From: Cerrena zonata
Taxonomy: Eukaryota > Basidiomycota > Agaricomycetes > Polyporales > Cerrenaceae
Assembly: GCA_038087015.1 (NCBI GenBank)
Contig: JASBNA010000005.1
Coordinates: 1,488,001 to 1,552,000 of the forward strand
Direction: 5' to 3'
Length of the DNA: 64,000 nt
Below are positions 1 to 64,000 of the stretch, piece by piece (the first letter of the stretch is position 1; every line of letters begins with the position of its first letter). Below the pieces are notes generated by a model. That model was given only the letters and a program-made list of their open reading frames with translations, had not been told where the DNA came from and did no database searches. The position numbers and the translations under genes are program-made.

Positions 1-199
1 TCCAAAAACAACCCCCAAATCCAAAACTCCATTCCCAACTTCCAAAAAGAAAAACTCACCCAAGAAGACCGATCAAATAGTCTTGTTTCCATCACGATAG
101 GATGAGGAAAGCGAACGTCCTGGAATAGGTTCGTAGGGTTCGTGAGCTTGGGGGCCGAGGACGCCGGATGTTTGGATGTCACGTTGGACAGGACAGGGA

Positions 200-2600
200 C
201 AGGAAGACAGGGAGGATATGAGCGTGGGTATGCACGGAGGTGGAGGTTTTCTGTAGAGGTTCAATACCAGGGAAGTCGTTGTCATGTTTTCCCTGTATGC
301 CAATGAAAGGTGTCGAGATCAAACAAGATTAGATATCACCAATGTTGACTTGACATAGCGTATGTTGTTCTTCGGCAAACTCCCCACAGTGTGCCTGGTG
401 GGACATGATACGAGTGTAGCTGGATCGACTTGGCAAACAGGAGTGGAGTGAGAGTGTAGTCGTATTCGCATTCATATTCGTCATAGGTACGAAGGGCTGT
501 GCGTGTATTAGACAGAGTCAGGACGTAGTGATTTTTGGAAGGAGGTAGGAAATAACATTTGGGTTACGACCAGAATTAGAACACGGACATAACTGCGTTC
601 ATGAATTGCAGCGTAATTTCATATATTCATATCTCTGTACAAACGGTGATACGTGAGATCCCAATATGCCAATCTGAGAGAGCATGTATGACAGAGAGAC
701 TATTCCTTAAGAGATGTATTGTTGGGAAGAACGCAGGTGATCGCCAACCACTTGTTGAATCGAAAGTATGGACGACATCCAATTAGTTCAGAAACTTCCT
801 GACAACCGTCCCTAACGTGAGATGAAGCCTTTCTACAACAGAGTGATAAGATTCACCTTTAACTAGTACGTGGAATACAAACGGCGCAGGTATTCGTCAC
901 AGGCACGAGAGGCGGTGAACGTCGGGCATAGTCAATACCAAGGGCGACCGCGAGACGATAGGGAATAGAGAGGAGCGTCGAAATAGACCACGGATACGGT
1001 TGCCTTCATAAAGCAAGAAATGAATATTCGTAGGTCGGTCTATTGCAACGGTCGGCGGATGCATTCACCAATGGTAGCGGACGAGGGTTTGCCAGATCCC
1101 AAGACGCGATCCTTCGAGGATAGAAAGGATATGAGTGTGTGTATGCACGGAGGTGTTGATTTCTGTAGAGATCCAAAACCAGGGATGGACCTCATTATCA
1201 TGTTGTCCCTGTGTATCAATGGAAGATGTCGAGAGATTCGATAATGAACGTCGACTTTCGGCAAACTCGTGCCTGATACGAACGTAGTTGAGTCGACTTG
1301 GCAAATAGGAATTGTACGAGAGGCAGTGCAAGTAGAGCCTCGTCCTATCGCTTTGCAGGAGTAGAAGGGACCAAATTAGAACGCGGAGATAGCTGTAGGC
1401 ACTATTGAGTGGGAAGAGGAGGCCGCGGTTTTGAATGACATCCAATGTTTCGAAGACCAAGCTTAGTGTGAGATGATAAGAGAGTGAAATATATTTGAAC
1501 GATAAGACCCCACTTTGTAACTAGTGGATTAAGTCAATTGAATAAGAGGGATTCGTCACAGGCACGAGAGGCGGTGAATGTTAGGCATAGGCAAGACCAG
1601 GGGAAGCCGCGGGACGAGAGTAGCATGAAAATAGAGCTCGGATACGGTTGTCTTTCATAAAACGAGATATAAATATATGAATGTCGGTGGGTTAGTCTAT
1701 ATGCATGCGAGTTCCTAGTACGCGGTCCACCGAGGATAGGAGATACGAGCGTGTGTATGCACGGAGGTGTTGGTTTTTGTGGATCTTCGAAAGCAGGAAG
1801 GTCGTTAGCATGTTTTCCTGTGTGCTGCTGGAAGATGTCGAGAGATTCGAGGATGAATGTTGACTTGACATAAACGTCATGCGGTCTTTCGGGAAGTGTC
1901 CAACAGCGTATTCAGAACACGGACATAGCTGTACGAAGACAGAGAGACGAAGAGTGTTTTCTGGGAAGAACGCGGGTTTGAACGACGTCCAATGTGTTTG
2001 AAGGGTCCTAGCGACAGTTCATGGTGTGAGAGTGATTACATCAACTTGAAGGTATCTACAGAATAGAATAGCAATAATACCCACTTCGAGCTAGTACATG
2101 AAGTTGCTTAGGGGAAAGTATTCGTCATGAGAGGCGGTGAACGTCGGGCATAAGCAAGATCAAGGAAATAAGGAGTGGTGTTCGAATGGTACGACGAGCC
2201 AAACCAGAATAGAGGACGGATACGGTTGCCTTCATAAAGCAGGATATGAATGTCGGTGTATTGCAACGGCGAGCGGATGCATTCATTAATGGTGGCAGAC
2301 GAGGGTTTGCGAGATCTTGGTACGCGATCGTCCGAGAGTTTAAGTATCGGGCTGGGGATCAAGCTCCAAGCGTCAGTGAGTCGGTATAGGCTTTAACAGT
2401 AAAGTTTGAATAGTCAAGTGTGTCTTGAATGCTTGAATGTCTTGAGGACGTCAAGGATACGCTAGCTTGCAAGTGTGTACGAGATTCCGAGAGTGTGCCT
2501 GCAACGTGCCTTCAATAAAGAGGAGATGAAGATGTGAAAGAGTCGGCGGAGGGTAGACAGGGTTCGTCACAGGTACGAGCAGCGAGTGCCACAGGGGGAT
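200..2600. repeat. Diverged tandem repeat array, period about 450-900 bp
   Basis: At least four degenerate units lie head to tail. One marker (ATTCGTCACAGGCACGAGAG and variants) begins near 893, 1551, 2120 and 2565. A second (CGGTTGCCTTCATAAAGCA and variants) is near 998, 1646, 2222 and, weakly, 2508. A third (GTATGCACGGAGGTG) is near 228, 1142 and 1755. Marker order is the same in each unit, but spacing varies because of indels. Open reading frames here are short and not conserved between units, so I see no gene. The array ends just before the promoter of the peptide transporter. It could be a decayed satellite or a minisatellite-like expansion. Confidence 0.75.
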
Positions 2601-3068
2601 ACCGTAATGACGAGGGAGATGCTCATTCCGTACGGTGTCGGGGACCAAGGGAGTGCGAGTGGGAGTGTGGGACGGGCATGAATGACAGGGAACGAGGTTG
2701 AGAGGCCGGACGGTATGGCGACTCGAGAGAGAGAGGCGGAGGATACACAGGGATCTACAGCGGGTGATGAGCAGCAGAGGATTCTATCAGTGATAGCGAG
2801 AGAGAGAGCAAGCCAGCGGGCGTGCCTGGTGATGTGCCTGGGCAGGGAGAGAGACGCTGGGAGGGATGTGCCTGTGAGATTGTGTTTCTCAGCCTGCCTC
2901 TCCCGGTCTCTCTCCCTCCTCCCACCAGCCCATCCCTCCTCCTCGGTCTCTTTCCACCACTCCCTCCCTTCCACAGGCTGCTGCGCACACTCAGGCTTTC
3001 CTTATTTCCAACTCCACCACCCTCTTGTGCCCCCGCCCTCTCTTCCTCCCGCGTTACATGCGACAGTC

Positions 3069-6000
3069 ATGACAAGACCTACCACTTCTGCAGGCGGCAG
3101 GCCTCAAACATCCTCAGGTCGACCCGGCACCTCTCGCCTCGACACTGCCGACTTTTTCGATCGCGATCCCCAGTACACCTACTCGATAGACGAAACAGAA
3201 GAGTACGAGGAAGAATCGGACGCAGAGGACGTCTTTGCCTTTGCCCGTCCCCAGACAGGCTCGACTTCACACCATCCATACTCGCCCTCCACTCAGCCCT
3301 CCTCTGTCATCTACCCTCCTCAAGCCTTCAATCCCCAGTCGCCTTCCTTCCACCAGTCTGTGCTCGACAACAACTCTGCAGCGGGGCCTTCGGGGCTGCA
3401 TGCTCGACATGGCTATCCATACCCCAATTCTCCCACAGTCGATACTCCTCCCTCGACCGATTCCCAGGCTGGCGACGACCCCTACCGTCTCAAACGCATC
3501 ACCTACACACCTACCATCAATACCGCCGATAGCCGCAAGTCTGGCATTAGCTCTGGACGAGAGGTCCATGTTTCTCTGCCTACGACTAGGGAAGAACCCC
3601 TCGACGAAGAAATCTCGGTCAAGCACAGACCACCTTCGTCTGCAACTAGCTATCCGAGTTTTGACAGTAGAGATGGGTCCATCAAGTACGTCGTTTTCCC
3701 TCTCTGAGTTGCCACTTTTCTCGCTCGTTTTGCTCCATTATTTGCCTTTTCCATTTTACCGCCTTTGCCTTTCTTCCCATCTCTTCTTCCAAGCAACTTT
3801 CAGATCTCGTCTACCATAAACTCTGCCTCTCGTCTCGATTTTCCAACGAATGCACTCGAACCGTCATCCCAATGCGCATCAGCATGGGATAAACCAAAAC
3901 CAATATCACTCTCCCCGGAATATCTCTCTTCCACTCTCCTCACCCTCCTCTCCTCCCTACCGCTCTCTTACGGTAACAATATCTGTCTTCTCGCTTCCGC
4001 ACACCCTTTCCATCCACATCTATCTACCGTTTCCATACATGCAAAGCACCAACCAAACTAAGTGATCGGAACGGCCGTCGATCACCGCTTCGCTTTGTTC
4101 ATCTTGACAGATGCTCTCCATCTCTACTCGAGATGTTCGATGGGGTCGAGCGGAGCACTGCTGCTTTGTTTTGTTGACTTTTATTTTTTTGACGAGGGGG
4201 GAGATCTGAATGTGTGCTGTCCATCGTCCCCCCCCCTTTCTCTCTGATCCTTCGAGTCTGCTTTCCATTTCGTTTTTTGGTTTTCTGTTTTCTACTTTCG
4301 TTTGGTTGCTCTCCCCGACAGCGAGACCTATCATCCAAGGATATCTGACAAACAGAGAGAGAGAGAGAGACCCTTGGGAAGGGAACTCGGTCTATATTTG
4401 GGTTGGGACAAACACCTGGCTCGTTTGAGGTTTAATGAGGTTTTTGGAATTACTCGTTTTGTCTCATCCTCCCTCCTCCTCCTCCTCCTCCGTCTTTTGC
4501 TTTTCGTCGACTTCGTCTCGTCATGGCGAGTTCATATGACGAGTGGTTTATTCGATATCGAGTTGGAGGAGGTTGGAGGGTGGTGTGCGTCCCGGGGAGA
4601 CCGAGGAGTGGGGGGCTTCTAGTGGCTTTCGTTGCTTTGTGGAGATGGCATCTGCAGGGGTCGAGAGTCGTTAGTTAAGCTTTTGAGACTAAGATGGCCT
4701 TCTTGGGATGCGATGACCCTGGTCGGCCATCCTTCCGTATGATTCTTTCTAGTTCGCTTTGTAAAAAAACTACCATTATCTTCATCTTCATTCCCTATTC
4801 TCTAACATCCCGTCATTCCAACTGCACGTCCGCTAACCAAACCCTCTCTAACAGAATGGGCTTCGACTTTGACGCACTAGACGAAATCGAAGAAGACTCA
4901 CCCTACCCCGAAGTCTGCGCAGCCGTCTCGTCAATCGATGACCCAGAAATGCCCGTCCTCACTTTCCGGATGTGGCTTATAGGACTTTTCCTCACCCTCA
5001 CTGCAGCTGCCGCCAACATATTCTTCACACTCCGTCAACCGGCACCGACGATTGTTGCATCCGTCTTGCTCATTGTTGCGTACCCGCTTGGCAAGTTCCT
5101 CGCATTTTCATTACCTATTTCCAGCTATACGATCCCTCGGTGGATGACATTCGGGAACGGACCTGTTCGGTTCTCGTTGAACCCGGGGCCGTGGAATATA
5201 AAGGAACATGCGTTGGTGTTTATGATGATGAACGTTGGGACAACTTTCCCGTATGGGCTTTTGGCGATCAGTGTCGCGCAGACCAAGTACGGAGAAGAGG
5301 ACTTTAGGTTTTTCTTCAGTTTGGTTATGGTGCTTGGGACGCAATTGACGGGATTCGGATTGGCGGGGTTGTTGAGGAAGATATTGGTGTGGCCGGCGAG
5401 CATGCTTTGGCCTCAGAATTTGGTGCTTTGTACGGTGTTGAATACGTTCCATGCGGAGGAGGATGCGGATCGGGGTGGGTTGACGAGATACAAGTATTTC
5501 TTGTATGTGCTTTGTGGCGCGTTCTTCTGGTTCTTCATTCCAGGTAATTACACCCTTTCACTCGAATTTTGTGACGACATATCTAACGCGCATTACAGGA
5601 TACCTGTTCACCGCACTCTCGCTATTCAACTGGGTCTGCTGGATCGCCCCCACCAACAAAGTGGTGAACCAAGTGTTCGGCACCGTCAACGGCCTCGGCG
5701 TCAGCTTCCTCACCTTCGACTGGACCCAAATCACCTGGACGTCCAACCCGCTAGTCATGCCCTGGTGGGCCCAAGTGCACACCTTTGTCGGTTTCGTCAT
5801 GTTCTACTGGATCCTCGCTCCCGCGCTCTACTACACAAACGTCTGGAACCTCGGGTACTTCCCGATGTTAGCTAATAGTCCATACGACCGACATGGGAAA
5901 CCATACAACGTCACACGGGTGCTCAAGGACGATAGCACATTCGACTCAGAGGCGTTTGATAATTACTCGCCGCTCTATCTTCCAGCGAGTTATGCGATCA

Positions 6001-7790
6001 CCTATCTCGTGGCGTTCGCACTGAGTTCGTGTGTGATCGTACACACACTGTTGTACCACGGGAAAGCGGTGTGGAAGGGGACGGGTCTGAAGGGGATCAC
6101 GCAGAGGTGGATGAATAAGGTGTTGAAGAGGAAGAGTAGGCAGAATGAGAAGGAGGATGAGGAGGATCTTTGGGAGAAGGATGATATTCATGCAAAGTTG
6201 ATGAGGGCGTATCCGGAAGTGCCGAATTGGTGGTATGCGACGGTGTTCTTTGTGTTCCTTGCGCTTTGTGCGGTGGGCATTGAGGTGTGGCATACGGGGT
6301 TGCCGATTTGGGGGTTGCTTTTGGGGATGGGGATCGTTGGGTTGTATGTGATTCCGATGGGATTCATTTATGCGATGACGAATGAGATTGTGAGTCTCTT
6401 CTCTGTTTTTTTCCTTGGAGGCGAACGACGATGGCTGATTTTTGGGGGATTCTTCTTACAGCTCTCGGTGAACTTGTTGACGCAAATCATTCCTGGTGTT
6501 GCGTTGCCTGGCAAACCAGTTGCTAATATGATCTTCAAGGCGTTTGTGATTCAGACCCTTTCAGAGACGGTTTCGTTCACCCAGGATCTCAAGTTGGGAC
6601 ATTACATCAAGGTTCCACCAAGAGCTACGTTTATCGGTATGTCGCTCTCTTATTTTTTCATTTTCTGTTTTGGGTACTTATCGATTTGTGTATCTCAGTT
6701 CAAATCACAGCAACGTTGCTAGCAGGTTTCGTCCAAGTCGGTGTGAAAGAAGCTATGTTCAGATATATCCCTGACATTTGCACACCCCAACAACGGAGTT
6801 TCTTGACATGTCCTGTGAACCAAACGTTCTATACTGCCTCAGCTGTTTGGTGAGTGTCATTCTTCCATCGTTCCTCTCACTTTCCTACTATCCATCATTT
6901 TCCTTCATTGCATCTATCATTCCCCCTGTCCTCATAACCCCGCCCACACATCCTCATTGTCGTTCACATCATCCCTTCGCGATCGTCCCTTATTCTATTT
7001 ATTCCTCTTTTCGCCGTTCTCTATTCGCCAGCCTACCCTCCTTTCCCTTTCCTTACCCCTTCTTTATCCTCTACCCTCTGCCCTATTCCCATGCTTTCCA
7101 CATCCCGTGTCCCCATTCATCCTGCCACCCACCCCTCACGATCAGAAAGAACCACCAACTGACCCACTGTCCACATTCTTTCTTTTTCCAATAGGGGACT
7201 TATCGGACCCAGTCGGCAATTCGGCAAAGATTCCGTTTACCACAACCAGCTGTTTGCGTTGATTGTCGGTGCTCTGTTACCGATTCCGTTCTGGTATTGG
7301 CATCGCAAGTACCCGAATGGGTGGAACAAGTACATCAGCATGCCGGTGTTGCTCAACTCGGTTACGTTCATTCCGCCTGCGACGGGAATCAACTTTTCGT
7401 CGCCGTTCCTCGTCGGGTTTATCTTCCAGTATTTGATTAGGAGGAAGAACTTTGCGTGGTGGAGTAAGTTTAATTATGTGACGAGTGCGGCGGTGGATAC
7501 GGGCACGCTTATGTGCTTGTTGTTCATCTTCTTTGCTTTTGAGGTATGTCGGTTTACCGAAATGATGGAACGATTGAACGTGAGGGCTGACGGTTTTTCT
7601 GTTTGTAGATCCCGAAAGGCGGGTTGAGTGTGAATTGGTGGGGGAACAGAGTGTGGAGGCAGAGTACGTTGATTTTGTCGCTGTTTTCGCGCTTTCATTC
7701 GTACTAACGTGACGTTTGTCTTTAGCTGCTGACTTCATAAATGAGGGTCTCCTACCGATACCGACGGATGGCATTCCCGGCCTCCACTAA
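3069..7790 (+). CDS. OPT family oligopeptide transporter
   Basis: The protein imports small peptides across the plasma membrane with protons (known for the OPT family). Eight exons join in frame to about 963 aa: 3069-3685, 4855-5543, 5599-6389, 6462-6636, 6699-6849, 7195-7543, 7609-7663, 7726-7790. Exon 1 encodes about 205 residues rich in Ser, Pro and Thr with an acidic patch (EEYEEESDAEDVFAF), predicted disordered and cytosolic. The transporter core starts at SSIDDPEMPVLTFRMW and carries many hydrophobic segments. It includes the family signatures FSLNPGPWNIKEH and SPYDRHGKPYNVTRV, and ends IPTDGIPGLH. I chose ATG 3069 because upstream in-frame ATGs lie in repeat-like sequence. A four-codon upstream ORF (ATG 3058) precedes it. 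The first intron, 1169 bp, is very long for this gene set. Confidence 0.93.
3686..4854 (+). other. Unusually long first intron of the OPT gene
   Basis: The donor GTACGT at 3686 and acceptor ACAG ending at 4854 restore the frame (AA|A, Lys) and join the acidic N-terminal exon to the transporter core. The intron holds CT-rich tracts, a (GA)n run near 4351-4370 and a (CCT)n run near 4470-4490. No conserved coding segment was seen inside. An internal promoter for a shorter transporter starting at ATG 4856 is possible. Confidence 0.6.
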
Positions 7791-9309
7791 ATGATACCTC
7801 TCATATGCATCTCATACCCTCTGTTTTCATCTCTCTATCAGTCTCATTCCAATCTGTCTCCTCGCTGCAAAAGATATTGTTTTCTCTCTGTCAACTCGAA
7901 ACAACTGAAGCTTACAAGTGTCTTACTATTACTGGTTTCTCTCCCTTCTCTTCTTTGTGATGTTATAGAGTGCGGTTAATCTACTTAAAGCTAGCAACCA
8001 CAACCTTCCTCCTCTCCCCTCCCCCTCTCGCCTCTCATCCTACTTTTTTACCTTTCGATTTTCTGGGCACTACCTCTTCTTATCACCATATGCATCATAT
8101 ATTATTCTACCCTTTTTTGTGTTTCATTAAAACAATCATCTCTTTTTCTTTAAGCCCGAGCGTTCTACATTTATCTCGAACACTTTTTTTTAACCTTCTT
8201 CTCTGTTCGGTTCACAAGCAGGTCCTCACGTTTTTTCAACAACCTTCCCAACCCTCGGGCCCCTCTTTCCTTGCAATCCATCATCCAATCCACACATTCC
8301 CTTGGTTCTATATACACCTAACCCATCCCACCCATCTATCCCACTCATCCGTTTCAACTGACAACATATACGTCTCTTGTATCTCTGTTTGCTGTGGTAT
8401 ATTCCTCTCACTCTCATTCTCTCCGGCTACTTCTTCGTTCACATATCCTCTCATCCTCTCATCCCTCCCTGGTTCTTGGTAGCAAAGTAGGTGTAATACG
8501 CCTTATGGAGAGATTTTCTGGGATCATCAACCTCGGGAAGATTGATTGTTTTCTTCTTGACCGTTGTTGACTTTGTTTGTTCTCTCGCCCGGCGTTGGTA
8601 GAATGGTCAAAAAATGTCAATGTATTTTCTCTTTCTTCCTCTCTCACACAAATTATTTCTCGAGCACTCTTCTCACTCTTTCTCTCTCAATTCTCACATT
8701 TTATCAATGTCATCAATCAAATTGTCAATTGCGTCTGAAACTGTGTCAAGTTTGAATGTCAACGTGAGTTCGGGATCTTGAATTCGAATCTTTGAACGGT
8801 CGGATCGTGACGTGTCCACGTCAGTGGGCGTGCACGCTGATAGCGGGGCTCAGACCCTTGACTCGGTCAGACTCAAGAAACAAAGAAGCAGTATATTCTT
8901 GTACTATATGTATCACATCACTCTGCAAGAATAGCAAGTTGTGTATGCTCCAAGAACCCGCAGCAGTACGCGACGTTATTGTGTCTTCCCGATTCAATCG
9001 TTCAATCAGGATCTTCCCATTGCTGACGTTCTTGCCGCAGCACTCTGCACCCAGTCACCTTCTTGCAAATTAGAATGAATAGGGTTGTGCTTCTATTTCC
9101 TCGGTTGACTGATTAACTATCATGAATGCTGAATCTAACTTTGGCTACAACACCATGCTGGGTTCACGCGTCATGCCTCGTTTGTGCCGTTTTGAAATTG
9201 TTCACCATTGCGCAATTGCATTAGGCGTCCCGAGCACCTAAGGCTTTGAGTATCAGCGGTCTGGTCTTCGAGTCGACACAACAAAACGTTGCATTGCGAT
9301 GAAGAAATT
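7791..9309. other. Intergenic, nothing recognised
   Basis: This holds the 3' flank of the OPT gene, rich in CT tracts up to about 8700. The only open frames are short and of low complexity. I see no domain, repeat or RNA gene. Confidence 0.5.
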
Positions 9310-9640
9310 CGACCTCCTGAAGACACTCCGTGTGGGAGTGCTCGTACCTATTCGCTAGGGCTGACTGTTCCAGCAGCCGGCTCCGGCACAAACACAGTCT
9401 TCAACAGGGTAAATCCTCAAGACCTGAGACAGAAACCTCAAAATCTATGATATAGACTCTGGGTTGGGACGTGGTCACTGCCGTCATGGTATGCAACGAT
9501 TGGGGATGGTACTTTACCACAGAGTTAGATCTATAAAACGTCATCAGGATACATAAAGACTGTTTCCAGGAGTATAGAGTCCATCACCGCAGTTGACCCA
9601 TGTCTCAAGCCCATGTTGTCTGAAGGCTGATGTTTGTGTC
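9310..9640 (-). pseudogene. Relic of a subfamily 2 kinase-like gene (exon 2 and exon 5 pieces)
   Basis: On the minus strand, 9535-9310 matches exon 5 of the intact copies at 32.7-34.2 kb and 36.6-38.1 kb. It can still be read as SNSVVKYHPQSLHTMTAV and PRVYIIDFEVSV before a stop codon interrupts it. Bases of about 9570-9630 match the exon 2 stretch encoding RQHGLEQWIYG. Exons 3 and 4, with the HRD catalytic motif, are missing between them. There is no open frame across the whole. It is non-functional as a kinase. Confidence 0.75.
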
Positions 9641-9758
9641 CCGCAAACACGTTCAGTATAATTCATCTCGTTAATCACAAGATCACAATCATGTATACTA
9701 ATAGCCATATGTCGAGGTTACCAATAACCTGACGGTACCCAATCTTTCTTCTATAAGC

Positions 9759-11701
9759 CTATGATGGCATAAGCTGGCCTGCAAATGCTGCATAGCTCCA
9801 GATCCTTGAACAACCTCCCCTCGACACCGAGATACGTATCCTGATATCCCGGCCTGTAGACATTTTTATACTGAACTGGTACGGCACTTTCGTGAAGTCT
9901 AACTCCACGTCCAAAGCTGAAGATTGCAAGGATGCAAATTTATAGGAATGTTCTGGCATTTTAGCCAGTTCCGATATGTGGTACTGGGCGAGCCTCTTCA
10001 AATGTTTTATGTCTCGCGATGAGACATCCGACAAGCTATTCTCTAAGGTAATTTTACATCAAACTCAGCTCACGGGTCTTCAATTATAAATAAAGCTTAC
10101 CATGAAAGAGGGATTTTTCATAATTACATTCTTCACGGTGCGGGAACTTCGAGCATTTCCAATGGATCTTCTGGCATTCTGAGCTGCAATACCCGGGGAC
10201 TCGACACCCGCCACATCGTCTGAGCGTGAATTCTGCGGTTGTTAAATCCTTATTCCAGACGTAATAGCACTGATGAAAGAGGCGTAATGAATTAGTAGAC
10301 ATATCACAGTGGACTGCAATCTAACCGTAGGATTGGCACACTTCTCATAGAGATACACGGGCTCTTCGGAAACACGGTTAAGAATAGTGCATTGTTCCCC
10401 CACTGCGACCTTGAATTGCGTCCATGACCTTTTCAACCCCGGATTGTTGATATGCTCGTCTAACCCGGCCTGGGTTATTCTTAAGAGCTCTTTTTGAGTC
10501 GCTTCTAGGACCGATCGATAAGTGAGATACAACGGCAAGAGTTGAGTGAGGAATTTCGAAAGATATGGATGTTCGTCATTCTCCGCGTCGCATAACCAGG
10601 CATCACAACGGAGCAATGCCTGCAGTACACACTCCCGGATGAGCTGCAGCACCCATGTGACGCCGTCGAAATAGCATTCGACCATTTGGCAGCAACAGGT
10701 GATGCACATGCTGATTGCTGAAAAGTGTTTCCGTCGGATGTACTTGTCTGCGCTCGTACTGAAAGAGGATGGAGGACGTCCCACGATCTTCCAAAGAACC
10801 TCCAAAATCTTCCCAACAAGACGTTGGAATATCGGAGTATAACATCTATTGAGGTCCTTGCGGTTCAACAGATGGACTATGATCATTACACCGTGACAGA
10901 ACAGAATCCCATCTTTATCAAGACCGGATAGAGTTTCATCGAGAAATTCGATGGCGGTCAAGGCAACAGACTCTACTGGTTTCTGCGTGCATTCTTCCCA
11001 TACTTCTCGAGGTTTAGAAGCGAAGGCTTCAAGATATACGACAATCAGATCAGTGCAAGTTACGGTTATGAATTGATATCGATCCTGCGAAAACGACATC
11101 TTGTTTAGGGCAATATTCTTCCATATGCATAGAAGGGTATTGAGAAGGTGGGGGTTATCGATGAAGAGAGTTCGAAGTGGATTGTTTTTCCTTTTGATGA
11201 TGTGATGGAGAAACATGAGTGCAAGATCGGTATAATTGCGTCGGATGCCAGCGGGCACGTCCACTTCATGAATTGATCTCATAAGAGAGGTAACCATCGC
11301 TGTAGAATGTCGGAATGAACGAAGAGTACATCGCATACCTGCACATGACGTGTGTCCAGAGGAATCGTCGTGATTGTTGGATAATCCGATTCCGATACAG
11401 GTCCAACTCTCGATAAGTAAGAGTTGATCTAAGCCAACGCGCGCGGCGTTCTCTGCTTGTATTAACATTTGAGGACCCCATTGAAGGAGAAACAAATCGA
11501 CAATACGCTCGACTTTCGTCCGTTCACATGGCACTCCGAGTCCCATTATCATTTGGTTGATTACTACGAACGCCGAATCTGCATCTTTCGATGTAGGTGC
11601 TCTCTGTATGACGCGGGCAAACAACTATAGTATCCAGTGCGTCAACAAAATGTCGACTTCTTATGCGATAGATATGACTTAACCTCTAGTCTGTCTGTCA
11701 T
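9759..11701 (-). CDS. MYND-type zinc finger protein
   Basis: Four exons on the minus strand join in frame to about 589 aa: 11701-11684, 11624-10326, 10269-10101, 10042-9759. The first exon encodes only MTDRLE. The large second exon is helical and Cys-rich, without a domain I can name. The zinc finger spans the exon 2/3 junction: CANPTC, then CGGC, then GYCSSECQKIHWK, CSKFPHREEC. This is the Cys/His spacing of MYND fingers, which usually bind proline-rich partner peptides. A tail of about 95 residues follows. Mushrooms hold large families of single-MYND proteins of unknown role, and this is probably one. No partner is suggested by the neighbours. The exon 1 donor is GTTAAG, slightly off consensus, so the extreme N-terminus is less certain. 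Confidence 0.82.
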
Positions 11702-12299
11702 CTGGCAGATTCCCGAGTAAGCGAGAGTGAAGTTAAAGTCTTTCGGTAGCGCCAGGAGTCTTCACTCAGCTGAGTTGTGGAAGGCTATTGTGAGTCCCCC
11801 ACGACTAGGCTTAGAGGCTGATTTCTCTGAGTCTCTCAGGCTGACAGCGATGTCCAGCGGAGTCCGAAAATCTACGTAGATGGGAGTAACACGGTAAAAT
11901 GGAAATCAGCTATCACGAAAAGCTGGAAGAGACACTGGCGATGCGTTGATATTGGTCTACTCTAAAAGGGACGGAACGCACCGTAAATGGTCCTAGTTCA
12001 TGAGCTCATGAGTTTATGCACAAATGCTACGGATGAGAGCATCTATTTCAGGCCTCCTCTTTGTACCCAGACAGTTACCAGGTAAACCAAGGCCATTCCT
12101 GCGCGCTGATCATTCGTCTGTTTATAGTTCCGATGTACACTCCCTTTTAATACAGATCGTAGTCGAATTACAGAGCTCCAAGCTCAATAGCAGAGTACAA
12201 ATAAAACTGAACACATTAATTAACAGAGTAGAGGAACCAAATAGAAAGCCTGTTAACAAATTGACTGACCTTAGTAACGAATATTTGTTTCGAATGAAG

Positions 12300-12374
12300 G
12301 CTGTCCGACCCTAGAATCACGGCTGCGATAACAAGGCTATTCGGTTTAACAAAACCGCGAATGACAGGATGCAT
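12300..12374 (-). pseudogene. Exon 1 relic of a subfamily 2 kinase-like gene
   Basis: Minus-strand reading from ATG 12374 gives MHPVIRGFVKPNSLVIAAVI. It aligns with the membrane-anchor exon of the intact copies (MPALGSFPAQPKTLIIV and MPLLNSIPAQVKPLVIV). The subfamily upstream box (GTTGATGTGGCGT on the minus strand) is kept at 12428-12440, 54 bp before the ATG. No later exon can be recognised between 11702 and 12300. Confidence 0.55.
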
Positions 12375-12978
12375 AGGCTGAGTGGCAAGAGATGAAAATA
12401 GGCTAGGTGGTCGTCATACGTCGGGCTACGCCACATCAACAACGCAATTTATTTATTTAGTGTCGGATCTACTGTAATAAGGACAATCTGGCCACTGTCA
12501 TCATCCTTACGACTTAGTATCTGTACACTGCACTGACTTCGACGAGGAGAGATATCAAGCGTAATTCGCTTGCTACATACTACAATGACCTTCTAGATGA
12601 AAGTATATTGGAAGGACACTGAGTCATGTCGCCTTGTTTGACTAGCCACTGCCAGTCAGTAGTCAACACAGTTACTAGTGGGGTTATGGACGCAGGGATT
12701 TTCCTGGATCTAGCCGGGCCTGTTTCAATACACGCCGCACATCCCGGGAGGTCTGCTTGTAAAAGAGACGGAGGTTCCGTCGATTTGAAACACATGCGTA
12801 TTCTTTGCTGTCTCGATCGCTGAAATTTCATTTTGTAGTATCTAGGGTTTTTATGCGTCGCGGACAAGCTATATGACGGCGCCTTCTTCAACAACTTGAC
12901 TCTGTGTTTCGAAATATCTATTTTAGTTCGATCGGTGGCGTGTCTAGTGAGTGCCAAGGTCAAGGTACTACAGCATCG

Positions 12979-14435
12979 TCAACCTCTCACGCAAATTGGT
13001 GGAACTAGTAGGGATTCTGGTGGTATACAATTGACTATTTGCCTCAGTCTCGCGAAGGCCTCAGGTGCGGTAGGGCGTGCAGTAGGTTCTCCTGACTCCA
13101 TCGCTAAAAACAACTTGTTTATATCAGGTATTCCCATCTAATAGGAGACTATTAATTGGAGATACTGACACGTACAAAGATAAAAGATACATACCTCTAT
13201 CCTATGTGTGAATGTGTACGCAAGCTGCCAGAGATCTAGTTTGAATGGACACCATGGTTTGTCTTCGTCTAGCTCATCCGGATAGGGACGCAGGTATTCT
13301 TCTTGTGGATACCACCTAGCTAACGGATAGCCGGTGCAGACACGGTCTTCAACCGGGCAGTTAGGTGAGAATTCAATTGCAAACTCAAAGTCAATGATAT
13401 AGACTCGAGGCTTGCTAACTGCGACTTCCATGGACAATAGAGACTCGGGTTGCCAATCAACGAGGAAGTTGGTGGAAAAGAGATCCTGTGGCGGGGCTTC
13501 AACATGAGATACCGCTGAGCGAATCATGGTACTTACACGATGACAAATATTCAGCTCATGAAGGAATGCAACTCCCTATAGAAGACGTTATTGAGTATTA
13601 CAAACCACGCTAGAAAATAGAGTACCTCTAGGATCTGCAGCATCATATCGAGGATATCTCCAACCGAATTCTTCGGCCAACAGTCCCATGACTCATCGAC
13701 ACAACCACCTGTCTTTGGGAAGACACCAAAAACAATGTCCTCAAGTGCGAACTCCCAAAACAGCGGAAGGCAGTGATTGTTGCTTAGAAGCGCCAAAGGT
13801 CCAGTCGACGTCTTGCGTATGATGGAGAGATAATCATGACCCTCGTCACGGATAGCCATCACCCTAACTACGACCGGTTGCCCATTTCTGGTTTGTGCTG
13901 CTCGGCTAAGAGGATTCTACAGGCATGTCAAAGATACGCCCCGCGAAAGTGATTTGGAGCAAATTTTGATACCATGTAAGCAAAAACACCCAGCCAGCTA
14001 GCAACACCGGGACCACAACTCTCAAAGCCACGGATTGGATGGACGTAGGAATATCCATTGGGAGATATAATCTTGTTGGGAGAAGGGGAGGCTATCTCAG
14101 TGGAATACATATGTACCCATGGCACCAGGTCTACTTCGTGGAAAAGCTCTACTAGTGCTTGCCATAGGTCCTCATCTTCTAACGGGGGAGGAGGAAGCCG
14201 CCAGGTCCATATGCTATTGGGAAGCTAGAATAGCCATGTCAGAGTCCATTGCCGGACGTTGCATAATTGGCGTTCCGAATGAGAACGGAATGACCTTGTC
14301 TCTAAGATGTTTCCTCAAAACCCTGGCCCTGTATGATTTGTACAGAGAGACGCAATACGCCGAGCTACCAGCAAGAAATGGTAGTAACGCAAGTACTATA
14401 AGCCTTGGACAAGAAGAGAGTCCGAGTCGTGACAT
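12979..14435 (-). CDS. Membrane-anchored kinase-like protein, subfamily 1 (copy A)
   Basis: Six exons join in frame to about 390 aa: 14435-14295, 14224-13973, 13916-13626, 13575-13537, 13485-13195, 13137-12979. Exon 1 encodes MSRLGLSSCP and one hydrophobic helix, suggesting a type I or signal-anchor topology. Kinase landmarks in order are: PVVVRVMAI (Arg at the usual VAIK Lys), LEDIVFGVFP, NICHR|DLFSTNFLVDW (HRD-x4-N, with the intron between R and D), VYIIDFEFA (DFE for DFG), then WCPFKLDLWQL (subdomain IX DxW). The tail is ARPTAPEAFARLRQIV. Loss of the Lys and of the DFG Gly suggests weak or no phosphotransfer, but the catalytic loop is intact. It is the neighbour and sister of the broken copy B. 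The start was chosen by alignment with copy C. Confidence 0.85.
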
Positions 14436-14913
14436 TGCCAACTTTAGATTCGATTCGAAGAGTGCTATGGCAGTGGACTGGCAACAATCTCCTTGCTCAT
14501 AATGTCGAGAAGGATGACGTTGAGACAAGCCTGTTACCCGCGACTCACTGAGTGTCCGCGTGAGAATTTGAAATTTATCCGACTCGGAGTTTCGGGACTT
14601 ACTCAGAAAAGGGAAGATTTTATATATTGAAGCCAGGGTTACAACATTCAAGAATGACTATCTTCGAGCGGAGGCTAGTAGTTAATGTTTACATTGGCAC
14701 AGTGTAATAATTATCATATGGTTGATTGAGGTATGTCGAATGCAATCAATTCCGGGTTGAATTTACCACTGGCAGTATGAACGTATATGAACACTGAGTA
14801 CTGAACACGGAAGTTCGAATGAACAGGTTTATCACGACAACCCTGCTGTGCTCTCTCTGATAACTACTCAAACCGTCACGAATACATTTAATAGGTATGC
14901 ATATAGGACGCTC

Positions 14914-16331
14914 CTAGGAGGAGACGGCTTTAATATTCTTATTTGACAATACTTGGCGCATGGATGGTATACGATTCACCAGCTGACTCAGTTGTATGAG
15001 GGCCTCTCTTGCAGTAGCACGTTCTATAGGTAGATCTGATTCCATCGATGCGAATATGTTGTCAATTTCCGGAATCCCAGTCTCGAAAAAAAGGGGGGTT
15101 AGACATTGTACAACAAGAACATGAATCGCATACCTTAAGACTCCAAGTTGTGAACGATTATCCAAGTTGCCAGACGTCTAAGTTGAATGGACACCAAGGT
15201 GAGTTATCGTCTATCTCGGGTGAGCAAGGTCGGGTATAATCATCCCTAGAATACCATTTGGGACAGGGAACACCGGTACATACGCGCTCCTCTGGAGGAT
15301 GGTCGACCGGAAAATCTATAGCAAGCTCAAAATCGATGATGTAGACACGCGGCTTATCAACCGCAATCTCGTCCGAGAGGAGCGACTCTGGATGACACTC
15401 GAAAAAACCCTACTAATTCTATCAGTCTCATGCGGTTACCTCAGAGAAATGCTCTCACCCGGTGTGCAATATTCTGGTCATGTAGAAGGGCAACCTCCTG
15501 CGTGAGAAACCAATCAGTAAGATTGTGCTTCATTCTTCGACGAGCTATTCACTTCAAGGATCTGTAATGTCATGTCGAGAATGTTCCCGACCGAATTCTT
15601 AGGCCAGAACCTCCAAGCATCTTCAAAACAGCCACCTGCTCGAGGGAAGATACCAAACGATGTCCTCGAATATGAAGTCTCTGATGAGAGAAAGACAATG
15701 ATTATTGCTAAGAAGAGCGAGGGGGCCAGTCGATAATTTGCGCAGAATAGACACATATTCATGCCCTTGATCTCGAATCGCCATCATTCGAACCATCACA
15801 GGCTGACCATGTTTCGTCTCCGATGCACGCGTAAGACCATTCTAACCATAATATGTATTAGTATAAGTGATGTATTCGCGACGCTAAACATGAATGAATA
15901 CATCGCACCACGTAGTTGAACCATGCAAGCAATCATATTGCTGCACCTGGTCGTTGAATTTTCGATCCGCGGATAGGATTAACGTAAGCATACCCATTGG
16001 CTGATACAACTCTATTTGGTGACATAATTTCATCGGAAGTGCGAACTTTCCAGGGCACCAAGTCGACTTCTCTGGAAAGGTCCTCAAGGTACTTCCACAA
16101 CTTCTCCTCGTCCAGTGGAGTTGGAAGCAATCCGGGCGTTCTCCGGGTGTAAATACTGTCAGGGAGCTGGAGGACAATGTCAGGATACACTGACGTGGCA
16201 TCAGTCAATCAGGCACACGAAACCTTTTCTCTTGTTTTCTATCTCCGCGAGGTTTGAAGGTACATTGAAGCAACAATCGATACCGTGACGGTTGTGGCAG
16301 CAAGGCCAGTGTATAGCAATAGTCATGACAT
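14914..16331 (-). pseudogene. Full-length kinase-like pseudogene, subfamily 1 (copy B)
   Basis: The six-exon plan of copies A and C is recognisable, but several lesions break it. In exon 1 the third codon is TGA where copy C has CGA, and a TAG follows later. In exon 2 a TGA falls where copy C has the Trp codon of the GAAVW segment. In exon 3 a 2 nt deletion lies in the codons for DIVFG. The start of exon 5, which should encode the D-x4-N half of the catalytic loop, is scrambled. The stretch KPRVYIIDFELAIDFPVDH and the subdomain IX stretch (CPFNLDVWQLG) remain readable. Exon 6 ends at 14914. No functional kinase could be made from it. Confidence 0.85.
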
Positions 16332-18603
16332 AACCTCGGTGATGTTATAGATGGTACAAGCCAACTTTGTCATAAATCCTGATGTTGAACTTGGTGACGG
16401 GTCGGAGAATTACCACGTGTTATATTTGCGGTCCATCAAGGGTCGATATATCGATCAATCTGGACCAACAACTTCTCGGAAAACTACGCCTAGCACGAAT
16501 ATTGCGGTCATCTGTAAATGCTTAGGGTATGTAGTGTCTTGACCCCACTGCAAAATGGGTAATTTTGCGACGCTGATCCTTGTTTCTTTCGAAAAACCAT
16601 ACTACCCACCTGTCTAGATATCTGGAAAGCTTTAACCTCTCTTTATCCTATCTCAACATGATTTGGAAGTATATTCCCTCACCATAACTTGGTAAAGCGA
16701 CTAGTCCATCTCCATTAGGGTCACTCCAACATGATCGTCATGACCCGAAGTGGTATACACTGATCGCTGTATGTATAAATGGCAAAACCAGTCTCGTAGT
16801 CCAGTAAGACTGAATTGTACCAGGAAATAGCATTGCTGACTCGATCTTGCCACATCGTCTCGTCACATTCCTTATCGGAGCCATCAATGTGAGTTCCTGG
16901 CAAGTAGATCTACACATTGTTACTGATTTGTCCTTGTCGACCCAATGTTGTCGCTTGAGGACGACGTTCAACTTCACAGAAGTCTGGTAGATGATTATCT
17001 GAGTCGACGGATCCCTGTATTTTTTTTCTTCCCAGAATTGAATTGATCCCGCGAACCTAGTCATGTTCCCTTGTTTGGTTGGAATATGTTGGTATATCTG
17101 TTTCTAGAATCCCGTCCGGTAACCTCGAGATGCAGGATGTGTGAGTTACTTTGGGTATTCCCTTGGAGATCAGTTCGTCGACATCGGTACCGGATGCAGA
17201 GCCCGAATTATGTCAGTTATATTAATAAAGATTTGAAATCGATGTTTATCACCTGGAATCCGAGTCGACGTCAAGCCTCAGATTTCCAAAAAAAAATTGA
17301 GAGCGGTACTTGCTTGTCCGGTTAGGGTATGATTGTCCTATGCAGATACCTCCATTAGTATTCCATCGCCTTTCACGTGTGAATGATATCATGAGCGTAC
17401 CATAACATACGTATGGCACTGAGCCCCGGGGCTATAGAGTCGTCCCTACCCGAGGGCTCTCAGACAGTGCTTCTCCAGAACACAACGACGATCCTTGCAT
17501 AAGTATCACCACGCGATCCTGTCACTTCACGTATACGTCAGGGTGCTGATATCCTTTTTAGGTTTTACTGTGTCCAGAGTGAATATAAATGGGATGACCT
17601 ACGTGCCGGTAAGGCCGGAAGAGGGCTTCTATTAAACCTTGCAGGAGGGCGTGATGGAAGGAATCCATGAGTTCTGGTGCGAAGAATACGGTAGAATGTC
17701 TAAAATGTCATACACATTGTTGGCCACCTTCTTTCGTAGGTGGGATCTCACGAGCATCAATGTTGGTCACTTCGAAGAAGCGTCGTATGTGAAACCATTT
17801 ACGTCGAGTAAGACGCTGTAGGGTTGATGCTAAGCGACTGTAGCAAGAGGGATGGCGGTCGACCCGTAGAAGGTCCGAGAGCCAGAAGCATTGGGGATCT
17901 TCCTGCCTGCCAGTCATTGGACCATCCTCCGGTCAATGAACTCGGCAGAATTAGAGAGTATCGAGCGTGGAGAGACCCCAGTATCATGATGATTCTTATC
18001 GATTTCATCTCCGTCTAGGCCCACAACAGGGACGGGGAGAGTTGGCCTGTCTGCCTAGCCCTGGGGCTCGTCAGACTGTCTTGCTGACGAAAAAATAGCC
18101 AACGGAATGCTGTAAGGACGAGTGACCTTCGGGATGACGACGCCACATAGGAGTTATGGAAACCGTCGAGAGTGCAGGGTAGAGATAAAGGAAAGAGTTT
18201 GCGTTTATTTACAGCATCATCAGAGCATCAAGACGTTTCGAGAACGTCAAGTTGCCTTCATGTTTGGGGAAGTTGAGCGTTCGAAAGTCGCATGTGTGGA
18301 GATGGAGGCTTGGTTGGAGTGCACGTAATGGACAAGGGAAAGGGCAGAGTGCGATATTTAACGCGAGCTCTGTGGTGGACCATATCCCCCTGCGGCACCA
18401 CCTTAAACCAGAACAACAACAATTGCAGCGGAGAACATACCTGAAATGGTTGCAGTGCTGTTACATAAGCCTAGTATGTAGAGTGGAATTGGGCGCTTGT
18501 TGGGGTGTCTGACTTTGCATCGACCTTTGCAGCCGCTCATCTCCCTCTCCCTGCGCGTTGGCCTATGAATTCCTCGGCCTTCAGCGCGTCGACGACGAAC
18601 ACA
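16332..18603. other. Long intergenic region, nothing recognised
   Basis: Between copy B and the transportin gene only short, unconserved open frames occur on both strands. The last about 250 bp before 18604 presumably hold the transportin promoter. I found no match to the kinase-like family here. Confidence 0.45.
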
Positions 18604-21600
18604 ATGGCATCCTGGACTCCTCAACAGTCTGCTCTGCAGGAAATCCTACAGACGATTCACGATTCAACAGACTCCCAGAATGCTGCCATTCAGCGGACAA
18701 TTACTCATGTATGTCTCATATTTCAAAGTTTCGATTCATACACTCACCTGCCCGTTCATCTTCGCCCAGAAACTGAACTCATTTACACGCGCACCAGATT
18801 ATATTGCTTATCTGGCATACATCTTGGCCGCCTTGACCCAGGAGGAGGAGCGGATCCGCACCATTGCCGGATATCTCCTCAAGAATAATGCGCCCCTCAT
18901 CCACCGAGCCTCCCCCGAAGTCGTGGCCTTTGTCAAAGCGGGCGTACTACAAGCGTTCAGCGATTCTGCAACAATGATTCGCAATGCTGCTGGTCAAGAC
19001 ATTGTCGCCTTCTTGGGTATACTCGAACCAAGAAACTGGCCGGAGTGTTTGCAGCATTTGGTGAATGCTTTGGATAGTAATAACCTGGATCATCAAGAGG
19101 TGAGCGCATTCAACCATTTCGACGCGAGATTACACTCCCTATGGTCTTAAAATGAAGCAAGATTCTGTGGCGTCGGCTCTTGATGTGATATATCTCATCT
19201 GTGGCATTTTATGCTTCCCTTCTACGAAGACGACGCGTATTATTGCCATTACGGGCAGATGTTTCCTGTCACATTGCCTGATTTACGCCAGATCGCTGTC
19301 ATTCATGCAGGAGACCACCATTCGCCTTTCGCGGTCCAGGTCCGACCGTCATCGGTAGCTCCAAGTAATCTCAAATTGGAGGGCCCCTTCTTTCATCAAC
19401 CAACATCTCGTAATCCTGAACTCTACTTACCTCGATCTTTGATTAGGCGGCGTTCAATGTGCTTGAGAAAGCTTGCGAAGACTATCCCCGCAAACTCGAT
19501 GTCGAGATCAATGGCACCTGGCCTTTGGAATACATGATTCCGAAATTCTTGCAGCTCTCCGAACACCCGTCATCGAAGATGCGATCGCATGCAATCGCGT
19601 GCCTTTCATACTTCGTCCCCATCAGCTCTCAGGCGTTATTCGCCCACATTGACAACTTTATTGCTTGCCTCTTTAAACGCGCTTCGGATGAAGACCCATC
19701 GGTACGGAGACATGTCTGTCAAGCCCTTGTTTTGCTTCTTGCTTCGCGCCCCGAAAAACTCATTCCTGAAATGAACAATGTGGCGGAATATATGCTATGG
19801 TCGACAAAAGACAAACACGAGAACGTCGCTCTTGAAGCTGCAGAGTTCTGGCTCACCTTCGCGGAAGATCCAGAGCTTTCTCCTTACCTGCAGCCTCTTT
19901 TGCCCAAAGTTGCCCCTGTGCTATTGGACTGTATGGTTTATGGCGAAGATGATCTTCTCTGGCTAGAAGGCGATCTTGAAGATGCTGCCGTTCCTGATAG
20001 GGAAGAAGACATCAAACCCCGTCATTATAGTGGCAAAACTCATGGTTTCGAACGAGAAGCTAACGGTGACGGTTCTGCGGCCAAACGTACTGGCGCTTAC
20101 GGTGAAGAACTAGAGGATGACGATGACGAAGGGTTTGAAGAGGATGAAGATGATTTTGTCGACGAGATGTCTACGGAATGGAACCTGCGAAAATGTGCCG
20201 CTGCTGCGTTGGACGTACTAGCAGTTCGGTTCGGTCCCGAACTACTGCACGTATTGCTTGAACCTCTTAAGACAAAACTCTGGAACGAGGACTGGTTGCA
20301 AAGGGAGAGTGCTATATTGGCTCTGGGTGCTATGGCCGAAGGTAAGTCACATCTATTTCGGTCTCATCACCTAGTCTCATAGTCTAAACATACTATAGGT
20401 TGCATTGACGCCATTGAACCCCACCTTCCAACTTTGATTCCATATCTGACTGCCCAGCTCGGCGATACGCGAGTACGTCGCCCTTATCATTATCAATGAT
20501 AAGACGCTGATACTTACCTTTGAAATAGCCACTTGTAAGGTCCATTACCTGTTGGACATTAGGACGATATGCTAGTTGGTGTACCCAACCGATTTCGGAG
20601 GAGCATAGAAATACGTTCTTCATCCCGACTTTGGAAGGGGTGCGTATTTCCCCTATATTTAGGGATATTGATCCTCATTTTTCGTTAGCTTTTGAGAATG
20701 GTGCTGGACAACAACAAGCGAGTTCAAGAAGCTGGCTGTAGCGCATTTGCAACGTTGGAAGAAGATGCTGGTCCTGAATTGACTCCTTACCTGGACCCCG
20801 TTCTAAGGAACCTCGTTGTCGCGTTCGACAAGTATCAACACAAGAACATGCTCATCTTGTACGACGCCGTGGGCACACTCGCGGACTCGGTCGGAGTTGC
20901 TCTGCAGAACCCTGCTTACGTTGACATTCTCATGCCTCCATTATTGAAGAAGTGGTCAACCCTGAAAGATGACGATGACGATCTGGTGCCACTATTGGAG
21001 GTTCGTGGCCACCTGATCAAAAATTCTATATTCCGACAAAGTCTAATTTTCGTCTTTGTGTTTTAGTGTCTTGCATCTGTTACCATTGCCATGGGTGCCT
21101 CTTTCCAGCCTTACTGTGGGCCAATTTTCGAACGCTGTGTCATGATCGTCCATACCTCCCTGCTGCAATATCAAGCCTATCAACAGAACCCGGATATGGA
21201 CGAGCCAGATCGCTCGTTCCTAGTTGTTGCCCTGGATCTACTATCCGGTCTCACGCAAGGCCTTGGCCTGGAGCTTTCATCCCACATCTCTCGCAGTACA
21301 CCCAGCTTGTTTGAACTGGTGACCGTGTGCCTCAAACATCCTCAGGCACCTGTGAGGCAATCCGCGTATGCTCTCGTGGGTGATTTGGCCATGAACTGCT
21401 TCCAGTTGTTGCGTCCCCACATGCCCAGCATCATGAACGAACTCATTGCACAGCTTGATCCCGAACCGAAGGTCGAATTCGTGAGCGCATGCAATAACGC
21501 AGCGTGGTCCGTCGGAGAAGCAGCGTTACGATATGGAAGAGGTATGTGCTTGTCATCATTTATATCAATATCATTGACAGATCATGCTGATTCCCGTGTC

Positions 21601-22125
21601 GTGTTGGTTAGATGATCCTGAGTTTGTTCAATGGGTCAATCCCTTGATCTCACGATTGATTCCAATCCTTCTTCATCCCAAGGCTCCTCGTAGTCTCCAC
21701 GAAAATGCGGCCGTATCGATAGGTCGTATTGGCTTGATGCATCCCTCGTTGGTAGCACCTCTGCTCCCTGACTTCGCTCAGGCGTGGTGTCAGGCGTTAT
21801 ACGAGATTCGAGATAATGAAGAAAAGGATTCCGCCTTCCGTGGGCTGTGCACCCTTGTGCAAACGAACCCCGCTGGCATCGCAAAGGTGGGTTCTTGACT
21901 TCTTTGATTGATACCGTTGGATTGTCGCTGATGGTTTTTTTTCAGAGTCTACTTTGGTTCTGTAACGCCATCGTGAAATGGAACCAGCCGTCCACGGAAC
22001 TGAACGGCATGTTCCAAGGACTCCTAGTGAGCTTCAAACAGCACGATCCCCAGGGATGGGCGAATCAAATCGCACAATTCCCTGTTACGATCCAAGAGCG
22101 TCTCGCTCAACGATATGGCGTATAG
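18604..22125 (+). CDS. KAP104: Transportin (karyopherin beta-2, Kap104 type)
   Basis: This nuclear import receptor binds PY-type nuclear localisation signals on RNA-binding proteins and carries them through pores with Ran. Nine exons join in frame to 918 aa, close to the usual about 900: 18604-18708, 18770-19099, 19447-20341, 20399-20472, 20529-20639, 20689-21000, 21067-21541, 21612-21886, 21946-22125. The N-terminus [15 protein letters not shown] and the HEAT-repeat stretches [20 protein letters not shown] and [19 protein letters not shown] are diagnostic. The acidic loop (about [16 protein letters not shown]) lies in HEAT repeat 8 and releases cargo when Ran-GTP binds. The C-terminus [15 protein letters not shown] matches transportin ends. 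The second intron is 347 bp, longer than the rest. It appears intact and housekeeping. Confidence 0.95.
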
Positions 22126-23179
22126 AATGTATTCCATATATGCATTCCAAATACTTGATAGCATATAACCGGTGTAACATGATTGACATACAAACCTCGC
22201 AAGTGTATCAACTTTTTTTGTCCATCTCTCTCTTATGATTGCTCTCCTCCCGTCGCGCTTTTGTCTCATCATCTCCTCCCCCACAGACCTTACTCGAGCT
22301 GTCTGTTATCTCTCGGAATGTCACCCTTTTTCAGTAGTGTAGTTTTTTCGCATCGCTCCTTTGTTGCTCTTGCTTGTTTTTTGTTTGTTTTGCGCCGTTC
22401 GTTGGTTCTGACAATAAATGTGTTCTTACGATTATATATCCCTCCCACAGCATGTATAGATTCATAGCTCCCGTTTTCAAACATATCCTTGTCAGGACGC
22501 CCCAACCAAGTTATTAAGATGGACGACGGAAATACGGACATATGCTACTCGGTTCATAGCATCTCAAAATCTTCGATGCCGGACGGCGGAGACACATAGG
22601 ATTTTTTCCTACATCTTTGCGCGATTTGTTGCAATACATTCTTCGACCTCTGTAGATCAATGTAGATCATGATTTTAAACTTCGGAACACTACTGGACTC
22701 TGGATGCAGTGCCATGTCGGCAATACCCGAAAGGTGAGTTCAGAGACTTGAGAGTCGGCCGTCGAGTCTTTAACTTTAGTTCCCTTACTTCTACTTCGTC
22801 CTACCACATATCACTAATCTAATCATCGTCATGAAGAATAGGGTCCGTACAACAAAAGCAGAAAATAGACCTCGAATCTATGTGTACCAAGCCACTCTTT
22901 TCCGACATGGGAACCTAGTAGGAACATGGGAACAAACCGATCCATATGCATATGATAGAGTCATCCGATAGAAAAATTCAATCAGTTTTTTGGCCGGAAA
23001 TAATAATACAAAGATGATCCCTAGGATGTCCTCTTTGGCTTAAAATACTCTCTCTTGATCCAAGGACTCCACTACTCCGTACTTTACATGTCCTCAGGTT
23101 CAGCCGGAAGGACTTCATCTTCCTACAGCAGATACGTGTCTACATAGAATTGAACGAAACCTCCTACCTAGGTTTCTAA
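22126..23179. other. Intergenic, no gene seen
   Basis: This contains the transportin 3' flank and the upstream region of the receptor gene. I looked on both strands for a short pheromone-precursor frame ending in a CaaX box and did not find one. Confidence 0.45.
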
Positions 23180-24535
23180 ATGGATAAGCCGAAGTCCTGG
23201 GTAATCGAGCAAAAAGCAATAACTGGATTGTCTTTTATCGTTTTCGTGCTCGTGTGTCTTCCGCTTCCCGGTTTTCTCAAAAGTACATCTAATTAATATT
23301 AATTTCGGGAAACGTCGGACTAACATGAAGTTTCAAGGCCGCAATATTGGTTGCTCATTATATGGCATCTGGATCGCTTTCCTTTGTCTGACAACCTTTA
23401 TCCATTGCATTATCTGGAGTGATAATGCAATCAATAGTGCACCAGTATGGTGCGAGATCTGTTAGTTCAGCCTATTCAAAACGTATACATACCTCTCAAA
23501 GTTATTGACTTGCACTTAGATATTCGTTTTCAGTACGCAAGTAGCGTAGGAATACTCTCCGCTGCCCTTGTGATCGCACGACGGGTGTCCTTGATTTCCA
23601 CATCGTCTCCTGCGGTGCTATTGTCGCACAACAAGATGCGTGGAATGTGCATCGATCTGGCTATTGGACTCAGTCCACCAATAGCTCAAATCATTGAGTG
23701 TATGTGTCGCCATAGAAACTCACTTGCGATCCTTATCATTCTATGTTATACAGATTGGTTCCTTGCAGGACATCGATTCGACATTTTAGAAGGCCTTGGC
23801 TGTTATCCTGCAATCCCATTCTCTATTCTGGATATCTGCCTCAGGTGGATCTGGCTTTTCATAATTGGATTGACTTCCGCTTATTACTGTGGTTTGTCGT
23901 CTTTTCATTCTATCACTCGGGTTTTATGATAACTATGAGTCTATTGCATAGTGAGAACTCTCCTTGCACTTAGAAGGCGACAGAAAGAGATCAAAGAAGT
24001 CTTATTTGCAGCAAATATCGATAAACAGCTGTACTACCGTCTTGTGGCTATGGCGTGCGTTGAAATATCATGCACTCTCCCGCTGGTCACATATCTCGTA
24101 GTCGGAGCCAGGACAGAATATTATCCCTGGAAGGGCTTCGCCGACCTACACTATAAGTTTAGTCGTATAGACCAGTATCCTTACGCTTTGTGGGCAGCAT
24201 TCCCTGGCGCTGCACAAGTGACGCAGTGGTTCCAGATTGGCTGTGGACTCGTTTATTTTTTACTACTGGGGCTCACCCGCGACGCACGATCTCGATATGC
24301 GAAAATGCTCGGTCTCTCTAAACTGTTCCAAAGCCTCACAGGGGATATTATGCCAACGTCTACTGGGAAGAAATCCAGACGGTCCACGAACTTCCCGTGG
24401 AGAAAGAGGCACACGGCACAGCGACCCACTCCTCATCACGTATCGACCGATCTTCATTTCAACTCTTGCCCGACCTCAATAACAGAGTCGGGGCTGGCAA
24501 CATCAGATATAGATCATACCATGGAGAGTGTTTGA
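23180..24535 (+). CDS. STE3-like pheromone receptor (seven-helix GPCR)
   Basis: In mushrooms this receptor family senses lipid-modified mating pheromones, usually from the B mating-type locus. Some paralogues lie outside it. Five exons join in frame: 23180-23282, 23338-23460, 23520-23699, 23754-23891, 23952-24535, about 375 aa. Landmarks are GFLKSRNIGCSLYGIWIAF after helix 1, VWCEIYIRF at helix 3, MRGMCIDLAIGL before helix 4, LAGHRFDILEGLGCYPA in the second extracellular loop (the family motif), then VRTLLALRRRQKEIKEVL in loop 3 and YPWKGFADLHYKFSRID before helix 7. A Ser/Thr-rich cytosolic tail ends at TGA 24533-24535. The third donor was set at GTATGT 23700, which restores the frame. No CaaX pheromone gene was seen nearby. 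A spliced 3' UTR may follow (GTACGT near 24543). Confidence 0.9.
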
Positions 24536-25128
24536 TTGACACGGTACGTCGATCATTCCCTTTCCTTCCCGGAGTCCTTCGATTTCAGCCTCTCATGTGT
24601 GACGTTCACATTTGCTGACACCTTTATCAGGCTACAAAGTAAACAACTCGTTGGACAATCATCGCTGATCATTCTCCCCATTTCCTCAATCGTTCACTTC
24701 CATGTAACTTGATCTTTTCTCCCATTTTTCTCTATGAATACTGCTGTCGTACGCCCGGGTTCGCGGGTTCATCACACGGATCCTTTCAGTCCCTAATACA
24801 AATTTCTCTTCCGATAAGGATGCGATGCATATAATAAGTAGGGTCTATGGTGTCCTAAATAGACAGTACTAGTGAGGTGGGATGCGAATCGCAACATGCC
24901 TCCGAACGTTCAAGGCCTCGCCGCGTCTCTATAAAGGTTCTATCGCCAGAACTATTTGGTGACTGCAGATGTTACTGACTCGAACTCGCTTACAGGCAGT
25001 TGAGAAAGCGAGATTTCGATGTTATATAGTGTGCATCACAACTAGGAAACAGAAGCGTGATTTCATTTCTTCGGGTACAAACAATCGCAAGTTACATAAA
25101 GGCAAGTGCCACACAAAAACCATATAGT
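24536..25128. other. Intergenic between receptor and an unknown convergent gene
   Basis: Only very short frames occur. No CaaX pheromone precursor, repeat or RNA gene was recognised. Confidence 0.4.
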
Positions 25129-25764
25129 CTAATCATGTGAGCCGAGGAAGAGCGCCATTCCCAGTTTCTCAGCCCAGTTCTCGCTCGAAGTTTCGTCGAT
25201 CAACTCTTGGTCAAGGGGGATTACGATAGTGAATTTCATCAAAGGCTCTTTGTCCTCGTGGTTCTTGATGTATATGACAATGAAGCCATGAGTGACAGTA
25301 TCCTTTTGCACGAGGGGTGATTGGGATTGGACAGTGTCTCCGCAAGGCGTGCTCCTATCTTCAATGAAAGAAGTTACTTTTTGCAATTTGGATCCTTTGG
25401 CCACATGTAGACAGGTCTTGAATTCCGCAGTAGGACTGTAATGTAGCTGGAGGCAGAGAGCGGATTTTACTTGTGCGCCAGGGTTATTCGAAAGATCTAG
25501 GGCACCAATCAGTGCGCGTCGAAGGTTTGTCTGGTGGTAGTCTGCCCAGTCTTTGACGCGTTTGGCAACTACTTCTGACTCCGAGTTATCTATGTCTATG
25601 GGCAGGAGCAATGAGGAAGATGTAGACCACATCATATTTGAGGGTTCTCGAAGTTCTTCAGCCTATATCCGAATGTATGATACGTCAGAAATTGAATATC
25701 TGCCAGAAGAACAGGAAGAACGTACGATTTCGCGAGAGATGATGGATCGATCATTGTATTCCAT
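25129..25764 (-). CDS. Hypothetical protein, 190 aa
   Basis: Two exons join in frame on the minus strand: 25764-25726 (MEYNDRSIISREI) and 25662-25129, split by a 63 bp intron with donor GTACGT and acceptor ATAG. The product is soluble and mixed charge, with no signal peptide, membrane segment or known motif. The middle has KSALCLQLHYSPTAEFKTCL and the end FTIVIPLDQELIDETSSEN. I do not recognise the family. It points towards the receptor gene and lies next to a MITE that begins 144 bp upstream of its start codon, so its promoter may have been altered by that insertion. Confidence 0.6.
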
Positions 25765-25908
25765 GCTGATAGATCGAACAGCGACGCGTTAGAGTGAGAG
25801 TGGTATCAGGATGCGGATGTATGTAGTGGTTTGAGGAGAGGAAGCCATGGGCCATTGTGCCACTTTATATACCCAGTAACATTGGTCAAAGGTCCAAAGG
25901 TTCAGTCT

Positions 25909-26373
25909 CACAGCGGGGATTCAGCTCTGGCATCAGTGATGCCAGGGAAAGAACATTGAGGAAATATGTTATTTGTTTACCTAATGTTCACTAAAAAAGA
26001 ACATGGGAGAAACATGTAGAATATTTCTATCAATGTTTATTACCCTATTTTTACAATGTTTTTGACCAGAGAGTGGTGACATTCCCGAACCATGAAATAC
26101 CAGCCTGAGTGTCTAAATAAGACTCTAAATAATTGCCTGTGTATCTCAGTATGTTATGTAGCATTAATAGTAATGGAGGAAGCAGCTATTTTCCCCTAAA
26201 TGAATGAACTAAGTGTCTGCTCTCCTAATTAAATATTGGAAGAACATTGAAAGAAAACATTTAGAATATTCTGCACCAAAATCTTTTTAAAAAACATCGT
26301 GAGAAACATAATAAATATCTCTTCGATGTTCTTTCCCTGGCATCACTGATGCCAGAGTTGAATCCCCGCTGTG
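25909..26373. mobile_element. MITE-like element with about 65 bp terminal inverted repeats
   Basis: The left end (CACAGCGGGGATTCAGCTCT...) and right end are near-perfect inverted copies over about 65 bp, including GGCATCAGTGATGCCAGGGA, itself a small palindrome. The element is 465 bp, AT-rich inside, and has no open frame for a transposase. It is flanked by TCT on both sides (25906-25908 and 26374-26376), consistent with a 3 bp target duplication. Inside, variants of GAACATTGA..GAAACAT recur on both strands, so it could fold into a long hairpin. Confidence 0.85.
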
Positions 26374-26639
26374 TCTAAGATAAATTATGTTATTCAATAT
26401 CCGGCATTTTTTCCGTTCCTTTTTCCATAAAAGGAAATACCAATACTGGTTATCTTTCGTTTGAATTTGAGGTTTGCCCATCCTCATCACGCTGCAGAAG
26501 AAATGTCCCGAACTAGGTGTTTCAATAACATACGGTCTCACGAATAAGCAGGTATCCCGGGCTTAATATCGAAATATGATGGCCTCGTGCCTGACGTACG
26601 GCGTACGAGTAATCTCAAAAGGGAACGGGAACTTGAAGT

Positions 26640-26840
26640 GCTCACTGATGGATATCGATGATGAGTATACCTCCATCGTACGCAAGACCTGGCCTTCTAA
26701 GCTATAACCGTTTCCAAAATGTATAGACAGAGTTCGCGCATTGTTTATGGTGTTTTCTCAATACAGGTGGGTGTACTGTTGGCTGAAGAATTTGGCTGGA
26801 AGAACCCGATACTACAGATCCTAGAGGTACTATACTCTCC
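26640..26840 (+). pseudogene. Exon 3 relic of a subfamily 1 kinase-like gene
   Basis: Plus-strand sequence aligns with exon 3 of copies A and C. TATACCTCCATCGTACGCAA matches the codons for the segment YLSIIRK of copy A, and GATACTACAGATCCTAGAGG matches the exon 3 end (MILQILE plus splice donor). Internal deletions remove parts of the DIVFG and KNSVGDILDM segments. No flanking exons are recognisable. Confidence 0.65.
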
Positions 26841-26994
26841 ATCACATATATCTCCGCATGCCAAGTGAGTAGACACATTATTTCGCTCGGACTCAGCGGT
26901 CCTCCAATCCTACTCCGATTCTGAATCCTATGCATATAGTTGTCCCTAGCCCGTCATATATCAGCAGAGTGAGAACAGTAGATACACGTCGGTG

Positions 26995-27110
26995 ATCCTG
27001 AGTGTCGTGATACATCACCAGGTCTTAGTTTTAATCGAGGGTTATGTCATATCAGAGCTATGTATGCAGGGTGTACTTGGATTTCGGACCCTGCTTCATA
27101 TGTACAGTGA
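26995..27110 (+). repeat. Dispersed repeat, copy 1 of 4
   Basis: ATACATCACCAG ... CATATCAGAGCT ... GCAGGGTGTACTTGGATTTC. The same block is near 31025-31130, 32255-32330 and 36225-36305, always on the plus strand. Copies 1 and 2 are most alike. Confidence 0.75.
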
Positions 27111-28597
27111 GATCTTCGTTTTTGTCTGATTATCCATTTATCCAATTGCGGATAATCATGTTTTCATCCGAGTATCAAAGTAATCTACAACGCACGCTGG
27201 ACTTGGAGGCGCGGAGACCGACTCCGCAGGTGGGATGGAAAAGTATACGAGGCCCCATACAAATTTTATCATTACAATACTAGGGAACATAAGATCTCGA
27301 GTTCCCAGGAAGTAATAGCTGACTCTTGATCACAAAGCAATGTTTCTCAATTCGCATATATCAGCTACCGGTACAGAAAAGGGAGGACTAGAGTTATTCA
27401 AGAGAAGGGGGCATCACATCCCCAGGAGACTATGTGGGTGGTGCAGTGTCAGTCACGGGGTTCCTTTTCGCAAGTCAGCTTTCTCTCATGAAATATCGGC
27501 AACGGGAGACTTACGATGTTTTAGTACACTCGCTACGAGGCTTGACAGTAGTGGTACCATCAGCAAACTGTAACAAGAGTCTGTCCTGTAAGCAAGCCGT
27601 GAATAAGTAGGTGCCCTGAGTCTAATACGAAGGACATACACCGTTGCCACTTTCTACCTTCTTCCTATATGCGCCAACATGGGCAGCACCGTTTCTTAAG
27701 AACTCCCAATTCCCCTGTAACGAAAGAGTCAGCGGGGAGCTCCAGAGGAATGGTATGTGTAGGTCACCTCAAAAACTCGAGACCGAGGTCTTACAGCATC
27801 TTGGTTGATATTCATTTCTGTGATGACGAGAGAATGCAGATGAGAAGACAGAGGACCTGGGAGATCATGTCACAGAGGTCGGTCTTTTATACCTATATCT
27901 CGACTATCTGTCGGTGGTTATCTAATGCAGGTGTACTATTTTGAACGAAATCGCCAGGACATGCCAAGAATCCGACCCAAGGACAGCGTGAGATGGCCTG
28001 CATATTTGGGTTCCAGATATAGAAAGGTGTTCTGTGTGCTCTGACCAAGTTGGAGACATGACCAGCCGCAGCTCTGAATGATAGCTCCAGTTTCATGGGG
28101 GGTCTCGAATACATGATGCCTGGATCAGATAATCAGCTGTTCTAGAGTTGCCGCCATTTCTTGGAACAGGATTTACTTATTGAGCATAATCACATTGACA
28201 AAAAGACAGGGAGACTGCCACCTACTAGTATTCCGAACATTTGGTACGAGATGTCCAAGTCAGAACGACTTGGTAGTTGGAGATTGCCTCACGTGGAGCC
28301 GCAATTCTGTCCAACTTGTTGATCGGTAACGGGACTCCGAATATATGGCACGTATATACACGTTATAAACTTGTGCTAATAGTTCAAGTTGAACATGATG
28401 ATGTAACATCACTGGCAGGATGTAGTATCTAGCCAACAACTTGAATCAAGTAGCTGTCACTAGCAGGACGGCGACGCCGAAAATCTTACCCCGATTCGGC
28501 GCTTCCGGAGTGGCTGATACCGATGGGAACAAGTGGTAGTATTGCGGTTTGCTCGTCTTACTACTACTATCTAAAGTTTCGAACACAAGCAAGTTTT

Positions 28598-30044
28598 ATG
28601 TCACGATTATTACTATTTACTGGCCTTTCTGCTACAGCATTATCTCTTCTTGGCTCAGCGTATTATGTTATAAAGCTCAAGTCTCATAAAGACAAGAAAC
28701 GGCTCAGGGCGAAGGTTCCTTTCACTATATCGGTGCCACGTCGAAGCATTCTTATGTGTTTTTCTAGCTTCCAGATGGAATTTTCGCCTGGAGAAGACCT
28801 ACCGTGCTTCCAACTCCATTAGGAGAGGAGGAAATATGGCAAGGCCTGGAGGACCTCTTCAGAGCAGTTGACTTGGTTCCATGGATATCTAGGTATATCT
28901 CTGAGACAACTTCACCAAACAAAGTTGTGTCGGCCAATGGATTTTCTTACATTACTCCTATCCGTGGTTCGAAGGATATAGGTCCAGGTGCAGCAGTCTG
29001 GCTTGCGTTCTTTAATTACATGGTGCGAATCGTTCTTCGCCTTAGCCACAGATATCCCGCTTACACAAATAACCCGTATTCAGAATCCTCTTACGCGTGC
29101 TGCGGAGACGAAGAATGGACAGCCTGTCATGGTTCGAATGATGGCAATCCGTGATCAAGGGCATGAATGTGTTTCTATTCTGCGCAAAATAGCAACTGGC
29201 CCTCTCGCTCTCCTCAGTAATAACCACTGTCTTCCACTCTTCAGAGAGTTCACTTTTGAGGACATCGTTTTCGGTATCTTTCCTCGGGCAGGTGGCTGTT
29301 TTGAGGAAGCTTGGGGGTACTGGGCCAAGAATTCAGTCGGGGATATTCTTGATATGATACTACAGATCTTAGAGGTAAATTGTTCGGCCTTGATGTCTCG
29401 AAATAGAGTACTGATCAGGATGTGTTCTATTTGACACAGGGGGTTGTCTTTCTCCATGACCATAATATTGCCCACCGGGTAAGGTCATTTCATAAAGTAA
29501 CTGCACTGGTCTCATATTTTGAACTTGCTAGGATCTATTCAACGCTAATTTTCTAGTCGATTGGCACCCAGAATCTATGCTCTCAAATGAGACAGCGGTT
29601 AGCAAACCCCGGGTCTATATCATAGATTTTGAATTTGCTGTTGAGTTTCCAGCCGACTGTCCCTCCGAGGAACGTCTTTGTGTTGGTCTTCCATGTACCA
29701 AGTGGTATGCTGATGATTATACCCGACCTTATCCGCCTGAGATCAACGAAAGCATTCCTTGGTGTCCATTCAAATTGGATATCTGGCAACTCGGGTACTC
29801 GTTTACATTTGAGGGTATCAGAGTATGTATTCCATATGTCTAAGTATTGTTTTCCGTCTACTAACACTGTTATCTTGCTCAGACTAGCATTAAGGAGATA
29901 GACGAACTCTTCTCAACGATGATATCTGACCAACCTGCGGAACGCCCTACCGCAAAGGAGGCCTTCACCAAACTAAGACAGATAGTAAATTGTATACCAC
30001 CGAAGGACTTACTTGTAGAGCCCAGTTTTGTCGAATTTGAATAA
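28598..30044 (+). CDS. Membrane-anchored kinase-like protein, subfamily 1 (copy C)
   Basis: Six exons join in frame to 384 aa: 28598-28714, 28768-29022, 29084-29374, 29440-29478, 29532-29822, 29883-30044. Exon 1 encodes MSRLLLFTGLSATALSLLGS, a membrane helix followed by a basic stretch. Kinase landmarks are: PVMVRMMAI (Arg at the usual VAIK Lys), NIAHR|DLFNANFLVDW (HRD-x4-N kept), VYIIDFEFAVEF (DFE for DFG), CPFKLDIWQLGYSF, then AERPTAKEAFTKLRQI. The last three internal exons are 291, 39 and 291 nt, exactly as in copies F and G. It stands alone on the plus strand facing the minus-strand copies D-F. An upstream in-frame ATG (28523) is possible, but alignment with A favours 28598. Confidence 0.88.
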
Positions 30045-31539
30045 CTTCGTCAGGAGTATTTGGGTTATCCGATGGTCATCGCTACCAACTATCACTCACA
30101 AAGTTTGGTCTGTACTTGATACAAAAAGAACATCAGATATTTCGTATGGTATATTCTTATGTTATAATTCCGTTAATTGATTGATCTATATAGAATAATT
30201 ACAGGTCTCCCGACGGGATAGGGAATACCGCCGCTACCTGTGCTGAGCGTCTCGACTCTCTAGGGAAAGGCTTCCGACAACAGTGTGAGAACCATCAAAG
30301 GGCACACAATATATCGTGATGAGTAAACATCCCTGCGCTACAACAACAAGGCCACTTTGGAACAATCCTTGATGTTAGGAACCCCTGATACCACGACGAC
30401 TAGCAAATCATATGGGTCTTTGTGCCTTCCATGCAGAGCTCTGATTCAACATGAAAGCACTTACGCTAGAGCGGGCGTGAACCGGAATTCTCATTAGATA
30501 AGTGCTACTTCGTTCTTAGGACCAGGCTATCGCCAAGTAAGGACGTGACGCTAGAGTCCCAAGTCTAGTCGTAAGGTTGGATGAAAGTAACACAATATAT
30601 TTCGGTATCAATGACTATATTTACACACTCTTATTGCTACCGATTGGATCGGAAAGTAAGGGAGGAATTAAGGAGGAACCCTAAGTAAGTCATTTCCTCG
30701 ACATACTCAAAGTTTCCTTCCCAATTAACTTCGGTTTGCTTGTAAAGTTGATTAGTCGTAGTATTCAATACGATCTACGTTGGGAAGTAAACCTGGTATA
30801 ATGGAGGAGGTTTAATACGCCACAACAGAAGCAGGGCCACAACAATGAGTCTGGTTCTCACACGCATCTAAGTCTTCTCTGTTTGAGTGAATAAGCACCT
30901 CGGTGATCCCTCATCCTATTTCGAAATCGATACATGAAACAGTCCCTGTCCTATCATCTATCAGGACTTGAGACTCTAGATTTTCCTGGCCCGAGAACGG
31001 CGGATTCGTTCTGTACACGAGGACTATTATACATCACCAGACCTTAGTTGTGAAATTGTCTCTTTCATATCAGAGCTCTGTGTGCAGGGTGTACTTGGAT
31101 TTCGAACCCTGTTTCATATGTACGTGTAAACAAAATGCATAATTGCATGCTTATCCTCATTTCTATCTCTTTACAATAAGTACCGATCACATTATTTCAG
31201 GTGCATATGGGGCCTGGGTCTGCTTCATTGTATGGTGCAACGATCCAGACACAGCGGGTTCTATGTGATATGATAGAACGGCGATATATGTTGGTGGAAC
31301 TTGAGCTTGGACATAAAGAGAACGTATTTATTTAATCAAGAGAGATCCGCAGTATTTCTTGAATGGGCTTCGACACCCTTGGTCTGGTACCCGTTGAGCC
31401 GCTCAAGACTTCGATTTGACACGACAGAACCTGGGATCGCAATAGAAGAACTCGATTCTACCAGATCTACAGCGCTCTCCTAAGATCCTGTCTAGGAATG
31501 AAAGTGAGCTAAGAACCATAGTAGCCACTACCGCCTATC
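30045..31539. other. Intergenic, mostly featureless
   Basis: There is no supported gene. It contains copy 2 of the dispersed repeat near 31025-31130. Short frames on both strands lack any family motif. Confidence 0.4.
31025..31130 (+). repeat. Dispersed repeat, copy 2 of 4
   Basis: ATACATCACCAGACCTTAGT ... CATATCAGAGCT ... TGCAGGGTGTACTTGGATTT. It lies about 410 bp past the 3' end of kinase-like copy D, as copies 3 and 4 do for E and F. It was probably carried by the same duplications. Confidence 0.7.
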
Positions 31540-32029
31540 GGCGCGGCCAGGGTTTACCGCGGTCCAGGACGTGGGGAGGGATAAGCAAATCGTGTGGTGG
31601 GATTCCACTTACTGTACCCCTTAGTGTATTCAAGGCTTCTTTCGCACTTGGCCTCTGGGTGATATCTTCGTGAACCAAACTGACCAGAAGCTCATCGATA
31701 GCTGGTAAGGTTGTCTGTAAAAAGATATTAAGTTGTCAAAAGCTGTAAACGATCTACGAAGTATATGGTTTACCCTATATGTCCACAATCCAGTGAAACT
31801 CGCGCCGAACTGCCGCACATCAAGTCCGAAAGGCGAATATGACTGTCCTGAGCGTACTTCCGGTGGGACCGGCCGTGCCCATTTACCAGGGGGGGATTGT
31901 TCCACCAACCGAGGAAGTCCATTTGCAGTAGGAGTAATTTAAAGCGGATGCCAAAACAACGGCAGTAGTCACGGATATGACAGCAAGTGGCTTCAGTGGG
32001 ACAGAGAGAGGGTTCAGAGAGGCTATCAT
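31540..32029 (-). pseudogene. Deletion-chimera kinase-like pseudogene (copy D)
   Basis: From ATG 32029 the minus strand encodes MIASLNPLSVPLKPLAVISV and the rest of a membrane helix, as in exon 1 of copies E-G. At about 31920 it runs directly into the middle of exon 5 (PAGGTI..GKWARPVPPEV), so exons 2-4 and the HRD motif are deleted. A run of seven C shifts the frame at the join. LDVWQFG of the intact copies has become LDVRQFG. Exon 6 (TTLPAIDELLVSLVHED) is still open. The subfamily upstream box is kept at 32147-32159. Confidence 0.8.
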
Positions 32030-32254
32030 TGACGGTACCGTGGCTGCACTATGCCGAGCGAAGAGCAGTGGAAAACGCCAAGGTTCTACGAAGTAACTTA
32101 GAGACGCTCAAGATATTTAATTGTTGGCCTTCGAATACGCCGGAATACGCCACATCAACAGCAGGATCACAAGAACTTTGATCGTCAACGCGCATTCGTC
32201 CCGACCTACATATGGGTATCGTTTATCAAATCTCTGACTTCAAGGTGTGGTCTT

Positions 32255-32330
32255 AAGAGGTCCATTATACATACCGGAGCTCCGCGTGCAGGGTGTACTT
32301 GGTTTTCGAACTTTGATTCGTATGCCAGTG
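32255..32330 (+). repeat. Dispersed repeat, copy 3 of 4
   Basis: GAGCTCCGCGTGCAGGGTGT followed by ACTTGGTTTTCGAACTTTGA. It lies about 350-430 bp past the 3' end of copy E, the same relative position as copy 4 behind copy F. Confidence 0.7.
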
Positions 32331-32683
32331 TACGGTGTGGCTCTAAGGCACAAACAACACATGTCGTTGTTCATCTTTTTCCGAATCTTGCCATTTACGA
32401 GATCGCGGATTATGCCCTACAACGGGGCTTTGCGTACGTCGGCGCAGAACTACCGTGCCACTTGCTATAGTACGGGATCATTGATTCCCTGTACACGAGA
32501 TGATGGCGAATGTCATGCCATGTTACCATACGCTGACATTGACGATTCTGAGCCCCAGAAGAAAGAGAAGCTCGCAAGTCATGGGGGATAGACCTACTTG
32601 AACTAAGAACAATTCTTACATCGAAGTAATAGACAGCTGAGGCAGCAATAGCCATAGAAACGAGTATGAATATCTATGCAGTC

Positions 32684-34164
32684 TTATTGCTGATTTGTGA
32701 CAATGGGAGGGATGAGCAAATCAATTGGTGCCATCCCGTCCACCACACCCCTCAGCATGCTCAACGCTTCCTTCGCGCTTGGTCTATGGGTGACATCATT
32801 GCTGACTAGGTTGATCAAAATATCGTCAATCGCAGCGATGGTTGTCTGTACAAGTATGAAGCTCAATATGCTGCTTGACTGAACATAGAGATATGTGGCT
32901 CACCCTGTACGTGTATAATCCAGTGAAACTGTAGCCGAACTGCCACACATCGAGCTTAAAAGGTGAATAGGGTTCCCCTGAAGTCACTTCCGGCGGGACT
33001 GCTCGTGCCCATTTTCCCGGGCAGATTGTTCCACCAGCCGGTAATCCAACACAAACACAGCTCTCGAAGGGAAGTTCTTCGAGAAACGCAACTGAAGTCT
33101 CAAAGTCTATGATATAGACTCTAGGTCGGGATGTAGCTACCGTCATAGTACGCAACGACTCGGGATGGTACTGTATCACAAAGTTAGATATATTTGCATC
33201 CTATAACAGAACTCATATCGGTATGTACGTTAGGTCGAAAATGTTGGGATGAACAAACTCACCCGATGCGCAATCTTTTGTTCGTGGAGAAATGCGAGGC
33301 CCTGTACGGCTCATGTCAGCCAGTAAGGTAGCTTTATATGAGAAATTTCGACTGGCCTCAAGAGCTTGCAGGATCATGTCGACCACATCGCCTACCGAGT
33401 TCTGTGGCCAGAAGTCAAAAGCCATGTCCATGTCATTTCCTGTCAAAGGAAAGATCCCAAGGGTCACGTCCTCAAAGTCAATCGTACCAACCATAGGTAG
33501 GGTGTGATTATTGCTCAGGAGCGCAAGCGGACCAGTCGCAATTCTCCTCAAAATCTTCAAGTGTTCAATGCCTTCGGTACCCAATCTAATTGGTCGGACA
33601 GTGACGTCGTGACCGTTCTTCATACGGGCAATTCTGAAAGTCGCATTCTGAGTAGGGAAAACTAAGTGAGTAATGAACTATTTGTCTGTCAAAATACTAA
33701 ACATACACTGTATTGCATTCTCGAAAGTGAGCGGGCAGTACCTACCCCGCCTTCCCCTGAAGCACGACTAGGTCCAATATACACATAACCGTTGGACATA
33801 CGCAAACACTCTCCGGGAGAGTTGAGATATCCCCTGAAGCTATAGAACCACGGCTCCAGCCCATGGTGACGAAGAAGGGGATCTAGCAGCTTCCAGATGC
33901 CTTCAGATGCTCCGTAGTCGGTATTGTCTTTAGGAATTCTCCACAGTGCAAGGGTACCTGGAAGCTGTATATCGTGATGTAAGATAATGAACTATTATTG
34001 GGAGCAGAAATGAGATTGACTTTGGTTCTTAGTCGCTTGGTATTCACGGGAGTCATCCATTTGAGACGTAAGTAACTTGTGACCGACAACAGGACTACGG
34101 TTGTAGCTGCTGATACGATAATAAGGGTCTTGGGTTGGGCAGGAAAGGAACCAAGGGCCGGCAT
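32684..34164 (-). CDS. Membrane-anchored kinase-like protein, subfamily 2 (copy E)
   Basis: Six exons join to 396 aa: 34164-34021, 33964-33707, 33647-33357, 33301-33263, 33200-32904, 32845-32684. The membrane anchor is MPALGSFPAQPKTLIIVSAA. Next come GEGGVG (a GxGxxG loop), HDVTVRPIRL (Arg at the VAIK Lys), QKIAHR|DANISNF (HRD-x4-N), VYIIDFETSVAF (DFE), PPEV and SPFKLDVWQFGYSF. Exon lengths equal those of copy G except exon 5, which has two extra codons. The exon 3 donor is GCCAGT where F and G have GTGAGC and GTCAGT, so splicing of the third intron may be impaired. The exon 1 donor GTCAAT is also weak. The subfamily upstream box lies at 34234-34244, about 70 bp before the ATG. Confidence 0.82.
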
Positions 34165-34244
34165 AATCTGAGCTGAACGGTAAGAGGTAGGAAGAGACAC
34201 CGAGACAAGTACTACAATGTCGTACGGTCACATACGCCACATCA

Positions 34245-34440
34245 CTGCGGCAGCGGGGTTGATAGATCTAAGAATGTCGGATCTAATAAACATTTTAGCC
34301 GCCTCATCAAGAGCGGCGCTACTCAAAGTTGTCCTAACCACTCAACTACTAGGATTTCCACTTTCTCCTAGTTTGATGAAACGAAGAAAGAAGATCCCAA
34401 TTAAGGTTGTTTCTCACATATCCGTGTCACCAGATGATCA
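34245..34440. repeat. Duplicated 5' flank of kinase-like copy E
   Basis: GTCGGATCTAATA, CCACTCAACTA and GTTTGATGAAA..GAAGA recur in the same order at about 38130-38270, upstream of copy F. The E and F units were therefore duplicated with their promoters and several hundred bases of flank. No conserved reading frame is shared by the two blocks. Confidence 0.65.
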
Positions 34441-34859
34441 AGGGAAGAGATTTTTATATTATCACCCTGAATACAGCGCTGTTTCGATCCTCATTTCTCG
34501 GCTTCTTGACGGAAGATTTCACACCGGGACATGTCCAGTACATGTTTTCTCTCTTTTGACATGCTTCAAACAGTTGATTTACGGATATAGAAAGACGTCT
34601 ATGTCTTAGTGGGAGGGAGTTTCCTATTGTTGCACCCCCTCATCATCCGATAACCAATCCCTCGCCACCTGAGTCGTCAGAACGGCATCCGGTGCAACCT
34701 TATGTTCAAAACACATAAAAGGGGAGCAAGGCGTAGTCATCTTTAGCTCATCCCTAGCTACAACTTTGCTCTACCCGTGTCTGTCACCTTCCTTAGTCTA
34801 TGATAATATATTGTAACTCACTTTCGATACAGGAACCTTCAAGCTTTACAAACACTGCA

Positions 34860-35238
34860 ATGTGGAACGGATATAATGTGATCCTTCACAGTCATTCTCT
34901 TTGACTATCCCTAACATTATTTTACCCTCTTTCTTAGGGAAACTACCAATTCACTGAGAAAGGCGTACAGTACGTAGGCCGTTTCCGTCAACGCTTAGAA
35001 AGCGTCCATGTAAGATTTCTGGTTCAGTTCAAGTGCAGACCATAGTAAACTCATACGTTTATTGCGATGAAAGGGGGATACATATGTACTGGTTTTCGGC
35101 GATGGATCCAAGACCACAATCCTTGTCTCAGATCCGACACTGGCTGAAACAACGTACGTGTCGCTAACTCATGTTGATATCAAAGATACTAACTCATATT
35201 GTAGCGACAATGTCAGCGCACGCGGCCCTCAGGCTTAA
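34860..35238 (+). CDS. Possible small four-exon gene, 67 aa
   Basis: Exons 34860-34877, 34938-35009, 35074-35153 and 35205-35238 join in frame. They give MWNGYN, then GNYQFTEKGVQYVGRFRQRL, then GDTYVLVFGDGSKTTILVSD and a short tail DNVSARGPQA. All introns are GT..AG and 51-64 bp. An AT-rich TATA-like stretch (ACATAAAAGGGG, near 34715) and a CT-rich leader precede it. There is no signal peptide and I recognise no family. The first donor GTGATC is weak and the alternative start at ATG 34800 leads quickly to a stop. It could be a chance assembly of open frames. Confidence 0.35.
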
Positions 35239-35739
35239 ATCATCGATCCGTGGCCTTCTGATCGAGTGCGATGCAAGCCGCAGGTAATATTTGGTTGGGA
35301 AGAACTTGAAAGTGGGAGATATGTCTTGTTTAGTCTCTATTAGAAAACCGGTTTCGATGTCCTTACGCAATTGCTGGTATATGAGTTTACGATGATGAAT
35401 CATGTTCTTTAATCCGCTGGCGACTCTCTGGCGTTATGCTACTAACGACTGGGATATTGGTTAACGCATGCTTCCCGTAAATTACGAGTAGCATTTGGGG
35501 ATGGTGTAAATAAAAGAAAATGAAGCGGCAGATGAAGATGTGAAGGCGACGTCACTCTCTCTTCCAAGCGGGTTCTCATTCTTTCTCGCATCATCAGAAC
35601 TTGAAAGCGCAAAGAAAACCCTTCTTCTCCATTTGAGAGCAGGTGGCGTATCTCCCAATAGATATCTGTATTGATCCGAGTCGCAAAAATCCTATTCCCC
35701 AGTATGCCCCGCTTGCAACCGTCAGGATGGGACGATAGA

Positions 35740-36120
35740 GCCTCTCTTCTTCATCCATTGCACAATAGTTCAAATACAAAGTATCAAGGCGAGAGCTGGT
35801 CGGAGCACTGGTCGAAGATTTCACCTAGTGCGCCCCTCCTCAAAGAGGGTGGCGGTGCCTTATCGGGGGTGCAAATCCCTGTGTTTGATTCCAACAATGG
35901 TTTCGTCAATATTCCAATAAGAATAAGTAAGCTTGATACATGACAAGCTAGGCTATCGACATTCCTACATCTCAAATAATTTGGTTTTCTGAATTAACGA
36001 CTATCTCCAATCAATATCATTCAAGGTGTGCCGAGTTCCAAGAATAACCGTTTTGTTAATGTGTAAATCTTCGAAGGTTTATTTACCAACAGGGTGGAAG
36101 CTAGATCATCTACATGCATT
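35740..36120 (+). pseudogene. Duplicated gene fragment, copy 1 (broken)
   Basis: An open stretch encodes YQGESWSEHWSKISP and GVQIPVFDSNNGFVNIP, then an intron-like gap (CTCAAATAATTTGGTTTTCT) and a second stretch VPSSKNNRFVNV that ends at a stop. The same order recurs at about 38485-38942. The family is unknown. The stop and loss of the later reading frame mark it as a relic. Confidence 0.55.
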
Positions 36121-36224
36121 TCCGCTTGACCGAATAAACACCTATCTCGAACCTGATAACACGCAGTCATCCCAACCGATATATCGTCTACGAGGATTCA
36201 AATCTCTGATGTGGTCTAAACACA

Positions 36225-36305
36225 TGAGGTCCATTGATACTATGTACACCAGAGCTCTGCATGCAGAGTGTACTTGGATTTCGAACTTTGATTCGTATGT
36301 ATGGT
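36225..36305 (+). repeat. Dispersed repeat, copy 4 of 4
   Basis: CAGAGCTCTGCATGCAGAGT followed by GTACTTGGATTTCGAACTTT. It lies about 290-370 bp past the 3' end of copy F. Confidence 0.7.
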
Positions 36306-36592
36306 AGGGTCATAAGATACAATCAAAATACAACACGGGCCTTTCTTCTTTGTGTGAATCTTCCCATTTACAAAACCGTGAATCATGCCCTACAATGAGG
36401 GCTGTGCGTACTATGAGTCTGGTTCGTAGGAGGGGGACTATAACTACACCGTCTAAAATGGTGCAGGATCATGAGTTATCGTGTACACGAGATCGTGGTC
36501 GCTGTCGTATAGTGAAATGACACTAAACATTGACATAAGCGATGCATGAGCCTCGACAAAAAGAGAAGAATGCAGCAGGTATGTATTCACTT

Positions 36593-38058
36593 TTACCGTG
36601 TGACAGTGGGAGGGATGAGCAAGTCAATGGGTGCCATTTTGCTCACCACACTCCTCAGCATGCTCAATGCTTCCTTCGCGCTTGGTCTATGGCCAACATC
36701 ATCGTTGACTAGGTTGATCAAAATATCGTCAATCACAGCAATAGTTGTCTGTACAAGTATGTCGCTCAATATGCCACTTAAATGAGTATAGAGATATGTG
36801 GCTTACCCTGTACGTATATGATCCAGTGAAACTGTAGCCGAACTGCCACACATCGAGCTTAAAAGGTGAATAGAGCTCCCTTGAGGTTACTTCCGGCGGG
36901 AGTGCTCGTGCCCATTCGGTGATTGTTTCACCAGTCGGCACTCCGACACAAACACAGCTCTCGAAGGGCAATTCCTCGGGAAACGCAACTGAAGTCTCAA
37001 AATCTACGATATAGACTCTAGGTCGGGACGTGGCTACTGTCATAGTACGCAACGACTCGGGATGGTACTCTACCACGAAGTTAGATATATTTGCATCCTA
37101 TAATAAATTTCGTTTCGGTATGTACATTAGACGGGGAATATTGGAATGAAGGAACTCACCCGATGTGCTATCCTTTGTTCGTGGAGAAATGCAAGGCCCT
37201 GTATGGCTCATGTCAGCCAGCAGGATAATTTTATATCAGAGTTTTGGCTCACTTCAAGAGCTTGCAATATCATGTCGACCACATCGCCTACCGAGTTTTT
37301 GGGCCAGAATTTGAAAGCTCTGTCCATGTCATTTCCTGTCAAAGGAAAGATTCCAAGGGTCACGTCCTCAAAGTCGATCGTACCAGCCATAGGTAGGGTA
37401 TGATTGTTGCTTAAGAGCGCAAGCGGACCAGTTGCAATTTTCCTCAAAATCCTCAAATGTTCAATTCCTTCGTTACCTAGTCTGATTGGCCGAACAGTGA
37501 CGTCGTGTCCATCCTTCGTGCGAACAATTCTAAATGTAGCATTCTAGTAACAACCAATTTTAGAAAACAGCTTTTGGAAATACCAAACTATGACTATATA
37601 CCAAATATTGCATCCTTGAAAGCGAGCGAGCAGTGCCCACATTGCCTTCCCCTGACGCCCGACTTGGTCCAATATAAGCATAGCCTCTTGGCATGCGTAC
37701 ACTATCCCCAGGAGCATCGAGGTATGAAAGGCCGCCATAGATCCATTGCTCTAGCCCGTGCTGTCTGAGGAGCGGATCCAATGTTCTCCAGATGGCCTCA
37801 CTGTCTTCGTCATCGACGTCCTCTCCTGGGCTTCTCCATAATGCAAGGTTTTTTGGAAGCTAAATGACATGACGTTATAGAATGGTACATTACTTTAAGT
37901 AGAAACAGATTTACTTTGACTCTCAGTCGCTTCGTATTCACAGGAATCATCCGTTTGAGATGAGAATAGCTTACGACCGACAATAGCACCACAGTCGTAG
38001 CGACTGATACGATGACAAGTGGCTTTACCTGTGCAGGAATGGAATTTAGGAGAGGCAT
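36593..38058 (-). CDS. Membrane-anchored kinase-like protein, subfamily 2 (copy F)
   Basis: Six exons join in frame to 392 aa: 38058-37915, 37859-37602, 37543-37253, 37198-37160, 37097-36807, 36748-36593. The anchor exon reads MPLLNSIPAQVKPLVIVSVA. Landmarks are SGEGNVG (GxGxxG loop), HDVTVRPIRL, QRIAHR|DANISNF, VYIVDFETSVAFPE, LPPEV and SPFKLDVWQFGYSF, and the tail SMLRSVVSKMAPIDLL. All donors are standard GT. It is the closest relative of copy G in exon 2 (WIYGGLSYLDAPGD in both) and shares 5' and 3' flanks with E. The GATGTGGCGT box seen before E and G is not recognisable here. Like its relatives it is probably a pseudokinase or a highly atypical kinase held at a membrane. Confidence 0.87.
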
Positions 38059-38119
38059 AGTCTCAGCAGTAGGAAGTAAGAGCCGTGGACAGCGACAGTA
38101 TTTGGTCCCATCAGTGACA

Positions 38120-38280
38120 ACGTCGGAATTAATAGATCGGGATGTCGGATCTAATAGAATTGCCACGGCTCGGTTTCTCCCCACGCTCCCCATTGTTCCT
38201 GACCACTCAACTAGTCGGATTCGAATTCCTGGTTTGATGAAAAGAAGAGTCAGCGAGGTTTCTCCAAGGATGTGTTCTGC
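38120..38280. repeat. Duplicated 5' flank of kinase-like copy F
   Basis: This is the partner of the block at 34245-34440. Shared stretches include GTCGGATCTAATA, CCACTCAACTA and GTTTGATGAAAAGAAGA. Confidence 0.65.
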
Positions 38281-38439
38281 GTGCTCAGAATCTAGATACA
38301 GCAGTATGTTTCGCATATTACGCCCAAGTCAACAAAGTGACTAACCGTAGCTCTTAAGTCATAACTTCAGTCTCATCATGTAGAGACTCGGACTAGATAA
38401 TCAGCAGTCTGTGGTTGTTCTAGATCCCTGTGTAGAGTA

Positions 38440-38942
38440 CAAGTGCATGTAATTGCGCTTATCATATGTGGCAATGGGGTCGCCAACGCAGTATCAAGGC
38501 GAGAACACAACGAAACACTGCTCGAATATTCCGACAGTGCACCGCTCTTTGCAAGTGAGTTGGGCGCCCTCCACCGGCGAAAGAGGAAGCGAGCTTGGAC
38601 GTCCTCGATGTATCATTGTCGGGCTACAAAATACCTGTGTCTGATCCAAATAATGGTTTTATCAATAGTCCAGTAAGCTTGATACATGACGAGCTACACT
38701 AACGACATTCCTACATCCCAAATAATTTGGTTTTCTGAAATAACGACTATCTCCAATCAATAACATTCATGGTGTTCCGAGTTCCAAGAATAACCGTGTT
38801 GATAATGAGCAAGCCATCAACGTTCAGTTGCCGACAGGCTGGAAGACCCAGCTCTGGTTCAGAGCACCAGTCAAGGGCTCCATAGTGATCTGGAGAAATA
38901 GTGTCATTCAGGTCGTTCTAGGCACTGAACTCTCCTGGTAGA
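38440..38942 (+). pseudogene. Duplicated gene fragment, copy 2
   Basis: This is the partner of the fragment near 35740. TATCAAGGCGAGAA begins it, then KIPVSDPNNGFINSP before a donor GTAAGC, then the shared intron-like stretch, and an open end reading VPSSKNNRVDNEQAINVQLP ... VLGTELSW to TAG 38942. The frames of the first and second parts differ between the two copies, so at least one indel has occurred. The last exon could still be translated. I do not recognise the family. Confidence 0.5.
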
Positions 38943-39048
38943 CTTGCCTGAGTGTTAGAGGTAGAAGAACCAGTGAAGCAGGTGCAACCGTCGATGCAAA
39001 TGCTAAATAGCTACGTCAGCAAGTATTTCTTCGACGTAGGTAGACTTC

Positions 39049-39695
39049 TTACAAAACGCCATTGGCCGCGGGCTTGATCTCAAACGGAGACGGAGTGGTA
39101 GGATTGAGGCTGACGACCGTGTTTCCCTAAGAGAACGTGTTAGAATGAAGGAAAGATTGCAAATAAGATAAATTGAATACATTATTTGCGGTGGTGTGCT
39201 GAACAAAGCTACTGATGGACTGCAAGGTAGTAGTGCGATCAGAATTCACGGTCACATTCCACTACATGGCGGTTAGTAGAGTAATTTTGGGAGGGTAGAG
39301 GGTAAGTACTGCACCTCCTGGTTGGCCGAAAGTGGCGTGTTGAGAGTGAATACGATCACCTAAGTGCACAGTTAGCGTTTGCTGCGAAAGATTTCAGCCT
39401 TTCAGTTGGATATTCACTGGATTTCCAGATGCTATGAGGAACTAGAGTAAGTATAGGGTCGAACGAAGGTTGGCTGATTTTGGCGTACTCTGCAAGGAGC
39501 TGCTAGCATCCACGTACAACCCGCTGGCAAGGTTCTGAATGCGATACTTTCCAGGGGTGGGTGGAGTCAACGCTTCAAGGAAAAATCGATTATTACAGTA
39601 ACGGTACAAAATATTGTGAACTTACCTGGCTTAGCGGTGACACCGCCAGCTGCGATGGCAATGACAGCGAGCTTGGCGAGAACGGTGGTCAACAT
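39049..39695 (-). CDS. Secreted small beta-trefoil (ricin-B-like lectin fold) protein
   Basis: Six exons join in frame to 123 aa: 39695-39626, 39572-39489, 39431-39418, 39359-39315, 39261-39181, 39126-39049. The third exon is only 14 nt. Residues 1-21 form a signal peptide (MLTTVLAKLAVIAIAAGGVT). The body has the beta-trefoil pattern YRIQNLASGLYVDASSS, then ANQ|EWNVTV with the QxW signature, then FVQHTTANN and NTVVSLNPTTPSPFEI. Only one to two trefoil lobes are present, shorter than a full three-lobe lectin. The family usually binds sugars. This one is probably extracellular. The stop at 39049-39051 could be spliced over by an overlapping donor (GTAAGA), which would lengthen the C-terminus. 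Confidence 0.72.
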
Positions 39696-40153
39696 TGTAG
39701 TAGTAGTGCGATGTGGGAGAAGATTCAGTAGTTAGCTTTGTGTAGTTGTAGCTGACTGGAGTTTTGAGATTGAGAGACGGGTTTATATACCAGGCGAGGT
39801 GTCTATTTTTTGCGTGTAGACTGGAAAAATGACAGGTTCTCAATTGTTTGTGAGCACACGTTCGTCATTACATACAAGACGATGTCAGTTGACACTCTAT
39901 TTCTTGACATGGAGAACATCTAGTGCAATTTCTCGCGTTAGAACTTGACTTTGACAAGTTAAAGAACAAACAATACCTTAGTCAAGGTGTTCTGGTGCAG
40001 TATGCAAGTCTGTTGACCTTTGACGTGAATGGGAAACATGAGAGCAGTGAGAAATGAAGGCAGCGTGATCAATAACAAGCACGGAAAGAAGCTGTCATAA
40101 TATTCTGGGAAGTCTTCCAACGTACAAGTCAAAAGCTAAATTTTGGCATTCTC

Positions 40154-40460
40154 TCACCCGCCCAGGCTTGGAACACCGTTGTTGATTGAGACGTACTGTA
40201 ATAACCGGCTTTCTATACATGCTTCGAGGTTGTGAGCGTGAAGCCTCGATGTCAGATACTTTGAGACTTTTGAGTTATCAATATCATGTCTTACAGTGTT
40301 TTCCCCAATCAAAGCATTGTACACTGTTTGTTCCGCCGAGGTAAGACGCCTCAGGTCTTCCGGCTTCCAGTGCATCTCTTCTCTTCTCTGTCGAAGATAG
40401 TCTCAATAACTTCTTTGCGCCACTTCCTTTGGGGTCGGAACTATGGGCGTGAGCGTTGTG
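40154..40460 (-). pseudogene. Open fragment of unknown protein, probably frameshifted
   Basis: The minus strand reads WRKEVIETIFDREEKR and, one frame over, MHWKPEDLRRLTSAEQTVYN ... LEACIESRLLQYVSINNG to TGA at 40154. The two parts look like one charged helical protein with a single-base shift between them. No splice sites explain the change of frame. I do not recognise the family. Confidence 0.3.
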
Positions 40461-40600
40461 AGCTAGATCAATTGATTGTCATCGACTCGGAAAGTTCTGC
40501 TCGGAACGTCGATGGATCGAAGCAACACATGGGAAACAAATAGTTGCTCGAAGCGATTGCCAAGTTTGGTAGTTTATCGACAAAAAAGGACAATGCACCT

Positions 40601-40617
40601 GATAAGATAAGATCTTA
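40601..40617. promoter_or_regulatory. Double GATAAG box upstream of TRAPPC2L
   Basis: GATAAGATAAGATCTTA lies 98 bp before the start codon of the TRAPPC2L gene. The same 13 bases GATAAGATAAGAT are at 57336-57348, upstream of RTP1. GATA-type zinc-finger regulators bind such sites in fungi. No functional evidence is available here. Confidence 0.4.
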
Positions 40618-40714
40618 CCACGCTTTGATCTCAGGACTTCACCTGTGACGGTCTCAGTGACTCTAGACTATCGTTACACGATTATAACTCGTAGAGACTT
40701 GGAATGAACATATA

Positions 40715-41331
40715 ATGTCTCCACAACTTCGTATCAATGCGGTCGCTTTTGTGTCCCCCCAGAACCACCCCATCCTCATCCAAACCCTCTCTCAGTCTCG
40801 TCAAGATGAGTTGAAATATCATTACGTTGCGCACACCAGTTTGGATGTCATTGATGAACGGAGTGAGGCCGTATTCTCTTCACTTCTTGGGGGTCTATTT
40901 CCGATGCGTCTTTATGAGGTTAGTACAAGCAGCAACAGCTTTCAAGTCAACTGACTGTTACCTCGGTCTACTTTACGTGGAAGACGTCGCTGTCTATGGA
41001 TACATGACTCCATTGAAAGTAAAGATCATCATTGCGCTGGAACTCTCCGATTCCATAGTTCGGGACGCCGATGTTGTCACTGTACGTAGCCACATTACTC
41101 TCTTCGGCGCCCAGTACTGATTTCTGCCCCATCCACTTAAAGATGTTCAAAGCCCTTCATACTGCCTACAGACTCTCAGTAGGGAACCCCTTCCTGCGTC
41201 TGAACGTACCTACAGAAAATATCACAGACCATGCGACTGTCGTTTCCGCGGGAAGTCCGCAATGGAAGGCATTCCGAGAACGAGTAGAGGAGATTGCGCG
41301 ACTTGTCAGTGGTTCTACTGCAATGACATGA
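40715..41331 (+). CDS. TRAPP complex subunit 2-like (TRAPPC2L / Tca17)
   Basis: This longin-fold adaptor of the TRAPP tethering complexes acts in Golgi vesicle traffic and helps assemble TRAPP II. Three exons join in frame to 175 aa: 40715-40918, 40947-41081, 41143-41331. The signature ELKYHYVAHTSLDVIDER, then LGLLYVEDVAVYGYMTPLKV and DADVVTMFKALHTAYRLS match the family throughout. The first intron is only 28 bp by this model (acceptor CAAG at 40944-40946), so the true junction may differ by a few codons. The protein is slightly longer than the human 140 aa because of an N-terminal and a central extension. It looks intact and housekeeping. Confidence 0.9.
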
Positions 41332-41958
41332 ATAATCTTTCCCACTACCGTGAAGCTTCCATAAATAATTGTGTCAAGTTGGTCTGGTTTGGTCTGGTCA
41401 TTCGTCCCGGGTAGCAGCGTCATGCGCTCTCTCACTGCCAACGGATGAATGTTAAACATCTTCGAATGACATCGACCTAAATGGAGAACCGCCTTTTTAT
41501 TGACTCAGCTAGGTCAAGCCTACAACAGTTGGGACAGATACGGGGCGTACATACCTTTTTACACTCATGTTGTCCCCTCTCGGTGTTTGTCTCAACTGCA
41601 GACATTGCCCGTTGTTGAGCATTTAGAACAATGCAACATTGTGAATGTACACTATCTATATACTAGCAAATTGTGCATCTGTTTACAGTAAGTACAAGTA
41701 CGGGGGGTGGGTATGAATCGTTACATGTGGGTAAGTAGTAAGGGGATACAAATTTCGTCACAGAGATAAATATAACACTATTTGCTACATAACTAGCCCT
41801 ATATATCATGGCGTAGGCCTGGGTCGTGAGTGAATGCGAAGTCCGAATGTAACAAAAAGAACAAAAACAGGAGAAATGATGTCCATCTGTTTGAAGATGT
41901 GAATAATGAGTGTGAAGGTGAACCACTGGTTCGTGAGTCCGTTTGCACCAGCAACTGC

Positions 41959-43747
41959 TTATGAGAACTTGCAAACACTGCAGCTGCCAGCAGCGGTCAG
42001 TCCTGTCCCGCTCATACTGCAAGTCTGCAGCTTCGACAATGAACAGAATGATCCCTGGACGGATCCTGAGAGTCCAGAGTTGTTGGTCATTGTTAGAGAG
42101 CCGAGATTGGATGGGAAGGCTGCAGGGAGGGGCAGTGAGAGGTTGTTCGAGTCGAGGTGGAGTTCGACGAGGGATGAGAAGGAGGATATGGAACCTGGGA
42201 TGGTCCCGGAGAGTGAGGTAGATGATAGGTCACTAGAGAGCAGCGTGAGAAACGATTATGGATAATATGATCGCGAAGTACTTACAGGAGTTGGAGAGAT
42301 TTCTGGAGGGAAGAGCTAGAGGAGAGTGCTTGGAGCGGATTGTTCAGATTTTGGTTGTTGATAACCCTAAGGAGTTATATTAGTACATCACTCTGTTGGA
42401 CATGTATTAAAATGCGAACTTACAAGTTCTGAAGCGACAAGCTGGTGAGACTTGACGGTAAGTTGTTCCCCATCTGGCTGTTCTTTATCAACTCCAGGGT
42501 AGTTACTTGATTAAGGGAGGAGAATAAGTTATCGGGTAGCACAGAGATTCCAGTAGATTCAAGATGAAGTAAAGTAGTGGCCTTCAGCGAGGAAAAAGAG
42601 TCGGGTAGCGAACCACCTGTAAGAACAATTAGAATTAGAAACAACGTAGCGGAAACGTTAAATAGGGTCCAAACGTACCGGGTATCTGGCCATTGCCAAT
42701 AACATGCAAGCTTGTCAATCCAGACAGAGCTCCAGTCTCGTTGGGAATACTCGAAGGTACAGAGGGGAATGTCAAGGTTCTGTTTACACGCGCACCGTCA
42801 GTATAAATCAATACAAGACAAACCTGGAATACTTACAAAGCGCCAACCTTGCCAGTACTATCGCAACTAACTCCACTCCAAGCGCAGAATTTCACATCAG
42901 TCACCCACTCGCCGTTCTTCAAGGCGCTCTGGCCATTACTATCCATAGAGTCGAAGAATGCTCGTAGACCACAGAACTGAATGGCGTTCTGTATTTGCTG
43001 AGCATCTGTGGCGTTTCCATCTGAGAAACTGGAAGAGACGCCTTGAAGCACTGGAAGACAAGACGAGCACGGGTACCCAGACGGATTCGAAGGCGCGTTG
43101 ACATTGTACTCTGAGAGACACTCTTGGGCGTCTGCAGACAATGTCTTGGAAGAGGACGTTGTTGTATTGGTAGGAGTTGTCGGAGAATTGGAGGATTTGA
43201 CCAAGACATGGATGTTGAGGAAGATTACGTCGCCCAGGAGGCAGAGGATGATGATTACCAACACCCAAAGGAGAAACCTGTCTCGTCGTGAACGCTTCTT
43301 CTTCTGGTGACATAGACAATCTGCACAACAGATTTTCTTGTCAATATGAAGCGGAGGCCATGGCTGAAGTTGTGGCGGTTGAATGGGCACAAGCTCGGCA
43401 TCTCTGTCCCTCATCAAGGTCCTCACGTCGAAGAAGATCTTGGTAAACCGATCACGGATACGAGTGCCTGTGGTAGTAACAGAGCGAGGTGATTGCGGGA
43501 CATTCGCTTCAATATCCTTAGATTTGGGTGTCAAACCACCTGTCATTATGGTATTTGTCCAGGTCGACACAGATCGTCTACGAGCTGGTAGAGGAGGAAG
43601 CGGTGGTGATTCGGGTGAAAAGCGAGAGACCTCTATGGGAATATCGGGAGGTGGTACTGTAATAGAAAGTTGTTCCCTGTTGGAAAATGTAGGATAGCGA
43701 TCGTCTGGAGAGCGTTGTAAGTATAGTGGGCGTCGGCTAGAAGTCAT
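41959..43747 (-). CDS. Single-pass membrane protein with extracellular leucine-rich repeats
   Basis: Five exons join in frame to 519 aa: 43747-42837, 42779-42679, 42616-42424, 42366-42286, 42232-41959. Residues 1-150 are disordered and proline-rich (VPPPDIPIEV, PPLPPLPARR). A Cys-rich juxtamembrane patch (CCADCLCHQKKKRSRRDR) precedes one helix (FLLWVLVIIILCLLGDVIFL), so the N-terminus is cytosolic and the rest outside. The ectodomain has a plant-like LRR cap (CAWSGVSCDSTGKVGAL) and about six repeats (TSLHVIGNGQIPG, LSGTIPGSISSFSSL, LHLDSNNLSLPLP) with a Cys-containing end. Such proteins occur in mushrooms with unknown ligands. No kinase domain is attached, although kinase-like proteins lie nearby. 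The start is the first ATG of the open exon. Confidence 0.82.
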
Positions 43748-44206
43748 TGCGGTCGTAAAGTCGAGGTTGTCCTTGGACAGAGTTGAAGGTGGTGGTGGTA
43801 TAATGCAAGGTCAGACGGCGCATTTAGCAATACATTCTGCAAGTTAAAGAGGCCCATAGTACTGCTTTAGCAGTGCCTCTTTTGGAACAATGAACAAAAT
43901 ACAAAAGTCGATATGATTCCGAGTCTGCAGCAACAATTGTTCTTCGCGCACCGTGTTGTTTGTCTCTATTTGGGCATCAAGACATTATAAGCGCCCGCTC
44001 CCGTTCCAAAACCAGATCAGATTAGATTCCAGACTTTGGCGGTGGGCGTTGTGCTTAACTTGTCTTCAATTTCAAATCTCAACATATCTTCACGGGAGTT
44101 AGAGCGGGAAAGGAACAAGGTATCTGCTTCCGAGTCTCTCAGAATAAAGAGAACTGTGAAAATTGATCTCGCTTCGCAGTTCCTTCGACTCTGTACCTGC
44201 TCCGAA

Positions 44207-47200
44207 ATGAACGGCGCTAACTCGAGGACTGACCTAACTCTGAAGGATCTGGAGGTGACACTTTCGTCTACTTGGTTACAAAACTCTAGATCTTACCCTT
44301 ATTTATGCTTATTAGGCAAAGTATTCCAAGGCCGCGAGGGCGGAGCTCAACCGTGAGCTAGACCGTGCCTTCCGTCTCTACATCGAAGTTGCCCAGGATT
44401 TCATGCATTTGGGTGGCACCACCACCAATGCGTCTATCCGTGCTGCATGTAAGACCAACGCCGGAAAGTCCCTTGGTCGTGCAGAGCTTATTAAACAGAA
44501 GAGACCAAATGTTACACCGGTTGTCATCGACCGATTCTCAGAACGTAAGAATCTGGCACTACGTGTTCTGTAGATTTCATCGCACTGAGCTTCAATATAG
44601 AGGAACAGTTTGCTACCCTAAGAAGCTCGTCCGTCATAAACGGTACTCGGTTTTCCTTTTGGTCGGAAGCCTCAACATCAAGGTAAGATGAAAACTTACC
44701 GTTCTACGACACATCACCTCATTTACAGACCAGGACAGGTTCATCCCAACCTGCTCTATCACCAGAGCAAATACAACATAGTGCCGCATGGAGCTATGTT
44801 GATAAAGCCCCTGATGGTACTACTCCTGACGCTCTTCACCCGTACGATATCATACAGCACATAGTGTCCGATTGCTCGGTCTGTGCAGCTATTGCCGTAT
44901 GTATAGAACATGATCGACGCTTTGGTTCGAAGGTATTAATGGCTCTCGTTTACTCTTTTCTTGAACAATGAACTCATGCTATTTTTAGCTTGGCTACTCG
45001 TCGTTACAACAAGAAGCAGATCAAGAGCATCGCTACGATCTCAAAGTAATGTATAATGGGACGTATCGACGAGTAAGTGTTTTCTTTTCAGTTTTAGATA
45101 TCCTGAACACTGATTTAACAACCAATACTCAGGTCGGTTAGCTCATGTTTTTCTACGAAACCTACAACATAATCTCATTTTTCTTGAGTAGATATCGATG
45201 ACCAACTACCCTGTTATCCTGATGGTCGACTTATGTGCTTGTCGACCACCAACCGATCAATTCTATGGCCTTCACTGATTGAAAAAGCAGTGAGTAATCC
45301 GTAGCCCTCCGAACCCTCTCTACCTCCGCAACTCATTATTTATTTTTGGAGTATATGAAATTAGTCGGCGGATATGACTTCCCGGGATCGTACGTCCTGA
45401 AATAGTTCATGTGGCAGAAAGATAGCTAAATATACTGTCAGAAATTCAGGAATCGATCTACAGTACGTCCTCATCATGCATAATGCTGGTTTCGACGCCG
45501 ACTTATGGTGTGGCCAAGTGCATTGACAGGTTGGATACCAGAACACATTGACCTGAGAGGGTCAGTTCTAGACCGTCCACAATTTTTACGTGTGCTGATA
45601 GCTTATCATAGGTCCTATTTCGAACGAGAAGCAACATGGGAACGTATCGCTCGCGGTTTTAGAGAAGGTAGTATTTCTCACCGCTCAATCAATACAATGT
45701 GTCTAATCCGCCTCAGGTCGGTGTGTTCTTACAGTAGGAACGGGAGAACGACTTCTAGATCCCGAACTATCCCGATGGAACTCCTTCCAGCGCACTGTTA
45801 CGCCGTAATCGGTCTGCTTATTCATTATCTGTACCGTGTCTGCCGAACTGAAGTTTCGTAATAGATGTCATTGACGATGAGAATGGTCGCAGGATGACTA
45901 TTATTGACTCGCGTGTACCGCACGAAGCGTCTGTGGGAGCCGCGGGAAGTTTAGGTCTCGAACGATTGACATTGACAGAAAATGTCGATCAGCGATCTAG
46001 TAGGTCATATCGTCGAGCTTGGGAAAGCAGTGACTTATAACGTTATAGGACCTTGCGAGTTGTCATGGGACTCGGTTTGTAATACCTTCGAAGGGATATA
46101 TTTGAGCTGGGATCCTGCCATCTTCCCACAGAAGCTCACGTTTCATGGGTTAGTACCATTGCTTCCCGAAGAACCTCACATTCTTATTACTATTATTTAG
46201 GAAATGGAAACGTGATCCAGACAAGAGGGGTCAACGTAAGTACGATACATGTCGATGTTCAGATATTACTGATGTCATATCCACATAGCCCAACATTTCA
46301 GAACGACACTCAAAGCGGACACATCTTCGGAAGTAGAAATCTGGGTTCTGTTAACGAGACATGTTACCGACTCTAAACGGAAGTCGGAGTATGTTTCTCT
46401 TTCCGTCCAGCATAAGACATCGTTGGACGTTAGCTCATCGTATCTCAAAGTAAGTCGTGAACTGTGGGGAAATGTTACGAAGAATGCTAATTCTTAATAT
46501 TGTACCAGGGCTCATATACTGATAGCACCCATTTCCTTGTAAGTCGAACGAATGACTGCGAATGGATGAGACTTATTCTTCTCATACAATTCTGGGATAG
46601 GCTAAAGCTCACGTCTCGCCAACATCATGCGAAATATCTGTCATTGCATCATATGATGGTGACTACGACGACGTCGGGTTCACTCTGACCGCTTTATCAT
46701 CTATCCCTATATCCTGGGTACGAGAATCAACTGTTCTACATCATACCAAGAGGGTTCGTATTTCACCCCATAGATGTGATTCGGCGACTAAATACATCTG
46801 GAAATAGCTCACGGGCGCATTCACAGCCAAGACAGCAGGAGGAAATCCTTCTTATCCTTCCTTCATGAACAACCCTCAATATCGATTGCGCATACCGCCA
46901 GGTCCTATGTCTCAACAACGAAGAAAAGTCCATGTTGAGATGACAGTTGAGAGTGATCGACATATTCCCGTTAATGCGATGATTGCTTGGTCGAAGGGAA
47001 ATCGAATTACTGAGTGAGTTTATCGTAACTTAAATGAAATATTACGTCTTTCTTACCATCTGATCATCATATGTAGGTTAGCGCAAAATGAGATTGTTGC
47101 CTCGTCTGGCCCGTATTCATACGGCTTCGCTCATACTGCTAAAGAGCTCTCAGGTACAATTCACTCTTGAGTTTACGTTTCTTCCAATCCTGACTCACTT

Positions 47201-47837
47201 AAATAGCTGGCGAATACACAGTCATAATCTCAGCATTCGATCCTCAATCATTGGGGCCATTTAGCCTCGATGTAGCAAGTACTCAACCAGTCGAGTTTGA
47301 ATCTATAGCACACGAAGGTGATGGGATGATCAGTAAAGTCATGCGAGGCTCATGGTATGTGTATTTCCACAAAAATAGTTCGAAAAGTTTCATCATGACT
47401 TTCACAGGACGACAGAGACCGCGACAGGGGGTCCTTCATTCAATAAATACACTTCAAATCCCATCTATGAGCTCAATATCCCTACGCAAAGTCATCTCAA
47501 GTGCGTCTTTCCATATTTAATTCACAGTCTACCGTTCATCACGATACCTCTCCCCAGAGTACGACTTCAGCTTGTGGACAGTAAAGCCGCAGCTCCGATC
47601 AACGTCACAATCTTCCGTCCTGGGGAAGATGGCGTACTAGGATCCCAAGTTGCGACGTCGGGTCCATATACCGATACAATGCCTGGAGTGATTACTCCCC
47701 AAATTCTGGCTCAGCCCGGGAAATATCTCATAGTTTCGTCGACATATTCTCCCGGAATTCTTGCTTCGTTCAAGTTGATTGTATATTCTTCGACGACCGG
47801 TGTTTCGATTACTAACCATCAAAGTCGTATTGTCTAA
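44207..47837 (+). CDS. RIM13: Calpain-like cysteine protease of the palB/RIM13 type, with one apparent frameshift
   Basis: In fungi this protease activates the alkaline-pH regulator PacC/Rim101 on endosomes. About 23 small exons run from ATG 44207 to TAA 47837. An MIT-like N-terminus (AKYSKAARAELNRELDRAFR) is followed by the catalytic Cys region (VSDCSVCAAIAVCIEH), DIDDQLPCYPDGRLMCLS, YMKLVGGYDFPGS and the His region (IDLHALTGWIPEH). Then come LSWDSVCNTFEGIYLSWDPA, domain III (EIWVLLTRHVTDSKR) and a second beta domain ending YSPGILASFKLIVYSS. Exons include a 4 nt one (45133-45136) and several of 20-40 nt. Between VLTVGTGERLL and LLPAHCYAVI (about 45757-45785) the frame changes by one base with no splice site available. 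This is either a sequencing error or a gene-breaking lesion. All downstream exons remain open, which favours recent loss or error. Confidence 0.85.
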
Positions 47838-48018
47838 TACTCGTCGATCAATGTCGTTCATTGAGTCTCCTAACGTCCCGCATCGTAGTCGTAATTGACA
47901 AGTAATGATCGAGTGTTTGGGACTATAAGAAGCTTCTGATGGAAAGCGCTTGATGTTGTGGATGCTAAATATGTGCTTATATTCTCAGATTCGTTCGTAG
48001 ATCTTCCAACTTCGTTGA

Positions 48019-48029
48019 TGATGTGGCGT
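48019..48029 (+). promoter_or_regulatory. Subfamily 2 upstream box (TGATGTGGCGT)
   Basis: It lies 33 bp before the ATG of copy G. The same box precedes copy E (34234-34244, minus), the chimera D (32147-32159, minus) and the relics at 12428-12440 (minus) and 49960-49969 (plus). It was probably a core promoter or activator site inherited with exon 1. Confidence 0.6.
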
Positions 48030-48061
48030 CTTACGTCTAGACCTCTGACTACCCACATACT

Positions 48062-49520
48062 ATGCCCTCTCTTAACTACTTTCTCTTCCAACCGAGATCA
48101 TTTGCTGTTGCATCGATAACAAGTGCTGTAGCCCTGACAGTGATCATAAGTTACTCATGTTTAAAGCAGGCAAGCTCTGTGAACACCAAGCGACTGAGAG
48201 CCAAAGTAAGTTTTATTTCCACTTTAAGTGATAAACCGTTGTATAACATCATGTCATTTAGCTTCCAAAAGCCCTTGCATTATGGAGAGTCCCGGGTGAG
48301 GATATTGATGACGAGGACAGCGAGGCAATCTGGAAAGCGCTGGATCCGCTCCTCAGACAACATGAGCTAGAGCAATGGATCTATGGTGGCCTTTCATATC
48401 TCGATGCTCCTGGAGACGATGTACGTATGCCCAGAGGCTACGCTTATATTGGACCGAGTCGGGCGTCGGGCGAAGGCAATGTGGGCACTGCTCGCTCGCT
48501 TTCAAGGATGCAGTATACGGTATGTTACAGTTTGGTATTTCCAGAAGCTATGAACTAAAATTGGTTGTTACTAGAACGCTACATTTAGAATTGTTCGTAC
48601 AAAGGATGGCCACGACGTCACTGTCCGGCCAATCAGACTAGGTACTGAAGGCATTGAACATCTAAAAATTCTAAGGAAGGTAGCAACTGGTCCGCTCGCG
48701 CTGCTAAGCAATAATCATACCCTACCCATGGTCGATACAATTGAGTTCGAGGACGTGACTCTCGGAATCTTTCCTCTGACAGGAAATGACATGGAAATGG
48801 CTTTCGACTTCTGGGCACAAAACTCGGTAGGCGATGTAGTCGACATGATCCTACAAGCTCTTGAGGTCAGTTGAGAGCTTTCCTGCAGATCTCCCTTACC
48901 GCTGACACGAATCGTTCAGGGGCTCGCATTTCTCCATGAACAAAAGATTGCGCATAGGGTGAGTTTCTTCATCCCATCTAACGTACATACTGAAACGAAT
49001 TTATTATAGGATGCAAATATATCCAACTTCGTGGTGCAGTATCATCCCGAGTCATTGCGCACCATCACGGTGGCCACCTCCCGACCTAGAGTTTATATCA
49101 TAGACTTTGAGGCTTCAGTTATGTTTCCCGAGGAATTGCCCTTCGAGAGCTGTGTTTGTGTTGGAGTGCCGACTGGCGGGACAATCACCCAATGGGCACG
49201 AGCACTCCCACCCGAAGTGGCTTCAGGCGAACCCTATTCACCTTTTAAGTTGGATGTGTGGCAGTTCGGCTACAGTTTTACCGGACTGTGTACGTACAGA
49301 GTAAGTCATGTATCTATATATTCAGTTGGGCGGTATATTGAGCGTCGTACTTGTACAGACAAGTATTGCTGCGATAGACGATATTTTGATCAACCTGGTC
49401 AACGATGATGTTGGGCATAGACCAAGTGCGAATGAAGCGTTGAGCATGCTGAGGGGTGTGGTGTGCAGTTTGGCACCAATTGATATGCTCATCCCTCCCA
49501 TTGTTACGGAAGAACGATGA
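48062..49520 (+). CDS. Membrane-anchored kinase-like protein, subfamily 2 (copy G)
   Basis: Six exons join in frame to 394 aa: 48062-48205, 48262-48519, 48575-48865, 48920-48958, 49010-49300, 49359-49520. The anchor exon encodes SFAVASITSAVALTVIISYS, then a basic stop-transfer stretch. Landmarks are SGEGNVG, HDVTVRPIRL (Arg for Lys), QKIAHR|DANISNF (HRD-x4-N, intron between R and D), VYIIDFEASVMFPE (DFE for DFG), LPPEV, SPFKLDVWQFGYSF and GHRPSANEALSMLRGVV. All splice sites are standard. It lies 10 kb from copy F and on the opposite strand, yet exon 2 is almost the same at the protein level. This suggests a fairly recent inverted duplication. Partner and substrate are unknown. Confidence 0.88.
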
Positions 49521-49959
49521 AACTGCATGGATATTCACATCTGTTTACTGTTGCCTCTACCTGTTACTTCCATGCAATCGTTGATTCTAAGTTAAAGTTA
49601 AAGTTATTCTCTCATCACTTGTGGGCTTCTCTTCTGGCTAAAGGCATTGCTGATGTCAATGCATCGTGATATCAAATGATTGCGACCATGATTCCGTGCC
49701 GGTAGGTTCGACTCGGAGAATCAATAATACCCTGCACCATATAAACTATAGAAGTATGGTCACGGTGTTAGTTCTCTACCATCTGTGACCTGATAATCTG
49801 ATGAATTAACCCCATACGTACTATGAAGATTTAGAAAAAGACGAACAAAGGAACAAAGGCATGTACCGTTGGTAACCTTACTCGTAGGGACAATTGCATA
49901 TAAGCTTATCGGATTTGTGGCAGGATCGAAGCCCCCCGCACTCAAGCGGAGACATAATA

Positions 49960-50110
49960 GATGTGGCGTATTTATTCCATTCAGGGCTCTACCATGCATC
50001 GGTCGTAGATGATGACTTCCTTTGACCCTCTTTCTGTCCCACTGAAGTCACTTGTTGTCATACCAGTGACGTCTGAGATGCTGGCTGCAATTAGTAGTCA
50101 AAATATCATA
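49960..50110 (+). pseudogene. Promoter-plus-exon-1 relic of a subfamily 2 kinase-like gene
   Basis: GATGTGGCGT at 49960-49969 is followed 43 bp later by ATG 50012. The reading MTSFDPLSVPLKSLVVIPVT aligns with the anchor exons of D (MIASLNPLSVPLKPLAVISV) and F. The later part of the helix and all other exons are missing. It sits about 490 bp downstream of copy G, as if a second gene had once followed it. Confidence 0.6.
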
Positions 50111-50235
50111 TTCGAACTCAGACACCAGTCGGTCCGATGGTTGAATACGTGATGGAAGCTGACTACTGAATGGTATCAGAAGTCTTGTATAGGTACAGTC
50201 AAGTTCCAATTCCACACTCCAGAGTAAGCCTTCGA

Positions 50236-51419
50236 TCAAGAATAGTAAAATCTGTAATATCCTGGCAGCATGTGCGCAATGGAGAGCCATGTCTATGTGT
50301 GTTGTTAGCTCATGTTAATTCCCAACAGCAAACATAAGCGCAAATGGACTCACATTATACCAGTAATGATATGTGATTTTATCGTGAGGCTCGGATCGTA
50401 GACAAAAAATCCGAACACCCGCAACCCCGGCCAACAGCACAAACCCCATTTTAGTGAGCCAGCCTAACTCCCAAACGTACCACGACAGGAAAGACCAAGC
50501 GACCAGGAGTACTGGCGTTATGAGTCGGGCAAACTCAGGATGAGTGATCGCGAGAGTTCGGCGACCGATGGAGGTGTCACCTTCAACATCCTGGAAGTCT
50601 TGAGTATGGATGGTAGTAGCTATAATGGTCACACTATAGGAAAGGGCGACGATTCCAGTACGGTCAAACAAAGACCGGTCGTTGTCTAAGATTCGGGCAT
50701 CAATATTATGGTCAATGTTGAGGTGACGAAAGGTATCAGCACATACTAGCAACGAGAGTTGTCCCTGTTTCAAATGCGGCGTATCCAAGCGCATTTAACC
50801 CGTTTCTGACAGTCCAGTGACTGGAATGACCTTCCACTTCATTGTAGAGAATAACGAGTGCGGAAAATATCACACTGGCACAAAAGACCTCTCGACTGTA
50901 CCAAAGTGAGTACAGGCAGCATACCGGGACGAGTGCCCAGCGTAAAATAACGGCATCCCGCAGAATTATGCGGCCTGCAGGAAGAGGTCGATACGGTTTA
51001 TTCTGTTTATCTTCCTCCGGACTCAAAGTCTGATTAGAAACATCGGCCTGTAAAATGTGCATCCAAAGCCAGACGGCTGCATGAATGGCATTAACAAGAT
51101 GTGGATCATGTGCTGCTGCTACACCAAAACAGGTCTGAAATATTTGATTAGCATAGCTCACCAAGAAACGAAATGGAGATACTGGAAGGACGTACAACCG
51201 GGATCAAGACGGTCTTAATGTCTGATTTGGTGAATAGGTACAATGTATAAACATGGTTTAAAAGGGTGGTAAGTGGTGCCCTAGATGCATGCACGGTCAA
51301 ACCAACCCCTAGGCCTATCCAAGATAGAGTTGACCACTAAGAGGGATATACAATTGTTAGATTCTCTTACTGTCTATGGCGGACAGCACAGGAATGGGTC
51401 GTTTGGTGATCCTATCCAT
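50236..51419 (-). CDS. UbiA-family prenyltransferase
   Basis: These integral membrane enzymes attach isoprenoid chains to aromatic or other acceptors. The fungal type here is often tied to meroterpenoid or indole-terpenoid chemistry. Several exons join on the minus strand, ending at TGA 50236. The first Asp-rich motif is VSNQTLSPEEDKQNKPYRPL, followed by PAGRI. The second is DFQDVEGDTSIGRRTL. Helical segments lie between them. The end reads NTWLSIAHMLPGYYRFYYS after an intron at about 50292-50353. The N-terminal part LFTKSDIKTVLIPV is clear from about 51336 down. A candidate start at ATG 51419 (MDRITKRPIPVL) cannot be spliced in frame to it: the available intron would be 34 bp and out of phase. 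The true start is therefore unresolved. No other biosynthetic genes lie beside it except a P450 relic. Confidence 0.82.
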
Positions 51420-52590
51420 GGCGAATAGATAGTCGGAATCAAGCTTGACAGGAGATACTTCTAGAGATATCGTGAAATATAGAAGACAGCTCGGAGGAAA
51501 GCTTGGGTGGTCTCTGCTCCATCCTAGATTCGTTGGGTGTTATATGTTCATATTTCTGCTGTCAGCGCGGACTGTCAGCTGTGGTGTCCCTTGGCAAACA
51601 CAAAGTCGGCGAGGCGTGCAGCATATCCCTACCAGTTACAGCGCAAAGTGATACAGAGCTGTTCAAGTTGGAAATTATCACATATCCCGGGGGCGTCCAG
51701 TCCGAAATATTCTGAATCCATCATCTAAAAGCTTGCTGGTAGGACCCCTAGTGCCGATGCACACACCACTAGCTAACTCCGTTTAGATCAAGAGACAAGT
51801 ACGATTAGATATGGTAGTCTCTTTGGCTTTGAGAGAGAGCAGGCAATGCTCAGATCGAGCCAGCGCCCGTCGACTCGGAAACTCGTCGTTCCGAACTCCG
51901 ATCGTTCGCTGACTACTTGTATCGGGCTCTTATTTGAAGTAAATCTTCTGGGGTACTAATCCAACGACCTGTCAGCCAACTCATTCGATAGCGTCCCAGC
52001 CACAGTGTCACGGTTAAGAGAGAGCAGTATTGAATATTATGGTCACGGTTTTTGTGAGTTCAGAATATTGATACTATACGACTTTTTTCGGAGGTATCTC
52101 ATTTTATCATCGATGTATCATCATTTTTCAGGTGTGACCCCCGAGTAAGCACTACTGTGTACCTATCTCAAGTGACTAACGTACTAACGTACCAACTACA
52201 ACTTTTACTTGCTACCAAGACAGCCTGAGGCGGTCGTCATCGACTCACACCAATGACCAACGCGGGTCAAATTTGCACCTATAGCATCGCCTAGAGAATT
52301 GTATCAAGGAGTCCTGCTCGAGCAGCTGATCCGAGTTACCCTCCGATGTGTCCATGATAACTGTCTCCTCGCCGGTATTGTGATAAGTTCCCTACCGCGC
52401 ATGCACTGCGGTGGACCCTTTCCCTATTATCAGCGCGATACTCACCACATCCGAAACACCTAATCTGCCTCCGAAGCATATGTACGTGAGCCATCTTTTG
52501 AAGCTCAATTACCGTATCTGCTTCAAATAGGTCTTCGTGTGGTAAGTCCCGCGTTCCTGTTTCGTCTCATTCTTACTGTATCTCATTCCT
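51420..52590. other. Intergenic, nothing recognised
   Basis: Short unconserved frames only. This is the upstream flank of the prenyltransferase and of the P450 relic. Confidence 0.4.
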
Positions 52591-53545
52591 ATTGCAAGGC
52601 ACACCTCTGGTGCTCCGTAAACATGAGCCAAAAGATATTACTCAAGGAGCGCTAGCCTCTTGGATGTTCGTTAAACAGCTCACGTTGCAATCGGCCTTCG
52701 TCACCGTAATATCATACATTGCATTCCGATGTCTAGTCATATTATGCCATGTACCACCCTTCCATCGTTTAGCGGAGAACCCCGGTCCTTTCTTCAGTAA
52801 AAGTAAATTCACGCAACTCATTTTAATGTGGAAAGTGTATGCATCTCAAAATTCCGGAATGGCATACTAAACCTGGTCACATTATTATATTTGTATTGGT
52901 GAGTAACTTCTGTTTTCAGCCCTAGAAGATATTTAATATTATTTGAACATGTAAGACCGAACGACCTCTGTCATCGACGCCTCCGTTGTGCCCTCAGTTC
53001 TTGGCGGAAACGGCCCGCCCAAAGGACAACGGAAGTCAATCTTCCCCTGTCATTGATCAAATGTCCATGATAATTTTATCAGAATATCAGACCCGACAAG
53101 TCCCAAACGCACCTCTCAACATTCTTGGAATGCATGGCGAAGCTCATTAAAAGTTATGGAGCCGAAGTACTGGAAAGTTCTGGAGACAAGATGAAGGTGG
53201 GTCTCGACCGACACAACCCCTGTTCAAAACGTTAATTACTCAGGCTTTTCATAGATACATTCCCCAGGAACTCAAGTATATGTATTCCCTTCATCGTGAT
53301 CCTCGATATTCCCGCTCTCACGGCCCACAAGACTCATTCCTTTCGTCAAACTCGGATCAAACAACGTCTCAGTCTGCGTTCAAGCCAGACGTTAGATGGT
53401 TCGACAGGAAATGCTCGTGTTGATTTCACTTCTCTTGCAAAAACTTTGAGTTTGAGTTCGTACCGAAGTTCAAAGCACGGGATGCTGACATATGGGAGGA
53501 TAAGATATTGGATTATAAGGTGATCTCAAGAGCGAATTAGCTCTT
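52590..53545 (+). pseudogene. Probable cytochrome P450 relic
   Basis: The first part encodes a hydrophobic anchor (FVTVISYIAFRCLVILCHV) and then HRLAENPGPFFSKSKFTQL, like the proline-rich hinge (xPGPF.AK.T.L) of membrane P450s. It ends at a stop. Near 53255-53420 the frame reads YIPQELKYMYSLHRDPRYSR, like the stretch before the haem site (HRDPRYFSP) of P450s. The I-helix, ExxR and haem Cys loop are not found. The parts are too close for a full enzyme of about 500 aa. It is probably a decayed gene that may once have worked with the neighbouring prenyltransferase. Confidence 0.4.
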
Positions 53546-53706
53546 GGAGTTGCTTATTCCATTTGCATTCCTATTTTGGTGCCTTCCATGTTTGCAATTT
53601 GGTCATATAGCGTAATCGGGACGCGAGGCAGATACGACAGTTACCAGTATCCTATACCATATTACAAAAACCATCAACCTTGGTCATATACTTGATAATT
53701 CTATTT

Positions 53707-56700
53707 CTATACACCGACGACGATTTGACGTAGCTCTTGGACAGTGTCCACTAACTCTTTTGCCATCACCCGAACCACCGAGTCTTCGTCAGTAGCGGCA
53801 ACGTAGACGACAGTATGCTTTGCTCTGTCAAGGAGCGGAAGGGGTAGTGCGTAGGATGCCCCCAAACTGCCTTCGAGTATCTGTTCGGCCTGCGATTTGA
53901 GCAGTAGGGTTAGTAGATATAATGCGGCCCGTCGCAAGGGGGGTAACTTTGAGTTGACTACCGTCGGTTGGGAATCCATATTCACTCGGTCTTTCTCTTC
54001 TGTGTTCTGCGCCTCCTTCGGTCCTGGCTGCTTGGAAGCAACTGATTCAACTTGAAGTAAATCAATCATTGCGCCGAGTAGTTCGACTGTGTATGGAAGA
54101 AGAGCCAAAGGACTTGTACCGACACATTGTGCCAATAGTGACAAGGCGGAGGTTCGAAGAGCGGTCGGGAGATGAGATGTTCGTGTTATCTGGAAAAGAG
54201 GAGGCACCAGGACGTCGGCTTATATAGTACACGAAATGAGCATTGTGTAGGACAGAGGTATGCATAGCTTACCATATATTGGAAGTGCGTCACCACATCT
54301 TCTGATGACTTGTCCAAGTGCTTCTCCGATACGCGTACGCTGATCTACGTCATGCCTTGTGAATGCGGTGCTGGAAACCCCCTCTGAGCCTTGAGCGTAC
54401 AAATCCACGAGACCCTTCAACGTGTCTTTCCCGAAACCATCGACCATAGCTGAGAGGCCTTGGACGGCATTTAGGAAGATATATGAGTCATCATCCTGTA
54501 ATGACTGAAGAAAGATAGACAAAATTCCGGGCACGAGAGCCTTGTCGATTGATGAAGGTTCCAGTTGACCTCCGACTGTTGAACGAGACGACACTAACTG
54601 TCGTAACAAAAGCAAGCCATGCGCTCTGACTGGAAGCAACGGATCCTGTAAGAGTTTTAACGCCTTTTGATAAGTACCCTGGGCGGATTCCTCTGAAGTC
54701 GTCCGTTTCGGCTTGGTTTGGGTTGAAGTCGACGAAGATGCCAATCTGGCTATCAACACCATTCGTGCTTCTCGTGCTAGTGGTTTAACGTTTTCTGCCC
54801 CAGACTTCGCTAGTTTATCTAGAAGGTCAAAGATCTCATCAAGTATCGGTGTTGTTTGAATCGAGAGGTCAGGATTAGCTATTTGAATCTTTAATTAGAA
54901 GGTTATCCTGAAGGAATAGGAGCTTGACGTAGTACCTTCAAGAATAGAGAGAAGAAGGTTAACAGCAGTGGTTGTCATGTCATCTCCGTCTTCTCCATCT
55001 CCGGGTTCTCCATCGTCATCGTCGTCGTCGCTATCTGCATCACCTAAATCTGGATCTTCGACTTCGTCGTCGATTATACGTAGGTCTTCCATTCGCAGGC
55101 CGGAACCTCTGTGTCTATTCGAAGAAGGTTTTATTGCATCGGCATTCTGGGTAGCAGTCTCCAACGCATGTTTGATGAATGTAAGGATGTGATCTGGTTT
55201 CTTCAGGATATTTGTTGAAGCGTTATCCGACGCAAGTTGACTCTGGATTTGCATTACAATTTGAAGATAGAGCAGAGTTCTACCGCCATTGGAGTAAGAG
55301 ACAAAAAGATAATCAGATATACTTCCTCCAAAACATACCTCATGGGATCATGATCAGATGTAACTTTGCTCTTCTGGTATGCCTCGAGCAGTTTAACGAA
55401 GATGTCGCCAGTTATATCAGACCGATCTATGGACTTCAGATATTGTACGAGGTGTACCGGGTCCGGTTGCAGGTGCAAAATATTTGCATCTGGATTCAGC
55501 TCACCGCTATCTTCCGCTTTTTGTAGATCCTCGGGTGTGAACAATGAAAAGGAGTGCAACTGATTCTCGCTGGAACAAAATGTGTCATTATTGAATGGAA
55601 GAGTCAGAAAGAATTAATACCTTTTCTCGATTTTCATCACTTCTCCGGCGATACCCACTTGCCAGCACCCACCCTCTCCCTCCACGATTAACCACAGGGA
55701 AGCGATACCTTCATCAGTTCCAACCAGTCGTCCCCAGGTAGTTAGTAGACCGTTTGCAGAAACCCTTAACGCAGGATCTGACGTCCTATGACCGTCAAGA
55801 GTACTGGAGAGCGCATAAAGTGACGGAATGATAGGCGTTAGAAGGCGAGAGATAAGAGTCGGTGAAGGATCCGTGTTAATGAGAAGAGTCTGTATTGTTG
55901 CCAATGCCTTCGTAGGAATAAGCTCGTCTGTGCGAGAGGAATCATCGCGGGACTGAGTAGCGAGCTCAATAAAAGGTCTGTGAAGCAGGGGAAGCAGTAT
56001 GCGAGAGGGTGTGCTCGAGCACTCCAGGCTCAAGAGATTAGATACAGTGAAGGCAGCCGCACGTTTGTACGTCGAGGGTATATCTGGTTCCCTTGAAGAT
56101 AATATAGCAACCAGCTGAGAAGTAACGATGCGATGGTATTCCTAAACGGGTCAGCTGTTAGTAGCAGTACGCTCAAAATATTGCTTGTTTACGTACTTCC
56201 TCCGGGACACCTTTGGGAACTATCCGTAGCAGGCGGGAAATCTGCTCTAATTTGTCCAGAGGCGCCTCCTCATTTGATTCTTCTTCATCTCCAAATACAC
56301 CTAGAAATAGACCCTTCACGCCATGCGGACGCATAATCTGCCTCCCTAGCAGGAAGCTACAAGTCTTCCGGACATACGTAAGGATTGAAAGATCGTTAAG
56401 AATTGTTGTCAACGCAGCAATAACCTTCATGGCAGGAAGACTGCAAGATCAGTATGAGAATGGTACATAAAGAAAATACTATATCACTAACATCGACAGC
56501 AAGTGCATGATGAGAGGACGGAATCGATCGACGGGGGTGACAGAATCCGTAGATTGTGACTTCGGGAGCCACCCCAAAGTGATTCCGGCCTTGAACAAAT
56601 CTGACAGATGTTGATCCAGTACGAAAACGCTTATGTGTGTTGACGCTACTGGTCCAGAGATGCCGGTAGGTAGAAGGATTATTAGGAGTTTATCAACCAG

Positions 56701-57174
56701 ATCACAAAGGGCTTTAAAGTCATCTGGTACTGTAGTAAGGTCGATCACTTGTACCCCACTCCTGCGTAAACCAATAGGTGCTGTATTTGGAATAGCAGCA
56801 GTGACTCGTTGTAGCATAGGTTCGATTCCCCATTTTACAAGGATTGACAGAAGCGTTCGAATGTATGATAGATCTCGAGTCCCTATGATGTATTCGTCCT
56901 GCGAATTAGCCTCCTTAGTAGCAGAAGCATCTGCCGGTTTGTCGATGAGCTTTTGTACGCGTGAAACAACATGTAGAGCTTCGCGTGCGGTTTCTAGCTG
57001 GACGTCCTCAAGAGATTTATTGGATCTATCAGTTGGTGGGAATTCCATATGTTGTTCATATTGCGTTAATCTTGCTATTAGTATGGACTTAAGTTCCGGA
57101 GTGACTTCACCACGAGAGGATCCTGCGAGATGTGATCCCGCCGCAATGGTCCTAACAAGTTCAGGGCTTTGCAT
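53707..57174 (-). CDS. RTP1: RTP1 / TANGO6-family HEAT protein (RNA polymerase II nuclear import factor)
   Basis: Yeast Rtp1 helps carry assembled RNA polymerase II into the nucleus, and the animal relative is TANGO6. Seven exons join in frame to 1046 aa: 57174-56492, 56440-56197, 56141-55621, 55569-55339, 55279-54936, 54878-54273, 54218-53707. The protein is built of alpha-helical repeats. An acidic low-complexity stretch (DADSDDDDDDGEPGDGEDGD) lies before the first conserved C-terminal block (ARMVLIARLAS, LLQDPLLPVRAHGLLLLRQL). The second block holds LPPLRRAALYLLTLLLKS and ends VVRVMAKELVDTVQELR. These two blocks correspond to the RTP1_C1 and RTP1_C2 domains. The promoter region holds a double GATAAG box (57336-57348). 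It appears intact. Confidence 0.82.
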
Positions 57175-57335
57175 ACCAGCGAGTAAGCTGGAGTATATCG
57201 GGGTGAGATTAGTATTTGAATACTGGACTAGAACGTAAACGTACGCGGCGATGATGGGAGGTTGAAAACAAGGTTGACAACTTGAGCCGAAAATCCATTA
57301 TTCAATTTCTTGACAAATCATTCGTAAGGCAGAAA

Positions 57336-57348
57336 GATAAGATAAGAT
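57336..57348. promoter_or_regulatory. Double GATAAG box upstream of RTP1
   Basis: GATAAGATAAGAT lies about 160 bp upstream of the RTP1 start. It repeats the 13-mer found before TRAPPC2L (40601-40613). Confidence 0.4.
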
Positions 57349-57674
57349 TTCCGCTTTCCCGGAGCGCCCATTTTATGTCGCAGCGACCTTCACCCTGGAC
57401 AACTTGAAGCCAGACTCCGACGTTCTTCACAAACTTGAACTATAACCACTACTGTAGCCGGCTATACGACCTTTGAAGAATCTATAGGATAATTCACGTT
57501 ACTGACATCAAAATCTTTAATTAGAGAGGGCCCACATTGTGCTCTATACAATACTACGTATGGTACGGAACTTGGATGCTTACATTTTCGCAATGGTATA
57601 GAGCCAATGCTTACATATAATAATCTGATAGACATCTCATCCTGAGGGGAGAAACAATGGATACTTAGCATTAT

Positions 57675-60003
57675 CCTCTGAACCTCAGGAACACGAACAA
57701 TACTCCCCTACAGATGCTGCTGCGGCTACCAATTACCCCGTACCGACCTCTCATGATGTCGATATTGATGCGAAGCATGGTGGTACTTTGACAATACATC
57801 CAGATGGACACTCGTACACTTACTCATATGGCCCAAGAGGAGTGGCAGGACTTTTCCATAACAAGTTTACTATGGGCGTCGCTGGTCTCGCATCACTTGG
57901 TGGTGTAACGTTTGGATATGACCAAGGTGTTATTGCTAATATTCTCGTCATGGAGGACTTCAGACAAAAATTTCCAACTACATCGTGGCAAATTGGACTT
58001 ATCAGTCGGTATCCATAACATTACCACTTTGTGCAATGCTAACGGGCTTCGACTTCAGCTGCCATGCTTGAGCTAGGATCACTCATTGGCGCTCTGTCAG
58101 CTGGTATCTTCGCTGATCGTGTCTCTAGACAAACAGCCATTTTGATTGCGAGTAGTAAGACAATTTACTGTATCCCCTAAACCTGAAATTCTTATTCACA
58201 CCCTCTAAGTTGTATTTTGTATTGGCTCAGCATTGCAGTTCGGCGCGCAGAGCGTTCTGCATCTCATAGTGGGACGCGGTATTGGAGGTCTAGGTGTTGG
58301 CGCATTGAGGTATTTTGTGTTTATTCTCTACAGTAAACGATGTCCTGAAACCTTGCTTCAGCATGCTCTCCCCTTTGTACATGGCAGAGATTAGTCCCCC
58401 AGAAGTCCGCGGTTCACTAATGGCTCTTGAACAGCTTTCGATTGTCTCTGGCGCTGGTTTCGGCTTTTGGTTCGGCTTCGTTTGTCGAAATCGTGAGTAG
58501 TTTTGATGTTTGTCTCTGTATGTAGAATCTGACGTTGCTGGTAGTGCCTGGCTCCGCGTCCTGGCGTACGCCACTTGGCTTTCAACTGTTACCTGGCCTT
58601 TTCCTTGGAGCCATCTGTCTCTTTCTCCCCTCATCTCCCCGATTACTTGTAGCTCACGGTGAGAACGATGAAGCATTAAGAACTCTGGCTAGACTTCGTC
58701 TGCGTAAACCCGAAGAGGCTGCGACAGATCCATTACTACAGGTACGATGGTGTGCAATTGCCCTGGTGACATTTTTCTGATACATCTCGTCATTGTAGAT
58801 TGAGTCATTGGAGATGCGTGTAGAAGTAGCACTAGAACAAAGAACGATGGGCGATGTCAAGACTGGTGGGTTTTATGCCGAGATCAAGGCATGGTCCTAT
58901 CTCTTCACTAAGCGATACTACAAGAGGACCATGATTGGTATCCTGATGATGGTGTTTCAACGTTAGTAATTTCATCTCATGAAACCGACGATCGCTGAAC
59001 AAATGCTAGAATGGAGCGGGATTAATGCACTATTATATTATGGTCCAACCCTGATGAAACATCTTGGGATGGAAGACGAGACTGGGACGTTAGTGGTGGC
59101 AGGCGGAATCTCGATCGTGCAATTAATCGCTGTGTTCCCTGTTATTTTGTATATTGACCGCTTAGGTATTGTATTATCTTTTGCTATACTCTTGTACACA
59201 TACTGATACTTCCTAGGACGCCGACCTTTACTTAGATGTAAGCTTCGCTGTCCGTATGCGTACTATAGGATTGACACTGATACCGATAACAGGGGGTAGT
59301 GTGGTCATGTTCCTTTCGCATATGACCATTGCTCTTTTAGTGAAACAGAATCAGTCTGATTGGCCACACCATAGCACAGCCGCATGGACGGCAGTTGGGT
59401 ATGTTGCCTAAGAATCCTATGTCGTAGTGATTTTAGCTCATTTTCCACCTTTCCCCCTTTCTTCAAGATGTACTTATGTGTTCACTATGGCATATGGGAT
59501 GAGCTATGGTCCTATCGGTTGGATTCTTCCTAGCGAAGTCTTCCCGACATCAGTCCGAAGCAAGGGTGTGGCTCTATCAACCTCCTCTAACTGGATTAAT
59601 AACTGTACGTTTCATTCTTACTGGATTAATCACTCCGAGTCGTCTTGACCTCATATTTCTCAGTCCTTATTGGTCTGGTTACCCCCGTGCTTATGGATCT
59701 ATCACCCTCGTATGTCTTGTATTACTACTGCTACATACTTTGTGATAGGCTACTGACACTTCCTCATATACAGAATCACTTTTATCATTTTTGCAACTGC
59801 TTGCTTCTTTGGCTACTTCTGGTCTACTTATGTCGTCCCCGAAACTGCCAATGTCTCGTTGGAGGAGATCGACGCTGTTTTTGGGTCAACTGTGGGTCTG
59901 CAAGACGCCGAGTATAAACTTCAGGTATATAGATCCTTTCCTCAGTAGAGTTTATTTTTCTGATCTTCAGGGTCGTATTAGATCGAAAGAGAGCTCGGGT
60001 TGA
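57675..60003 (+). CDS. MFS sugar transporter
   Basis: This 12-helix sugar:proton symporter belongs to the fungal sugar porter family. Exons from about 57675 to TGA 60003 give: an N-terminal tail (GHSYTYSYGPRGVAGLFHNK), FGYDQGVIANILVMEDF, VGRGIGGLGVGALS, SPLYMAEISPPEVRGSLMAL (the family loop motif), an intracellular loop, QQWSGINALLYYGPTLMKHL by splicing, DRLGRRPLLR, SEVFPTSVRSKGVALSTSSN and VPETANVSLEEIDAVFG. Introns are 45-70 bp, and one exon (around 59218-59239, RRPLLR) is about 20 nt. The first coding exon is not resolved: the open frame upstream of 57788 has no in-frame ATG, so a short exon must lie before about 57670. The substrate cannot be told from sequence. Confidence 0.86.
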
Positions 60004-60407
60004 CTGATTTGATCGCTAGCTTGGCTGCGGGTGAACAATGATGATGTCGTACTGACACATATCTTGGGGTGGAGGGATATTTATATTAGTTTCTGTGTAT
60101 AGTCTCCGTACTCGATATAATGTTAATTTCTTGTCCGTTTGCGTAAACTCCGGTTCCGTGCCTTTTCTTGGATACCTGCCAGATTGGGTAGCGAGTAATG
60201 CTGCTTGTGGGCGTCTGATGTGCACGCACCTCGGCCTCCTACCTCGACATTCTTGTTCTGAGCTCGTTTATCCATTTCCAACCTCATAGGAACTTTGCAT
60301 CTTCCAATTTCTCAACCCTACCTGGACTGGTCGTACTATTAGCTTGGTTACAAACAAGACACATCCGCCCCACAGGCACGGTGTCGTAGGACATCAAGGC
60401 GTCGGGC

Positions 60408-62289
60408 ATGCATAAACGATGGATCTTCCTCATACTACTTGCCCTTGTTCTCTATGTCAGCGCACAAAACACTTCCGATATTGTCTCAAATGATACGTCA
60501 ACCGATACAGATGACGGGTATGTATTCCCTCTGCCTCCCTTTTGCAGTACAACTTCTCGAGAATCCCTCGCTGAATTATTCCTCAAATGTCCCTAGAAGC
60601 TATCCTCATGACCCCTACTTACGATATCGACCCTCATTCGCGATGTCACTCCCGGTCCAGATCCTTGTAACAGGAATTGTTCTGACCCTCACCTCTGTAC
60701 TATTCATCCATCTCATCTTTACTGCTCAATATCACTGGCCTCTGGCACCGGTCAACTTCGCCCTCCAAATGTCCGCTGTATTCACTCTCCTGATATCCCA
60801 TATCGCCACTCTGCAGGTCATCCTTTCTACAGCAACCAGAGAAAGCCAAAGCTGGCCCTACATGCTTACCTATGTTTCTGTGGACACGCCACCACTAGAC
60901 ACTATGGAAGAATGGACCACGGGTGAACTAGCTGCATGGCTACTCATGAACGCTACCACCTCTGCATTAATTCAGGTATGTCTTTGCTATTTTTTCTTCG
61001 CTGGCAAGAGGGAGAAATCGAACTGATCGTACCCGCTTGGCGTTGGTCTTGGCATCTAAACACAGATCACGCACATCCAATTTCTTACCCTGCTCTTCCC
61101 GTCTGGTCTCGAGCGTCGTCTGATTTTCACCTTACTGGGCCCCCTCGCCATCGTGGCATCTGTGATGCAATTGCTTCCGCTTCGAGATGCGGAAGACAAA
61201 CGGCTTCTCGATATTTCAACGGCCATACAAAATGTCTGCAACGCCACGTTATCGCTTTTATTCACAGGCGCGCTCTTTATCTGGGGCCTTCTCGTTAATC
61301 GAAAGCAGGCTTGGCGTACCGACGGAGGAACCGCGGCATTCGGAGCCGGTGCCCTCACGCTGGCTCTGGCATCTACCGCCATCACGTTTGTGTATATTCC
61401 AAGCAAAGATCAATACGCCTGGATGCCTGGTCTCATGTGGGCCATCATCCTATGGCAAAGTTTCCTGGGTTGGTGGTGGTGGGTCGGTTCGGGGATGGGC
61501 GTGGGTGAAGTTGAAGAGCTTTTACGGAGGGAGGAGAAGAGGCGACGGAGACGGCGAATCAAACTCGCAAAGCGGAAGGAAAGGAAAGAGAAAGTCGATA
61601 CATTCTGGAAGGGTGTGGCAGGTGCTCTTGGATATGACCGAAAGGCCCGAACTACTCAGTCCGACGAAGATGGGGACTTTTCTGACGAAGCCCAATCACC
61701 AGCTCAGTCGGGCGATGAACGGTCTCCCCGACTACCCCGTCCTCGACTTAGGAGACCCAGTCAAGAATCCGCCACCGAGAGCCTCCAGTCGCAGTCGAAA
61801 ACAATACCAAGGATGCTACAAACTACCGTCGGCCGAGTTATCTATGGTTGGTACGCTTCTCTACGGCATGCCCATTTGAAAGCTGCACGAGAGCAGGCGG
61901 AAGAACACGTAGAGCGAATGCAGCAAGTCTATGGACGAGAAGGCGACGCTCAAGCATCTAATAGAGAGCCGCCTGTCATGGGCTGGGGTTTGGGTAGTTA
62001 TACCATCAGACAAGTGGGAGCCGGGGCTGAACACCGGGAGGATGATCAGAACAGTGATCAGGACGATGCGAGGACGCTACGGGAGGAGGAACCACCAGAA
62101 CAAGAGAATGATATTCAACTGCACGAAAACGAAACGTCACACAGCCGAAGGCGGAGACGGAAAGGTCGTAACAAAGTTGAAGGAGATAATCCACCACCGC
62201 CGGATCAGGTGGATGACAGGCCGTCGTCGATGTGGTGGTGGGGACCTTTGCAGCGTTGGAGATTGCAGGATTCGACTGTGTATTCGTAA
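60408..62289 (+). CDS. Signal-anchored multi-pass membrane protein of unknown function, 570 aa
   Basis: Three exons join in frame: 60408-60517, 60597-60975, 61066-62289. The start has a signal peptide (MHKRWIFLILLALVLYVSA) and an N-glycosylation-rich, probably outside segment (QNTSDIVSNDTSTD). About seven hydrophobic helices follow (for example PVQILVTGIVLTLTSVLFIH, LPLRDAED between helices, WAIILWQSFLGWWWWVG). A long basic then acidic cytosolic tail (REEKRRRRRRIKLAKRKERK) completes the protein. The topology resembles a receptor, but I see no family signature. The intron after codon 36 was placed at GTATGT..CCTAG (79 bp) because it alone restores the frame with normal splice sites. A 40 bp alternative also fits. 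Confidence 0.72.
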
Positions 62290-63192
62290 CGTCACCCTTC
62301 CCTCTTGCTTTTTGTGCTTTGACTGGATATTATATTGTATACTAGTTGTATTCCTTGTATCAAGAGCCGAAACGGCATTGTCCTCATCTGTTCCCCGAGT
62401 TTACTAAGAATATCATTACGGTCGCCGTATCACCAGAGCTTATCTGTTTTCTCCCATAAAGTCCTCGCAGATCGCTCGATATAACCTGGTATCTTCCTTT
62501 TACGTGCGCCCCTAAGCCGATACTCAATTCACTGTGTTATATTTCCTAGACAAACTTTGTTGACAGCGTTATCGCCACCGGCGTAACACTACACCTGCCA
62601 CAAGCAACGTACAATCACCCGATCATCATTTTCTCGACAGGTGTCGCCGCTTTTGGACTAGATGGTTACCTGGTCTTCAAATAGGTTCTTCCTAGTTCAT
62701 ATGTGCTAGCTTCCACATGTTTGAGCCATGCCAACTTTTCATTATTTTCATACAAAACTTGGAGCCTTGACCGTTTCACTTTTCCTCTAGGTCCAATCGA
62801 ACACGCACGACTGCCATTGCCGTTAGAACGGCCGAATACATCAAAAATGAAGACACGTATGACGTCAAGAAGGCAGAGGAAAAAAGCGTTTCCCCGAGTA
62901 GAAGGCAATATCAGCGTTCTTCGCGAGCTCGCTGCCCTTATCTTCATCTCGTTATGGGCAAGGTCGCATGCATCTAGGCCCACGCTCTCATTGGGCCTGT
63001 AGGGTTCAATAAAACCCGGCACTTCGATGGCAAGGAAGCGCGTTCTGCTTGCGTTCGACTCCTCTGTTGCCCGTTACCCCATCCTAACCCCTTCTGTTCC
63101 CCTACACTCTACTTCCTCACACTCATTGACCTGTCTGACGTGTAGAACGCTCCGCTGAACCCCAACAACTTGCTTCGAATAACTACAACAGG
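62290..63192. other. Intergenic, no gene seen
   Basis: This holds the 3' flank of the membrane protein and promoter of the secreted protein. Overlapping open frames on both strands near 62670-63020 are shadows of each other without codon bias or motif. Confidence 0.4.
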
Positions 63193-64000
63193 ATGCGTTT
63201 CTTCACTACTGTAGTTGTCTCCGTGAGTCTGTTGTTCGATTTAGGCCCTTCTCAACCACATTCTCACAAGAACTCTCGTTTGACTACGTGTCATTTGGCT
63301 TCTCGAATATAGTTGACCGCTGTGTATGGTGCCTCAGCGAAGAATGTTTTCGTTCAAGTTGGTGGTAATACCACTAGCAATGCGACGATGGTATTCCAGC
63401 CTGCCCAAATCATCGCGGCTCCAAACGATATTGTAGTATTCAATTGTGTGTCTATTCCTTCAATTTTTTGGTTCTACGATATGATATTTATACACTATCC
63501 GTAGTCACCCAGGGCAATCACACCGTCACGCAAGCAGCTTTCGGCAGTCCATGTCAACCCATCCATGACACAAATGTGACTGTCAACGGTTTCAACTCAG
63601 GCTTCCGGGATACAGTCAATGGAACTGCCGTCACTATTCTGTCCGTTCCCATCACTCCCGACCTTCAGAACCAAACTATCTGGTTCTTCGACTTTAACAC
63701 GTGTGGACAAGGCGGCGTAGGTGGTATCAATATCGATGATAACTCTACGGCAACTTTAGATGGATTTATCGTAAGTACACGTACAGGGTTCTTGCATATT
63801 AGCTAAAATGTTGACAAACTTTTACATCGACAGCGCAATGCTGTCCGTCTCAACGGTACTGATGCTCAACAACCCAACTCAACCGCCAGCAGCAGCATTT
63901 CCACTGCATCCCACGCGCCTAGCCCGACAACCTCGCCATCGGGCGATAACAACAATGCTGCCGAACATCGTGCCATTCTTGGTACCCTCAGTGTCATTCC
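63193..64000 (+). CDS. Secreted cupredoxin-type, serine-rich protein (3' end outside window)
   Basis: Exons 63193-63222, 63313-63445, 63505-63770 and 63834 onwards join in frame. The signal peptide spans exons 1-2 (MRFFTTVVVS|LTAVYGASA). The domain begins NVFVQVGGNTTSNATMVFQP, with APNDIVVFNFTQGNHTVTQA and FGSPC, typical of fungal extracellular blue-copper-like proteins. Later FFDFNTCGQGGVGGI carries the second Cys. The His and Cys pattern of a type 1 copper site is only partly kept (NHTV, FNTCGQG). A Ser/Thr/Pro-rich tail begins near residue 175, and the family often ends in a GPI-anchor site beyond the window. Likely on the cell surface. Confidence 0.85.

What the first reader, a model, noticed from the sequence alone, without database searches (positions are those of the whole stretch)
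9310..50110. Local birth-and-death family of membrane-anchored kinase-like genes
Eleven members or relics lie in 41 kb: five intact (A 12979-14435, C 28598-30044, E 32684-34164, F 36593-38058, G 48062-49520), one full-length pseudogene (B), one deletion chimera (D) and four smaller relics. All share six exons, and internal exon lengths are nearly constant (252-258, 291, 39, 291-297, 156-162 nt). Each starts with one membrane helix. HRD-x4-N is kept, DFG is DFE, and the VAIK Lys appears to be Arg. Conservation of this odd residue set across two subfamilies suggests selection for a pseudokinase or atypical kinase role, possibly in self/non-self or environmental sensing. The role is inference.
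Basis: partly seen in the sequence, partly recalled or inferred. Interest (0 to 1): 0.85.

Follow-up and report, generated by a model that had tools for sequence, protein, structure and literature searches.

The report
Mushroom membrane-anchored atypical kinase cluster
A wood-decay mushroom carries a local, still-changing cluster of membrane-tethered kinase-shaped proteins, from a family seen in many mushroom-forming fungi, whose active site departs from normal protein kinases in a fixed and conserved way, so whether they are working enzymes or signalling dummies can be tested directly.

Summary
The window is Cerrena zonata contig C5. The fold is that of a eukaryotic protein kinase (AlphaFold pLDDT 91, pTM 0.90). 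In 71 homologues, beta3 Lys is Arg (69), while HRD-Asp (68), Asn (69), DF-Asp (70) and DFE-Glu (69) are kept; all five together in 64. GxGxxG and a Lys two after the HRD Asp are absent (0 of 71 each); the inferred alphaC-Glu position is His in 56. Close copies are under purifying selection (NG86 omega 0.15-0.26, 15 of 15 pairs). Two subfamilies predate the Cerrena/Somion split and expanded separately. Contigs C5 and C115 differ by one copy. Kept Mg/ATP residues, and DFE in active small-molecule kinases (papers), favour an atypical enzyme over a dead pseudokinase; activity is untested. Sensing or self/non-self roles are unsupported: 3-15 residues precede the helix. Nearest named kin: AgaK1. Local clusters of lineage-specific kinases are ordinary in this genome (FunK1).

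The parts
12979..14435 (-). Gene A, intact; six exons (141, 252, 291, 39, 291, 159 nt), 390 aa, subfamily 1 (HRDLFSTN, DFE)
   Evidence: spliced alignment; Pfam Pkinase 36.4 bits, cut-off 31.7, scored on a provisional model two residues short
14965..16331 (-). B, full-length pseudogene of subfamily 1: in-frame stops, frameshifts, catalytic-loop deletion
28598..30044 (+). Gene C, intact, 384 aa, = deposited QCA50_005275 (P0001); subject of the AlphaFold model
31562..32017 (-). D, deletion chimera: membrane-helix exon 1 joined to the end of exon 5 and exon 6
32684..34164 (-). Gene E, intact, 396 aa, = QCA50_005276 (P0016); intron 3 is GC-AG
36593..38058 (-). Gene F, intact, 392 aa, = QCA50_005278 (P0015) without 45 N-terminal residues of the deposited model
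48062..49520 (+). Gene G, intact, 394 aa, = QCA50_005283 (P0014)
9285..9657 (-). Relic: exon-5 fragment with weak traces of exon 2
26661..26839 (+). Relic: gene-A-like exon 3 remnant (DNA level)
   Evidence: best piece E 7e-6; reversed control 0 hits
50004..50075 (+). Relic: exon 1 (membrane helix) remnant
   Evidence: E 2e-12; as protein only E 0.43, not above the reversed control

Best explanation
Shown: this is a family of roughly 385-400-residue proteins with a eukaryotic-protein-kinase fold, seen in many mushroom-forming fungi, often (not always) with an N-terminal hydrophobic helix, which in Cerrena expands and decays by local duplication under purifying selection. Inferred: the helix is a signal anchor with the short N-terminus outside or in the lumen and the kinase domain in the cytosol, so each protein is a tethered cytosolic kinase-like domain, not a ligand-binding receptor. 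Inferred: it binds Mg-ATP and transfers phosphate by an altered active site. Arg replaces the beta3 Lys, the alphaC Glu is lost (usually His), the glycine loop is replaced by a Y-x-N-P-L-like loop, and the Glu of DFE supports catalysis, as mutants show for choline kinase, perhaps through the Mg-bound water as in maltokinase. Substrates are unknown.
Against: Lys-to-Arg at beta3 usually kills ordinary protein kinases (recalled; PAK1 K299R structures appear). The alphaC Glu (2 of 71), the catalytic-loop Lys (0 of 71 at that column) and GxGxxG (0 of 71) are gone, and a passage of PMC4702295 holds a Lys in the active site to be required for protein kinase activity. CASK, the top structural row, is called a pseudokinase in its entry titles, though rows are tied. 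A helix passes the threshold in only 35 of 71 homologues, and gene C itself scores 1.52. The alphaC position was placed by sequence register, not from coordinates. No expression or activity data.
Confidence: 0.55

Rival explanations
1. Membrane-anchored pseudokinases: kinase-shaped scaffolds that bind partners or nucleotide but do not transfer phosphate.
For: beta3 Lys lost in 70 of 71, alphaC Glu lost in 69 of 71 by register, no GxGxxG and no catalytic-loop Lys (0 of 71 each); E, F and G score just under the Pkinase cut-off of 31.7 (31.4, 29.3, 31.6).
Against: HRD-Asp 68/71, Asn 69/71, Mg-binding Asp 70/71 and the DFE Glu 69/71 are kept; a scaffold has no evident need of the whole Mg-binding set.
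Confidence: 0.35
2. The cluster encodes a self/non-self or environmental recognition system.
For: Birth-and-death with a one-copy difference between C5 and C115; a solitary STE3-type receptor lies between members B and C; AgaK1 gene CC1G_09799 listed at 5.9 and 7.1 under the E. coli and B. subtilis treatments in Coprinopsis (PMC4704728 table passage).
Against: 3-15 residues before the helix; no exon with omega above 0.58 in six pairs; six STE3 loci cluster on C46, not here, and a crude CAAX scan found only two unconvincing ORFs in the window; the AgaK1 gene is a distant relative.
Confidence: 0.07
3. Neutral tandem-duplication noise: a decaying family with no function.
For: One full pseudogene, one chimera, three relics and a nonsense codon in the C17 copy.
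Against: omega 0.15-0.26 and conservation of the active-site set across 71 homologues.
Confidence: 0.03

Closest known systems
AgaK1 (Other/AgaK1 protein kinases, so named in Coprinopsis cinerea records)
   Same: Homologous (29% identity over 70% of G, E 4e-11); N-terminal Trp63 invariant in the 71-row alignment that includes one AgaK1; HRD-Asp and Asn in 24 of 24; Glu at the DFG-Gly position in 10 of 24; Arg at beta3 in 12 of 24.
   Different: AgaK1 group keeps the alphaC Glu in 24 of 24, has Lys at beta3 in 12 and Gly at the DFG-Gly position in 8; separate clade on a long, fully supported branch (three AgaK1-group rows).
FunK1 / Pkinase_fungal (PF17667)
   Same: Fungal kinases in large local clusters in this same genome; an acidic residue replaces the Gly of DFG in the two exons read (DFD, DLD).
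   Different: No PF17667 row for A, C, E, F or G.
Choline/ethanolamine kinase and maltokinase type small-molecule kinases
   Same: DFE motif; glycine-free P-loop in maltokinase (papers, passages). H-x-D-x4-N and an Arg at beta3 in choline kinase are recalled.
   Different: A passage calls the extended activation segment unique to ePKs; here the APE-type Glu and alphaF D-x-W are kept. PF01633 16.5 bits against a cut-off of 29.
FslK (fungi-specific lineage near tyrosine kinases, PMC3937382)
   Same: Agaricomycete-expanded with recent species-specific duplications (passages).
   Different: Described there as conserving ATP- and substrate-binding residues; its sequence table was not readable, so the relation is untested.

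Membership tests
Eukaryotic protein kinase (ePK) | Bilobal ePK fold | tested here: met
   (model of gene C only)
Eukaryotic protein kinase (ePK) | HRD Asp, catalytic-loop Asn, Mg-binding Asp | tested here: met
   68, 69, 70 of 71
Eukaryotic protein kinase (ePK) | APE Glu, alphaF Asp, late Arg (R352) | tested here: met
   68, 71, 69 of 71
Eukaryotic protein kinase (ePK) | VAIK Lys, alphaC Glu, glycine loop, catalytic-loop Lys (marks of a canonical active kinase) | tested here: not met
   Lys 1 of 71, alphaC Glu 2 of 71 by sequence register, GxGxxG 0 of 71, Lys at D+2 0 of 71
Pseudokinase | One or more canonical catalytic residues missing (abstract of PMC7586955) | tested here: met
   of VAIK Lys, HRD Asp and DFG Asp, only the Lys is missing as a rule
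Pseudokinase | No phosphotransfer activity | not testable with these tools
   needs an assay
AgaK1 | Falls inside the AgaK1 clade | tested here: not met
   43-row tree with three AgaK1-group rows
AgaK1 | alphaC Glu kept (24 of 24 in the AgaK1 group) | tested here: not met
   2 of 71, one of them AgaK1 itself
FunK1 PF17667 | Profile match above cut-off | tested here: not met
   no row for A at E 1 or for C, E, F, G at E 0.1
Choline kinase PF01633 | Profile match above cut-off | tested here: not met
   A 16.5 bits, cut-off 29
Receptor-like kinase | Extracellular ligand-binding domain | tested here: not met
   3-15 residues before the helix in the five window genes
FslK | Placement in the FslK clade | not testable with these tools
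   supplementary sequence table not available

The most novel reading that the evidence does not exclude
A branch of true protein kinases has converged on the active-site chemistry of small-molecule kinases (beta3 Arg, no glycine loop, no catalytic-loop Lys, DFE) while keeping the protein-kinase activation segment, and, being tethered to a membrane, phosphorylates a lipid head group or other small molecule instead of protein.
Probability: 0.12. Interest if true: 0.7.

Novelty: new variant of a known kind. Interest (0 to 1): 0.4.

Why it matters
Mushroom-forming fungi carry large lineage-specific kinase families of unknown role. This one has a fixed, unusual active site kept by selection, is simple (one helix, one kinase domain) and comes in tandem copies whose number differs between contigs. 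It makes a clean test of whether 'broken' kinase motifs such as Lys-to-Arg and DFE mean a dead enzyme or different chemistry.

Tried and rejected
Mating-type link: a STE3-type receptor sits at 23.3-24.5 kb, but six receptor loci cluster on C46, the window receptor has no second DNA match, and a crude CAAX scan gave two unconvincing ORFs. Rejected as explanation.

Choline-kinase homology: rejected on profile score and on ePK marks. Small-molecule kinases do not show in the 50 structural rows listed, which excludes nothing.

Diversifying selection: no exon with omega above 0.58 in six pairs. NG86 gave no dS for 11 of 28 pairs and YN00 failed for 13 of 28, in each case pairs with A or C.

A fourth small relic was not found; a protein-level match at 60646-60756 (E 0.099) is too near the reversed control's best (0.22) to count. 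The C7:860k copy is a badly broken relic. Papers: searches showed, by their listings, no paper on this family; one search returned nothing. PMC2838846 (passages) reports many TKL kinases in Laccaria, not this family.

Whether C115 is the other nuclear haplotype or a segmental duplication is undecided; only 46912-53323 of it was held.
Full report
What it is. The window lies at C5:1488001-1552000 of a 55.5 Mb, 171-contig genome. Protein C equals a deposited Cerrena zonata protein on a contig of the same length as C5 (2,072,551), so the genome is Cerrena zonata, a wood-decay polypore (habit recalled).

Gene anatomy. A spliced-alignment script recovered all five intact genes with six exons and phase-0 introns of 50-70 nt. 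E has a GC-AG third intron. C, E and G match deposited proteins exactly, F matches but for an N-terminal extension, and A has no identical protein among those found. B, D and three smaller relics are confirmed, the last three at DNA level with no hit in a reversed, masked window. Elsewhere in the genome I saw further copies: one at C5:1574.5-1576.0 kb, two on C115, one on C17 with a nonsense codon, and a wreck on C7. The C17 copy is deposited as a 216-residue fragment ending before the stop.

Family and distribution. Two homologue searches gave 55 and 106 proteins, 122 distinct ids; those bearing an organism name are mushroom-forming fungi (Polyporales, Agaricales, Russulales and others; order assignments are recalled). 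Somion occarium, which I recall as a close relative of Cerrena, has nine entries standing for 28 member sequences on a 2.4 Mb contig; their spacing could not be seen. In a 43-row tree, subfamily 1 (A, C with three Somion rows, 100/99) and subfamily 2 (E, F, G, H5, H115b, K17 with six Somion rows, 100/99) both predate the split of the two genera. Within each, the Cerrena copies group at 100/100 and the Somion rows at 100/99 and 92/91. That is the signature of independent expansion.

Recent turnover. C115 matches C5 around the outside copy at 98.5% over 3,480 bases but carries a second tandem gene; the rest aligns at 91.5% over 2,923 bases. A 1.1 kb flank of the C5 copy matches only itself and two places on C115, at 97% and 94%. 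Either the two nuclei differ by one copy or there was a recent segmental duplication; I could not decide which.

Active site. In an alignment of 71 near-full-length homologues (71 of 122 ids, picked by eye; A2; it includes AgaK1 P0122, two divergent rows and one row, P0017, from an unnamed source), beta3 Lys is Arg in 69, HRD Asp 68, catalytic-loop Asn 69, Mg Asp 70, DFE Glu 69. The full set R-D-N-D-E is in 64 of 71. These positions rank among the 23 most conserved of 384 columns. GxGxxG is found in 0 of 71, and Lys two residues after the HRD Asp in 0 of 71. By sequence register with AgaK1, the alphaC Glu position holds His in 56, Gln in 8 and Glu in 2; gene A has Tyr, gene C Cys and gene E His there. 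I had no coordinates, so this placement and any Arg-Glu(DFE) contact are inference.

Comparison with AgaK1 and FunK1. A third search brought 24 AgaK1-group proteins, the query included: beta3 Lys 12, Arg 12; alphaC Glu 24; at the DFG-Gly position Glu 10, Gly 8, Asp 3, Asn 2, gap 1. So Glu there and Arg at beta3 occur already in the sister group, and loss of the alphaC Glu is what sets this family apart. Two FunK1 exons of the same genome read DFD and DLD. An acidic residue in place of the DFG glycine may therefore recur among fungal-specific kinases.

Dead or alive. Passages seen in PMC4702295 say the DFE Glu of choline kinase matters for catalysis: Glu to Ala lowers kcat tenfold and raises Km tenfold. 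Passages of PMC4306142 say maltokinase, an enzyme, has DFE and a glycine-free P-loop, its Glu contacting a Mg-coordinating water. Hence DFE and a missing glycine loop do not by themselves mean inactivity. Against this, Lys-to-Arg is the classic inactivating change in ordinary kinases (recalled), and a closing passage of PMC4702295 holds a Lys in the active site to be required for protein kinase activity, which this family lacks at the usual place. I put about 0.55 on an active atypical enzyme and 0.35 on a pseudokinase.

Selection. NG86 omega is 0.15-0.26 and YN00 0.14-0.32 in 15 of 15 within-subfamily pairs, which include the C17 copy with its stop codon skipped; A-C gives 0.11 with dS 2.35 and C-G 0.23 with dS 2.57, both near saturation; 11 of 28 pairs have no usable dS. 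By exon in six pairs, exons 3-4 are lowest (0.00-0.13); the highest single value is 0.58, for the membrane-helix exon. This does not suggest diversifying recognition.

Topology. In 35 of 71 a hydrophobic stretch passes a simple threshold before the conserved LPxxLxxWR motif; 62 of 71 have enough residues there to test. Gene models differ in quality, so absence is weak evidence. Of the window genes A, E, F and G pass and C (1.52) just misses. In 30 of the 35 the flank after the helix carries net charge +3 or more, suggesting N-out/C-in. The N-terminal tail of the window genes (3-15 residues) is too short for a receptor.

Context. Local clusters of fungal-specific kinases are common in this genome: 116 PF17667 matches (exon pieces, 107 of 213 candidates scored), many in runs on C25, C51, C11, C12 and C34. 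The cluster as such is ordinary for such a genome; the conserved odd active site is what deserves attention. The functional hints are distant: an AgaK1 gene of Coprinopsis listed at 5.9 and 7.1 under the E. coli and B. subtilis treatments (PMC4704728 table passage), and an AgaK1 homologue mentioned as down-regulated in a Sanghuangporus-Fusarium co-culture (PMC13214342 passage).

Noticed in passing
window 23325-24535 (+), approximate: STE3-type pheromone receptor gene between kinase members B and C; no second DNA match, and away from the six STE3 loci on contig C46, the likely B mating locus.
   Followed up: partly
window 25909-25978 and 26304-26373: About 70-base inverted repeat, 91.5% identical, arms about 330 bases apart, possibly a small transposon.
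   Followed up: no
window 4679-6722 (+), 19447-20382 (+), 53707-56141 (-): OPT oligopeptide transporter, HEAT-repeat protein, and an RTP1/TANGO6-like gene flank or interrupt the cluster.
   Followed up: no
window 10242-11624 (-): 460-aa open frame with no Pfam match at E 0.01.
   Followed up: no
G000 C25, C51, C11, C12, C34: Large local clusters of FunK1 (PF17667) matches; two exons read DFD and DLD at the DFG position.
   Followed up: partly
G000:C115:46912-53323 vs C5:1573225-1577284: Second copy of the region at 98.5% identity over 3,480 bases, with one extra tandem kinase gene; possibly the other haplotype of a dikaryon.
   Followed up: partly
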